Assembly (NCBI RefSeq): GCF_965363235.1
Contig: NC_134847.1
Location: forward strand, 53,600,439 to 53,664,438
DNA length: 64,000 nt
Source: Mytilus galloprovincialis
Lineage: Eukaryota > Mollusca > Bivalvia > Mytilida > Mytilidae
Direction of reading: 5' to 3'
The notes under the pieces were generated by a model. The model ran no database searches. It was not told where the DNA came from and saw only the letters and a list, made by a program, of their open reading frames with translations. Of this stretch, positions 1 through 64,000 are shown one piece after another. Position numbers and translations under genes: made by a program. Each line of letters starts with the position of its first letter. Within the stretch, counting starts at the first letter, position 1.

Positions 1-261
1 AAACAGTTCAAGGGAAAAAGTCTTAAAAGCCCAAACTGAGAGAATTGCAACAAGATTGTTGGTTAAGCATGGTTCATATTACACAACTGACTTTTTTTCA
101 GAGAAAATTCTGCTTGGTATAGAGGATTTGTATATGCAGCCAAAGTGAATAAAAATCCCAAGTTATTTTGAAAAGTTGAAACATAAATCTTACCTTTTAT
201 TAAACAGCTTTGTGAAGTACAAGAAAATTATGTAAACTAAACATACTCTTTATTTTTACAG

Positions 262-415
262 ATCTAGGTCAAGGTCCAGATCCCGTTCAAGGAGTCGTTC
301 CAGGGGACGTTATTCCAAATCTAGAAGTCGATCAGAGAGCCATAGTCGTAGCAGGAGTCGCAGCAGGAGCAACAACAAAAGTATCTCTAAATCAAGATCA
401 AGATCTCCTGAGTAA
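262..415 (+). CDS. SR-family splicing factor, terminal coding exon (partial)
   Basis: The exon follows a clear acceptor (pyrimidine-rich tract then CAG ending at 261) and reads to a TAA at 413-415. The first base completes a codon split by the upstream intron, most simply AGA for Arg. It encodes about 51 residues that are almost pure Arg-Ser dipeptides (pattern RSRSRSRSRSRSRGRYSKSR, later SKSRSRSPE at the end), which is the RS domain of SR proteins. Known role of the family: nuclear RNA-binding proteins that promote exon recognition and splice-site choice, with the RS domain phosphorylated by SRPK and CLK kinases. The RRM domain and earlier exons lie before the window, so the paralogue (SRSF4/5/6 or SRSF2/7-like) cannot be told. 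The strand is set by the acceptor and the RS frame. Sequence after 415 should be its 3' UTR; an AATAAA lies near 1242 but I cannot prove it is used. Confidence 0.9.
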
Positions 416-974
416 AATAACACACTGGAATTGTGTATTTGAGTCATTGTTAAACATTTTAAATAATTTGTTGACACCTAAAGGCTTCGTTAGCTTGTGT
501 GATTTCATGTTACCAAGAACAATGATTAGTTGGTAGAGATAGCATCAGTAGAGTATATTTGATGACATTTTAAGATATCATGAACTTAACATTGTTCAGT
601 GCTGATAAACAATTGATGTGAATAATTCATCAAAAATTTCAAGCCAAAAATGTATCAATTTTAATTTGGTGTCATGAAAATATATTTAAAACAAACACTT
701 CACATCTTTCATTCATTTTTAAATGTACATTTCATTTTTTAACAACTTTCATAATCATATTGTGTATGTGCATTGTTTGTATTAATGTTATATTGTTATA
801 ATACATTTATAAAGTGGAAGTCTTTTTTAACAGCTTTATATTAGTAGTCTATAGTACATGTATAAGTAAGTAGATGTTGTATGAGTGCCAATGAGACGAC
901 TCTCCATCCAATTTACGATTTGTAAAAAGTAGACTGTCATAGGTATAGTAGCATTCTCATCCTGAGTGCAGATT
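416..974 (+). other. 3' UTR or downstream flank of the SR gene
   Basis: This is AT-rich sequence without a supported gene. The first part is presumably 3' UTR of the SR factor. Around 868-930 there is a copy of a motif that recurs in this window near 11625-11680 and, reversed, near 55950-56010 (a core like GTGCCAATGAGACGACTCTC), which I recognise as a common mussel dispersed repeat. Confidence 0.4.
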
Positions 975-1200
975 GTCATGAGAAACATGCTTTAACAGGT
1001 CAAACCTAAGACTTGTATTAGCTGCTACTCTGTCATGAGAAACATGCTTTAACAGGTCAAACCTAAGACTTGTATTAGCTGCTACTCTGTCATGAGAAAC
1101 ATGCTTTAACAGGTCAAACATAAGACTTGTATTAGCTGCTACTGTCATGAGAAACATGCTTTAACAGGTCAAACCTAAGACTTGTATTAGCTGCTACTCT
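975..1200. repeat. Minisatellite: four tandem copies of a 57-bp unit
   Basis: Units start at 975, 1032, 1089 and 1144 with GTCATGAGAAACATGC. Units 1, 2 and 4 are 57 bp; unit 3 is 55 bp because it lacks a terminal CT. The copies are almost identical (one C/A difference), so the array is young. A unit of 57 bp is a multiple of three, so an open frame of repeated 19-residue blocks appears on the minus strand. It is read here as a by-product of the period, not a gene. The array may lie in the SR gene 3' UTR. Confidence 0.9.
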
Positions 1201-1689
1201 GCTCAACATCGTTACATGCAGAATTTAGAAGAATAGTTTTGAATAAAGATGTTTCAAATTGGATTCTGAATATTAATGTGTCCAGGTTAGGGTGACATGA
1301 CTTCATATTAAAAAATACTGTTCAGTTTGTTTATCCATTACAAAGTATAAGAACATTTATATCATATGGCAGTTTTCTGTCCTGAATATGTATTTACTTT
1401 GGTACTACCGTCAATATGATCATCTTTATTATTCTACCAGACGTTAAAATAGCAAACAGGAAGGCATGGAATATTCTTCCACAACAGATGATAACATGTT
1501 TCTACACTATTCACTCACAAGCCCAGGGTTCAAATCCTAGTGTGCAATTATAGGTGACTGGATGGCTTTCAACATTACGAAAACCTACTGTAAACCGACC
1601 AGAGTGCACATACTGAAATGTCTCACCTCCTTTACTAACTTGATTTATGTTGATAGTATTAATTATAAGCTTTACTACAACTATCATAA

Positions 1690-2865
1690 ACTTAACAGGA
1701 TCAAAGAAAATGAGTTCAAGGTCAGATGGACCAAATTTGAAATTCAAATACACCTTACAATCATTCCATACACATTATATTTTTGAAATATTGTCGACCT
1801 TTTGCACATCTGAGAAACAAACTTTACCAGGAAAACTGCATTGAATCAATTAACCAAGAAAATGAGGCCAAATTCACGTGTACACCTTACAATAAATACC
1901 TTAAATATAGTTGACATTTTGGATAGGGTATCGAAGAAACAAACTAAACCAGGAAAACATAAGATGGACCAATACAATAAAAATGAGGTCAATTAGTCTG
2001 ATGATTATTGCCAGACTGACACATACCTAACAATCATTCCATACATATATAGTTGACCTATTGCTTATAGTATCAAAAATAGACACCAAAACAAACTTAA
2101 CGATAGTAATGAACCGTAAAAATTCGGTCAATGTAAAATAAAACATGTACAATGTAAATTTTCATACAACGAATACGGTTGATCTAGTGCATACAGATTT
2201 ATAAAAACGGACCAAAAAACACAAACTTTATTTCACCACTGAACTTCAACCATGAAACTGAGTTGAGGTCGGTGACTACCCGCTGGACATGTACATCTTA
2301 AAATTATTCCATACACAAAAAATATAGCAGACCTCTAACAGTATAAGGAAATCGAAAAAAACCCACAAAAATAAGAACTATAACCATTGAACCATGAAAA
2401 TAGGTCAAGGTCAGATGACTGCCAGTTGGACATTTGCACCTTGCAATCCTCTATACACCAAATATAGTAGCCATATTTGCTTATAGTATCTGAGATGCGA
2501 CTTACCCACCAAAAATTAACCTTGTTAACTGATCCATAAAACGAGGTCAAGTAAAACATGTCTGACGGGCATGAGCTTACAAGGTACGCACATACCAAAT
2601 ATAGTTATCCTATTGCTCATAACAAAGATAGAAATTAATATTTTGCAAGTTCCGTTGTCACCGAACCATGAAATTGAGGTCAAATACAATGGACATGTCA
2701 CAGACGCAAATTTCATAACATAAGGCATCTGTATTTATGCAAAGTATGGAGCATCATGAAGGTCTTCCACCTTCTAAAATATAATGCTTTTAAGAAGCTA
2801 GCTAAAACCGCCGCAAGATCACTTTGTCGAGCTTTCTGCGACTAAAGTCACAGCCTCGACAAAAA
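1690..2865 (-). repeat. Hairpin-headed tandem-repeat element, family A
   Basis: Read on the minus strand, a T-run (2865-2861) is followed by a hairpin at 2860-2826, with arms GTCGAGGCTGTGAC and GTCGCAGAAAGCTCGAC around a 4-base loop. A short GCGGCGG spacer comes next, then about eight degenerate tandem units. The units are marked by the block seen on the plus strand as ACCATGAAAATGAGGTCAAGG, near 1708, 1860, 1980, 2110, 2255, 2393, 2530 and 2667, so the period is about 125-145 bp. I recognise the unit as common in mussels. No convincing long ORF is present; open frames in this stretch are incidental. The distal end near 1690 is approximate. Confidence 0.7.
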
Positions 2866-3040
2866 CTAAAGGCTTTATAACACCAGGGCCATGACAAGCT
2901 TCTTTTAGAAGTGAGGCAACACAAATTTTCGGAGAGGGGTCTCGGGCAGCTGAAGGCCCCCAGAAGCTCTGAAAAATTGACTCAAAATCGTGCATTCTGA
3001 TGGTTTCCCAGACTCTTTCTTTCTCTGAAACGCAATTAAT
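2866..3040. other. Spacer between two repeat elements
   Basis: A short stretch with a locally GC-rich patch (about 2935-2985). No ORF or known repeat could be supported. Confidence 0.3.
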
Positions 3041-4770
3041 TTTTATACGACCGCAAAAATTGAAAATGTTTTGGTCGTATATTGGTATGATGTTGGCGTC
3101 GTCCGAATACTTTTAGTTTTCGTACTCGAACTTAAGTAAAAGTGAATAGAAATCTATGAAATTTTAACACAAGGTTTATGACCACAAAAGGAAAGTTGGG
3201 ATTGATTTTGGGAGTTTTGGTCCCAATATTTTAGGAATTACGGGCCAAAAAGGGCCCGAATAAGCATTTTCTTGGTTTTCGCACTATAACTTTAGTTTAA
3301 GTAAATAGAAAACTATGAAATTTTAACACAAGATTTATGACCACAAAAGGAAGGTTGGGTATGATTTTGGGATGTTTGGTTCCAACAGTTTAGGAATAAG
3401 GAGCCAAAAAGGGCCCAAATAAGCATTATTCTTGGTTTTCGCACAATAACTTTAGTATAAGTAAATAGAAATCAATGAAATGTAAACACGAGGTTTATGA
3501 CCACAAAAGGAAGGTTGGGATTGATTTTGGGAGTTGAGGTCCCAACAGTTTAGGAATTAAGGGCCAAAAAGGGGCCCAAATAAGCATTATTCTTGGTTTT
3601 CGCACCATAACTTTAGTATAAGTAAACAGAAATCTATGAAATTTAAACACAAGGTTTATGACCATAAAAGGAAGGCTGGGTTTAATTTTGGGAGTTTTGG
3701 TCCCAACAGTTTAGGAATAAGGGGCCCAAAGGGTCCAAAATTGAACTTTGTTTGATTTCATCAAAAATTGAATAATTGGGGTTCTTTGATATGCCGAATC
3801 TAACTGTATGTAGATTCTTAAGTTTTGGTCCCGTTTTCAAATTGGTCTACATTAAGGTCCAAAGGGTCCAAAATTAAAAATGAATCCTTGGGGTTCTTTG
3901 ATATGCTGAATATAAAAATGTACTTAGATTTTTGATTATTGGTCAAGTTTTTAAGTTGGTCAAAATCGGGGTCCAAAATTAAACTTTGTTTGATTTCATC
4001 AAAAATTGAATAATTGGGGTTCTTTGATATGCCAAATCTAACTGTGTATGTAGATTCTTAATTTATGGTCCCGTTTTTAAATTGGTCTACATTAAAGTCC
4101 AAAGGGTCCAAAATTAAACTAAGTTTGATTTTAACAAAAAATGAATTCTTGCGCTTTTTTGATATGCTGAATCTAAACATGTACTTAGATTTTTGATTAT
4201 GGACCCAGTTTTCAAGTTGGTTCAAATCAGGATCCAAAATTATTATATTAAGTATTGTGCAATAGCAAGAAATATCTAATTGCACAATATTGTGCAATAG
4301 CTAGAAATTTTCAATTGGAGTTATCTTTCTTTGTTCAGAATAGTAGTTAAATCAACTTAAATCATTGTTTTATACAATATACAATGTATATTCACTTTTA
4401 CTACCAACTGATAAATTAAAACAATCTTTACCATTCAGTGATAACAAGCACTTTATTTTACATTTTAATATTTTATGATGTATTTAAATGAGTAGTTATT
4501 GTTGCAAACTCCATTAGAAATTTGAATTGAGATCAGTTTTGGAAAAAGGGAAAGGGGGATGTGAAAAAAAAAATTGGGGGGGGGGGGGGACTTGTCTCAT
4601 TTCAGATTTCATAAAAAAAAGAAAATTTCTTCAAACATTTTTTTGAGAGGATTAATATTCAACTGCATAGTGAATTGCTCAAAGGCAAAAAAAATATTTT
4701 AAGTTCATTTTTTTTTTTTTTGGTTTTAATAATTATTTCATTGTTGAAGATCCTCCACCGACTATTAAGA
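3041..4770 (+). repeat. Hairpin-headed tandem-repeat element, family B
   Basis: After a T-run, a hairpin with perfect 9-bp arms TATACGACC (3044-3052) and GGTCGTATA (3073-3081) opens the element. A GGCGTCGTCCG spacer follows. Then come about four to five units of roughly 147 bp, each marked by TTTATGACCACAAAAGGAAGG (near 3175, 3335, 3495, 3655). These give way to about four units of roughly 115 bp marked by GGGGTTCTTTGATATGC (near 3778, 3890, 4015, 4145). The tail from about 4250 contains a perfect palindrome, a poly-G run (about 4576-4589) and T-runs. I recognise this as an abundant mussel repeat. The 3' border at about 4770 is approximate. Confidence 0.75.
4279..4298. repeat. Perfect 20-bp palindrome
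   Basis: ATTGCACAATATTGTGCAAT is its own reverse complement. It sits between two copies of a short direct repeat (TTGTGCAATAGC then AGAAAT) inside the tail of the family B element, so it could form a small cruciform or hairpin. Confidence 0.8.
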
Positions 4771-5623
4771 TGAAGAACAGGAATAAAAATGCTGACCGTT
4801 GAATTTTTCTATTTAATGACTTTTTGTGAGAGTATGTCCGTTGCACCTTTACTCCCTATTCCTTTATTTTTCTGTATAATAGTTTTCCGACAGATAAGTA
4901 TATTTATATATATTCATCGGATTTTGATTGATTTATGGATGTCATTTAAAAAATACATAGCCCCGACGTTGCTACCCATTACACCGGGGTATTTAAAGAA
5001 AAATTGAGCCAAGGCATACAAGGTTTTAATCATGGGTAATATCGTATTTGATAGGTTAAAAAAATAACGGCACCATGTCAAAATCAGAACAAAGTATAGA
5101 GAAAACAACTTATCGTGCGAAAAGTCTCATTCTAGAATGACACAGACGAGAAAAAAGGCTTGCATTGAGGCATATTTAACTGTATCTGTGATACAATTAT
5201 TTCAAGATTGATAGAAAAGATGAATTCAACAATGTCACTCGATGATTCATTTAGTGAAGGGAATCATAATATATTGCGGAATGTAAAAGTTAAGCGAAAA
5301 TGTTAGCTTCTCTCTATGTTTTTTTTACAAGCTCATGGACAAATTCTGACTGATATGACTAAAGGATCAATTTAGCAACTTGCCAAGAATAACACAGTTG
5401 TTTTTCATAGGAATACCATATTCTCAATAAAGTTCTTAATGATGTTAGACTATAGAGACGGAACAGAATATTTAGAGTAAATTTGAACAAAGATTTTATG
5501 GCATCATATTATATATAAAGCGGTAATGGAAGAAGCAAACACATATATTTTTACTATTATAATATTATGTAAATAAGTATAATAATTGGAGTTATGTTTA
5601 TAGAGAAACCATGTACACTACAA
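4771..5623. other. Intergenic sequence, 3' flank of P450 gene 1
   Basis: AT-rich sequence. Short open frames here have no recognisable content. The part just below 5624 is the presumptive 3' UTR of the minus-strand P450; no canonical AATAAA could be assigned. Confidence 0.4.
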
Positions 5624-6419
5624 CTAATTCTGTGATTCAACTCCAACTGCACGAAAGGTGTATTGTTCTGGAGCCAACGTAATGCCTAGTTTTCCTTTTA
5701 ATAATGGTAACTTATTTGGATCTGATGGAAGTAGTTTGAATCTCTGCACAAGTGATGTTGTAAAGAGGAAAAACTCCATTCTGGCTAATGACTCACCAGG
5801 ACAAACTCTTCGTCCTAAAAAATAAAATAAATGTAAAGTAACTATAAGATACACTTTTAAAGTAAGCTCCAATTATACTCATTTGATGAGCGCAAAAGGC
5901 TAAAGTCTGACAATTCATTTTAAAATAGAATCACTTTGATTTCCTATCTAACTTGGAATCGTATAAATGCATATTTTATACGTGATTCTAATTTTGTTAA
6001 AGTCATCAGATACTTGATTAATCAAAAAAAACCAAAAAAAACCCAGCATTTACATTCTTTACTGCTTTTTTATTATTATCAAAATAGTGAATATAACTTA
6101 TGTTTTAGATATCAGAGTGTATTATCCATGAGAGAAAACAAGGGGAAATAACTGTACGTTTGGTGCGTTTTGGTATCATAAGAGACACCAGAAATCACAT
6201 CCAGATTTTGGCGGGATTCTTGTTATTCAGTCCCTTTTTTCAGTGAAGCGTTTTAAAAGTAATTGTTGTTATTCCTTTTTGCCTTAATCGTGGTATTTTC
6301 GGTTCCCACAAATGTTTTAATTGTCCTTTTGGTATCTCCTGTCTCAGATTTACGTATATATATATATTTCTCCTTTCAACTTATTATATATGCTTGGTAA
6401 AACTGTTTTTTTTCCACAT

Positions 6420-6454
<35 letters not shown>

Positions 6455-9400
6455 ATGCAGAACAAATAAATCAATTGCACACTTTAAGACAATAATATAG
6501 AATTCACGAATTTGTTTTATGCAATACAGTGAAAAGTCAAATATACACTGCAACTGTTAATATTTGTCTCAACATTATAGAAAATCGAGTACTAAGTTTT
6601 GAACTACATCTTGTTTATTTTAAGGTTTACTATTTTTGCAATTGATTAGAACAATCTTTGTCGACAACCACAGGGTTATATTATGGACCTTTCTATTAAC
6701 ATCTTAGTAAGTATGAATTTATATTTCTATAATTACAAAATTACCCAGACTGAAGACCAACACTTTATCTACATTCACAAGCTTTCTATCTGCATCCAAG
6801 AATCTTGAAGGTCTAAACTTTTCTGGTTCTTCAAAAATTTCAGGATCGTTCAGCACAGAATACAAATTTGGTATAAGCATGGCATCTTTCGGGATCACAT
6901 GACCCTTATAAATAAAATCTTTAGTCAACCCATGTGGAAGACCAAGAGGGGCAATGCAACCAAATCTCAGAACTTCATGTAAAACGGCTTCCGTATAAGG
7001 TAGTTTTCCCCTATCATCCATACATGGATATCTAGATGTTCCAATGACGTCACTGATTTCTTGTCGCATTAAAGTTTGGACTTCTGGGTGATTTATTAGC
7101 AATACTATAAACCACTGCATAGCCGTTGATGTCGTTTCAGTTCCCGCTACAAACAAGTCGCCTATTGTTTTTAAAAGCTGCTCGTCTGAAAGAAATACAA
7201 ATGCAAAATATGAATTATCAGATAGTCACAATCGGCAGTCCTCGGGTAAATCCATTACCCTTCTTCTATCCCGAGATGAAGGTACGGAATCGGCCGAGTT
7301 GTGACGAATGAGATAGTCAGTGTATTTTGTAAACATGTATTTAATAAGTTGATCGTAATTCTTCATCTGAAACAGGAAACAAATGAAAGAAAACGACAGC
7401 AGAATTTTAAGGATATGCACAGTCATTTATTTTCAATATATGCTTTACTATTGTACTTGATAATCAATATAACCTGTAAAATATCAGTGTTTAAGTATAT
7501 ATATGTTTACAATAATCTCTGTTTAAAGTACACTAATTTAACCTTCCTTTTTTTTGGAATATAATGAATACAAATTAGGAAAAGAAAAAGAAATGTTTGT
7601 TGTTGCAATATGCAATGCACAATTCATATAGTGGTAATTGATGTTTAATACTATTATATTGTACAACATTTAGTATAATTTCAAAACAAAAAGAACATCT
7701 TATTATATTCCTTATGTAACTTGAGAAAACAATCATACATATTGTGTTCAGAAACTTACGATCAAACGTGGAGTTTGGATTGCCTCCCTCTGATTTCATT
7801 CTTTTTAAGTAGACATCGACATAATCTCGCAGATATTTTTCATCATATGTGTCCTCGTGTTCCTTTACGACCAACGTAAGATGTTTTTCCACGTCATCAG
7901 CATTACGAAGATTACGTTTTAAGCCAAAAGGATCAAAAGGAATATGTTTGAGAAAAGGAAAAATGGTAGCCACAAACATTATATTGGTGTTGCTCAGATT
8001 TTCATTAATTTTTTCCAAAAGTGACATGAAAAATTCGTCAGTGTGTTCATAACGTTGACCAAAGTTTATTGAACACATTATATTGGAAACACACAAAGTC
8101 AAAAGTCCTCTGATATTGAATGGTGTTCCACGTTTTTCTTCGATGGCTCTAATCAAAACTTCAACCTCTTCCATTACTTTAGATTCCAAACTTTTCTTAC
8201 CAAACCCAAACTCGCGTAGTGCTCCTATTGCAAAAGTTCTGTGTTCTTTCCATCGCGGACCAGACGAACTTGCAATGCCTAAAATTAAATGAATTTAATA
8301 ATAATGTTTATTTGACACAAAACATATACGACAAGTAAATCTTATTGATGGAAAAACCATGTAAGTGTAATTTCAATTTTCAGCATGTGTCTGTTTTATA
8401 TTTTTTTTCGTATGTTATAGAACTCATTTTTTGGCCTTTTTTATGATCTAGACTTAAGAGTCCATACGGTGTTTCTTTTGTAGAAATATCCTTATTTACT
8501 ATATGGTTACATCAATTTAATTTGAATCCATATTAAAGATAGAGAGAACAAGGTTTTCTTATTCTTCTGGTATACAGTTACAGCTTATGAACTGTTGCAT
8601 GCGCGGAGTATATGATTAAAATATGAACAAAAATTTATCTTTAAATTTGTAGAATACTTGGTGATATTTACATGAAAGAAAACAACAAGTGATTAAAAAA
8701 TATGTACATTGTTATTAATAGAATTAAATTATGTTGTGGAGAACAGTTGGTGTCAACTGATCTCTATAGGTCATGACAATGAGCCCATGGATGACCTTGT
8801 AGAACATGATAAGTCTGGTTTTGAGGCGGCGCTCAGTGAGTGAGGGCCATTAATATTGTAGTTCGTTTAACATGGATGTAACACTACAGGTGTTGTGGTA
8901 ATTGTTACATACATATCGTGCCGCACGCCTCTGTACCATTTCTAGCTTATTTTTGAAGCTATTCACGATCTCATGACTGCAAGTAATGTCGTGATGTCTT
9001 TCACTTTAAATACAAGTGAAAGGTTTAGCTTGCTATAAAACCAGGTTTAATCCACTATTTTCTACATATGAAAATGTCTGTATCAAGTCAGGAATATAAC
9101 ACTTGTAACACATCGTTTATGTACTGGTATTTGAGTTTTTGATTTTGCTATTTTATTAGTGATTTTCCGTTTTGAAATTTCCGCGGAATTCAGTATTTTT
9201 GCAATTTTACTTTTTAAATAAGAGACATTTGGGTTGAATTACTTTTTGTTTGGTTCAACCGCTAATGAAAACATAATTATGGAAAATACAACTTTTTTAG
9301 ATTCGAACTTCAAAAGTTACCATGTCTGAGAAATTCAATTTTGAAATGATGCTATTTTTTGACGGAAACCTCACAAATTGACAAATTAAAGTTTCGTTAA

Positions 9401-9773
9401 TTCACAGACGACATTCTAGATCACAAAGTCAAACCATGCACTCACCTTTATATCGACTAATTTCTTTCGCAATAAACATATCAGGACGTTCTGACGTTAC
9501 ATCTCCATTTTTGATGAAAACTTCTTTAAGTGTTTCTAGTCCATTAAATACGACCATTGTTTTGGATCCCAATATTAAACTAAACACATCACCATACTTT
9601 AGCCTATATTCTCTGAAAGCCTCTGGTAAATTGTCCAACTTCACGTTTAAGTTTCCCAGAAATGGTATTGTCGGTGGCCCCGGTGGCAGTGTGACATTTC
9701 TGGTGGTCTTTCTCCACAGAATGTACAGACAAAAGCCACAAAATAACAGAAGCACTGTTGATAAGTCAAGCAT
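5624..9773 (-). CDS. Cytochrome P450, CYP2 clan (gene 1), complete, four exons
   Basis: Coding exons on the minus strand are 9446-9773, 7760-8278, 6745-7185 and 5624-5814. All junctions have GT/AG ends and the phases agree, giving 492 residues, a normal CYP2 length. Residues 1-20 form a hydrophobic anchor ([20 protein letters not shown]), followed by the hinge LPPGPP. Visible P450 landmarks are the C-helix WKEHR (W119, R123), the I-helix AGTETT (296-301), ExxR (E353-R356), the PERF-like FRPSRF, and the haem loop [11 protein letters not shown] with the thiolate ligand C434. The last motif is assembled across the exon 3/4 junction. Known of the family: microsomal haem monooxygenases fed electrons by NADPH-P450 reductase, oxidising xenobiotics, fatty acids or steroids. 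The substrate cannot be told here. The ATG at 9771-9773 lies directly before the anchor. Exons 1-3 have exactly the lengths of gene 2 (20780-25284), showing tandem duplication. Confidence 0.95.
6421..6453. repeat. Poly-A run in P450 gene 1 intron 3
   Basis: About 33 consecutive A residues on the plus strand, preceded by a short TA repeat near 6355. A simple-sequence tract with no evident function. Confidence 0.8.
9010..9215 (+). repeat. Dispersed mussel repeat in P450 gene 1 intron 1
   Basis: The stretch has the order GTGAAAGGTTTAGC, AAACCAGGTTTAATCCAC, TGTATCAAGTCAGGAATAT, then GATTTTCCGTTTTGAAATTT and CAGTATTTTTG. The same order recurs near 36258-36384, 37610-37805, 50565-50775 and, reversed, 48440-48680. 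It is non-coding here. I recognise it from memory as a frequent mussel repeat; its class is unknown to me. Confidence 0.6.
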
Positions 9774-9854
9774 TGTTACATCAAGTTTTGAATGTTGTGC
9801 TTCTTATGACTTTCACAATACCTAAGCTAGAACTTCCTTTTCATTATCTTATAT

Positions 9855-9865
9855 CATGTATATAT
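9855..9865 (-). promoter_or_regulatory. Candidate TATA element of P450 gene 1
   Basis: On the minus strand ATATATACATG lies 82-92 bases before the start codon at 9773. The same 11-mer lies at nearly the same distance (80-90 bases) before P450 gene 2, which supports a conserved core promoter. The start of transcription is not visible. Confidence 0.4.
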
Positions 9866-9873
9866 TAAGTACA

Positions 9874-12244
9874 GATAATAATGACGAAAAAGAAATTTGT
9901 TATTACAAGCATTCAAATGATGAAATAGCTTTAAAGAAATCGATTTAGTTGTTATTGACCGTATAACCTTGTTCTATAATTAGATCACAGTATATGTATA
10001 CTGTGTATTATCTGGCCTATTTCAACATGTTCAACCATTATGTATTTTATTCAGTTATACAATTCAACTGATATCAGTGTTTGCTAAAAAATGACCAATT
10101 TGACGTTGCAGTTATTATTTCAAATTAAAAAAAAATATGTATTGAAGCAAGCCTTTATAGAGGGGGAGGGGGGGGCAAGGGGGTCCCCATAACAGCAAAA
10201 CAGTGAATTGATTTGGTGGAAAACAGATAACAAGGAATTGAAAAGGGATAATAACAGATAACAGTAAATGAAATATGAAAATAAATCTGCCCAGGACCAA
10301 TCCAGTAGATGACTCGTAGATCTTAGTATATAACTTGTGGTATGGACCTAGAAAATTTTAAATAAGTTATAGTATGATTGTTGAATTTTTCTGAACGAAA
10401 TTACTAGTTTCTGTTTTTGATATAGGGATATTTTTAATCTAGGGCATTTGAGGGATCAATTGTTAATGATTTAGGTTTTTTTATTTAATTTTTGAAAATA
10501 GTGCAGCCAGTGACAATTTATTATCAATTTGATTTTTAGATTTTTTTCTTCTGAAAAGCAATATATATACTTTACACGTAATAAAAAAAAAATTGATGCA
10601 CAATATATTTTTTTTATTTAATGACCTCCTGATAAAACTTACTTATAAAATACAAAAATACCCACATCAGTTGAGACAGGACATGTAACTGAAACACGCA
10701 TGCCAGTTATGGTTCTTCTGATAATAGAAATTGCCTCAAATGACAATTCTGATAGTATAATAGAATTTGGACCTATTGAAAATTTGGATGACACCAAGTG
10801 AAACACCAATCATGCCTCTTATGTGAAATTATAGAATATGGAAAATTTGGGTACAGCATGGGAGAAGCTGTAGGATTTTAAAAAGGGTATTTATCGAAAA
10901 ATTAAACTGAAGACACATCTTTATTTGCATCAATGGTTTCAGAGCTTCAATTTTCGCCATGTGAAGCAGTTAAAAAACTTTTAAAAATATGGTGGTCAGG
11001 GTTCTCTTTCATGTAAATGAAAAGAGAGGGAGTAGCACTTATAATATAAATGCTAAAAGAAAAAGATGTTGTATAATTTCAAAAGCCATAATTCAAACCC
11101 ATACCACTTAGTAATGTAAAATAATTCAAAGGAGAAAACTAACTGCCTAATTTATCCACAAAATAGTGAACGAGAAACTTAGTAACACAGTAACAAACTA
11201 CAACCACTGAATACAGGCTCCTGACTTGGAAGTAGGCACATACAGAATGTGATTGCGTCAACGTTAGCATGCTAGTTGGTGTCCAATCCTCCCCTAGTCA
11301 TGGACAGTGGTGTAACAGTACATCATAAAGATTATTATGTGGTCATTGAATAAAAATAATCTATAGGGTGTACCAATGCTTTTGATAACAAAATCCATAC
11401 TATAAGTTATTGTACAAGTAATAAGTAAATTATAATTTGTACAAAATGCTACATGTTCACAGACAATGGAATTTAATACAAAGTATAATAATAATATATA
11501 CTGGAATGGTCCTGGGTCCAATTGATTTTAATATGTTTATGTGATGTATGTTACTGAAATTCTTCTGCAAATACAGGGCCACCCGATATTACCAGTAGAA
11601 AGACCCCAATAGATATACATTGTAAGAAGATGTGGTAAGCGTGCCAATGAGACTATAATCCATTCAAATCACAATTTTCAACTATCTTCAAATTCTACGG
11701 AAGATTTGTTGTCAAAATGCTAACATTCCAGTTTTCAAAAACAGTTAACAGCAAATACATTCTCACAATAACAGATAACAAAATAGATAATAGTCCTATA
11801 ACAGCTAACAAAGAATAAGTCAATAACAGCTAACAGTAAATATATTTTCAGAATAACAGATCACAAAGAATTAAAATGCCCCATAACAGCATAACAGTTA
11901 AACCCCTTGCCCTCCCTCTTTATAATTATTTCGTGAAAAAAGAAAAAGAAAGGAGAAATCATAGGTAATTAAACCTCTTTAAACAGCAAGCATAATTAAA
12001 AAAGGGAAATAAATATGAACAATATGACAAAACGAAAAATCTTAAAAGACACGGATTAACAGCGATACAAACAACCTTACTTCGAAAAAAAGATACGGAA
12101 ATCACGTATGAGAAGGGTAAGCAGTTACCACTCTACTGGTGAAACTCTCTGTTTTGCTCATTCTAAGTTATATCCAAGTTGCAATGGGAAAATTTTATGA
12201 ATAAAGAAAAGAAGTGACGACAATTTGAAAATATGTATACGTGG
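9874..12244. other. Intergenic region with ACAG-rich repeats
   Basis: No supported gene. Two stretches rich in AACAGATAACAG and AACAGCTAACAG occur at about 10165-10290 and 11735-11910. Each adjoins a G/C tract: a G-rich one at 10154-10190 and its C-rich inverse (CCCCTTGCCCTCCCTCTTTA) at about 11895-11920. A diverged copy of the GTGCCAATGAGAC dispersed repeat lies at about 11625-11680. The rest is AT-rich sequence with only short, incidental open frames. Confidence 0.45.
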
Positions 12245-12415
12245 TCATTGACTCAATTTTGACTCAGTCTTGAAGTCTGTCCTTAAACCACCATCTACTC
12301 TGCCTCTTGCTACCTCTACGTCTGTCATCAAGTATCTAGCCTTTTGTGCCATATCAATATCCAATTCCAGCCAATTATTTGCAAGCAGCAGTTGTTGATT
12401 ATTCTTGTTGGATAA
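12245..12415 (-). pseudogene. Coding-like ORF fragment of unknown family
   Basis: On the minus strand an open frame of about 57 codons ends in TGA at 12245-12247 and reads ...WLELDIDMAQKARYLMTD... with balanced, protein-like composition, unlike the low-complexity frames around it. It has no ATG near its start, and only a weak AG (CAACAAG) could serve as acceptor. It could be the 3' end of an exon of an unseen gene or a gene fossil. I do not recognise the family. Confidence 0.25.
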
Positions 12416-12829
12416 TCATTATACGTATACCTAAACATTAAGACACATAATATGTAGCTATATGACCCTATAGGTATGAAGTATCTATACAGAATCTAGC
12501 CTTATGTCAGTCTGTCGTTGTTACAGACATAATACTGTGGATTCATTATTTTTCGTTGGAACCAATATTCGTGTGTTTAGTGGGTAGAAGTGAACAACGA
12601 ATTTTAATGTTCAACGTTCAACGAAAAACAAATTTCTATAAACTTGTATCCAGACTTTTGCAGAACCTTGAAATAAAATATCCACGAAAATTCGAGGTTT
12701 CCGTAATCCACGAAAATTGGTACCAACGAAAATAAAAGAATCCACAGTATTCCGTATTTTGTCGTGTTGTAACGTAGTAAACCGTAATAGCCTCTGAGAA
12801 CCCTGGCTGACACCTAGCTTTCCTTATAA

Positions 12830-13262
12830 TAATAGTCATCTAAAGAGTTAGATTTAGATAAAAGTTGAGGTTTACTTCTTTGTGGAAAATAGCACCCTGA
12901 GTAAACTACTACAGGAGTGTGTGACCATTTTGTAAATAAAAGATTTTCCTTCGTTCATCATAAAAAGCTAGTAAAAGTGTCAAGTACATTCCTTAAAAAA
13001 AGTTGAATTTGAGCTTATTTGTTATTTTTGTTAAGTGAAAAGTGTCATTATTTCAAGAAATGTGCGCCATAAAGGTTTTATTTCCCCAGCCTTATGACTT
13101 TAAACAAAATATGGACCGGATCGCAAGAAACGAATACATATTTACTTTTATCCTATAAATAATGCATTTACATTATTTAAAGTAATAATTACTGGAGCTC
13201 TGTTTACGGTAAAACATATGAATAACAACTGTTATTATGTTATTATACTTCAACAGCGGTAA
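12830..13262 (-). pseudogene. Orphan 3' flank of a lost P450 copy
   Basis: This stretch aligns along its length with 15078-15449, the region just downstream of the P450 pseudogene. Shared blocks include GATCGCAAGAAACGAATACA and CTGTTATTAT followed by TTATTATACTTCAACAGCG. Identity looks around 80 percent by eye. The match stops a few codons inside the P450 reading frame (the CTTCAACAGCG corresponds to the last residues, RAVEV-stop), beyond which P450 sequence is absent. So a further tandem copy probably stood here and its coding part was lost. Confidence 0.6.
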
Positions 13263-14735
13263 ATAACGGTAAATAACTCATGAAAGAAGAGATTCAGTTT
13301 TACCATTGAATTACATTGGATCAATTTCTTTTCTGTAAGCAGTAATCATCTATCACGAAAATCATGATAGACAAAACAACCCATGGAATATGAATATGAA
13401 CTTTAAGAACGAAAAATCCGGAAAAAAACAGCAATGATATCCCCACACCCTATTACCGGCTATTGGTAGTGTGGATGCAAAATTAATCGTACAGTTTAGA
13501 AATGACCGGATTAATAGAAATCTACTCGTATTTCCCCTTGTTTGCAGGACAGCTGTCGTTTTATTTAAGGCCAAGGAACATTAAACGGCCTATGTATCAG
13601 ATTTTGCTTAAATTTTGCATACAACCTTCAGTTTAACTACAACTGTAAATTGAAAATAATAATGCATTAATCTCTTTTATTATACGAAATATTATAGATT
13701 GATTTCTTTCAGTATGGGTATATATTTGTATGGAAAGAAAAAAAAAAAAAAAAAACAGAACAAAGTCGGCGAAAAACTTTCTAAAATTTGTCTAAAATCA
13801 TCAAATCTGTTATTTGTACTCCATAGTTTTTTTCTTCTTTAAAAACTTTATGTTGTTAACACTTACATTTCTATTTTAATGATATAAAGTAATCATATGG
13901 TTACCCATTTCGTTTTTTGTCTAATAATCAATTTGATACCTTGGTAGTGAAAAACATTTTACATCCTGCAACGCGATGACGTTACGATTATTTCGACATT
14001 TTATTGGATTTTTACGCAAAGAACACAACTTTGAATGATGTATACCATACAAACGAAGTCGGTGACTCTATCTTTATTTTGCATCATTAAAAAGGAAATG
14101 GATGTATCAACAAGATAATTTTTTTAAAGAAAATTCTATGGAGTAGAAATCAGGGATTTCATGATTAAAGACAAATTTTAGAAGTTTTTTCGCCGATTTT
14201 ATTTGCTTTCTAAACATATGTTCACCAGTTTTGAAAGAATATAATCAGTAATATAATTAAAATGATAAATAGGATAAATGCATTATTTTTTCGATTTTCA
14301 GTTGTTGTTCATCGAGCCAGAGTTGTTTGCAAAATTTTACTGGAATCCCTGACTTAGTCCATTGACTATAAATTAACCTTGATAGTAAAAGGTACTGATT
14401 CGATAACTTGAAAAAACCGTCTAGAACATTTTCATCCCTCGAAAATCTGTCAAACAGTGTGCGTTCTTATTATATATAACTGAAAGTGGCAGCAATGACT
14501 GACTTTACTTTTATTTGACAAAATGTACTTTTACATAGACTCAACTAAAAAAGAGACAAACATGTTTTGTTTTTTTTTGCAAATCAAAAGAAAGTCAAAG
14601 CGCAAAGAGTAAAACAAAGAACGAAATGTGAATATTATTTTGTATTTAAACTTTAAAAAATCTTTTGCTAATACAATTCTCTCATTAAATTTTCACATTT
14701 TGCTTCCACATATATAATTATGAATAAACATTGTT
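13263..14735. other. Intergenic, no feature seen
   Basis: AT-rich sequence with a poly-A run near 13739-13755. No gene, RNA or repeat structure could be supported. Confidence 0.4.
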
Positions 14736-14789
14736 CAATTGCAGCCCTACCATTCTGCCTTATTAAATTCGATATCATTCTTGGAAATA

Positions 14790-14996
14790 TATAAAAGAGG
14801 GACGAAAGATACCAAAGGGACAGTCAGACTCATAAATCTAAAACAAACTGACAACGCCATGGCTAAAAACGAAAAAGACAAACAAACAACAGCACAAATG
14901 ACACAACATAGAAAACTAAATAATACACAACACGAACCCCACCAAAAAACTAGGGGTGATCTCAGGTGCTCCGGAAGGGTAAGCAGATCCTGCTAT
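14790..14996 (+). repeat. Dispersed mussel repeat (ACAACGCCATGGCTA family)
   Basis: The block runs from GAGGGACGAAAGATACCAAA through CTGACAACGCCATGGCTA, CACAACATAGAAAACTAAA, ACACGAACCCCACCAAAAA and GGTGCTCCGGAAGGGTAAGC. Other copies or pieces are at 53965-54160, 29395-29480, 63410-63590 and, reversed, 19480-19800 and 37110-37290. Copies on both strands with ragged ends indicate a transposed repeat. It spans a short open frame that should not be read as a gene. Confidence 0.6.
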
Positions 14997-15077
14997 AATT
15001 TAGTTATTTAACCGCAACTTGATCAGTTATACAACTAAATAGGTTTCAATCAATATATTTAACCATGTACCATTGCC

Positions 15078-15435
15078 GTAATAGTCATCTAGAGCGTTAG
15101 GCTATAGATAAAACTTATGGTTTACTTCTTTGGGGAAAAATTAGAAACCAGAGCAAACTACTACATGACTGAGTGACCATTTTGAAAATAAAAAGATTTT
15201 CCTTTGTGCAACCTAAAAAGATAGTAAAAGTAGCTGACAGAAAAACAGTGTCATTATTTCCAGAAATATGTACCATAAAGGTTTTATTTCCTCATCTTTA
15301 TGACATAAACCAAAATATTACAGGATCGCAAGAAACGAATACATATTTACTTTTATCATATACATAACGCATTTACATTATTACTCGAGCTTTTTTAATG
15401 GCAAAAACATATGAATACCAACTGTTATTATATTA
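15078..15435 (-). other. 3' flank of the P450 pseudogene, duplicated upstream and downstream
   Basis: This non-coding flank is the better-preserved partner of 12830-13262. Its conservation over about 370 bp while the coding copy decayed shows that the duplicated unit included the 3' flank of the gene. Confidence 0.55.
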
Positions 15436-18311
15436 TTATACTTCAACAGCGCGGAATGAGAAATCGTCTGGAGCCAACGTAACGCCTAGTTTTCCAGCTG
15501 TTGAAGGCAAATGCTTTGGATCTGATGGACGAAACTTGAATCTTTGAACAAGTGTAGTTTCAAACAGGAAAAACTCCATTCTGGCTAATGACTCGCCAAG
15601 GCGTACTCCCTAGAAAACAATTTATAGCAACAGCAGCAATGACCATATATCGTTATTCGTTTGGAATCTTTCGGATTTTTGTATTCATTGACGTTTATCT
15701 CACAATTATTTTTATCCATTTTTGACACTCACAAAAAAAAGTGTGTATAATACAATAAAACACATCTTGTAAACTATTTAGCATAATCATGCGAAGCACT
15801 AATATAATATCATTATAAAATAACAGATACAAAAATAAAAAATATTTGTTATGCAAGGCAAACTTGTGAAACGTTCTTCTCTTATGGAAGTTTGTGACAG
15901 CATTTCGATTAAATTTCAAATGAAATCACTTAAAAAATCTTACATTACCCAAATAAGTCAGAACTTTATTTATATATGTACGTGGCTTAACCTTTATCTG
16001 ATACAGTTCACATTTCACATATCTAAATTGTGTTGGCTAAGTTCATTGTAAAATTCTGACCTTAAGTTTAACCATTATAAACCAATTTATCAATTTTACT
16101 CATGGTTGAGATTTCATTGTTCATAAATAATGTTTTTTTAATACCCTCAATAGGTAATCTGGAAATGAAATATCAACAATACAACTTTAATTAAATGTTT
16201 TTGTGTATCCAAACCATAAATAGAAGAGACATCTTCCACAATAATATCCCCTTAATAACTATAAAATTGTTAAACTCTCAGATCAAATTAAACCACGAAG
16301 TGTAGACACTATTTGAAATGACACTAGTGCGATCACTCACAGCCTCTCTCACACCTCCCCCCCCCAAAAAAAAAGCAAACAAAAAACACAAAACAAAAAC
16401 TGTACTTTGTAAAGAATGTCTATTTGTTTTAGATGCTTATCAACAAATACATCAAATGTACTTATCCATCACAATTATTTATTCTTATTTGTATAGATAG
16501 ATAGTTACCAAGACTGAATGCTAAAACTTTGTCTTCATTTACAAGTTTTCTTTCGGCATCCAAGAACCTTGAAGGTCTAAACGTTTCTGGATCTTCAAAT
16601 ACTTCAGGATCGAAACAAAACAGAACCTAATAGTGTATAGTATGTGAAAACCCATACACATTGTGACCATAAACTTACAATCAAACGTAGACTCTGTTTT
16701 TCCCTTCTCTGATTTTATTCTCTTCAAGTAAATATCGATATAATCTCGCAGATTATGTTCGTCAAAGGTCTCTTCATGTTCATTTATGACAAGTGTTAAA
16801 TGTTTTTCTACGTCATCGACGTTACGAATAGTATGTTTTATACCAAAAGGATCACAGGAAACATATCTGAGAAAAGAAAAATTGTAGCCAAAAAATTATA
16901 TTAGAAACACATAAAGTCAAAAGTCCTTTGATTTTGAATGGTGTTCCATTTTTTTCTCCAATGACCCTAATCAATACTTCAACTTCTTCCTTTATCTTTG
17001 ATTCCTGGCTCTTTTTACCAAATCCAAACTGGCGAAGTGCCCTATTGTAAGTTCTATGCTCTTTCCACAGGGGCCAGACGAACTTCCAATACCTGAAACA
17101 ATATTGATTTAATTTTCAATCATTAAAAACTCATGCAAAAATATACCTGACAATAAAATTTATGTTGTAACATTCATTAGTTTCCCCATCACTTACAGTT
17201 TATGTCATTGACCTGTCAGATATATATCGGTTGCACTTATGTTAATACAGAAAATGCAATTTTTCCATAGGAACTCCCTTTCTTACTAAAATGTGCCACT
17301 TTAACTATGAATGAAGTTTCATAAAAAATCATATCTAAGAACGGAAAGTCTATATACACAAAGATCAAAACATAGTTCTGTGCATATTTTCAACATTTAT
17401 GTGCCCGAACTTCTAAGAGTTTAAACGTATACTAAAATTCTGTACTACTTCACCTACACTGTAGGTCTTCCTCAGATTTTATTTTTCACCGTTATCATGT
17501 GGTTTTGTACTGGTAACTTTCCCAAGTTATGTCTCTATGAGATGAATCATAGAGATCGTATCTGGGAACCAGTACGCCAACAAAACAAAATATCTATGAA
17601 TATTACCGGGTATGTATCTCCCAAAAGAGCCATGCCTTGAGAAACAGCTGTATTTACCAAGTTCAACCTACAATAATTGATTTCCTTAAACAATAACTAT
17701 CATTGGTTATATAGCAAATGTAAATCTACAACTAGATACATTTTAATTTATCATTTAAAGAATATTTGAGGCTTCTAGCGAAAAAAAAAGATACAACTGA
17801 AATTTCACAAAACAGTGCATCAACAACTACACTCTATCTCAAACATAAATCTGATAGGGTGATCAGATAGGGAAAAAAGTCAGATAAAAGTATTGGCTTT
17901 GCAAAAAATAATTTTCAGCCTTCAGTTAAAGTAACATCAGAACGTCCTGATAGCCTTATTGTGAAAGATATTGCTCATTGTAAAGGTAAGTAAATGAAAT
18001 TACTAAGTGGAGTGACAAATCAAGAAAAAAAATCTTACATCTCCATGTTTTATGAAAACTTCTTTTAGCGTCTGTACTCCATTAACTACGACCATAGTTT
18101 TGGATCCTAATATTAAACTAAACACATCACCATACTTAAGCCTATATTCCATGAAAGCTTCTGGTAAATTGTCTAACTTCACGTTTAAGTTTCCAAGAAA
18201 TGGCGTTGTCGGTGGACCCGGTGGCAGTGTGGCATTTCTTGTTGTTTTGCTCCACAAAATGTAGAGACCAAGTCCACAAAATAATAGAAACACTGTTAAC
18301 AAGACAATCAT
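15436..18311 (-). pseudogene. Cytochrome P450 CYP2-clan pseudogene
   Basis: All four exons can be placed by comparison with the two intact neighbours. Exon 1 is 18039-18311 (91 codons, anchor and LPPGPP hinge kept), but its last 18 codons and donor lie inverted on the plus strand at 17931-17985. Exon 2 (16679-17092) is 414 nt against 519: an internal segment was lost between two ATTATATT direct repeats, and an indel near 17040 shifts the frame. Only the last 104 nt of exon 3 remain (16509-16612); the I-helix, K-helix and most of intron 2 are deleted. In exon 4 (about 15436-15609) the haem loop is spoiled: the cysteine codon aligns with CGC (Arg) and the acceptor region no longer fits. The gene therefore cannot make a working P450. 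A GTG six bases before the ATG at 18311 is in frame but the ATG matches the intact copies. Confidence 0.92.
17931..18038 (+). other. 108-bp inversion inside P450 pseudogene exon 1
   Basis: On the plus strand 17931-17985 reads VTSERPDSLIVKDIAHCK plus one base and then a GTAAGT donor, whereas the rest of the gene is on the minus strand. The 91 codons left in exon 1 plus these 18 make exactly the 109 codons plus one base of exon 1 in both intact genes. The segment is bounded by GTAAC at 17931 and CTTAC at 18034-18038, which are near-inverted copies of each other, so a clean local inversion of this piece restores colinearity. Confidence 0.85.
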
Positions 18312-18319
18312 TATCACGA

Positions 18320-19160
18320 CTAGTGCTTTCTTATTATCATCCTAAATACGTTAAACAGTTCAGCAAATAGCGGATAAATCATGTGTTATTATGAGCATTT
18401 ATTTATAATGATGAAAAATAACTTTTAAACCCTATCAAATCATTAAATTGTTCTTGTTCCAAATATAGATTACAATGTATAAACGGTCTTAGTATCCTAA
18501 ATTTGTATTACCTGGATGAGTGTAAGTTAATTTTACTTGTATGTTTATATAAAGTATGGGATAAATTATGTCACTCAAACGCACTTTATTACAATACCAC
18601 TGAATTATTCAGAATGATTTTTTAACAGTATTTAAAAATATAATTTTGCATGTATCAGATAATTATTTGTCAATAAATTAAAGCCCTAAAAAGGTTAACT
18701 TGTGGCATAAAATCAACAATTTCAATGAGTTTTGAAACCCAATCTTTCTTTTAGATACGTATTTGAGAGATCTATATGTTTTTGTATTTCATAAGTAAAA
18801 AGGTAAGTGGGATATTACCAGGTCTTAAAACTGTTAATGCACTTAGTGCTGTAAAAAGGTAAACAGTTTCTAAACCATTAGTGAATTTAACCAAACAAAA
18901 TTCTTTGTAAACTATTGCAAATACCGCTGAGCACTAGAACATGTACAAAATAAGTGTAAGGTTTGTAGAACAGTCAGCCGACTTGTTCATTTAGTCATTT
19001 GAGGCTGATTTAAAACAAATGTCTTCTTAGAAAGATTGGAAATGGGAGTGTCCTTCAATTAACTTTCCGATGCAGAGATGTTGTTTTCTAACTAAATAAC
19101 GAAAACGAAATTCATAAATCGGTATGAGAAAAAAAAAAAAAAAAAAAAAAAATCCGGGTT
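18320..19160. other. Intergenic, no feature seen
   Basis: AT-rich sequence between the P450 pseudogene and a retroelement fragment, ending in a poly-A run near 19129-19151. No ORF or repeat was supported. Confidence 0.4.
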
Positions 19161-19164
19161 ACAA

Positions 19165-19470
19165 ACTAAAACAATTCAAAGTTTGGTGACTATGTTAGAC
19201 GCATCTATTCCATCGAAATTAAAATCAACGGTACTACAGATAGTGCTAAGTCTGCTAATATCATGACTTACAACTAGATATATTAACAATAATGGTCGGT
19301 TGAAAACAAAACTGAACGATAAAAGAGAATTTGAAAAATCTCTTCGTAAATTTTATGGACGCTATGTCGAGTTGGTTGACCGTTATGAAATATCTGTTTC
19401 ACAGATAAAGACGAATATGTTCGAATTGTCGTAACCAAAATCCTGTTCTCTTATCCCCAAATGTGACCAA
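19165..19470 (+). mobile_element. Penelope-like retroelement fragment (C-terminal part)
   Basis: The plus strand holds a segment reading FYGRYVELVDRYEISVSQ, which aligns by eye with the ends of the other Penelope-like pieces at 35060-35820 and 49330-49540 (pattern F-x-x-x-Y-x-x-L-V-D-x-Y-x-x-x-x-S-Q). An old, broken fossil fragment, clearly incomplete. Assignment to Penelope-like elements rests on memory of the family. Confidence 0.5.
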
Positions 19471-19479
19471 CCGAATTTG

Positions 19480-20420
19480 ACTTATCACCGGGTTTGTACT
19501 GACATGAGCGTCAGAGGATGTGCTTAATCATCCGGAGAAACTGATATCACCCCTGGTGGGGTTCGTGTTGCTCACTCTGTTTAGGTTTAGGTTTAGGTTT
19601 ATTTTTATGTTGTGTTATGTGTTCTTAGTTGTTTTTGTCTTTTTGTCTTTGTTTATGCGATGATGTTTTCATTTTATTTTATAATTTATAAGTTCATTTG
19701 GTATCTTTCGCCTCTCGTTCAAAGTGTTTACATTCAAAACGGACAAAAATGTTATTTCCTGTTGAGACACGCGCTAACATTGCGTAAACGAGGGTAATAT
19801 ATATTCCGTGATATATAGATAAAGGCAACAGTTGTAACGCTGTTCAAAACTCATCAATCCATTGACAAAAAACAAAATCGGGGTAACAAACTAAAACTGA
19901 GGGACACGCATTAAATGTAAGAGGAGAACAACGACACAACATTAAAATGTAACACACACAGAAACGACTAAGCATTAGACAAAATCCTATTAGAATAAAA
20001 AATATAACATATAGAACTACGGTTGCAACTCAATCAATCGATTGTTGCCTTTAAACGACTAAGAAAGCTCCGTATTAGTTTGCGTTTTAAGCTTTCAAAC
20101 AGTTTGATATTTTTGCATTGATACATTTGGTGTCCATTTCGGAATTTGAGGTCCTACATGCTCATATTTTATTTAGAATATTTTTACTTTTTAAATTTTA
20201 CCGTCACAAGTGAGCCGCTCGTCTAGAAAAAAAATATTTGTTTTTAGTCTGGTGTCTATGATTAGTTTTTTTGTAAAATTGAAGCCGTCCTACTAGTGTA
20301 GGAATTTCTCGCTGCGTTGAAAACCTATTGGTGGCCTTGGGATTATTTCTGCCCTAGGTCGGGTTATGGTTTCTTTGACACCTTCCCAATTTTTTTATTC
20401 TGAGAAGTTAGACTATGAAG
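19480..20420. repeat. Cluster of dispersed mussel repeats
   Basis: Three recognisable pieces lie here. At 19480-19800 is a reversed copy of the ACAACGCCATGGCTA family end, including CCGGAGAAACTGATATCACC and GGTATCTTTCGCCTC. At 19840-20010 is a block with AAAATCGGGGTAACAAACTA and AGAGGAGAACAACGACACAA, repeated at 31140-31330. At about 20270-20420 is GTTGAAAACCTATTGGTGGC then GGTTTCTTTGACACCTTCCC, whose 3' end resembles the 465-bp repeat unit at 32012. None is coding. Confidence 0.55.
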
Positions 20421-20779
20421 ATTCATGCCATATGAGCGAAAAGGTTTAATATTAACATAAATATAACTTGTTTGAATATGCTGTGTTTTTTATTGACTTG
20501 ATTGGTATTTGTTGTATTCCTAGTTTGGGATGTTGACGTAGATAACGATGTTCAGTACTGGAATATTATACCAACTTGGATTGAAATCGATGAGTATATT
20601 TATTTATCTGAACTAACTTATTGCAATGCAATGTTAATGCGAACTTCTTTTTTCTTTTTTCTGTAGTGTTTTCCTCGCCTTGTTAAACGTTAGAAATTCG
20701 AAGACGTTTTAAACATTGAGGCATTTACACAACAGAACTAACTAACTATTGTTTCCAGATACTATTCCTATAAAAATTA

Positions 20780-23700
20780 TTATACTCCGACAGCACAAAA
20801 AGAAAATTCCACGGGTGCTAATGTAAGTCCTAATTTTCCTTTTATTGACGGCAAGTTGTCGATATCAGCAGCTACGAGTTTAAACCTTTGTATGAGTATT
20901 GTTGCAAATAGGAAAAATTCCATTCTGGCCAATGACTCTCCAAGACAAACTCTTCTACCTAAAACAAAAATACCAACAAGATAATTAAAATCAATATTTC
21001 AAAGTATAAAAGCGTCAAACTTTCTTTAAAAGAAATATTGCATAAATATGGCAGTCATCGGACATGATTTATCCTACAGATAATTATTAGCACCTTTTCT
21101 TAAACAAACCTCTTTAATTTTTTATTTTTTAACTGGTACAATCCGTCAATCAAACATTCTCAATAAAAAGTCGTTCGTTACGTATTGAGGTGTGCAAATT
21201 ACTACATGTACTGATATTTTTTATAAGGATATATTTAAAAATACAATTACAAATGTAAGTATTTCTATCCCCAGGTTAAGATATCCTTAACCAAATTTTC
21301 CACCACTTTTGGATCTTTAAAAACAAATATTCTTGTATTTGCCTCGCAAATGTTTTGATTCGAGCAACACTGACGAGTTATGCGGGGATGAAATGCGAAG
21401 CTATCTTTCTAAATAATACACCTAGTATTTTTGGCGAGTTTAAACAAAGAAATGAAAAAATGAAAATAATATTACCTAGTCCAAAAGCAAGAACCTTATC
21501 CAGATTAACGAGCTTTCGTTCTGTATCCAGAAACCTTGTAGGACGAAACGCCTCTGGATCGTCAAATATCTCTGGGTCATACAAGACGGAATGTAAGTTA
21601 GGCATCAATTGGGAACCTTTGGGGATCACGTAACCCTTATAATTAAAATCCTTCGTTAGTCCATGAGGTAAAGTGAAAGGTGCTATACATCCAAATCGTA
21701 GGACCTCATTTAAAACTGCTTCCGTATAAGGTAACTTAGGCTTGTCCTGCGTACATGGATATCTTGATGTTCCTATGACATTGTTTATCTCCTTTCTCAT
21801 TTCGTTCTGAACTTCAGGATGATTTATCAGCAAAACAATAAACCATTGCAAAGCTGTTGATGTCGTGTCGGTCCCCGCTACAAACAGGTCTCCTATTGTA
21901 CAAGTAAGTTGCTGATCTAAAATATTTAAAATTAAAATTAAGAGACAGAAGATGTTATACTCGTGAAAATAAAACAATGAACCCAAAGTGATCAGAAACT
22001 TATTTGGTAGTGTTCTTTAATTAATTATATTTTTGTTGTAATGTTTTGTAAACAAAGAGATGTGGTATGAATGTCATTTTTTTAGTCAAAGACAGCAGTT
22101 TTTGATAAATTATTACCCAATCAAACGTACATACCCAAAAAAAGGATAAAAAAATAAGATAAATCAACATCTATCCTGAACAAATTAAGGTTTGTTCAAA
22201 CAAGTTACCATGCATGCACTAAATAGGTGATTTGTTCTAAAGAGTCACATAGATGCATACTAATTTAAAATACGATTTTTAACGGCAAAACATTTCTCTT
22301 GGAAAACAAATTAGTATATTTTACTTTGATTAATTTTAGTTTAATAAGTACAATTGTCGTAACAATTTGTTATTTAAAAAAAGCTAATTAGTGCTGAAAA
22401 AGCATATATATCCGGAATTTGACCATCAATTGAAAAAAGTAATTCTGATATATAATTGTAACCCCTTTGCCACCAACTGATAATGAAAGGCTACAATTTA
22501 ACAACATTCTAGCATAGTATATAATTATTGATGTGAATTCAAGCAGGAAATACGATTTTCGTTCAATTATTTCAAGTTTTATCCTGTTGAAGCCTTTACC
22601 GTCTGGATTTTACCGTCTGGGATTTGCTCATTGTGCCTGATGTATGACAAAACATATTTTCACTTACGATCAAATGTAGATTTTGGATTGTCTTTATCTG
22701 ATCTCATTCTTTTTAGGTAGACATCGACATAATCTCTCAAATTATTTTCATCAAATGTCTCTTCATGTTCCTTAACAATATTCTTCAGATGATTGCGCAC
22801 GACATCAGCATTGGTTACTGTACGTTTGATCCCAAAAGGATCACCTGGGATGTATTGAAGGAAAGGAAAGGTTGTAGCAAGCATTGTTATGTTTACACTG
22901 TTTGTGTTCTCTTTAATTTTGTCCAGTAATGACATAAAACGTTCGTCAGTGTATTCGTAACGCTGACCAAAAACTATGGAACACGTTATGTTAGAAAAAG
23001 ACAAATATAGAAGTTGCCTGATGTTGAATGACTGTCCATTCTTTTCCTCAATGAGCTTCATTAAAACTTCAGCTTCTTCTATGATCTTTGATTCAAGACT
23101 CTTTTTACCAAACCCAAACTCGCGCAATGCTCCCAATGTAAACGTTCTGTGTTCTTTCCATAAGGAACCAGATGAGCTTACTATTCCTGAAAAAAAATCA
23201 TGAAATAAAAACTTTACAACACATAAAATACATGTGCACACAGCCTTATTTTACTGCTGCAATCAAAAATAATACTATATCTCCTTTCACATTATTGGCG
23301 GAGTTCATATTGCTCAAAGTTCATGTGTAGTATTTGTCTTCAACTTTTTTGCCAAAACATTTCCTAAATGGTGTTGTGATGTGTTGTTTATGGAGGGTTA
23401 TACGAGGATATGCATTGAATAGGAAGCTAAAACTATTAACTGTCCTGATTATTATCTCAATGTTGCACGATTTGTAACACTTGTCTACGTCTTTTATTCC
23501 CCGGAGGATGTTGGGAAATTTCGTATTTTCCAGTTATTTTCTAAATATAATTTGCACGTCTTCCTCCAAGGAAATGAAACTCATTCCTATTATGTACATG
23601 TAACTTCGTACGGAATGATTTCGTACAGAATACATTATAAATCGATTACTAGTATTACAAATCACAGGAAACTGGTATGTTCATACAATTTTCTATGCCA

Positions 23701-25284
23701 TAGGACCAATGCTATCATTTACTATAACCAATATGCCTATACACTGAATATTATATATATTTAGGCATTACAGAAAAATGCAATGACTGATATTTTCAAG
23801 CAATTCATTATGTTCTTCACAGCGTCTGCAGAAGTAGCCCAACCGTTACGAACCTCATTCTTAAAAGATTTAAATTAAAAACAATTTGTTATTTGCGAAT
23901 TAATTTATCAAACATTTTAAATATTTGATGAATTGATTCGGACATTACAGAAAAAGTATGAAAATAAAACCTACTGTGAGACACCAGTCTTATGACTTTA
24001 ACATCAGACGTGCGTTTCGAATACAAAAGTCTCATCAAACAGATTGTTTTAAACTATTGTCAAATGTCGAGGGACCACAACTTCATAAACAATCATTCAA
24101 CCGGAACGAAACTCAAACTCTCTTCGGTACCATTGAACCATTACATAAAATTACAGTGTATAGCAACATGAGCAAGCATTTAGTTTATTTCGGTTTCATC
24201 TGTAGAATAATATGAATGTCTTTAATTTGTACACAAAAAATATCAACCAGCCAAGAAAAAACAACGCAAACTTTTACAATTCTAATAAACAAAACATACT
24301 ATAAGAATAAAACCTTATGATAAACTTTTGGTTGCTATGATTCCCTCCAATGAAATAAGCCTTAACATATCGCTTTTCTACCTCAGACATAAATTACCAT
24401 AGCAGTATTTTGTAAAAAAAAAAAAAAGATTTTTTTGTCGTCAAAGCTGTTCAACTTTGTGCTTTATTTGGCATTTTCAACCTTTTTTTATTCTAGCGTC
24501 ACAGCTGATGAGTCTTTTGTAGAAGAAATGCGCGTCTGACGCAAATACAACATTTCAATCCTGATATCTATGATGAGTTTATTTATATACAACATTTGAA
24601 TTTTAAACGGACTGGGGTTTGTCATTGATGTTTGTTTTTTTTTTGCCACACGACGGTCTGTTATAATTTGACTCAAAATTATTTGTTTTATTTATTTTAT
24701 CTTCCTACTTATTTAAATATTGGGCATGGAGCTAGATTCAACGAAAAGAAAGCTTGATAATACTTAATTACTATAAAATGTATTGTTTGGATAGATGATA
24801 GTTGACCGTCCGGAGCAAAATTAATGCATATATTATTATTCACGACCTCCACATGACAAATAAACTTTGTTTGTTATTAAATTACAAAAGAACGATTGAC
24901 CTATATAAACATGATAAATAATTTTATATAAAAGAGTACACATGAAATACACAAACCTTTATGATGACTTAATTCTTGGGTAATAAAAGAATCTGCGCGT
25001 TCTGACGTTACATCTCCATTTTTAACAAATATTTCCTTTAATGCTTCAAATCCATTCACAACAACTAAAGTGTTTGATCCTAGTATCAAGCTAAAAACGT
25101 CTCCATAAGTTCGTCTAAAATTACGGAAATTCTCTGGCATATTGTCTAGCTTCAAATTTAGGTTGCCGACAAATGGAACTGTTGGTGGTCCAGGCGGCAA
25201 CGTGGCATTTCTTACTGTCTTCTGCCACAGAATATATAGACCCAGTACACACAAACCTAGCAAGACTGTCCATAAATCGAGCAT
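20780..25284 (-). CDS. Cytochrome P450, CYP2 clan (gene 2), complete, four exons
   Basis: Coding exons on the minus strand are 24957-25284, 22668-23186, 21476-21916 and 20780-20958. Junctions are GT/AG, phases agree, and the product is 488 residues. Exon lengths 328, 519 and 441 are identical to those of the gene at 5624-9773; only the last exon differs (179 against 191 nt, a shorter tail). Landmarks: anchor MLDLWTVLLGLCVLGLYILW, hinge LPPGPP, C-helix WKEHR, I-helix AGTDTT (296-301, Asp where gene 1 has Glu), ExxR at 353-356, FRPTRF, and haem loop FGLGRRVCLGE with C434, assembled across the exon 3/4 junction. Family knowledge: ER-bound haem monooxygenase acting on xenobiotics or endogenous lipids with P450 reductase; the substrate is unknown. 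The start is the ATG at 25282-25284; an in-frame TTG four codons earlier is not preferred because both other copies begin at the equivalent methionine. Confidence 0.95.
24440..24595 (+). repeat. CGCG repeat (GCGCGTCTGGCG family) in P450 gene 2 intron 1
   Basis: The block reads CAACTTTGTGCTTTATTTGG, then a GCGTCAC block, GATGAGTCTTTTGTAG, GAAATGCGCGTCTGACGCAA and CAATCCTGATATCTATGATG. The same order is found at 34420-34565, 47560-47705, 56930-57090, 59630-59790, 61680-61740 and, reversed, 30437-30515 and 63623-63780. A diverged reversed piece is near 23975-24040 in the same intron. Confidence 0.65.
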
Positions 25285-25363
25285 ATTTACACTCAAAACA
25301 GGAAATGTTCTTCTATCACTGACTTCTTTGGATGTCGTTACTCTGTCTCATATGTTTTACTCA

Positions 25364-25374
25364 CATGTATATAT
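25364..25374 (-). promoter_or_regulatory. Candidate TATA element of P450 gene 2
   Basis: ATATATACATG on the minus strand, 80-90 bases before the ATG at 25284, matching the element before P450 gene 1 in sequence and spacing. Conservation between paralogues may also reflect recent duplication rather than selection. Confidence 0.4.
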
Positions 25375-25399
25375 AATAATAGTCTTAGTTTGATAAGCA

Positions 25400-27156
25400 A
25401 GCTGCTCGTATGAAATAATACTTGATATTGCAAATATTAAAATGACGAAATATTTACTTGAATGATTTTGTGACAAAATGATATGGTCGTTAACCTTCAG
25501 TTCTAAAAATAGACCATACACAAATATAATATTGACTTTACTTAAAGTGCATATATACTTTATATATTTTCTGTGTTTATATATTTTATAAAATGAATAT
25601 GAAGTTAATGTAAAAAAAGCAAAACTGTACATTGAATATAAAAGATAAGACAGTATTATCAACATGATAAATATGTGCACACGTTATCTTTTAATTTGTA
25701 TATGTTTGAACTTAGTCTTTCATTATTTATCATTGTTTATAACATAATTTCTGCTCTTTACATTGGCTAACTGTAAATATTGCAAAACGGACAATAATGA
25801 ACTTGTTTTCTCTTCTCTCTTCTTAATTTATGCTATCTGCTTAAATTGAATTGTATTTTTCAATTAATAAATTAAAGTTAAATCAATCATGTACATACGA
25901 ATATTCTGCTTGAACTAAATAACATGTACTGGTACAACTGTTACTGCACCAGCATTTCGACCATTTTATCTTCAGTCATGATCAAGGCCAAAATATTTCA
26001 ATACCTAAACTGAATACTAATGTAAGAAAACGTTTTGTTAAATGACTCGATGCGACAAAAAAAAATGATTGCACGTTTTACTGAAATGTTCACGACTAAG
26101 GTGTACTTTTTCTCATAAATTTTTTGTGAGAATTTTCATTCATGTGTATAGCTTCGAATCTTTTAATAGCAACGATAGGAATTACAGATATTATCTGGCT
26201 TAGGAGGATAATTAAGAAGATCACACTTTTGATCGCATTTTCTTTTTCAATGTATCTTGCTTTTATAAAGTGGGAGTGTGGTTATTAGTAAGTTATCTCT
26301 TTGTTATACCTCCGGGGCCTTTTCTTTGTTTATGAAATATCCGAGTTAAATATTTCGACATCTTATATGCATGAATCAATGCAGATCTGTATTTTAATGC
26401 ATATTAAACGAGAACTTTATTTTATATAGATCAGACCATATCAAGAAATTATGTTATGCCAAATATGCAAGAAAATTCGTATACAGTTTAACGTTATTAT
26501 AACGCGAACGTCAAATTACGGTTACGGGGACATTTCATTGGACATCTTAGATCGTTTCGGATTTTCTAACTGCAACTCAAACAAAAGTACATATCATTTC
26601 ATTTTAAAAGGAAATTAAATGTATTTTCCATTCATATCATGATCAGTTAACAGGTGTTAAAAAATTGAGATATAGTAGAATTTCGTTTGATAAAAAACCT
26701 CTGAATTATTCTTTGTGTTATTTTGTCCATCTGGACATTTTATTGGACACGGGAAAAATGACGATGTTTTTAAAATAAGACCGCAGTTACTTAATGATGA
26801 CTTCAGATAGCTTCTTCGGGACATGTATAAATTTTTGATATTATTAAAATCCATTTTCGTCCGTTATATCTTATGAAAGTGAAGACAGAAAAAAAATTTA
26901 CGGGTTGAACAGCTAATTGGGACATTTTTTCTCTTTTTTATTTAAACTCTTTTAACGATCTTCCTTCTCTTACAGTTTAAAACGTCTGTTTCTTCATTTT
27001 AAGTTAAATGAATACAAAACAATTGCAAAATTTTTAACCATTCTACTTACTAATGAATCCGCACTGGGATTTTAAAGACTCGCATAAAACAAAATTGTAA
27101 CAGCGGGACACCCTTGAAATGACGTTATAGGCATCGAAATGAGCAAAGTTTTTCTA
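25400..27156. other. Intergenic, no feature seen
   Basis: AT-rich sequence upstream of P450 gene 2. Open frames are low-complexity and I/Y/F-rich, as expected from AT-rich DNA. No repeat or RNA gene was supported. Confidence 0.4.
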
Positions 27157-28372
27157 TTAAGGCGAAGTGTACGTAATTGCACGCCTCTAGCGGAATACGG
27201 GATTAAAAACGTTCGTCGTTAGTTACGCAAGTTATCTCCCTTACTCCAAGAAAGGACACACGAAAGAGAAACTACTTTCTTCGGTCTATAATGAATCCAA
27301 CAAGCACGCCTGTGCTGTCTTTACTCATAGAAATTATCTAAATAACTCCAATTAGAAATCACAGCATTCTTTACGTTGTTCTGTGTGCAGCCTGACTTAA
27401 AAACATTGTTTTAGACGCGTAGGAGAAGGCATTTCGTGTTTATGATATCAACAGAAAGAAAAAACGCATTTTAAGAAGATTATTTTCTCGTCCAATTTCG
27501 TCTGCTGCAATCTTGCCGACGTATTTCGAAAAGACCAAAGCGAGGTTGCGATCAAACTAATAAACACAAATGTTAAATACCCAACAGTGAACCACCACCT
27601 GCCCAAATTAAAATCTTCGAGTTTGTACCCAATGGATAACGGGCTTTAAAATTGTAGATTTTAAATCCTTTTGTTTAATTAAAAAGACGTTGAAATGTTC
27701 GTATTTTGTGCAATTGAAAATTTAAGGACAGGATTTATATTCATATAAGAAATCAGACGATACCAAGAGAATATTTTGACCACTTGTGCAAAACTTACCA
27801 GTCGGAAGAACAAAGACGGAAAACAAACAAAAAATAAACAAATTATGCCCCAAAAATTACTCATTAACTTAAAAATTTTCTTACTCTAACATTTATCTTA
27901 AAATAAGTAAAAATTATGTCATTCAACTCCCAGTTTTCAACTTTTCTACATGTGCAGAAAATAAACAGGTGTCTTCTATTCCGTCCGCAATTTATGGGAA
28001 AACTAAATCTAAATTTAGAACCATATTGAAATTGAAAGTACACATGTAAGATAAAATATAACATGTCATTTCTTCTTTCACATTTTTCACAAATTCCAAT
28101 TTCGAAGAGATATATAGCGAAATCTGTTTTCTTTTATTGTGCCTGTGTGCATCATTCAAAATGCAGATTTCGTGTTTTTAAGCCCGGGATTTCGGGATCT
28201 GGATCCTTCCTTCCCTCCTCCCTCTATTATGGTTAAAGAAAAAAGGTCAGGGAAGTTTTGTGATACTTGTAACTGCAATTTAATATTTAGTGGAATGAGA
28301 GGTGAAATGTGTTCAGACTATTACATTTCGATTTTTTTTTAAAATTTAACCAAAGTTTACTGCAAGGGGTGT

Positions 28373-28834
28373 TTAACGACCTCGATGATTATCCATGAGG
28401 ATCTCGCACTCGGTCAGCTCTAGGTTTTCACCTAGTTCATGATCATACAAGAATTGAGAAGCCTGTGGTTTACTAGTCTTATAATATGAGACTTTGGAGT
28501 TCATATAATTTACATTCAACGTTTTTATCGAATATTTCAAGGCTTTTTGACTATCAATGTTGATCCCCTCTTCCAATTGATTGGATAAAATGAATGGATT
28601 GCCGCCCCTATTTCTAACTGAAGACCTATAAACTGACTGGTATTCCAATTTGTTAAAAGAAATAATTGGTATCTCTATTGATTCAATATCGTAATGCCGA
28701 AAAACAATCATTTGTTTCCACGAATTCCGAACAGCTAGAAATATATTCCCGAGTTTCAATTTGAGTAACTCGAATAATTCAAGCCCTTTCCATGTCCGAT
28801 TTTCTCCCACACGAGAAATGTAGCATTCGTACAT
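28373..28834 (-). CDS. Hypothetical 153-residue ORF inside the TTAA element
   Basis: The ORF runs from ATG at 28834 to a TAG at 28373. Composition is protein-like, with segments such as SWKQMIVFRHYDIESIEIPI and a C-terminal part rich in Glu and Leu (ELGENLELTECEIL). No signal peptide, membrane span or zinc motif is seen. It is the longest unexplained open frame of the window outside P450 exons and the element at 43.4-46.7 kb. It may be an exon of a longer element gene. Function unknown. Confidence 0.4.
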   Translation of the reverse strand: MYECYISRVGENRTWKGLELFELLKLKLGNIFLAVRNSWKQMIVFRHYDIESIEIPIISFNKLEYQSVYRSSVRNRGGNPFILSNQLEEGINIDSQKALKYSIKTLNVNYMNSKVSYYKTSKPQASQFLYDHELGENLELTECEILMDNHRGR

Positions 28835-29002
28835 CAGCTGAATAAAACGACTGAATTATTCGGGTTACAATTTGTGTAGATCCCGAATGCACATAAAAGT
28901 AAAGGTCCAGTCCGACTTTCGGAATGGACTGTTGTAGATTTCAGGTTGATTTCTAGAAATAAAAATCATACAAAAATTTTTCACGCAAATATTTGTCTTC
29001 AG

Positions 29003-29143
29003 ACGTGTAAAGTTATACAACGGTTACTAGCCGGTTTGGATTGTGATAAAAAGAAGCGCATGCAATGCATAAAATATATAATGTCGTGGCTCAGGGATGT
29101 GTTGAATTATAGAAATGCTTGTGCGGCACAAAGATTAGATTAA
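29003..29143 (+). CDS. Coding-like terminal exon candidate in the TTAA element
   Basis: A pyrimidine-rich acceptor (TATTTGTCTTCAG) ends at 29002, and the frame then reads TCKVIQRLLAGLDCDKKK, continues with CIKYIMSWLRDV, and stops at TAA 29141-29143. It has a balanced, basic, helix-like composition. No ATG lies at the start, so it would be an internal or last exon. A second piece, MADILRRDLDEMKFYGNK with a stop at 29316-29318, follows at 29220 after another AG. I do not recognise either. Confidence 0.3.
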   Translation, partial: TCKVIQRLLAGLDCDKKKRMQCIKYIMSWLRDVLNYRNACAAQRLD

Positions 29144-30436
29144 TTTACCCAAATGTACTAAGAATTACCACACAACTTAAATTTACTTAAATATTGATTT
29201 GTTATCCTGTGCCAGACAGATGGCTGATATTCTGAGAAGAGACCTTGACGAAATGAAGTTTTATGGGAACAAAGATTTTGAAAACACGTTGCAGTGTTTA
29301 GATTTTAACAAAAAATAAGGCACCAAAGTCGAAAATAGTTCTAGTTCATAATGAAGAAAATGTCAACCGTTTTCTAGCTTGGCGATCTCCGCACGCACCC
29401 GAATATAATAGACAAATACAATACAATAGTACACAAAACGTAGCATAAAGAACTAAAGACCGAGCAACACGAACTCCAACAAAACAGTATATATATATTT
29501 CATACAAGTATAGGACTATATGAAGCGTCGTAACTGTTGCGGCGACGTCAATAACGTTGTCGTTGTTTTTTGTTTTTTTACACTCAAGATTCAACTTTAA
29601 CAGGGTATAGCTTGAAAAGTAGCACGGTTGCTAAGGACTTTCTTTGCACCAATCGATTCCTCAGACATTTTAGAATCGTCTCATAAATTTAAAAAAAAAT
29701 CGATTGTCTAATATGATAGAAAATCTTGGAAATGTAACAATTCCTGCCGAATTTCACGATTTTCCCTATATATCCTTTGTAATTTTGGTGTATGATGCTG
29801 GTAACTTCAACAGATCGTATCTCAAAAACGAAAACGGTTACCCCCTTTTTTTATTTTATTTTCCGATTTATTTTTACAAGCAAAATCTACATGTAAAATT
29901 TAAAAAGAATCCATTGTGTAGTTTAATTACGTACACTTCGCCTTAAAAAATAGACAAAGCACAAAATCATCTATGTTATTGATTTCTGTGGTTTATTTCC
30001 TTTCGAATGATATGCATAACATGGATATTTATTGTATAGGATAAGAGCTTGAATTTGAATAACCCGCCTTCTAACCCATATTTCCAAAGTGACACCAATA
30101 TCGTGCGCAACGTCTCTAATATTGATTCGTCAGAATATACACAGTAATACATTATCTGCTGAATGATAGCATGATTAGTTGGGCTGTTTAATTTGCGAAA
30201 ACCTAAACTATAACACATGCTCTTTTGACTAACATGGTGCAGTTTCATCTAAACCATTTGAAAGTTTATATTATTATTCAAATCATAACTGTGGCATGCA
30301 AACACCAACAAACCAATTTTTACCTATCTCACCGGTCTACACCAATACGTACAAATAAAACAAACACAATTCATATTTACGAAAACTTAACATCAATGTT
30401 TAGTTTATTAAACGTAATCAACAGCTCGTTCAAAAT

Positions 30437-30515
30437 ATAATAGAATAGTTATCAAAGTACCAGGATTATAAATTAATACGCCAGACGCGCGTTTCGTCTA
30501 CATAAGACTCATTAC
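30437..30515 (-). repeat. Reversed fragment of the CGCG repeat
   Basis: The block AATAGTTATCAAAGTACCAG followed by GCCAGACGCGCGTTTCGTCT and AAGACTCAT is the start of the array unit at 63623. It abuts a LINE fragment at 30521. Confidence 0.65.
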
Positions 30516-30520
30516 TCATA

Positions 30521-30720
30521 GAAAGCACTAAACCGGATATTGTAATCGGAACAGAAACTTGGCTCGATTCAACAATCAAAGATATTGAAAACTTTCCTGA
30601 AGAGTACATTCTTTACCGAAAAGACAGGAACAAACAGCAGATTAGCGGTGTAGTCATTGCAATTAAATCACACTTTACAAGCGATGAAATTAAAAATACT
30701 GGCAGTGATGGATACAGGTG
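30521..30720 (+). mobile_element. Non-LTR retrotransposon (LINE) fragment, APE endonuclease domain
   Basis: The plus-strand frame reads KPDIVIGTETWLDSTIKDIE, and later QISGVVIAIKSHF. The TETWL block with an aspartate just after is the conserved catalytic neighbourhood of the apurinic-like endonuclease of LINEs (for example CR1, L2 or Jockey-like types). About 65 codons are open; the reverse transcriptase is not present on either side, so this is an isolated 5' internal fragment. The clade cannot be set from so little. Confidence 0.7.
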
Positions 30721-32011
30721 CTGGAGTCATGGTGCATGTGCGTTCCCTACAAAAACATGTTTTATCCTGTTGATTGTAGGTAGGGGCTTGGTGGATACAC
30801 ACTTTACGAAATATACATATCCGTTCTAACAGTAAAATTCCATAATCTTCTAAAAGACATTGTCTTTGAGTTGACGAAATTCCTCTAAAATGTTCCCCTT
30901 TCCAGTATAATCTGAGAATGTGCAGTTTACCCTGGCTTTAGTCTATTTCCAGTTTTTTTTCAGGGAAAATGGACACACAGTTAGTGATGAGTTTGTAGTA
31001 AACAACCCAACTCTACAACACAATAGGTCTGCCGGTAACTAAATCAAGTAGTGATTTTGTAACCAGACCACCGACTCCCTCAACAGCTAACTTAAGAACT
31101 CTTTAAGTGGTTTGTTTTGGCTTTATTGCATGAGGAAAGTTTCATACTCATAAATCGATGGACAAAAAACAAAATCGGGGTAACCAACTAAAACTGAGGG
31201 AAACGCATAAATATAAGAGGAGAACAACGACACAACACTACAATGTAACTAACACACACAGAAACGGACCAAGCATCAGACAAAATCCAAATAGAATAAC
31301 AAATATAACATCAAAACCAAATACATGAATTTGGGATAGACAAGTACCGTTTTGCACGCAAAAACGCAAAAGTTTCAGTCTACCATAGTTCATCTCCAAA
31401 CAATCTTCCATCATTTTAAAGGGTTTGCATTAAATACTTGTTTAAAAAATTCCAATAGGGAACATACTTTACATTATTGTACTATTAAACCAATTTTTAA
31501 GACGTTTCGGCCATTGGCCTTCTTCAGTTTCTTTCTTATTCTTCACAACTACATGGCAAACATTTTTTCTTTATCAATCATCCAGATGTTATAGAATAAT
31601 TGCTGAAGGGGATTCACAAGTACACAGCCACGTTCGGTGGATATATTTGTGTCATGTAATCGATTTGATTGATCCACTTGATATATAGTACATTCTTCTT
31701 TTTCTTCTATAGTATGATATGAATTGTATAAGTGACTAGTCACTTGTTTACGAATCTGGACATCGTTCATATGTACATGGGACCGTGATAAACAAAATAT
31801 GTCGTTGGGCTTTCGGAACAAATCTAGAAAAGGCTTTTAAAGGAGCACCAGATAACGTAACTCAACAGAAAAATAACGAGAATGCCAGGACAAGAGGGTC
31901 CATAATGAACTATTAGAATGTAATGACAAGTTAATTAATTGCTCGTACTGCAAGGTAAATATAATAAAAACAGATTTGCTTAAGGGTAGGAAAACATTTA
32001 ATGTGATGCAT
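30721..32011. repeat. Mixed sequence with a dispersed repeat at 31140-31345
   Basis: 31140-31345 repeats the block of 19840-20010 (AAAATCGGGGTAACCAACTA, AGGAGAACAACGACACAAC) and ends GAATTTGGGATAGACAAGTA. Near 31500-31530 is GACGTTTCGGCCATTGGCCT, followed by CTTCTTCAG, a motif I recall from invertebrate repeats. The rest has no supported feature. Confidence 0.45.
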
Positions 32012-33091
32012 TGGACGCCAATCTTTGCTCCTTTATTATAATATTCACTAACTAAACAATTATGAAGCTTAGAAATGGAAAATTACTAAATACTAAACTT
32101 GTTCAAAGGGTATCTTGTTGTCTCTTTGACACATTCCCCATTTCCATTCTCAATTTTATTTTTTACAGAGTTTGTCTTTAGTGCCGTGTGGAGGCAGTAG
32201 AGTACCTCCCCGTGCTTCAGATTTATGATCTTATAATATACTAGATTATGGAGTGTGTGTCCGAGCGAGAACTGCTCTAGTTCATTACTTTAGGAATATT
32301 TATCAAAAAGTAGTATTTCAATATTCAGCCCCATTCTACTATTTAGTCAGCCACCAGTCCTACCCTGATATACCCTATCTTTTTCGGGTAATTTATACTG
32401 ATAGCGTTTGACATTTTTAGCCGAACAAATTTATCCATTTTATATAACTTAAATTATTGTATGCTGGTTCATATTCTGGACGCCAATCTTTGCTCCTTTA
32501 TTATAATATTCATTAACAAAACAATTATGAAGCTTATAAATGGAAAATTACTAAATACGTAACTTGTTCAAAGGGTATCTTGTTGTCTCTTTGACACATT
32601 CCCCATTTCCATTCTCAATTTTATTTTTTACAGAGTTTGTCTTTAGTGCCGTGTGGAGGCAGTAGAGTGCCTCCCCGTGCTTCAGGTTTATGCTCTTATA
32701 ATATACTAGATTATGGAGTGTGTGTCCGAGCGAGAACTGCTCTAGTTCATTACTTTAGGAATATTTATCAAAAAGTAGTATTTCAATATTCAGCCCCATT
32801 CTACTATTTAGTCAGCCATCAGTCCTACCCTGATATACCCTATCTTTTTCGGGTAATTTATACTGATAGCGTTTGACATTTTTAGCCGAACAAATTTATC
32901 CATTTTATATAACTTAAATTATTGTATGCTGGTTCATATCCTGGACGCCAATCTTTGCTCCTTTATTATAATATTCACTAACAAAACAATTATGAAGCTT
33001 AGAAATGGAAAACTACTAAATACTAAACTTGTTCAAAGGGTATCTTGTTGTCTCTTTGACACATTCCCCATTTCCATTCTCAATTTTATCA
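32012..33091 (+). repeat. Tandem duplication: two full 465-bp units and a partial third
   Basis: The marker TGGACGCCAATCTTTGCTCC occurs at 32012, 32477 and 32942, giving two units of exactly 465 bp and about 150 bp of a third. The copies differ at only a few positions, so the array is recent. Each full unit contains TCTTGTTGTCTCTTTGACAC followed by ATTCCCCATTTCC, the end of a common mussel repeat, and a GGAGGCA...TGCCTCC hairpin (near 32653-32672, with one mismatch in the first copy). An open frame in the second unit is incidental. Confidence 0.85.
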
Positions 33092-33245
33092 TTAATGATC
33101 TGAGCAACACAAAACCGCCAGTCCAATCTCAGACAGGCCAGTTTCTGAAAAGTCAACGGCAATTAAGGCTGTTGTATAAGTAAAGGCTCAGAAAATGGAC
33201 AAGCATGATCTGTTTTACAAATTCAAATGACGTCATTTTTTTTGT

Positions 33246-34190
33246 CATTTTTAACCGGATTTTTGTGACAAAAATGTCGGTTATTGATTTGGAGATGTAC
33301 GGCGGGCGGTCGGGCTGGCGGGCGGCAATCAAATGTTGTCCGTGCATTAACTCATAAACCGTTCAACCAAAGCTTTTAAAATTTTAATATGTTATTAATG
33401 ACAACTATACGAGGGTCAAGTTCAATAATGGCGATTTTGACTTTTACCGTTCAGGAGTTATGGTTCTTGAAAGATTGAAAAATGGAGTTTCCAGTCGTGT
33501 CCGTGCATTTACGCATGAACTGTTCTACCAAAGCTTCCCAATTTTAATATGTTGTTACTAATGACAGAATGGAGGTCAAGTTAAATAATGACGAATTTTA
33601 CTTGTTCCGTTCAGGAGTTATGGTTCTTGAAAGATTGAAAAATGGAGTTTCCAGTCGTGTCCATGCATTTATGCATGAACTGTTCTACCAAAGCTTCCGA
33701 AATTTTAATATGCTGTTACTGATGACAAAATGGAGGTCAAGTTCAATAATGACGATTTTGACTTTTACCGTTCAGGAGTTATGGTTCTTGAAATATTGAA
33801 AAATGGTGTTTCCCGTCGTGTCCGTGCATTTTCTCATGAACCATTCAACCAAAGCTTTTGAAATTTTAATATGTTGTTACTGATGACAAAATAGAGGTCA
33901 AGTTCAATAATGACGATTTTGAATTTTACCGTTCAGGAGTTATGGTTCTTGAAATTAAGATCGTAAAATGGCGTTTCCATTCACGTTGTTGCATTTACTC
34001 ATGAACCATTCATTCTAAGCTTTTCAAATTTTAATATGTTGATACTGATGACAAAATGGAGGTCAAATTTGATATTGACGATTTTCACTTTCACCATTCA
34101 TCAGTAATGGTTCTTGTGATATTGCCAGGACACAAATAAATGTTAATAAATCCGGTTTGTTGTCGTTGTGACAGCCTCTTGTTACTATTT
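33246..34190 (+). repeat. Hairpin-headed tandem-repeat element, family C
   Basis: After a T-run ending at 33252, arms AACCGGATTTTTGT (33253-33266) and ACAAAAATGTCGGTT (33268-33282) form a near-perfect hairpin. A spacer rich in GGCGGGCGGTCGGGC follows, then about five units of roughly 160 bp marked by GTCCGTGCATTTACGCATGA-like blocks (near 33338, 33499, 33659, 33819, 33983). The end near 34150-34190 contains AATCCGGTTTGTTGTCGTTG and GTGACAGCCTCTTG. Open frames running through the units are incidental. Confidence 0.75.
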
Positions 34191-34294
34191 CAAATATGAC
34201 GTCACTTGGCGTTGAGGTTTAAACTTATTCGGATGTGTCTACATTTTGTGTTGCAAATGTCTGGTTATGTAATGTATTTCAGTTGTTAACTGTA

Positions 34295-34930
34295 ATTAGT
34301 TAATACTTCAGTTTTATCATGTACATCTTCTGTATAGTAATTTTATAAATTTACTGTTTGCAAAAGTATAAATTATTCTAAATAATAGGGATGTTCTGGT
34401 AACTAACAGAAAACCTTGGCCGTTTTTGGCACAACTTTTTTGATCTTTTGGTCCTCGATGCTGTTCGACTTTGTGCTTGTTTCGGCTTTCAAACTTTTGC
34501 ATCTGGGCGTCACTAGTAGATCTTGTGTGGACAAAATGCACTTCTGGCGTATTAAAATTTTGAACTTGTTGCCTTTTGTTGACTGTTGTTCGTGTGTTTC
34601 TTTGTCAATTGTGTTCTCCGATTTATTTATATTGTAGTCCTGTGGTGTTGAGTTGTCATTTTAATGTTATATGTCACATGGCTATAAAAGAGGGAGGTTT
34701 GGCATGCCACATAACCAGGTTTAACCCACTACTTTTTCCTTTAAAAATGTCCTGTACCAAGTCAGGAATATGGCCATTGTTATATAGTTTGTGTGTGTGT
34801 TACATTTTAAAGTTGCGTCGTTTGTTTTCTCTTATTTTTTAGTGTAAATTCACATTGCGATTTAGTTTTTTGTCCATGGATTTATGAGTTTGAACGGCGG
34901 TATACTAATGTTGCCTTTATTTAGTATTCT
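34295..34930 (+). repeat. Composite dispersed repeat, copy 1
   Basis: Colinear with 47440-48250: AATACTTCAGTTTTATCATG, GCACAACTTTTTTG, the CGCG-type block (TTGGTCCTCGATGCTGTTCG, GGGCGTCACTAG), then GAGGGAGGTTTGGCATGCCA, CCAAGTCAGGAATATGGCCA and TTTATGAGTTTGAACGGCGG. Two copies with the same compound order show that the pieces move as one unit. A poly-C run at about 34974-34987 follows. Confidence 0.65.
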
Positions 34931-35059
34931 GTTTCGCAATTCTCATGCTATTATATTTACATTTAAACATTCCCCCCCCCCCCCCCAGGTTTACTAGTCT
35001 AAATTAATATTAGTATGCCGAAAAACATTTAAATGCCAAAGTGTCGAGAGATGACGTAC

Positions 35060-35820
35060 TACTACTATCTTTGTCTGAGATCAGTTTTATCAAGACTTTT
35101 GATGTTCCAACCCTATATAACACCATTCCCAATGTGAAAAATCGTCGATAGAAGTAATCCACAATGTTTTTCAACATCAAAATGATAGCATACGCTATAA
35201 TTGTATTACTTTGAGATACAATACGTCAAAAAGTTAAAAGATGCTACACAGAGGAACAAGTGATCAGTATGCCTGAATTCCTTATTGACAACATATTAAT
35301 GGAATTTAGAGGTCAACTTTTTCAAACAAATTGTCGGCATACCTATGGGAACGAACTGCGTGCCTCTCCTTTCCAACCTCGTATTTTTATATGAATCGGA
35401 GTTCCATCAGACACTTGTCAAAAACAAGAAGCCATGTAATTTAATTTCGCATTCAGATTAAAGAAACAACAGACGTCTTCCTTCGCCTTATGTGTAGACC
35501 TATAACTCGAATTTGACACAACCCAAAATCTATGACAAACGAGACGATTTCGATTTTGAAATAACTTCACTTGCATAAGGGATAGGCATTTTCAAAATTT
35601 ATTTTGTATGCGAGAGCTTGCAGCTCCTACTCAGACTTTGAAAAATGTCCCAAGTGTCTCAGCAGAAACTGAACCAAGTGTATGTCAAAGAACATCTCGT
35701 CCTTTTTAAAAATAGTTCATCGGAATGTACCAAGACCTTGTTGATGAATATTCCGTACCAACTTCACAAATAATAGAAGATGGTCGTAAAGTAAGGAGTC
35801 TGGGTACTGACGTTGTTTTC
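35060..35820 (+). mobile_element. Penelope-like retroelement fossil (reverse transcriptase part)
   Basis: The plus strand carries recognisable reverse-transcriptase pieces, most clearly GIPMGTNC followed by a PLLSNL block, a pattern I associate with Penelope-like elements, and a 3' part ending IGMYQDLVDEYSVPTSQIIE. It is old and broken in several places, with no complete ORF. The same 3' end recurs at 49330-49540 and 19165-19470. Downstream sequence to about 36060 is shared with 49540-49760 and is probably the element's 3' region. Confidence 0.7.
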
Positions 35821-36159
35821 ATACTAATAACGTGTTATAGTATTATTTTATTTGTCTTTTTGAATATTAGTTTTACTAATTAGTCTGTTTTTGGTAATAT
35901 ACATTTGACGTGGCTCTGTACTTGTACATCCCGTCTTTGTGTTATTGTTCTATGATAATTTTTTGTATTCCCGTCTTTCATTTTTACTAATGTGCTTTGT
36001 CTGTATGGCTTTTTGTGTTTCTTTGTTACAACTTTGATTGTTTATGTGGTGATTAAGATAATAACACAATGCTAAATGCTGAACCCAAATATTTGTAACT
36101 CTTACCTTTATGTCTGTTTTGTTCATACATAGTTATCAATATAACGGAATTTAATGAGA

Positions 36160-36390
36160 CTATCTTACAAAAGAGAAGCGAAAGATACCAGAGGGACAGT
36201 CAAACTCATAGATCGATGGTCAAAAAATAAAAAAGACAAAATAATAGTACATAAGAAAATGCCTGTACCAAGTCAATACAGTTGCTATCCATTCGTTTGA
36301 TGTGTTTGAGCTTTTGTTTTAACCATTTGAATGTTTTGAATTTTCATCGGGAGTTCAGGTTTTTTGTGATCTTACTTTTTTCTGAATGCC
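36160..36390 (+). repeat. Dispersed mussel repeat
   Basis: GAAGCGAAAGATACCAGAGG and ACTCATAGATCGATGG are followed by ATGCCTGTACCAAGTCAATA and CGTTTGATGTGTTTGAGC, joining pieces of two repeat families seen elsewhere in the window. The open frame here is incidental. Confidence 0.55.
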
Positions 36391-36479
36391 TTCTCAATAA
36401 TGTTCACACAAGAATCGAGAAGTTTACATTTATCACAGGATTGAGTGTGCGAATGATTGCATTTTGTAGCAAAGTTCTG

Positions 36480-37060
36480 ATCAACAGAATCTCTTAAAGC
36501 AAAATGTGTACAATGGTCTGCACATTGGTCATCATTTCTAAGGCGTAGTTACCTCTGATAACTATTGTACTCAAACATAAGGATCTGGTTGAAAAGTTCA
36601 TTACTTTCAGCGTATTGACATCTTCATGTCACAAGTCATAACCTTGGTCAAGCTGTCAATGGCACCCATATGTATTGTCCAGTCCTTGATGTGCCTTTTC
36701 CCTAGAAGCATTACAAACTTTAATGATTCTATTCAATGAAGCTTTATAGAAGAAGAAAATCCAGTCTCGAAGTAATATGTATAATAACTTTTCATAGTTC
36801 TAGCATGTATCAAACTCCTGATTACTTTTGGAATTTTTAACCTTTGATTTGTTGAAAGCTTAGGAACAGTTTGGCCAAATTACAATACTGGAGTATCTGA
36901 TTTAGAATATAGTCAATAAAATTAGCAATCTTTGATCTTTTTAATTTCATTCGATATATCTTTGATGCATTAATGTTGTTACCAGCGCCTCTAACTATAG
37001 CACGCTTTCTTGCTGCATCAACACATGACACTGTGACTCGTGTGCTCATATTCTGAAGTT
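36480..37060 (-). pseudogene. Degenerate multi-copy invertebrate ORF, class unknown
   Basis: On the minus strand a 70-codon open frame (36837-37049) starts MSTRVTVSCVDAARKRAI and includes KIYRMKLKRSKIANFIDYIL. Further on in the same direction are pieces such as GAIDSLTKVMTC. I recall similar proteins of unknown function as large families in cnidarians and molluscs, so this is read as a relic of a repeated, probably mobile gene. It is old and broken several times. No function is assigned. Confidence 0.4.
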
Positions 37061-37109
37061 TTGATTTTGTGAAGTTGTTTACTATCAGAAAAATAATCTG
37101 CGTTTGTCA

Positions 37110-37805
37110 GTTAGATTTTGTTAGGTAATAGGTACGGACACGGTAAATTTTGCGGATATGCCATCATTACCGAACTGAAAAAAGAAATAACACGACGGGT
37201 TCCGTATAAGGTGCAGGAAATGCTTACCCTTCCGGAGCACCTGATTTCACTCCCGGTTTTTAGTGGAGTTCGTGTTGTTTCTTATTTCTTATTTATATAA
37301 ACTGTTGATGAAAATGTTCTTGGTTTTGTGAGTCTTTGTTTACTCCTTGGTTTTGATTGTTATTGTCTTCATTTACCCATAAGAACAGACAACTTAGAAA
37401 TAGGGAATTAAATAAATTTTACAATTCTGAGGAAAAAGCGAATATATAAAATATTCTTAAAGTACAAAAATTTATCAAATGTTAAATTGTATTTTCCCAA
37501 AAACTATCCGACAAATTATTTTTATTTAAAACTACTAACTGTGCCCATATTTTTACAATGTTACCTATTGTGTCTGTTTTGTCAATACAATGAAATTTGA
37601 TGCGTCTGTCGTACAAGTGAGAGGTTTAGCGCTATAAATCACATTTTCTACATTTGAAAATGCCTGTACCTAGTAAAGAATATGACAGTTGTTATCCATT
37701 CCTTTGATGCGTTTATCATTTGATTTTGGCCGTTTGATTGGGGGCTTTCCGTTTTGAATTTCCCTCGGAGTTCAGTATTTTTGTGATTTTACTTTTTGAT
37801 GTCAC
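37110..37805. repeat. Two dispersed mussel repeats
   Basis: 37110-37290 is a reversed copy of the ACAACGCC family 3' end (CTTCCGGAGCACCTGATTTC, GTGGAGTTCGTGTTGTTTC). 37610-37805 is a copy of the family at 9010-9215 (GTGAGAGGTTTAGC, ATTTTCTACATTTGAAAATG, TTTCCGTTTTGAATTTCCCT). Between them is featureless AT-rich sequence. Confidence 0.55.
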
Positions 37806-38785
37806 GAAATTTTTTGTGTTAGCGATAACATTGAAATTGAATTATCGAAAAATCAAGAATTCACCATTTCAATAAATATCGTAAACATGTTTTAGCCTAG
37901 GCATAGTCAGTTTCTCTTAAACTTATGAGTTTTGCGTGATCCTTAGATATCTTCCGCATCTTTTTCATTCACATGCAGTTGCTAATCATTTTTCAAAAGT
38001 TTGATAGAATTACAAAATGGACAATAAACAAACAGTTCTATACATAGCAGGTCTGTACACCATACTAAACTTTCTGTTGATGTATTGTTTTGCCAGTCTT
38101 ATTTCTAATGCTGTTTGAGTTCTGCTCATTTCTAGTTGTATAAGCTGTTTGATTTCCTTCTTTAAACCATGATAAACATGCATTACTTTTTCAAACATTT
38201 TTTTTTTAAACTGATAAGCATAAGATTGCTTACATATTAAAAAATACAGCTGAGTATGAATAAAATGTCCAAGAACGGCACAGTATATAAAAAAATACAA
38301 TATATTAATTTTTTTTTATTCAAACAAAGTTAATTTTTGACCCTAATATGGACTAACTTTAAACTGCGCCAAAAGGACAAATCTAAAATAATGATCGTAA
38401 TACTCCAATAATGCATAGTTTACAAGAGTTCGAATTATTTTTCATCTTTGGATCCTTTGAAACTAAAATACACCAATATTGGACCCTAAACTTGAACCTG
38501 TATTTCGACTAATTTGAAAGGGGACCCAAATAATATAATTTCTCTCTTTACAACGAACTGGTATAACAACCCTTTTGCTATATTGTCGGCGCCAGCAGAA
38601 TAGCAATTGTTAAATGAATAAGCTATTTCTAACAGTTTTATTTAAGACAGATTATTCAGAGCCGTCATAGTAGCATATTTCTTATTTCTTATTTTCCCGG
38701 CGCTGACCAAATGGTCATTTAAAACAAAACAAGATCTAAAAAGAAGTATTAGCTTATTACACGAAGTTGTCATGCTATTCTTACA
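37806..38785. other. Intergenic, no feature seen
   Basis: AT-rich sequence. A 96-codon minus-strand open frame at 38010-38300 has low-complexity ends and no recognisable motif; I do not call it. Confidence 0.35.
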
Positions 38786-39121
38786 ATGAAACAGTCTGAC
38801 CCTTTAAAGATATCTGCTCCAAAAGCTGCCTTGGCAATTACGCCAAGCTCTTTCTTAACTCCATCCTCAATGCGAAACTTTTTTTCCCTATCCTCCCTGG
38901 CCATTCTGATAACTCCTCTGTTGGTTACCTTTCCCTTGGCTATTCCTATTCTGGTTTTGGAACATACCCTTTATATCTCTGGTCAGGGAAACAGAAATTT
39001 TAATCAGAGAAATAATAATTTTGGCCAGAATAGACAGAATCAGCCTAATGGTGTCAGAAGTGGGATTCATGTAGTTGTCTCCCATTATTTACTAAAGCTT
39101 GGCCACCAGCCCGACTATTAA
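38786..39121 (+). pseudogene. Asn/Gln-rich ORF fragment, possibly from a retroelement
   Basis: A 111-codon open frame ends with GNRNFNQRNNNFGQNRQNQP. Such N/Q/R/F-rich linkers are typical of the nucleic-acid binding region of retroelement gag-like proteins, but no CCHC knuckle follows, and the first half reads like low-complexity sequence. It is treated as a broken fossil of uncertain class. A low-complexity pyrimidine-rich tract follows at about 39300-39560. Confidence 0.3.
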
Positions 39122-39739
39122 CAAACTCAGAATTAAGTTTGAATATCTTCTTCATTAACTTTATTTCAGGTAGCAATAATTATACCCCTTTATAAAGTGC
39201 AGGGCTCATTATTTATATTTATTATCCTCAAAGGAATATTATACATCGCTAGATGTACAATTGATCTTGCCACCAATAAACAATTCTTCTTCATAAATTT
39301 CTCATCCCTCTTCTCCTTTTTTCTCTTTCCTCCTCTGGTGTTCTTTTTTCCTGCATCTTCTTTGTTTCCTTCTTTTTCTCTATTCCATTCCCAAATACCA
39401 TTCTGCCCTCAACATACAAATCCCCAAGTACTGTTCTCTGCTACTTTGCACCCTAGTCTTGTTCCTTCCTATGGGACATCTTTACTATCTTTCTGCAGCT
39501 CTTTTTTCTCATCTTTGTCTACTTTCTTTGTTATCATCTTTTCCTCTCTCTGCCTTTGGAACAAAAGGAACTGATTCTCCTCCTCTTTGGTACAAATCAT
39601 CGTGGACCGGCTTTTATGAATAATAATTAACCACCTGAAGAAAAAAAAAAGTCAAGACTGAGTGAAGCAAAGAATGAAGTCATATTCCAATTTGAAATAA
39701 ACACCCTCTATTAATGTATTTTTCTACATAAATTTCTAT

Positions 39740-39990
39740 TTATGCAGTTTCAATTTTTGCCGAAATTACGGGCTTTGGACTTGGAGAAATTGTTTTAAAA
39801 CACAGTTATACGGACTTTTTTTCTAAACGCCTTCAGATATTTGGCTGATTTCTGGTATGTGAGTTAACCATGATGAGTTACAAATCAAGTTTAAGTTTCG
39901 TTCCGCTCCACTAATTTTTGCTGAAATTACAGGCTTTGGACTTTGATAAATTATCGAAAATGACAGTTATACAGATTTTTTTCTAGATTA
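39740..39990 (+). repeat. Partial copy of family D tandem units
   Basis: Two units of about 120 bp, with CGAAATTACGGGCTTTGGAC, AGTTATACGGACTTTTTTTC and GTGAGTTAACCATGATGAGT, match those at 62080-62440. The hairpin head is absent here. Confidence 0.65.
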
Positions 39991-39999
39991 AACTGGAGA

Positions 40000-42900
40000 T
40001 TAATGGTTTTCTACGACGTTCATTTTGTGTATAAGAACATATAAGGCTCATCGACATTAGGTTTGGCATCTTTCATCGTTTGTGGAACCTCGACCAACAT
40101 CCAAAATTATTCTATTCCAAATCTAGAACGTTTACTTGGTATATACTGTAGCATAGTTGATCTCAATTTCGTACCTACTAGTTATTCTTCAATTGAAAGT
40201 GTCTTTCTTGGGAAATTGGGAAACTTGCAGTTAAGCTAATTCTAATTTTCATATAAATTTAAATATTAAATTCAGTAACGTGTACTGCATGGAAAGAGAA
40301 ACACCGACACCGAAGACATTTAATATTTGATACAAGCAATTTAATGTTTCTGATATTTTTGTTAGTATTAATAAAAAAAAAACACTTCCCGAAACCAATC
40401 AACAATTCGACATCATTTTTCTTTTATCATCCAAAATTAAGAGTTGCAAACTTGTATCAAGCTATGATCAGATGCTTGCTTACAGCACACGTTGAATAAA
40501 CTGAGAAATCCTTCTTAGAATATTGTTTTAAGACTAAGAAAAAGGAAACTATTCTTTTATCGTTAGATCATTTCTGATTATACTGATAAGTTAGTTTTGA
40601 TGATGAACATAATTAATATTAACTAGAACACACCCGTGACTGAATTAAAGTATATAACTATGCGTATGCCTTATTTTAGCATTGGTATTGTCATCTGATA
40701 AAGTCATGCCGATTATAAGATGCACAGTTTTCTCTGCTTTCAAAACCTTTCTGTTTGAACCCGTCGACCTGGAACCTATCAATTATTGGTAATAATAATA
40801 ATTTGGAAAACAAAAGGGCCTGGAATGGAGTATTTTTTACTCCACAGTATACAGCAAAATTCTAAATACACCGTTTGGTGGTGTGCCTGTTAGATGCGGA
40901 ACGTACAGATAAGGTAACAGGTAACAGGTTAATATACTATTGTTATCGGTGTCGGACTCCATCCGGAACTTCTTAAATATTGGCAATATTAATTACGTGG
41001 AAAACAAATGGGCCTGGAGTGGTGTAATTTTTAATCAACACCATTGTACTATATTAGTTATATATAAAGTTGAATTCTTTGATTCATCGTTTTTACGTGA
41101 TGACGGCTGACAAATTGGACCTCGTTATTTTAGTATTAGAGATTTGTAAAAATACAGCTTTTTGCAGAAACCAACCTATGTGTTTGCCTCACAAGTTGTT
41201 TCATTAACTCAATAGATAACAATAAATAAAAATAAGCTATTGGTGGCGAGTTTTTATCTGGCATTCTAGTTGACCACCGTTTGTTTATGTTAAATTCTGG
41301 TTCTTAATCTTTTGGTTTCGAAACCACGGCGTTGGAATTGGGTACACGACGGCCATTTTCCAAATCAAGCACTCTGACATTTTGACGTTATGATTAATAT
41401 AACGTATCTTCAAAATTCCGTTGGCCTTAAGACCTCAGCGTGTCACCTAATGGTAGTGTTTTTAAATAGGCCGTATGGCAGAGAAAAAGTTAAAGCCTAA
41501 ATCTTATATGTACCAACATAACTGACCGCGAAGACCAATATAATTTACCTCATATTTCATTTTTAACTATGTTGGTTGTCAAGTTATCTGACTTTTAAAG
41601 TACTGGACGAATTTTTTCAAACAGTAATAACTGGAAAGCTCGTTTCAACAAAATTTTTTTGAATTAAAGGAATACACTCCCTTATACAATGAGCTGATTC
41701 CTCGATGAGTTTTGCTTTACTTTTGATTCGATTCAGTTTGATCGGGTCTTCAATATGTGTTTGAATGTTGAAGACATTTTTTTAGGGTTGGCCTTCAGCA
41801 GATGCGAGGGGTGATTCATCACTTTATATTTCGTCAAAAAGAATTCATTTTTACTTTTCCAAAATATATATTTCACGTTCTTTTTTTTATAAATATAATA
41901 AAAAGTAAGGGTAATCGCGATATTTTTTTCAGATACTAGACTTGCACAAATTCCCAATTTATGAAGACAAAAACACTTTTTGCATTATTTAAAATATACC
42001 TATGACAAAGGTACTACAAAGTCGGTCGGTATAACACCACGTGTTTTTATAACGCAAAAACTGCGTGTCACTTTCTAGATTAAATGAGGGTGGTAAAGGG
42101 TTATTTTCGTGCAATGTATTTTGCCATTTTTATTTCACATGCAGCCGTGAAAAAGGTTCGTTATTTGCCGTGTTTCGTGAAATCGGTAAAAAGATCAACG
42201 TTCAAGAAATTTTTAATTGTTCGTTCATCGTGAAATGGCAATTTTATTTCGCGTTCTTCCGTGCAGATACGCCCCTCTTAAATGTCTTTATTCCGAGCGG
42301 ACGTGGCTGTGTATCGATACATCCCGTACTATCAAACTTGTCCTCTCTTCAACATGGGCTTTATGCCGGATAAGTCCAGTCATTTTAGCATAAATTTGGT
42401 CCTAACCTTGAAGTAATTGCAACGGAAGATTTTTACGTTTTAATCTTTGCCATTATACCCCAAATATAGACAGAAAAAAGGTCCCATAAACTTTTACTTT
42501 TTAAAAATCATGATTAAATCATATGGAGTGTTGCATTGATATGGGAGATAACTCTGCAAAAATGGCAGAAATATCAATAAAAATTGATACAAAATTATAG
42601 CTTTATCGCTTCTATTCAACAGAATGTTTCGATTCTTGATATTTAAGCCGTCTTTAGAGTTTAACAAACAACTCTAAAGGTGTTTTCATATTTTTTATCA
42701 AGCTACAATCTCGATTTCATAATTCATTAGTTGACCATTTATAAGATTTTTCAGAATATCAAGGTAAAGTGTCTCAAATTGAATAAATCTAATTTACCCT
42801 GTTGACCTAATCACTACTTTTCTTAAAACAAACATGCCCCATTTTTCACCCGTTATTTCGGCCCCCTTCTTACTATTACCATAAACATTTCATTTCAAAT

Positions 42901-43030
42901 ATTTGAAAGCATTTAGCATTCATAAATGAAGAAAACAAACTTTCTGTGCTGAAAACAGAGCATTTTTAACATGTTCTTATAATTACACATTTAAAAAAAA
43001 CATTTTAATTTTTATTCACAAATTTTGATC
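40000..43030. other. Long region without a supported gene
   Basis: Mostly AT-rich sequence. A block of about 80 bp (AATTTGGAAAACAAAAGGGC, GCCTGGAATGGAGTA) near 40798-40850 recurs at about 40988-41040, so there is a diverged duplication of roughly 190 bp period. Near 40623 is CTAGAACACACCCGTG, a motif shared with 55900. A 102-codon open frame at 42065-42373 sits in slightly GC-richer sequence, but I recognise no domain and do not call a gene. Confidence 0.35.
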
Positions 43031-43159
43031 AGTTAAAAAGTAATAATTAGTTTTAAAACTTGAGAATGTGAACAAAATAATACCATAATACAACAAAAGA
43101 TATATTTATATAGATAACAGTAACCAGCTGCGTTACCTGTATACTGCAGGGATATAAAC

Positions 43160-43380
43160 AAAAAAAAAAGGATTACTGGAAAAATTGCAGTTTTTTTTAA
43201 CAAATCGACACAAATGGGTTTGTTTGAATTCTCATAACATTCATAGATGTCAATTGATGGCTCTTTCACTTTGATGTCTAGAAACATGTTTTTCCTGTCT
43301 TGACTTTCTCGTACTTCTTTTGGATTTATCTTCCGAATTGATTCAATAACATCCTTCTCATCCTTGGTAATGATGCCATG
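43160..43380 (-). pseudogene. CARD-like C-terminal half, uncertain
   Basis: On the minus strand an open frame reads GIITKDEKDVIESIRK and later DRKNMFLDI and YECYENSNKPICVDLLKK. The spacing resembles the second half of a caspase recruitment domain (G-I-x-T-x-x-E, R-x-x-M/L-L-D-I, C-x-x-x-x-x-x-x-x-x-x-L). CARDs are adaptor domains of apoptosis and innate immunity that are expanded in bivalves. The first half is missing: at 43374 the sequence turns into the terminal repeat of the adjacent element. Likely a broken or interrupted exon. Low certainty. Confidence 0.3.
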
Positions 43381-44154
43381 GTAGTGGGAGATATTATGGA
43401 CATAATTGTGCAAATCGTGATACAAGCATGAAATTCGGCATAAAGGTTGACTAAATGATAATTAAACAAAATCAGGTGCTGGCCATCAAAAATTTTCATT
43501 TTTTCAAGATGGCCACCGATCATGCAAATGGCGTCATATCCAATTGGCTCCATTTCGAAAATCCTTGAAAGCTGTGTTATAGGTATAATCCCATGTAAGT
43601 TTTGATAAAACGTAAATTACAGTTCCTAAACTACGACAAAACAACACATAAATGACAAAAAAAAAGTGACTTCCGGTTCCAAAATGGCGGCAAAAATTTT
43701 GAAAATGTATTTTTTTTATAATTTCCATCAACTTAACAAGTGATATCATATTCTTTGTTAAGTTAACATGCCTAGTTTTGTTAGATAGACAGGTTGGTTA
43801 TCTTATAATTATCTGACAGTAGCCAATACAAAAACCCGTATAAAGAAGGACAGAACAGAAGCATTTACAGCTGTCAACATAGCTGGATTTTTTGCCTTCG
43901 CATTTCATTAGTTCCTGGCAGGATGATGCAACGGCAGCCGAAGAAGTCCTTTTTGGTTTCCAATTGTCATCGATTTTTTTCTTTCATCCAACCCCAGTGT
44001 TCATGACTTGGTACATGTACCTGTCGAATACATAAATCAGGCTGAGCCCAAACTTGTCCTCCTTGATATACTTTTCTTTGAATGTGCTCCGAGAAAAAAC
44101 TCTTGTAGGCGGAACTGCATCACAATGCCGCTGCTTCCTTTGTAACAATTTACA

Positions 44155-46300
44155 TCATGCCTCGTTAACAGCAAATGTTGATATCGTTCTGTCATACATG
44201 ATGCAAACAAATGCTTCTATGATGTCCATGTATGTGTCTTTATACTTCAGCGAAGAATAAAAAACGTCCCTTACATCTGGAAATACTTCCCATGTCATCC
44301 AAACTGACCTATTCCCTTTCCCACGAAAATCCAATAAAGTATCACATCCACTGAATGCATGAACGAAAGGAAGAGTAGCTACTAAAGGACCAAACGCATT
44401 TGATATGTCACGTACAGGAAGCAAGTTAAACATGGACAAACATTCGTGTATCTGCTTCTCCATGATTACAAGGGATAGCTGGAAAGTATCCTTATTAGTC
44501 TCTAAAGAAGCAATTCTGTCGGCAAGAAACTTGAAAAATTTTGTTTCGTTGTCATCTTCACAGAGAAAACTACTCCAGTCCCCTGGTGTTCTACTAGAAC
44601 CAACACCTTTCCGTCTAGCACAAGAACCTTGCTTTTGTCTTGTCACATATAGCCTTTAAATTATTCATTTAGTAAACATCAAATACAATGTCTACGCTTG
44701 AATACTTATCGATGCAAGATTTTATGTAAGACAGTATGACATCATTTGCAAAATCATCAATTAGTGTTGCCCAACAAGGTGGCCTGGAATAAACCATTGT
44801 TGCCCCACCAACAATAAATGCGTCAGAATTTGGATCAGCTAATCGCAAAATGTTTCAAGTATACCCATTTGCACCGATTTAATACCACTGTTTAAAGTGA
44901 CATCCTGAGACAAAAACGGAGGAGCAGTTTGTTTTTAATGGATAAAGAAATATTTCAAGTCAATTTGTCTACTGTGACAAGAAATACAAGTCTAGAAAAG
45001 ATATCGCAATCACTGTAAAGGTTCTCTAGCTTTGTTTTTGACAAAGACGTTTACAGTTTTATTTTACGGACATAATAGGAAGTTGTTCTTTTTGATCTGG
45101 TTATAAAAAACAGGTTCTCCTTCGTTTTGCATTTGCTTCAAACGATCTTCGTATGGTTTGCCTTTGATCTTTTTAAAGAAATCCTTTTGCATTTTTGTAG
45201 AGTGTTCATTAAGTGGTTCATCTGTTATAGAATGCCACTAGATCTTTCAAATTCATCTGATAGTCTACTGACTTCTGGTCCAACTTCCATCCATATGTCT
45301 AAAAGGGATCTTCGGTTAACCCTATGAGTATTCTGTTTTTTGGTCTGATCAGTTGTGCTATAAGAAAAATATTTGCTGGTCTTACGTACAGTGAAATTAT
45401 CATTTTCAAAATCAATTGCCACCTGTGTGTAATGTTAGAGAAGGGAAGCCATATCTCGGAGAATGTCGGTAACGATCGAGAATAATGTACACGATCAAGA
45501 CCTAGATAAATACGGCATCATGCTTTATATGGATTATTTGTACAAAATCTGACTCATGAAATGAGCATAATACCAAATTCACAAGAAGTTCTTATTTTAT
45601 AATTGAACGCCAGGAATTAAACTGTGGTCTAGATGGCTATATTTTCTTACACCAGTCTATCAAATCATTGAACGTCACAGAGTCATGAAATGATTATAAT
45701 TTCTGTGTTTAGCTTTCTTAAGCTGATATATACAATTCAAGCAAAACACATACAGTTATAGCTGATGCGCGTGTCTAGTCCTAGGTACATTTGAACATAC
45801 ATACAAAGAATCTGCCGTTCTAGGTGTTGCAATATTGGTTTTAGTGAGGACACATGTCCATCCACTATTACGTAATATATCACCAAGAATTTTATAACAA
45901 GTCATTTCAATGTGCAATCCACCTCACATGACGATAAACTTATCTTCTCCGTACAAATCAGGCCATTCCCACTGAATAGCCATTATATAAAGTGGCTGAT
46001 CTGTCGTTACTATTGATGTTTCTCTCGTATTAACCACAATTTTCGCCTTATCCATCGAATACCTGATCATTGCAACTGAATGGGCTTGTTTTTAAACACT
46101 GGCATCATAGATGTTACACTTACTTGAACAGCTTTACAAGAGCCTCGATTTTTAGAGTAATGAGATGAACTACGATTTATACCAGTGTGCCCTGGTAGTG
46201 CATAAACATCGCTCTTTATGTCTATAAATAGTTTGCGCATGCGCAAAATTGTTAAATCATGTGTATCATAACCTTGATAAATGTTATCAAACCAAATCAT
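44155..46300 (-). pseudogene. Relic of a multi-copy invertebrate protein (HAFSGCDT family)
   Basis: Read on the minus strand, recognisable blocks come in a fixed order: NRGSCKAVQVSVTSMMPVFK near 46110-46165, TTDQPLYIMAIQWEWPD then YGEDKF and GGLHIEM near 45920-46010, ADSLYVCSN with TRHAHQ near 45770-45830, VDIVFDVY near 44680, DWSSFLCEDDNETKFFKFLA near 44510-44580, and LPFVHAFSGCDT then FRGKGNRS near 44310-44370. I recall this order from large families of uncharacterised cnidarian and molluscan proteins. The relic is broken several times and part of its middle is missing. The function of the family is unknown to me. Confidence 0.6.
46232..46247. promoter_or_regulatory. NRF1-like palindrome
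   Basis: TTTGCGCATGCGCAAA is a perfect palindrome containing the GCGCATGCGC core of the NRF1 consensus; a second core lies at about 46379-46388 (CGCGCATGCGCAAAC). Both lie between the gene relic and the right inverted end of the element, where its promoter would be expected. Function is an inference. Confidence 0.3.
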
Positions 46301-47115
46301 AAGATCATTGAAAATCCCAAAACACTAATTTTATAGTAAATAGTTCAAATGTTTTTTAATGAATTTTGATACATTTCCGCGCATGCGCAAACTCTGGATA
46401 TGTCAAATATTCATTTCTAGTAAATTTTTCACATGAATGGAAGATAGATGTTTTTCACTAAAAGAAGGTCAAAGAAAAGTTTTTCAGAAAAAAATAGTAT
46501 TTTCAAACTATAAAAAACAGCCATTTTATAAAAAGGCCGTGGCCATCTTGAAAAATGATTTTTTTTTAATGGCCAGCAGTTGTTTCTTAAAAAGTATATA
46601 ATAATGATGCTTTAAGGTAATTTTCATGCTTGTATCATCATTTGCACAATTCCCTCGATTTTGCCTGTTAATATCTCCCACTATGGTGGCACTTAACCCG
46701 AATCAAGGTACTCCTGGAAAAAATCCTGGAAGCTCCCCCGAATTTTGGAAAGCCTTCCGAAAGGACTTTCCCCTGTCAAATGAAATAAATATTTAATATT
46801 ATTACATATACTTCCATTTCAATATTGATGTCAAAAACACCACCACAAAAATACAGGTTATTTCATTTAAACATGCATCACCCCAAAGGAAATCATTTTT
46901 ATTGGTGGGTGTCATTTACATTTAGTATTGATGAGGAAATTCCTTCAAAAATGTTAAACTGCTTCTCTGGGTGTTTGACTTATTTTGCTCCTCCCCCCCA
47001 GAAAATTTTGAAACGTTAGTGGGTGTTATGTTTTATTCTCTCTTTGTTGGTTTGACTGGTATAACTTATTTTGAAAAAAAAGTGTGAGGACAGTCGAGTC
47101 AGCATATTCATTTAC

Positions 47116-47264
47116 CTGAAAATACAATATATCAGTGCTATCAACTCTCCTTCACTGCCAACGGGTGGTTCATGTATAGTTTGGTGACCTCCACACAGTC
47201 TAAGATCTTGTAAATGCCACGTTATGTCTTTGTTACATTCAGCGAGCTTTCTTACACTTGTATC
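47116..47264 (-). CDS. Orphan exon-like segment, family not recognised
   Basis: On the minus strand an acceptor (CTGTTTGTAAACAG) is followed by a frame open for 149 nt that ends at a good donor (TTTTCAG then GTAAATGA). It reads DTSVRKLAECNKDITWHLQD, then LRLCGGHQTIHEPPVG and ends near IALIYCIF. Composition is protein-like, with a Cys-Gly-Gly-His block. No neighbouring exon could be found, so it may be an exon of a gene extending elsewhere or a relic. Confidence 0.3.
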
Positions 47265-47439
47265 CTGTTTACAAACAGGATAATACCCCATGTGTTGGTT
47301 AAAAACAGACTAAGACTGCACTTCATGTCGGGCGGAACCGACTCGTCTGTTATTTGTTATTGTTGTTGTGCAGACTACACGCTTTATAACCACGCAAGGG
47401 AGATAAACAATACGACGAATGACGCGTTTCGTACTGTAA

Positions 47440-48250
47440 TAAGTTAATACTTCAGTTTTATCATGTATATCTTTTATATAGTCATTTTATAAAATATACT
47501 GTTTGCTAAAGTATAAATTATTCAAAATAATAAGGATGTTCTTATCCCAAGCAGAAAACCCTAGCCTTATTTGGCACAACTTTTTTGAATTTTTGGTCAT
47601 CAGTGCTGTTCAACTTTGTACTTGTTTTGGCTTTCGAACTTTTGTATCTGGGCGTCACTGGTAAGTCTTGTGTGGACGAAACGCACTTCTGGCGTATTAC
47701 ATTTTAAACCTGGTGCCTTTTGTTAGCTATTATTCGTGTGTTTATTTGTCTAACTTGTTCTCCTATTTATTTGTATTGTAGTCCTGTAATGTTATGTTGT
47801 CATTTTAATGTTATATTTAACATTGCCATTAAAGCGGGAGGTTTGGCATACCACAAAACCAGGTTCAACCCACCTGTACCAAGTCAGGAATATGGCCATT
47901 GTTAATTAATAGTTCGTTTCTGTGTGTGTTACAGTTTAACGTTGTGTTTCTGTTGTGTCGTTTGTTTTCTCTTATATTTGAGTGTGAATTCACATTACTA
48001 TAAGACGTGTCACGGTACTTTTCTATCCCAAATTAATGTATTTAGTTTTGATGTTATATTTGTTATTCTCATCGGATTTTGTCGAATGCTTAGTTCGTTT
48101 CAGTGTGTGTTACAATTTAATGTTTTGTCGTTGTTCTCCTCTTATTTTTAATGCGTTTCCCTCAGTTTTAGTTTGTAACCCGGATTTGTTTTTTTTTCTA
48201 TCGATTTATGAGTTTCGAACAGCGATATACTACTGCCTTTATTTCGATTA
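47440..48250 (+). repeat. Composite dispersed repeat, copy 2
   Basis: Fuller partner of 34295-34930, continuing with AGACGTGTCACGGTACTTTT, AAATTAATGTATTTAGTTTT, and TATCGATTTATGAGTTTCGA. The second half recurs at 51845-52150. Open frames within it are incidental. Confidence 0.65.
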
Positions 48251-49329
48251 TTTGACATTAGTCAATAATATTTTTCAAAAATAAATTCCAACTTGTTATT
48301 CATTTAAAGAGACGATATGTTCACTATTGCGAAAAACGCCACGGGGGCATACTCGCAATAATTTAAACTCGCATTTTTTTTTAAAATGAATGAAACAGGA
48401 TTTTTCACAATATCGCACAATAAATGCATCCAATAACCTCAGAATTTACAGTAAATACATAATAAAAAGTAAAATCACAAAAATACTGAACTTAGAGGAA
48501 AATCTAATCGGAAAGTTCATAATCACATGCCAAAATCAAATAACAAAACACATCAAAAACGAATAGAAAAGAACTATCATATTCCTGAATTGGTACAGGC
48601 ATGTTCAAATGTAGAAAATGGTGATTAAACCTGGTTTTATAGCGCTAACCCTCTCACTTTGATGACAGTCTCATCAAATTCCGTTATATTTACAATGATA
48701 AAATAGTACATTTTGACATATAACCACAGAATAATAACGATTAACTAAAATTGATTTAGGACAGAACACAAACACATTATGAATTCTATGTCTGTCGCAC
48801 GAATGTATCAACGAAACAAAAAGTAATGTCACATGTAAATTGCTAAAACTTGGATATGAATCAAGATAAGTTTCTGATTATGTTATTTGATTTATTTAAT
48901 AGCAATTACAAGAATATTAATATAGAATTGTTAGTCATTGTGAAACTAACTGCACTTTCTAACTATGTCGGCCTTTTTCCCAAATCAAACTGTAAAACAA
49001 AAAATCCTGTGCAAAAAACATACGAATAGAAAAAAAATCACAACTTCAAACGATAAGACAAAAAACAATATACGATCAGAATTTATATAATAAATAAGAC
49101 TTCATAACTAAACACATGAACGGTCGATAAACAAATACCGAGACACGTCTTATAGCAACGCAAATTCACACTCGGCAAAACAGTCATATTCGGGATTAGA
49201 TCACGTTCGATAACGACGTAAATGGTAAACCACAATCTACGACGTTGAAAACATGTTCTTAGTTAGTTAAAAACAGTACTGACTTAACCAGCATAAGAGA
49301 TATACACTTTCCAACGTATTCTGTATTCA
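48251..49329. repeat. Dispersed repeats in reversed orientation
   Basis: 48440-48680 is a reversed copy of the 9010-9215 family (AAAATCACAAAAATACTGAA, GAATTGGTACAGGCATGTTC, AAACCTGGTTTTATAGCGCT). 49130-49180 is a reversed piece of the composite repeat (GAGACACGTCTTATAGCAAC). 49190-49330 has coding-like pieces of unknown origin ahead of the Penelope-like fragment. Confidence 0.5.
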
Positions 49330-49950
49330 AGAACATGCAACAACTACAGACTTGTTAGAACGTCACCAGTGTCTTAGCAGAAACTTGATGAACAAGGAGT
49401 ATGTCATACAATGTCATCGTCTCTTTTTTTTTAAGTTAATCGAATGACTTTGTTGATAAATATTCCGTTTCAACTTCACAAATAATACACGATGGTCTTG
49501 AAGTATAGAATATGGATACTGATGTTGTTTGTCATCTTAATAATGTGTTGGAGTATTCTTTCGTTTGTCCTTTTGAATATTACTATACTGTTTCGTCTGT
49601 CTTTTTGATGAGATCCATTTGACGTGGCTCAATACTTATACATCCAGTCATTGTGTTATTGTTCTCTGATGTTTTTCTATTCTTGTCTTTCATTTTTTAC
49701 AGTATGCTTTTCTGTAGTGCTTGTTGTGTTTTTTGGTAACTTATAACGTGGCTTCGTACTTGTACATCTTGTTATTTTTGTGTCAAATTCTGTAATTTTG
49801 TCTTTCGTTGGTTTGCTATTGTGTATTGTCTAGGTGCCTTTTTGTGTTATTATTTGCTTGTAACGATACATTAATTATACATACCGTCATTGTGTTATTG
49901 CGTCATGGTAAATATTATACAATTACTGTTTTTTTTGATGAGGTAAATAT
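49330..49950 (+). mobile_element. Penelope-like retroelement fossil, 3' part
   Basis: A frame including LLERHQCLSRNLMNKEYVIQ is followed by a block matching DLVDEYSVPTSQIIEDG of the 35060-35820 copy and then by shared 3' sequence (TTTGACGTGGCTC, TTGTGTTATTGTTCT). An old, broken and incomplete fossil. Confidence 0.6.
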
Positions 49951-50039
49951 GCGGTTTTATTTATTTTTGAAAAACTGATATAGTGAATATCAGTTTTTCA
50001 AAAGTCAATAAAACTGTATTCAATGAAAAAGGGGGAGGG

Positions 50040-50225
50040 GGTAAGGAGGGGTCCTGATTCCGTAATCCCGGGCTTAAAAACACGAAATCCCGAGGTCCGA
50101 ATTAAAATAATTTATAAATCCCGACATCCCGAAATTTGAAAAAAGAATTCCCGGATCCCGAAAGGGTCAATCCCGAAATCCCGAGCTTAAAAACACCCGA
50201 TCCCGGAGTCCCGATAAAGGTCCTA
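50040..50225. repeat. Degenerate CCCGAAATCCCGA short-motif repeat
   Basis: Irregular repeats of ATCCCGAAATCCCGAGCTTA with AAAAACAC interspersed. A small reversed relative (TTTTTAAGCCCGGGATTTCG) lies at about 28176-28200 inside the TTAA element. Confidence 0.7.
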
Positions 50226-50383
50226 TCCCCCCTCTTTAATGACAAATATTTATCTAAACCAATTGTACATCAAATATTTTACCATAACGTTACATGTAAA
50301 AGCGCATGACGTTTAGCGCGGTGAATAACACTTTCCTCAAGGTGAATATGCTTTTTTGTTTAAAATCCAATTCATATAGAAAA

Positions 50384-50455
50384 ACCTACTAAAATAATAC
50401 TAATATGGAATAATTGTACATAACCTACTAAAATAATACTAATATGGAATAATGT
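50384..50455. repeat. Two tandem copies of an about 39-bp unit
   Basis: CCTACTAAAATAATACTAAT followed by ATGGAATAAT occurs twice, identical over 30 bases, with the first copy ending in TGTACATAA. Confidence 0.8.
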
Positions 50456-50564
50456 ATATATCTGTTTAGTTTTTAGGGGTGAAGATAACATTGACTGCTG
50501 TACTCCTAACCTAACATTTTTTTTTTGCTTGAACATCGTTGTCAAAATAATGGGATTTTAATAC

Positions 50565-50775
50565 GACTGGCAAACAATTGAGAGGTTTAGCTAGCTATAA
50601 AACCAGGTTTAATCCACCGGTTTCTTCATAAGGAAACGCATGTTTTAAGTCAGGAAAATGACAGTTATTGTGCATTTGATTAATGTGTTTGACCTTTTGA
50701 TTTTGCCATTTGATTAGTGACTTTCCGTTTTGAATTCCCCTTAGAGTTCAGTATTTTTGTGATTTTACTATTTTC
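50565..50775 (+). repeat. Dispersed mussel repeat (9010 family)
   Basis: TTGAGAGGTTTAGCTAGC, AAAACCAGGTTTAATCCACC, GACTTTCCGTTTTGAATTCC and TTCAGTATTTTTGTGATTTT in the usual order. Confidence 0.6.
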
Positions 50776-51612
50776 TAGAGAGATTAAATCTTATCAATTT
50801 TTATATTATAATTTTGATATTTTTGCTTTTTCTTGAAATTTAAAAAAAAGGTATTGAATATTGTTTATTATTTGCTTTTTGTGGTTCCGGCTGGATGCAT
50901 CGTTTAAAAGTCTGCATGCATTTGTTTTGTCCTTCCCATTGTCATTTTCTATGTTGACTTTTAAATCTTTTCCACTCATCATTAGCCTATGACAGGTAAT
51001 TGCGAAAACAAATTATGGTTTGTGGTAAGACAATGATTTCGTCAACATTATAATTCAATGTTGATGCATTCTCCGAAACGTCAAACACTGCTTTCCCATT
51101 GTTAATGACTTGCGATTAAGAATATTGACTCATTGTCAACTGTAATAGACAAGTTATGTGCAGAAAGTAAAGGGGCAAATGATTCTATAGCCGCAGCCAG
51201 TGAACCCGTTTGTCTATGATGTTTTGCTCTCATCCTTGATACAATAATTAGTTGGGATATGATCGAACCTTTTCCCAGACTCGTCAGCATTCTAGAAGAC
51301 GTTTTGCCTTATTCATTAAACTCTCTAGTACGATTTTCAGAATAGAATGAAACCCATTAAAATGCTGAATCTAGTGTTTCGAGCATAAATTTTGTAATCA
51401 AGGTACTGAGAAAAGTTTTATGGCCATATGCCATTGTGTTAAACTAGTTTCAGTTACATGTTTCAACAAGTCACTGAAGTTAATTGATCAATCCTCTTAT
51501 TCGTCGTTGATCTTGTTGTTACAACAAAATGAGACAATACAGAGAAAAAGTGAACTCGAAAATGATTTTATTTTCTCAGAGAACGAAAAACTTATCATTG
51601 AAGACAAATCTT
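50776..51612. other. 3' flank of the secreted peptide gene
   Basis: No gene supported. A 62-codon open frame at 51102-51290 on the minus strand looks moderately protein-like but lacks any motif. This side would hold the 3' UTR of the peptide gene. Confidence 0.35.
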
Positions 51613-53792
51613 TTATCCGAAGATGCTGATTCTGAAAAAAGAAGAAAACAGTATCAAATTATTAAATAGCTGAAGATAGACAACATATTGTTTCATATGT
51701 GTTGTATCAATGCTAACAATATTGAAATTTGCATTATTCATCTTATTATAATCTAAAAAAATAACTGAAGGTTTTGAAAAAGGCAATGGTCGACAATACA
51801 TTGTTATCTGAGTGATATATTTAGCTAGACTTGTCTGATTTCTTTATATGTCGTACATTTTAAGTTGTGTCGTTTGTTTTCTCTTATATTTGATTGTGAA
51901 TTCGCATTGCTATAAGACGTGTCACGGTACTTTTCTATCCCAAATTCATGTATTTAGTTTTGATGTTATATTTGTTATTATCATCGGATTTTGTCTAATT
52001 CTTAGTTCGTTTCTGGGTGTGTTACATTTTAATGTTGTGTCGTTGTTCTCTTATATTTAATGCGTTTTCCTCAGTTTAAGTTTGTAACCCGGATTTTTTT
52101 TTCTATCGATTTATGAGTTTCGAATAGCGATAGTATACTGTTGCCTTTTTTAAAGTTAGAAATGTTCCATTATTTTATCATCATTATGAAGGCACATCTC
52201 ATCGAATGCTCACAAAGTCCAATATTTTACATTGCTATTGAAGAGTCTTATTAAAAATATTCACATTTTAAACATATATATTCTTTTGAGGTTTATGTTG
52301 TTGATCTTTGGTTTCTATTTTGTGTACTATTGATTTTCTTTTGATCTATTTTTTCTATGGCTTCGTCAAGTTTATTTTAGACTTAAGCACTTGAATGTGC
52401 CTTTGATATATTTTGCCTTGCTTCTTAAACTTTTCTCATCTTCACTTATCATTGCATTTGGAAAGCAATCATTGAAGCAAACTATTATATACAACCCAAA
52501 ATATGGAAGACGTTAGAGCATAGCAACAGAGCTTCTATAAACAAATGTTCCTCCAAAAATTATAATGATTATTTTACTTACAGTCCACAAGCGGCTACGC
52601 ATAGTGGGGCCGATAGTCCCATTGTCTCTAGAGCAGTGGCACTAGCACAAACAATTGAGCATGAGGCTCCAGATAATTCCTTTCCATGGCCGAGGATAAA
52701 GTCCTTCACTTTGGTGTAAGCTTCATGAACTGGACAAAATAAAATCAATGAATAATTAAATCTCTATCAAATTATAAGGGTCTAATTAGTCTACTACTGT
52801 AATCACTAGCCAGTCACCACTGACACCGCTCGTTCTGGTGCACCTGACTCTAATCTTAATGACTATGATTGTCAGTTTTCCTATCGAAGGTCGGTGGTTA
52901 TCTCCGGGCACTCAGGCTTCCCCTACCAATTAAAACTGGCCTCCACGAAATGGCCTAAATGTGGTGCTTAAAAGTAGCGTTAAAACACCAACAATCAATC
53001 AAATTATAAAACTATATTTTTTCATATTTTAAATTTGAAAGCATGTAGACGAGCTGAAACACAACTCTTAGAAATCAAATAAGTCTTAATATATTAGTGC
53101 ATGAAGTGTTCGGTAATGTGTTTTGTTATGCGACAGATCCTTATAAACGTTTAGATTATTAAAGTCAAAGTTCAAGGTTACAACACCACTTCACAGACCG
53201 TATGACAGGTATCATAAGGACTGTTTTAGGTCCATTAATTGATTTCAAAATTTGAAAGTTAACAAAAATCTACAGAATTATACCCCTCACATACTGACAG
53301 ATATCACTATTTTAAATTTTTGATTGTTCGTAAACAATTTGCATTTTGTATTCAAACTACTTGAATATAAAGTACAAAACTGCAAAAAAAAATAAATCTT
53401 CCAAAATACATACTGAAACTGAGAAAATATTATTACGGTGAACGAAATACTACAGATCTTTTTCCACGAGTTCAGCTCTAAAACACCTTAAATGTTCAAA
53501 GTTCATCACTTCTAGATAACGCTTTGAGAGTTAGAGATACGCATTAAAATTATTCCTCTAAAACTTCTGCTACTAAGCATATGTAAGCATCAGATAATCA
53601 ACTATTAAATCTAAATGAAATATTTCCAGAATAAAGATAAAAATAAAAAATTCGTCCTTTATAATGACATTTACCTGACAATCGTTCCTCGTGGGATAAC
53701 GTGTTGTATGCCTCCTGGTATTGTTTGGCTTCCTGTAAGCTTGCAGACAGGATGAATGGTAGGAGTGCAAGAAAAACGATTGCTACTTTCAT
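51613..53792 (-). CDS. Small secreted peptide with CxxxC...CxxxC pattern, three coding exons
   Basis: Coding exons on the minus strand are 53675-53792, 52582-52729 and 51613-51631. Splice signals are canonical (CAG/GTAAAT, GTCCAG/GTAAGT, and a strong CTTCTTTTTTCAG before the last exon), and the phases agree, giving 94 residues. Residues 1-18 (MKVAIVFLALLPFILSAS) are a clear signal peptide. The mature part is first charged and helix-like, then carries four cysteines at 63, 67, 83 and 87 (SCSIVCASATAL, then APLCVAACG) and ends LISIFG. Two CxxxC pairs 15 residues apart are the pattern of helical hairpins held by two disulfides, which suggests an extracellular effector such as an antimicrobial or signalling peptide; that is inference. 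The last coding exon is only 19 nt, so its choice is the weakest step. A 5' UTR acceptor lies at 53822-53824. I do not recognise the family. Confidence 0.6.
51845..52150 (+). repeat. Dispersed repeat within intron 2 of the peptide gene
   Basis: Matches the second half of 47440-48250: AAGTTGTGTCGTTTGTTTTC, AGACGTGTCACGGTACTTTT, ATCGATTTATGAGTTTCG. Its incidental open frame is not a gene. Confidence 0.65.
52795..53000 (+). repeat. SINE-like dispersed repeat in intron 1 of the peptide gene
   Basis: The segment has AGCCAGTCACCACTGACACC, GGTGGTTATCTCCGGGCACT, CAGGCTTCCCCTACCAATTA and ends AAAAGTAGCGTTAAAACACC, followed by an AATC-type tail. I recognise the CTCCGGGCACTC core followed by a GTTAAA end from abundant molluscan short repeats. 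No RNA polymerase III boxes could be confirmed. Confidence 0.5.
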
Positions 53793-53964
53793 GATTGAAG
53801 ACTTGGTATTATGCTGTAGTGCTGATAAAAAAAAAGAACAAAATAGAAGGCAATCCAATTAATTTCGAACATTACTGCCACTAAAGTTAATTATAAAATA
53901 AAAGACAAATTTAAGCTTCATGTTTACAGCAATTTTAACGAAATTAGACACCATTGGGGAAACT

Positions 53965-54160
53965 GGATACTAAAAGAGGGACGAAAGATTTCAGACGGAG
54001 AGTCAAACTCATAGATAGAAAATAAACTGACAACGCCATGGCTAGAAATAAAAAGACAAACAGACAAATAATAATACAGAAGACACAACATAGAAAACTA
54101 AAGACTAAGCAACACGAACTCCACCAAAAACTGGGGGTGATCTCAGGGTGTAATACAAAT
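53965..54160 (+). repeat. Dispersed mussel repeat (ACAACGCCATGGCTA family)
   Basis: TAAAAGAGGGACGAAAGATT, CTGACAACGCCATGGCTAG, AAGACACAACATAGAAAACT and CACGAACTCCACCAAAAAC, colinear with 14790-14996. Confidence 0.65.
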
Positions 54161-55884
54161 ATACAATACTAGTTCCAGTGTTAACAGCGCGTTTGTTGGG
54201 CTACACAGGAACTAAAAAAGCATTTAAGGCTTTTATAAATACATTGAAATGTATGTGTTTATAAGATTTCAAACCTCCCCTTATGAAGAAACACTGTTAA
54301 AAAGAAGTCCGATTCTGATGTAAGAACATGTCCGTGAAGTTACTTGACAAAATGATCATCATAGGTTACACTATTATACCGCATTTAAATTAACGCTGCA
54401 ATCCTTTTTAAGAATTCTAAGTAAATATTAAAAAAACAAATTTCCTTGAAAATATAAAGATTCTACATAGCAGGAATAAAATTGACAAGATAATTTGTTT
54501 CCTGATAGCAATATACAATGTTATCCCCCCTTTTATAACAAACTTAAAATATTACTTTCTTTAAACCGATACACTGTCCTTTATAAAAAAAAAAGTAAAA
54601 GTAGCAAATAAATGTTGATTATAAAAGACAAAATGTATAAGTAGACTATACTAAGTAATGACAACATATACATATATGCTTACTTTTTTAAATATCAAAT
54701 ATGAAATAATACATTCCATTTTGTTGATTTTTAAATTTTCGAAGCACATTCCTGTATAAATCATCATCACAAAGTGAATTTCTCCATGCAGTGAAACGAA
54801 AAAGACAAAAAAGCAAGAAAGGGAGAAATAGAATGATACGAAGAAAGAATAAGAACATACACATTTGCACTAGCAGTAAGAAAGAATAAAATGTATCCTT
54901 AATTGTAGAAACAAATTATAAAATGTTATTTTTATACGAGACTGAAACACTGTAATTCCTTACCCTTGGCTCAGATGTCTATGGAAACAATGACACACAA
55001 CGGCGCCTAAGAGATTTTATAGCAATAAATGTAGGTCAGCAGATTGTATTATCAGAAAAGCATGAATTCAAACTTATATACTAGACGACAAAAGCAACAC
55101 TCCAAAGTTCAGCATGTTACATATATAATTAAGTATAACAATATTTGTGTTTGATAGGAAACATTTATTTTTAGATAGATTTATTAATCAGACAACCCTC
55201 TTACTTTTTTGTTCAACCTTTTGTAATTGTGTCTAATATGTTTAATGCTCAATGTCAATAACTTTGAATAGCTAGCTGCAAGCATTGGGGTTTGACTTTC
55301 GGAATAAAAAGTTACTCGAAACAGGTTGTGCAAGTATATAGACAGGTTTAACCCCAACAATCGAGCAGTAAAAAGAATATACTATTGAGAAAATCAAAAC
55401 TAACAACACTATAAGAAATGAAAAAATTATATCACAATCAAATGCTTGTCCTTTTGAGTAAATAATGGATACACTAATCCCTACTTTTATTTGCAGACTA
55501 TTTTGCTACTGGTGCTTATGATAATTATGAAATTCTCTCCTGTTTTTTTTTTTAATGAGAGTGGCGTTGTTGTTCAAATAACGGTGTAAATCTTTGTATT
55601 TGGTTGCAAAAATCTACAAATTTATGTATCGTTTCATTTGTTTATTAGTATAGATATCCGACTGTACGCACTGAACAGATAAAACATGGAACAAATTCAA
55701 GTTTGTTATGTAGGACGCAATACTATATATCGTTGGATTGAGAAAAGAGTTAAACTTCCCACAATTCGCGTACCTTATAATAGCATTACATACAGTGTAG
55801 GATAGAACTTAAATCGTGATTCGCCCACTAAACCTTGTCTATGATAAATATTGCATTAGTGCAAATTAAAAAGTTACCAAACCT
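54161..55884. other. Upstream region of the peptide gene, no other feature
   Basis: AT-rich sequence. The promoter and any non-coding first exon of the peptide gene should lie here but no signal is decisive. Short minus-strand open frames are F/L/I-rich and not called. Confidence 0.35.
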
Positions 55885-56010
55885 GTTATATAAATTACAC
55901 TAGAACACACCGTACGGTGACCCATAGTTGTTAATCTCTGTGTCATTTTGGTCTCTTGTGGAGAGTTGTCTCAACGTGGCAATCATACCACATCTTCTTT
56001 TTTTTTTGTA
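55885..56010 (-). repeat. Dispersed mussel repeat (GTGCCAATGAGAC family)
   Basis: Reversed, the segment reads AAGATGTGGTATGATTGCCA, GACAACTCTCCACAAGAGAC, CAGAGATTAACAACTATGGG and CACCGTACGGTGTGTTCTAG. Related pieces are at 868-930 and 11625-11680. The CACCGTACGGTG core is a 12-bp palindrome. Confidence 0.6.
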
Positions 56011-56226
56011 ATCAATGAATTCTGTAAAAGATTTAATGATTGTAGAATTTCAGAAAAGGTGATTGGAGAATTTCAGAAAAGGTATCAAAAGTTCACATGA
56101 ATAATTTATAATTTTAGTGCTTATCTGTATATTATGAACATTCATTACTCGATATAAATGAAGTGTATTTACTTTCAATTCTAAGTTTACTAATCGATCC
56201 ATGGTGGTCATTGATATAGTATACAG

Positions 56227-57195
56227 ACCCTCTCTATTTGATAAACTCTGTGACCGCCTTGGATAGTAAACTTGAAAATGATAGCAGATAAAATTCTGAA
56301 AATACACTTTATTCGTAGTATATATGTATGTTCAAAGTATACAGAAAAACGCAAACCGGAAGTCTAATCTGACTTAAAATTTCATCCAATGACGGGACAA
56401 TATCCGGATGCCTTTTTTCTCGTTTTTCTCCCAAAATAACTCAATCTGAATAATCATATGAATGGATGACAAATGCGACTATGCACTGTACCTATAGGAC
56501 ACATAGGCGTGTTGATTAATTTATTGTGGAAAGAAGAGAAGCGACACACAAAAAGAGGTCTTCTCGTTTAATAGTATAGATAGTATAGATAATCACTTAA
56601 TGCGAAACACAAACGAATTTTGGTTAGAGCAAATTCAGAGACAAAACAAACTTAAGAAAAACTCAACAATCATTATAAACATGTAAAAACAGTTAATAGT
56701 GGTCATCTTTTCTCAGTTCCAAAGACACTTTTATAAAAGAAACAACTGTTGTTATATCATTTAATGTTGGTGAATTTAGTATACATGGTATACTAGTTAC
56801 TAATATCCCCAGTAGTCAACTGTGTTGACATGAGTAATCATTGACATGGTCGTATTATCAATTTATAATTTTGGAAATACTAAAGCTTTTTCTACCTCAA
56901 GAATAGATTACCTTAGCTGTATTGGCAAAACTATCAGGAATTTTGGTCCTCAATGCTCTTCAACTTCGTAGTTTATTTGGCGTTTTGAATTTTTTTGGTT
57001 ACGAGTATCACCGATGAGCCTTTTGTAGACGAAACGCGCGTCTGGCGCAAATATAAAATTTCAATCCTGGTATCAATGATGAGTAATAATATATTAAGGT
57101 TAGTTGTTTTAAAAACAAATTTTACATTGAATTATTTAACAGGTCAAAACACATTGACGTAATTTTCATGTTTTGTTTATTTAAAATTTTTGTAT
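56227..57195 (+). repeat. Direct duplication, copy 1 (about 965 bp)
   Basis: Runs from CCCTCTCTATTTGATAAACT to TTTTGTATTTTCCTCAT and matches 58929-59890 with roughly 98 percent identity by eye. It contains a CGCG-type repeat at 56930-57090 (GACGAAACGCGCGTCTGGCG). No coding capacity is supported. The spacer between the copies is about 1.7 kb. Confidence 0.85.
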
Positions 57196-57239
57196 TTTCC
57201 TCATCCACGGTGGGTATGGTTGTCCTGCGAGAGAACGTT

Positions 57240-57645
57240 CTGTGCTGGTGATTCGGTCCTGACGGGTGCTGGTGATCAATGAAAAAATGTAAACAAAGAC
57301 GAAAATGATGATTTTTGACGTTTTCACTCATAAAAAATGGAAGAAAACAGTTGAGATTTTTCAACTTTGTTTCTTATGGGTTCATATGTAAACCATTAAA
57401 AACTTGACTCTCTAAACTGTTTCAGTAAGCGTAACACAAAAATGCTCATTTTCAGAAAATCTAGCACTGAAAAAATAAAACAAAAATGCTCATAGAGTCC
57501 GCTTTCTACACCGCAATCCACACGACAAAACTATTTTGTGAAAAAAACATTGCAATTTATTAAAATTTAGCATTTTCTCAATTTATTAATGTCCTGATAC
57601 TGTGCTGGTGGGTCCTGATACGGTGCTGGTGATTTCGGATAAGAA
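57240..57645. repeat. Scattered CCTGATACTGTGCTGGTG repeats
   Basis: GTGCTGGTG with GGTCCTGA occurs twice near 57243-57275 and twice more, in tighter tandem, near 57591-57635. On the minus strand the tandem encodes STVSGPTSTVSG, but no gene is supported. Confidence 0.5.
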
Positions 57646-58440
57646 GTTGGTCATATTTGAAACAAATGTTACAAAATCAATAAAATTGGGCAGATAATTG
57701 TTGTCAATAGAATCTATGACTCCTATTTTAGCTCTTGTGCATCCATTTGGCTGTTTAATGTGTGTTTTCAAATGATCGTAACTTGTATTACATAATTACA
57801 TAAAAGGGCAACATCTGTCGTCCAATATCAGATAACAATATATAGTATCTAAAATAAGAATAGTTTTATTAAGATATTAAATGCCCCTTACATTGATGCT
57901 TCAACAATGATCAAAGCCCATGCCGCATAGACATGTTTGTTAGCGCTCCGAATACCCCTCCCCACTTCCACCCAACCAACCCTCCTCATTTCCTCCTTCA
58001 TTGTTACAGTGGTGTACCAACACAACAATTTATCACATAAAATAATAACACAAAGACACACATTATTGAACAACGAATGCTCGCAGATACTGAAAGCTAG
58101 TTCAAAGCCGCATTTTCAACTAATAGATAAACCATGTTCTCATATACAAAAATCCTAATCGTGTCGATTAAAAAAGTCTTAAAACTTAAGTTCACATTTT
58201 AATGTTTGATGAAGGCAGAACTTTAAAAGTGTGCAGTGAATTTTGTGCTCACAACAGTTATTGTCATTATTATGTTTACATAAGACTTATAAAGGAATTA
58301 AGAATGTACCAAGAAATATTTTACAGTTCAATTTAATGATCATGAATGGAAGGAAAAGGTACGGAAGTTTACATAGGACAAAAAGAAATTGATAGTATTT
58401 TTTGGCGAAAGACTTAAACGCTTCTTTGCATTATATAGTA

Positions 58441-58718
58441 CAGCTCTTCTATAAAAGCATGCAAAAAAAAAAACTTTGATTGACTTGCTTGCTATGTTTG
58501 CTTGGATGTTTTCAAACAATAGGTAGGCGGAGTTTCAATACATACTGGGATTTGATTAGACAAATACAAACTGACAGGAATTGAAGTTAATGTTTATTGT
58601 CAAAACAAATTCTAGTATATAGTAAACAGACTACTTACCTGTCGTTTACAAACATCCAAACAATCATAGCAAGCAATTTTATCAATGGTTTGCTTTGCAT
58701 ATATTAATAGAAGAGCTG
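58441..58718. mobile_element. 278-bp MITE with long inverted ends and TA target duplication
   Basis: The ends are CAGCTCTTCTATAAAAGCAT and, reversed, CAGCTCTTCTATTAATATAT. Similarity continues inward for about 80 bp (GCTTGCTATG, TTGGATGTTT). TA dinucleotides flank both sides (58439-58440, 58719-58720). A TA duplication with CAG termini is typical of Tc1/mariner-type elements. No coding capacity, so a non-autonomous copy. Confidence 0.75.
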
Positions 58719-58928
58719 TAAATTCTAAAAAAAAAAATTCTTGTTGTCGTAGATGGTTAAATCCTCAACAAAATCTCAATAACTTTGTTGGAACGAATAA
58801 AGGTTTTAAATCAAATTTTCGTGGACTTTTTAGCTTCCACCCTGACGAGGCATGCTAGCTGTTCGTATGCTGTTGCACCTGACGCACGGAAACTTTCACA
58901 TTTCCATCTTCTTTTCTGAAATATTTTA

Positions 58929-59890
58929 CCCCTCTCTATTTGATAAACTCTGACTGCCGTGGATAGTAAACTTGAAAATGATAGCAGATAAAATTCTGAA
59001 AATACACTTTATTCGTAGTATATATGTATGTTCAAAGTATACAGAAAAACGCAAACCGGAAGTCTAATCTGACTTAAAATTTCGTCCAATGACGGGAAAA
59101 TATCCGGATGCCTTTTTTCTCGTTTTTCTTCCAAAATAACTCAATCTGAATAATCATATGAATGGATGACAAATGCGACTATGCACTGTACCTATATAAA
59201 ACAGAGGCGTGTTGATGAATTTATTGTGGAAAGAAGAGAAGCGACACACAAAATGAGGTCTTCTCGTTTAATAGTATAGATAGTATAGATAATCACTTAA
59301 TGCGAAACACAAACGAATTTTGGTTAGAGCAAATTCAGAGACAAAACAAACTCAAGAAAAGCTCAACAATCATTATAAACATGTAAAAACAGTTAATAGT
59401 GGTCATCTTTTCTCAGTTCCAAAGACACTTTTATAAAAGAAACAACTGTTGTTATATCATTTAATGTTGGTGAATTTAGTATACATGGTATACTAGTTAC
59501 TAATATCCCCAGTAGTCAACTGTGTTGACATGAGTAATCATTGACATGGTCGTATTATCAATTTATAATTTTGGAAATACTAAAGCTTTTTCTAACTCAA
59601 GAATAGATTACCTTAGCTGTATTGGCAAAACTATCAGGAATTTTGGTCCTCAATGCTCTTCAACTTCGTAGTTTATTTGGCGTTTTGAATTTTTTTGGTT
59701 ACGAGCGTCACCGATGAGCCTTTTGTAGACGAAACGCGCGTCTGGCGCAAATATAAAATTTCAATCCTGGTATCAATGATGAGTAATAATATATTAAGGT
59801 TAGTTGTTTTAAAAACAAATTTTACATTGAATTATTTAACAGGTCAAAACACATTGACGTAATTTTCATGTTTTGTTTATTTAAATTTTT
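58929..59890 (+). repeat. Direct duplication, copy 2, interrupted near its end
   Basis: Matches 56227-57195 and includes its own CGCG-type repeat (59630-59790). At about 59890 it is interrupted by the family E element; a last short stretch (ATTTTCCTCAT) resumes at about 61653. The insertion therefore came after the duplication, or the duplication copied an empty site. Confidence 0.8.
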
Positions 59891-61650
59891 AGCTCACCTG
59901 GCCCGAAGGGCCAAGTGAGCTTTTCCCATCACTTTGCGTCCGTCGTCCATCGTCCGTCGTCGTCGTTAACTTTTACAAAAATCTTCTCCTCTGAAACTAC
60001 TGGGCCAACCTAAACCAAACTTGGCCACAATCATCATTGGGGTATCTAGTTTAAAAAATATGTGGCGTGACCCGGCCAACCAACCAAGATGGCCGCCATG
60101 GCTAAAAATAGAACATAGGGGTAAAATGCAGTTTTTGGGTTATAACTCAAAAACCAAAGCATTTAGAGCAAATCTGATATGATGTAAAATTGTTTATCAG
60201 GTCAAGATCTATCTGCCCTGAAATTTTCAGATGAATCGGACAACCCGTTGTTGGGTTGCTGCCCCTGAATTGATAATTTTAAGGAAATTTTGCTGTTTTT
60301 GGTTATTATCCCGAATATTATTATAGATAGAGATAAACTGTTAACAGCAATATTGTTCAGCAAAGTAAGATTTACAAAAACGTCATCGTGACCGACATGG
60401 TCAGTTGACCACTTTAGGAGTTATTGCCCTTTTTAGTCCATTTTTAACCATTTTTCGTTAATCTTAGTTATCTTTTACAAAAATCTTCTCCTCTGAAACT
60501 ACTGGCACAAATTAATCCAAACTTGGCCAAAATCATCATTGGGGTATCTAGTTTAACAAATGTGTGGCGTGACCTGGCCAACCAACCAAGATGGTCGCCA
60601 TGGCTAAAAATAGAACATAGGGGTAAAATGCAGTTTTTGGCTTATAACTCAAAAACCAAAGCATTTAGAGCAAATCTGACAGAGTAAAATTGTTCATCAG
60701 GTCAAGATCTATCTGCCCTGAAATTTTCAGATGAATCGAACAACCTGTTTTTTGGTTGCTGCCCTGAAATGGTAATTTTAAGGAAATTTTGCTGTTTTTG
60801 GTTATTATCTTTAATATTATAATAGATAGAGATAAATTGTAAACAGCAATAATGTTCAGCAAAATAAGATCTACAAATAAGTCAACATGACCAAAAATGG
60901 TCAGTTGACCTCTTTAGGAGTTATTGCCCTTTATAGTCAATTTTTAACCATTTTTCGTAAATCTTAGTAATCTTTTAGAAAAATCTTCTCCTCTGAAACT
61001 ACTTGGCCAAATTAAACCAAACTTAGCCATAATTGGGGTATCTAGTTAAAAAAAATGTGTCCGGTAACTCGGCCAACAAACCAAGATGGCCGCCATGGCT
61101 AAAAATAGAACATGGTGGTAAAATGCAGTTTTTGGCTTATAACTCAAAAACCAAAGCATTAAGAGCAAATCTGACAGGAAGTAAAATTGTTGATCAGGTC
61201 ACGATCTATCTGCCCTGGAATTTTCAGATGAATCGGATAATCGGTTGTTAGATTGCTGCCCCTGAATTGGTAATTTTGAGGAAATTTTGCTGTTTTTTTT
61301 TGTTATCTTGAATATTATTATAGATAGAGATAAACTGTAAACAGCAATAATGAACAGCAAAGTAAGAACTAAAAATAAGTCAGTATGACCAAAATAGTCA
61401 ATTGACCCCCTAAGGAGTTATTGCCCTTCATAGTCAATTTTTAGCAATTTTCTTAAAATTTGAAGATTTTCAATAACATTTTCCACAAAAAGTACTGTTA
61501 TAGATAGAGATAATTGTAAGCAGCAAGAATGTTTGGTAAAGTAAGATCTACAAACACATCACCATCACCAAAACACAATTTTGTCATGAATCCATCTGTG
61601 TCCATTGTTTAATATTCACATAGACCAAGGTCTTTAGAGCCTCTAGTTTT
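59891..61650 (+). repeat. Hairpin-headed tandem-repeat element, family E
   Basis: After a T-run, arms AGCTCACCTGGCCC (59891-59904) and GGGCCAAGTGAGCT (59908-59921) pair with one mismatch around the loop GAA. A GTCCGTCGTCCATCGTCC spacer follows. Three units of roughly 500 bp begin TCTTCTCCTCTGAAACTACT (near 59983, 60482, 60981), each with CCAAGATGG and TTATAACTCAAAAACCAAAG, and a shorter last part follows. The end is near GGTCTTTAGAGCCTCTAG. I recognise it as very common in bivalves. Open frames inside are incidental. Confidence 0.85.
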
Positions 61651-61679
61651 ATTTTCCTCATGCATCTTCCATAATCTTT

Positions 61680-61740
61680 TAACGCGCGTCTGGCGTATAT
61701 ATTAAATTTAGTCCTGGTATCTATGATGAATTTATTTACA
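61680..61740 (+). repeat. Short CGCG-repeat fragment
   Basis: ACGCGCGTCTGGCGTATATA with GTCCTGGTATCTATGATGAA. Another small piece (ATGCGCGTCTGGTGCAAAAA) lies at about 62626. Confidence 0.65.
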
Positions 61741-61986
61741 TTGCTTTATGTATAATTTAAACTGGTAACGTACGTGGGAACACAATAAAAAACACTTTGG
61801 TAAAATTCTTTTATCTCTGTAATGATGTATTTTTAACATTATTATTGTGTTCCTAGGCTGCGCACGATGTATCCAAAAAGAAAATATGGACTGTAATCTG
61901 CATTCTTTCTAGTTTTCGTTTCCATCAAAAAAAAACCGAGGTGCATATATGCTGTTATTGTGACGTTCGACTTTTGCTACAACTTT

Positions 61987-62530
61987 TATGGTCCCGCAAC
62001 GAAGTTGTCGGTGCCATATAGTGTTACCCTTGTCCGTCATTCTGTCATTCCACAACAAACCATTATACAGAGGTTTTTTTTTCTAAACGCCGTCAGATAA
62101 TTGGCTGATTTTTGGTATGTGAGTTAACCATGATGAGTTACAGATCAAATTGAAGTTTTGTTCCACTCTGCTAATTAATGCCGAAATTACGGGCTATGAC
62201 TTTGATAAATTGTTGAAAGTCACAGTTATACGGACTTTTTTTCTAAACGCCTTCAGATATAGGGCTGATTTTTGGTATGTGAGTTAACCATGATGAGTTA
62301 CAGATCAAGTTTCAGTTTCGTTCCGCTCCGCTAATTTTTGCCAAAATGAAGGCTTTACAACTTTGAAAATCAGTTATAAGGACTTTTTTCTATATGCTTC
62401 CAGATTTTGAGCTGATTTTCGATATGTGAGACTACCATCATGTTTGCGTCCACATGTGTTATTGAAATTGCAGATTTTTCAACTTTTTGAGACGGGGCCA
62501 TTCGTGTCGCTTTAAAACATCTAGTTTGTT
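61987..62530 (+). repeat. Hairpin-headed tandem-repeat element, family D
   Basis: After a T-run, arms TATGGTCCCGCAAC (61987-62000) and GTTGTCGGTGCCATA (62004-62018) pair around the loop GAA. A short spacer with GTCCGTCATTCTGTC follows, then two and a half units of about 125-150 bp (CAGTTATACGGAC, CTAAACGCC, GTGAGTTAACCATGATGAGT) near 62085, 62235 and 62375. A headless copy is at 39740-39990. Confidence 0.75.
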
Positions 62531-63409
62531 ATTTTTTTTTATTCATAGCTAATCATCTTTGAATAAGCTCTGGATTTTCAATTATTTGGACTCGAGCATA
62601 TCACTTAAGGGAATTGATTGTCGAAATGCGCGTCTGGTGCAAAAAATAAATGATACCGTCTACGTTATTGTTAGTCTATGTTTGTAAATTTCATGCATTT
62701 CCAACCGTTATGTGCAAATTTATAAAAGTCCTAGTACACTTTAGGACAAGGGCTGTAAAATTTCACAATTGTGTTTTGTATGCTTTTTTTCATCTTCTGG
62801 TAGTTTTCATATTTATGCAATTGTATTTCCTGCTTGGTTTTCGAATTATGAGTTTGCATACCGTATCGCTTTGATATCTTTTGCCTCTTTTGTAATAAGT
62901 TTGAAACTTCATGTATTAATATACAATAAAGTAATATAAGAAAAATACCGATTTCCTGTTGTTCTGAAGGTTGGAGGTCCATGCATAAGACGCTGAGAAG
63001 ATTCATTATTATTTCAAACATATTTTAAAACTCCAAATGAATACTTTACTAAAATGGATCGTTATAAGAAAAACAATGATTCAAAAAGATGTGCATGGTC
63101 AGTAAAAGCAATGTACGCATATGTATATATATAATGATACTCTATTGGTTATAAATTATTATATGTACAGATGATTGTATATTAAAGAACTGCAAACGTT
63201 ACGTTAAAATGATTGAAGAATTAGAACACTTGATTTAAGAAATAATTATTGCAAAATTATCGGTATTTTGTTCCAATATGGCCAGGATTATGTTGTGAAA
63301 TGTGTAAACATATTTTCTATTACAACTGAAAGAAATAATGTGTGTAGATAAAATGTATTAAGCAACAGTTTTTCGGAAGACTCAAGTAAAAGATTGATAC
63401 TTACGTTAT
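62531..63409. other. Intergenic, no feature seen
   Basis: AT-rich sequence with two overlapping open frames on opposite strands near 62650-63020, neither with recognisable content. Confidence 0.35.
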
Positions 63410-63590
63410 CTTCAAGTTCATCAGTCGAAAACAAACTGACTACGCCATGGCAAAAAATGAAAGAAAACGAAAAAACAAACAACAGAACACGTGAGACGAT
63501 AAACAAAAGACTAAAGATTGTGCGATACAAAACCCGCCAAAAACCGTGAGTGAACTGAGGTCCTCAAAAAGGGTAAGTACATCCTGCTGC
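63410..63590 (+). repeat. Dispersed mussel repeat (ACAACGCCATGGCTA family), diverged
   Basis: CAAACTGACTACGCCATGGC, AAAGACTAAAGATTG, CGCCAAAAACCGTGAGTGA and AAAAGGGTAAGTACATCCTG in the family order. Confidence 0.55.
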
Positions 63591-63622
63591 ACATGTGGCA
63601 CATGTATTGCTCATTCAAGTAC

Positions 63623-64000
63623 AATAGTTATCAAAGGTACCAGGATTATAATTTAGTACGCCAGACGCGCGTTTCGTCTACATAAGACTCATATCTGTGA
63701 CGCTCATATCAAAATATTTATAAAGTCAAACCAGTACAAAGTTGAAGAGCCTTGAGGATCCAAAATTCCAAAAAGTTGTGCCAAATACGGCTAAGGTAAT
63801 CAATGCCTGGGATAAGAAAATCCTTAGTTTTCTACAAATTCATAGTTTTGTAAACAGGAAATTTGTAAAAAAATGACCAAATTATTGATATTCATGTCAA
63901 CACCGAAGTGTTGACTACTGGGCTGGTGATACCCTCGGGAACGTAACGTCCACCAGTAGTGGCATCGACCCAGTGGTGTAAATAGTTAACAGGATTATAA
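63623..64000 (-). repeat. Start of a 358-bp tandem array with hairpins, cut by the window end
   Basis: AATAGTTATCAAAGGTACCAG with GGATTATAA occurs at 63623, and AATAGTTAACAGGATTATAA recurs at 63981, giving a period of 358 bp. The unit contains a reversed CGCG block (GCCAGACGCGCGTTTCGTCT) and a perfect hairpin GTCAACAC, CGAA, GTGTTGAC (63896-63915). A second stem follows, ACTACTGG (63914-63921) pairing with CCAGTAGT (63953-63960). The same unit start, as a fragment, is at 30437. Confidence 0.7.

Follow-up and report, generated by a model that had tools for sequence, protein, structure and literature searches.

The window, which comprises the whole 64,000-nucleotide stretch of Mytilus galloprovincialis contig NC_134847.1 analyzed here, harbors five gene-less elements, designated A to E, and the five heads listed in the original prediction, each a hairpin located behind a T-rich stretch and each dispersed in the genome, were all recovered. 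Element A (1599 to 2865, minus strand) has both ends in the window and is composed of a target pentamer (2865 to 2861), a left hairpin (2860 to 2826), weak and strongly diverged units (offsets 122 and 270), and a right end terminating in GTGCACTCTGG at 1599. Element B (3040 to 4709, plus strand) consists of a target pentamer (3040 to 3044), a left hairpin starting at 3045, units of approximately 160 bp (3113 to 3741), a second unit type (3764 to 4242), and a right flank until approximately 4709, near which the right end has been lost. Element C (33248 to 34181, plus strand), for which both ends are also present, comprises a target pentamer (33248 to 33252), a hairpin (33253 to 33282), a GC-rich spacer, 161-bp units (33337 to 34116), and a right end in which an inverted copy of the first hairpin arm (subTIR), AAATCCGGTT (34148 to 34157), is followed by a stem-loop and CTCTTG up to 34181. 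Element E (59886 to 61646, plus strand) harbors a target pentamer (59886 to 59890), a hairpin (59891 to 59921), a GTCC-rich spacer, and units of approximately 502 bp; its right end is damaged, with the subTIR lost and CTAG at 61646. Element D (61983 to 62524, plus strand), again with both ends in the window, is composed of the pentamer CTTTT (61983 to 61987), a hairpin starting at 61988, 160-bp units, the right subTIR CGGGGCCAT (62493 to 62501), and TCTAG up to 62524.

The tandem organization originally ascribed to all five families was apparent in the window copies of B (approximately 160 bp), C (161 bp), D (160 bp), and E (approximately 502 bp), but the array of A is weak and that of B contains two unit types in succession; Tandem Repeats Finder recognized B and C only. 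The GTC- or GC-rich spacer is not universal, D being the exception as anticipated, and the loop GAA is indeed common to the hairpins of D and E.

When folded as single-stranded DNA and compared with 200 dinucleotide shuffles each, the left hairpins returned z scores of -2.3 for A (6 shuffles as good), -3.3 for B (1), -2.8 for C (2), -2.3 for D (7), and -4.7 for E (0), and single copies thus fold only moderately above chance. That the hairpins are real was decided by conservation, as reflected in copy counts, rather than by single-copy folding: exact majority forms occur 3,125 (A), 1,349 (C), 105 (D), and 2,732 (E) times genome-wide, with the reversed pattern yielding 0 for each, while the search for the B head returned 2,692 candidates, among which 40 were scored and the top matches were 91 to 100% identical. 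In all five heads, the left subTIR pairs with a nearby complementary repeat. The first letters after the pentamer are AG, AT, AA, or GT, with no 5′ TC.

Borders were read at 67 of 68 loci, L060, which had no anchor, being left out. Each head opens a dispersed family with sharp borders whose copies begin at the hairpin, as had been proposed, and 43 left-right end pairs with both borders sharp were obtained (window elements C and D counted twice; the E pairs L027 and L033 perhaps mispaired). The T run before the hairpin measured exactly five at 75 of 106 left ends (A, 7/10; B, 8/14; C, 8/9; D, 15/31; E, 37/42) and at least five at 84; 22 left ends, 11 of them D, had fewer. At least two T residues follow 56 of 58 right ends.

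Most empty sites displayed insertion right behind a preexisting T-rich pentamer with a net gain of two T (A, B, C, and an E-type coding element, H1, described below; D by length only), thereby supplying a candidate target rule. The predicted 3-nt gap was observed for A at L036 (97% identical), B at L075 (89%), and C at L008 (80%; the empty site here is the opposite arm of an inverted repeat within that locus), while the H1 copy on contig C10 gave a gap of 4 in its top-ranked alignment and of 3 in the second. For D, all 40 scored places cover the joined flanks, and 37 of these have the predicted length of 223; the flanks of D copy L051 were rejected as a clean empty site at window positions 19200 to 19508, where a larger nested insertion is present. 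A common target preference was therefore largely borne out as one rule, from which two sites deviate (B L074, 2 nt; C L002, 1 nt). The empty sites show no trace of duplications exceeding two T, and the TT gained may represent either duplicated target or the end of the element. The T run, although present before the hairpins as the original prediction had it, is accordingly largely target sequence rather than part of the head.

The far end of the elements had not featured in the original prediction. In B, C, D, and E, the first hairpin arm recurs there as its reverse complement, followed by another stem-loop and TCT(A/T/G)G-TT; a motif scan of the window for a stem-loop plus TCTWGT recovered none of these later-identified ends. 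When the left 16 nt of each family was compared with its own right end against 2,000 shuffles, matches of 11 nt (B), 10 nt (C), and 9 nt (D) were equaled by 0 shuffles each, and that of 8 nt in E by 12. Pairings across families extended over 3 to 7 nt, except for an A/T-rich 9-nt match between the left end of C and the right end of H1. The right stem-loop of C is clear (z, -4.0), while those of B, D, E, and H1 form but are not individually significant (z, -0.7 to -1.9). The right ends of D, E, and B are CTRR-like, and CTTG is the usual terminus in A and C. At the right end of A, no inverted subTIR was found (a perfect match of 4 nt, with 2 mismatches among the first 9 positions, equaled in 1,689 of 2,000 shuffles), its left subTIR matching the E right end over a longer stretch of 7 nt, and no stem-loop was detected, 190 of 200 shuffles folding equally well. 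With two defining right-end features lacking, A is the weakest of the five.

A profile search returned 138 Helitron_like_N matches, of which 28 belong to H1 by profile bounds 70 to 191. Four H1 copies combine this match with open frames of 2,630, 2,662, 2,656, and 2,665 amino acids; H1 is on this basis a candidate Rep/helicase element, defined by the Pfam match and the length of the frame, and the first 1,317 amino acids of one copy contain DUF6570 and a Herpes_teg_N-type domain. Three copies of approximately 17 kb, each with a Rep match and an open frame of approximately 2,650 codons, were followed to their start, which in all three is the E left hairpin (38/38 nt) succeeded by the spacer and tandem units of E. 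The H1 right end carries the E subTIR and a covarying stem, which differs on both sides (GGCTC/GAGCC in E versus GGGTCC/GGACCC in H1). Exact copies of this right end number 175, with none for the reversed pattern. Of the 17 H1 Rep matches on contigs C1 to C6, 16 have such an end downstream at a distance of no more than 25 kb, 14 of them at 6.5 to 7.8 kb, and one does not; in a shifted control, the average was 0.065 of 68 Rep matches. Judged by these shared termini, H1 is likely the autonomous partner of E.

A less probable but still appreciable alternative is that E and H1 came to share ends by recombination or nesting only, and that another, unseen autonomous element moves E. Most of the E right ends that were read carry a GGCTC stem as opposed to the GGGTCC stem of H1, the two right ends agree at 31 of the last 36 nt yet at just 34 of the last 60, and composites do occur, H1 copies holding nested D, G, and B pieces. 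Against this, the E left end is present on all three H1 copies although the sequence preceding it differs among them, and the exact E hairpin lies 1.4 to 1.9 kb before the H1 right end, on the same strand, at three of four places on C1 below 49.2 Mb.

We therefore consider it highly probable that A to E are non-autonomous Helentrons (HINEs) mobilized in trans by Helentron Rep/helicase proteins, with H1 the likely partner of E. The right-end anatomy of B, C, D, and E is that described for non-autonomous Helentrons (PMC7492417, PMC4067079); A is filed as a HINE with reserve. Cg_HINE of Crassostrea gigas, which belongs to another genome, has other sequences, and is likened here by its described features, has a left subTIR with a complementary repeat, a GTCY/GTCC/GTCK microsatellite, a satellite-like array, a right subTIR with a palindrome, and a T-rich target (PMC7492417). 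Bivalve satellite-like arrays are known to ride on non-autonomous Helentrons, and the element type itself is not new. In that oyster study, however, autonomous Helentrons could not be related to HINEs and no link to a coding element was reported (PMC7492417), whereas here a coding partner with the tandem array already aboard is proposed for E, and the T run preexists in empty sites. DINE-1/HINE elements and Helentrons likewise share palindromic subTIRs near the left end, a right stem-loop, a TT preference, and an end-sharing partner (PMC4067079), the stem-loop being clear here for C and the partner putative; element A is without their right palindrome, and the Ts described as part of the element in Culex (PMC4067079) correspond here to a target pentamer with approximately two T gained. 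By the criteria given in PMC4067079, likeness to canonical Helitrons lies in the Rep match of the coding relative and the CTRR-like right end of D, E, and B, while the lack of a 5′ TC, the T-rich pentamer target instead of A^T, and the CTTG of most A and C ends differ; canonical Helitron identity (5′ TC, 3′ CTRR, A^T target) was rejected for A to E. The original prediction of rolling-circle machinery was right in kind, given the Rep-bearing elements that have both the left end and the right subTIR of E, and of the two rolling-circle types that it named, Helitron and Helentron-like, the latter stands.

Mechanistically, the left end is a subTIR folded back onto a second arm and, in B, C, D, and E, the right end is that subTIR inverted. 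Rep would nick the element ends, after which one strand would be copied by rolling circle, with copying presumably halted at the right stem-loop, and insertion would take place in T-rich DNA just behind an existing pentamer. E-type HINEs may have arisen from H1-like elements through loss of the coding middle, the tandem array being inherited with the left arm.

The pearl elements of bivalves (CvA, CvE, and CvG) are, by description, similar to A to E in that short ends flank a tandem core. Pearl, which is mentioned in PMC7492417 and PMC11136912, was originally named a MITE (PMC7492417), and both ends of the present elements hold short inverted repeats, as would be expected if the hairpins were the terminal inverted repeats of MITE-like cut-and-paste elements or fold-back transposons. 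Such an origin is highly improbable, as the right inverted repeat is subterminal and, in B, C, D, and E, precedes another stem-loop, empty sites show no sign of duplication beyond two T, and the match found in the coding relative of E is to Helitron_like_N. That these are ordinary satellites dispersed through recombination between arrays or through replication slippage, their architecture being alike by coincidence, is harder still to credit. A period of approximately 160 bp, termed favored for satellites (PMC8268682), does recur in three unrelated families, but the 43 left-right pairs have sharp borders on both sides and the whole element is absent from empty sites.

With the E family linked to a coding element that already carries such an array, the origin of satellite-like arrays becomes testable: they may have been acquired afterward or passed on together with the left arm. 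We tentatively suggest, as a minority possibility, that the left hairpin, the GTC-rich spacer, and the array make up a single cis-acting unit belonging to the autonomous Helentron, which perhaps serves as an origin or as a platform on which Rep/helicase is loaded and is maintained by selection while its sequences turn over, such that unrelated families converge and arrays spread as working parts rather than captured cargo.

Partners of A to D were not found among the right sides examined (H1, H2, L083, and L084). H2, with frames near 3,000 amino acids, was rejected, as its right end, common to the two copies read (GGTGGAAAGACC, a CAATTGTTC stem, and GTTTTT), matches none of A to E. Two further Rep families, represented by one copy each (L083 and L084) and the only ones in which an endonuclease domain was seen, had no right end of the A to E types in the 4 kb examined, and the nearest pair between exact D hairpins (100 of 105) and all 138 Rep places was 71.5 kb apart. 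D-type sequence is present in seven of the eight H1 upstream regions that were read, the eighth, L096, having a C right end. A D or B left end as that of H1 was dropped, as the copies C1:130, C10, and L100 all begin with the E left end. C1:130 and C10 have more than 2.5 kb in common beyond the D left end, and L100 contains blocks 72 to 92% identical to that common stretch.

The repeat families B, C, D and E of the window are classed as additional HINEs (non-autonomous Helentrons), an already known type, and family A is assigned to them with reserve, because one of the defining features was sought in it and not found. The likeness to HINEs, as set out in PMC4067079 and PMC7492417, extends to the GTCC-type microsatellite and the tandem array. 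The elements do not fit the definition of canonical Helitrons. The original prediction placed five heads in the window, A (2826-2860, minus strand), B (3044-3081), C (33253-33282), D (61987-62018) and E (59891-59921), each a hairpin behind T residues, and all five were so read. Folding of any single head exceeds that of its dinucleotide shuffles only to a moderate degree (z from -2.3 to -4.7). Genome-wide counts of the exact majority-form hairpin, which cover A, C, D and E, gave 3,125, 1,349, 105 and 2,732 copies, respectively, with 0 matches to the reversed pattern in each case, which excludes chance. The tandem units measure approximately 160 bp in the window copies of B, C and D and approximately 502 bp in that of E, those of A being badly eroded.

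Examination of genomic loci (8 for C, 30 each for E and D, and 4 each for B and A) was consistent with the predicted border, as nearly all copies in which the anchor was found (67 of the 68 C, E and D loci) start at the hairpin, the sequence 5' of the T run varying between copies. The copies scored were the best 40 per search, so that diverged copies are under-represented, and duplicated haplotypes may be present in the assembly. The right border is also sharp where a locus extends that far, many E loci and some others stopping short of it or being interrupted. The majority forms of the right end are TGCGGTCGTATAAA-GCTGCGCCCTGCGGAGC-ATCTGG in B, AAATCCGGTT-T-GCTGTCGTTGTGACAGC-CTCTTG in C, CGGGGCCAT-TCG-TGTCGCTTTGACA-CATCTAG in D, AGGTGAGC-GACACA-GGCTCTTTAGAGCC-TCTAG in E and GGCGAGAC...GTGCACTCTTG in A. 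Families B, C, D and E carry, ahead of the right stem-loop, an inverted copy of the first bases of the left hairpin. The longest perfect match within this subterminal inverted repeat (subTIR) is 11, 10, 9 and 8 nt, respectively, a length equaled in 0, 0, 0 and 12 of 2,000 shuffles each. Matches of left ends to right ends across families reach 3 to 7 nt, with the exception of an A/T-rich match of 9 nt between the C left end and the right end of the coding group H1. The corresponding match between the two ends of A reaches just 4 nt, and no right stem-loop was found there; A thus has the border, the target and the last bases in common with the other families while lacking part of their anatomy.

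Of 106 left ends, 75 have a T run of exactly five residues in front of the hairpin and 84 a run of five or more, counts that are somewhat biased upward because TTTTT formed part of the left-end search pattern (up to five mismatches over its length). Of 58 right ends, 56 have two or more T residues past the final G. Both tallies include the copies in the window itself (C as L001, E as L009 and D as L039) as well as L044 and L045, which overlap each other. For the empty-site comparison, the flanks of paired copies were joined without the pentamer (the T-rich 5 nt directly before the left hairpin), and the uninterrupted site was then sought. A pentamer already in place before insertion, together with a gain of two bases, predicts an empty site that exceeds the joined flanks by 3 nt. 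The comparison of insertion sites with empty sites for which the original prediction had called, carried out in part, gave the expected outcome with exceptions. The 3-nt gap was found for A in L036, inserted in an E unit (best counterpart 97% identical), for B in L075 (89%) and for C in L008 (80%, the counterpart being the opposite arm of an inverted repeat at the same locus). For D in L051, the joined flanks (220 nt) span the junction in all 40 scored places at 93 to 94% identity (the best 40 of 1,781 first-look candidates), and 37 of the 40 counterparts are 223 nt long, the 3-nt difference being known by length alone. The gap was 4 nt in the best alignment and 3 nt in the next for the E-type H1 copy on contig C10, inserted in an E unit. 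It was not reproduced for B in L074 (2 nt, adjoining a one-base difference inside a local tandem array) or for C in L002 (1 nt, inside a variable T run). Three nested insertions in the CTGATTTTT site of D units agree with the empty sites: one of E in L064, one of B in L048, where the site differs by a single base, and one of a sixth family, G, in L085. The gained TT may represent two duplicated target bases or may belong to the end of the element. The target sequence of the D copy in L051, to which the 1,781 genome candidates belong, resembles by eye a reverse-transcriptase-type frame.

H1, a coding and presumably Helentron-type group (approximately 17 kb in three copies), is proposed as the autonomous partner of E. 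The Helitron_like_N profile (PF14214) has 138 matches in the genome, some of them lying in open frames as long as 3,163 aa. Of these matches, 28, defined by profile bounds 70-191, constitute H1, whose putative replication protein (Rep) was identified by this profile match. Its right end, AAGGTGAGCGACACAGGGTCCTTGGACCCTCTAG-TT, is that of E with the stem altered on both sides; it is present in five of seven regions taken around the expected place, the exact pattern lying further downstream in the remaining two copies. This pattern has 175 genome matches (reversed control, 0), of which the first 100, all on contigs C1 to C6, were compared with the 68 Rep matches on those contigs. Among the matches listed, 16 of the 17 Rep matches labelled H1 are followed by the right end within 25 kb downstream, 14 of them at 6.5 to 7.8 kb, and one is not; two overlapping fragment matches not labelled H1 are also so followed. 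Under shifted positions (200 steps), an average of 0.065 of the 68 Rep matches had such a right end.

Upstream tracing covered three of eight H1 copies (C10:34569121, C1:130098570 and C1:86677597), and each opens with the E left end (38/38 nt), a GTC-rich spacer and then E tandem units. This left end is preceded by an E unit in the C10 and C1:86 copies and by sequence other than E in the C1:130 copy. The initial 621 bp of the latter copy align with all 30 E loci (86.8 to 94.4% over 462 to 625 bp). From their coordinates, the three elements span approximately 17.5, 17.3 and 16.8 kb. Non-coding DNA separates the array from the open frame and harbors a nested D, itself carrying G, and, in other copies, a nested B. 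DUF6570 and a domain of the Herpes_teg_N type were identified in the N-terminal 1,317 aa of one frame. On C1 below 49.2 Mb, the exact E hairpin lies 1.4 to 1.9 kb upstream, on the same strand, of three of four H1 right ends, which suggests short elements with both H1 ends; the remaining right end is that of a copy with a Rep match, and its nearest such hairpin is 30.8 kb upstream. An oyster study describes ten autonomous elements that could not be related to its HINEs (PMC7492417), and no partner of a bivalve HINE was found reported in the open literature searched.

The ends, the target preference, the empty sites and a coding element with the left end and the right subTIR of E are direct observations. 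In the mechanism proposed, Rep would act at the element ends, rolling-circle replication would copy one strand, with the right stem-loop as the stop mark, and insertion would follow the T-rich pentamer. The E elements may derive from H1-like elements through loss of the middle. As the array is also present in the coding element, where it comes immediately after the left hairpin and the spacer, its capture by short elements is not required.

The H1 upstream regions (L071, L085, L086 and L092 to L097) contain nested D, G and B pieces and, once, C; these are partly common to several copies, and the composite elements have therefore multiplied. By eye, two further families appear to follow the plan of A to E, each with a GTCC-rich spacer: G (L085), with head ATGCCCCACCTACGATAGTAGAGGGGCAT and, in L071, right end GGGGCAT...ACATTCTTG, and K (L100), with head ATACCCCCGC...GGGGGTAT. 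A second coding family, H2 (L081 and L082), has frames near 3,000 aa and a right end (GGTGGAAAGACC + CAATTGTTCTCTGAACAATTG + GTTTTT, two copies) with a different subTIR type. Within the window, positions 240-420 resemble by eye the final exon of a gene for an arginine/serine-rich (SR-type) protein, positions 974-1201 hold four 57-bp units (96% matches), and a 465-bp tandem duplication (32012-33089; 2.3 copies, 97%) ends 158 bp before element C. Variants of a motif around CGCGCGTCTGGCG were seen by eye in both orientations near 59735, 61690, 62630 and 63660, adjoining elements.
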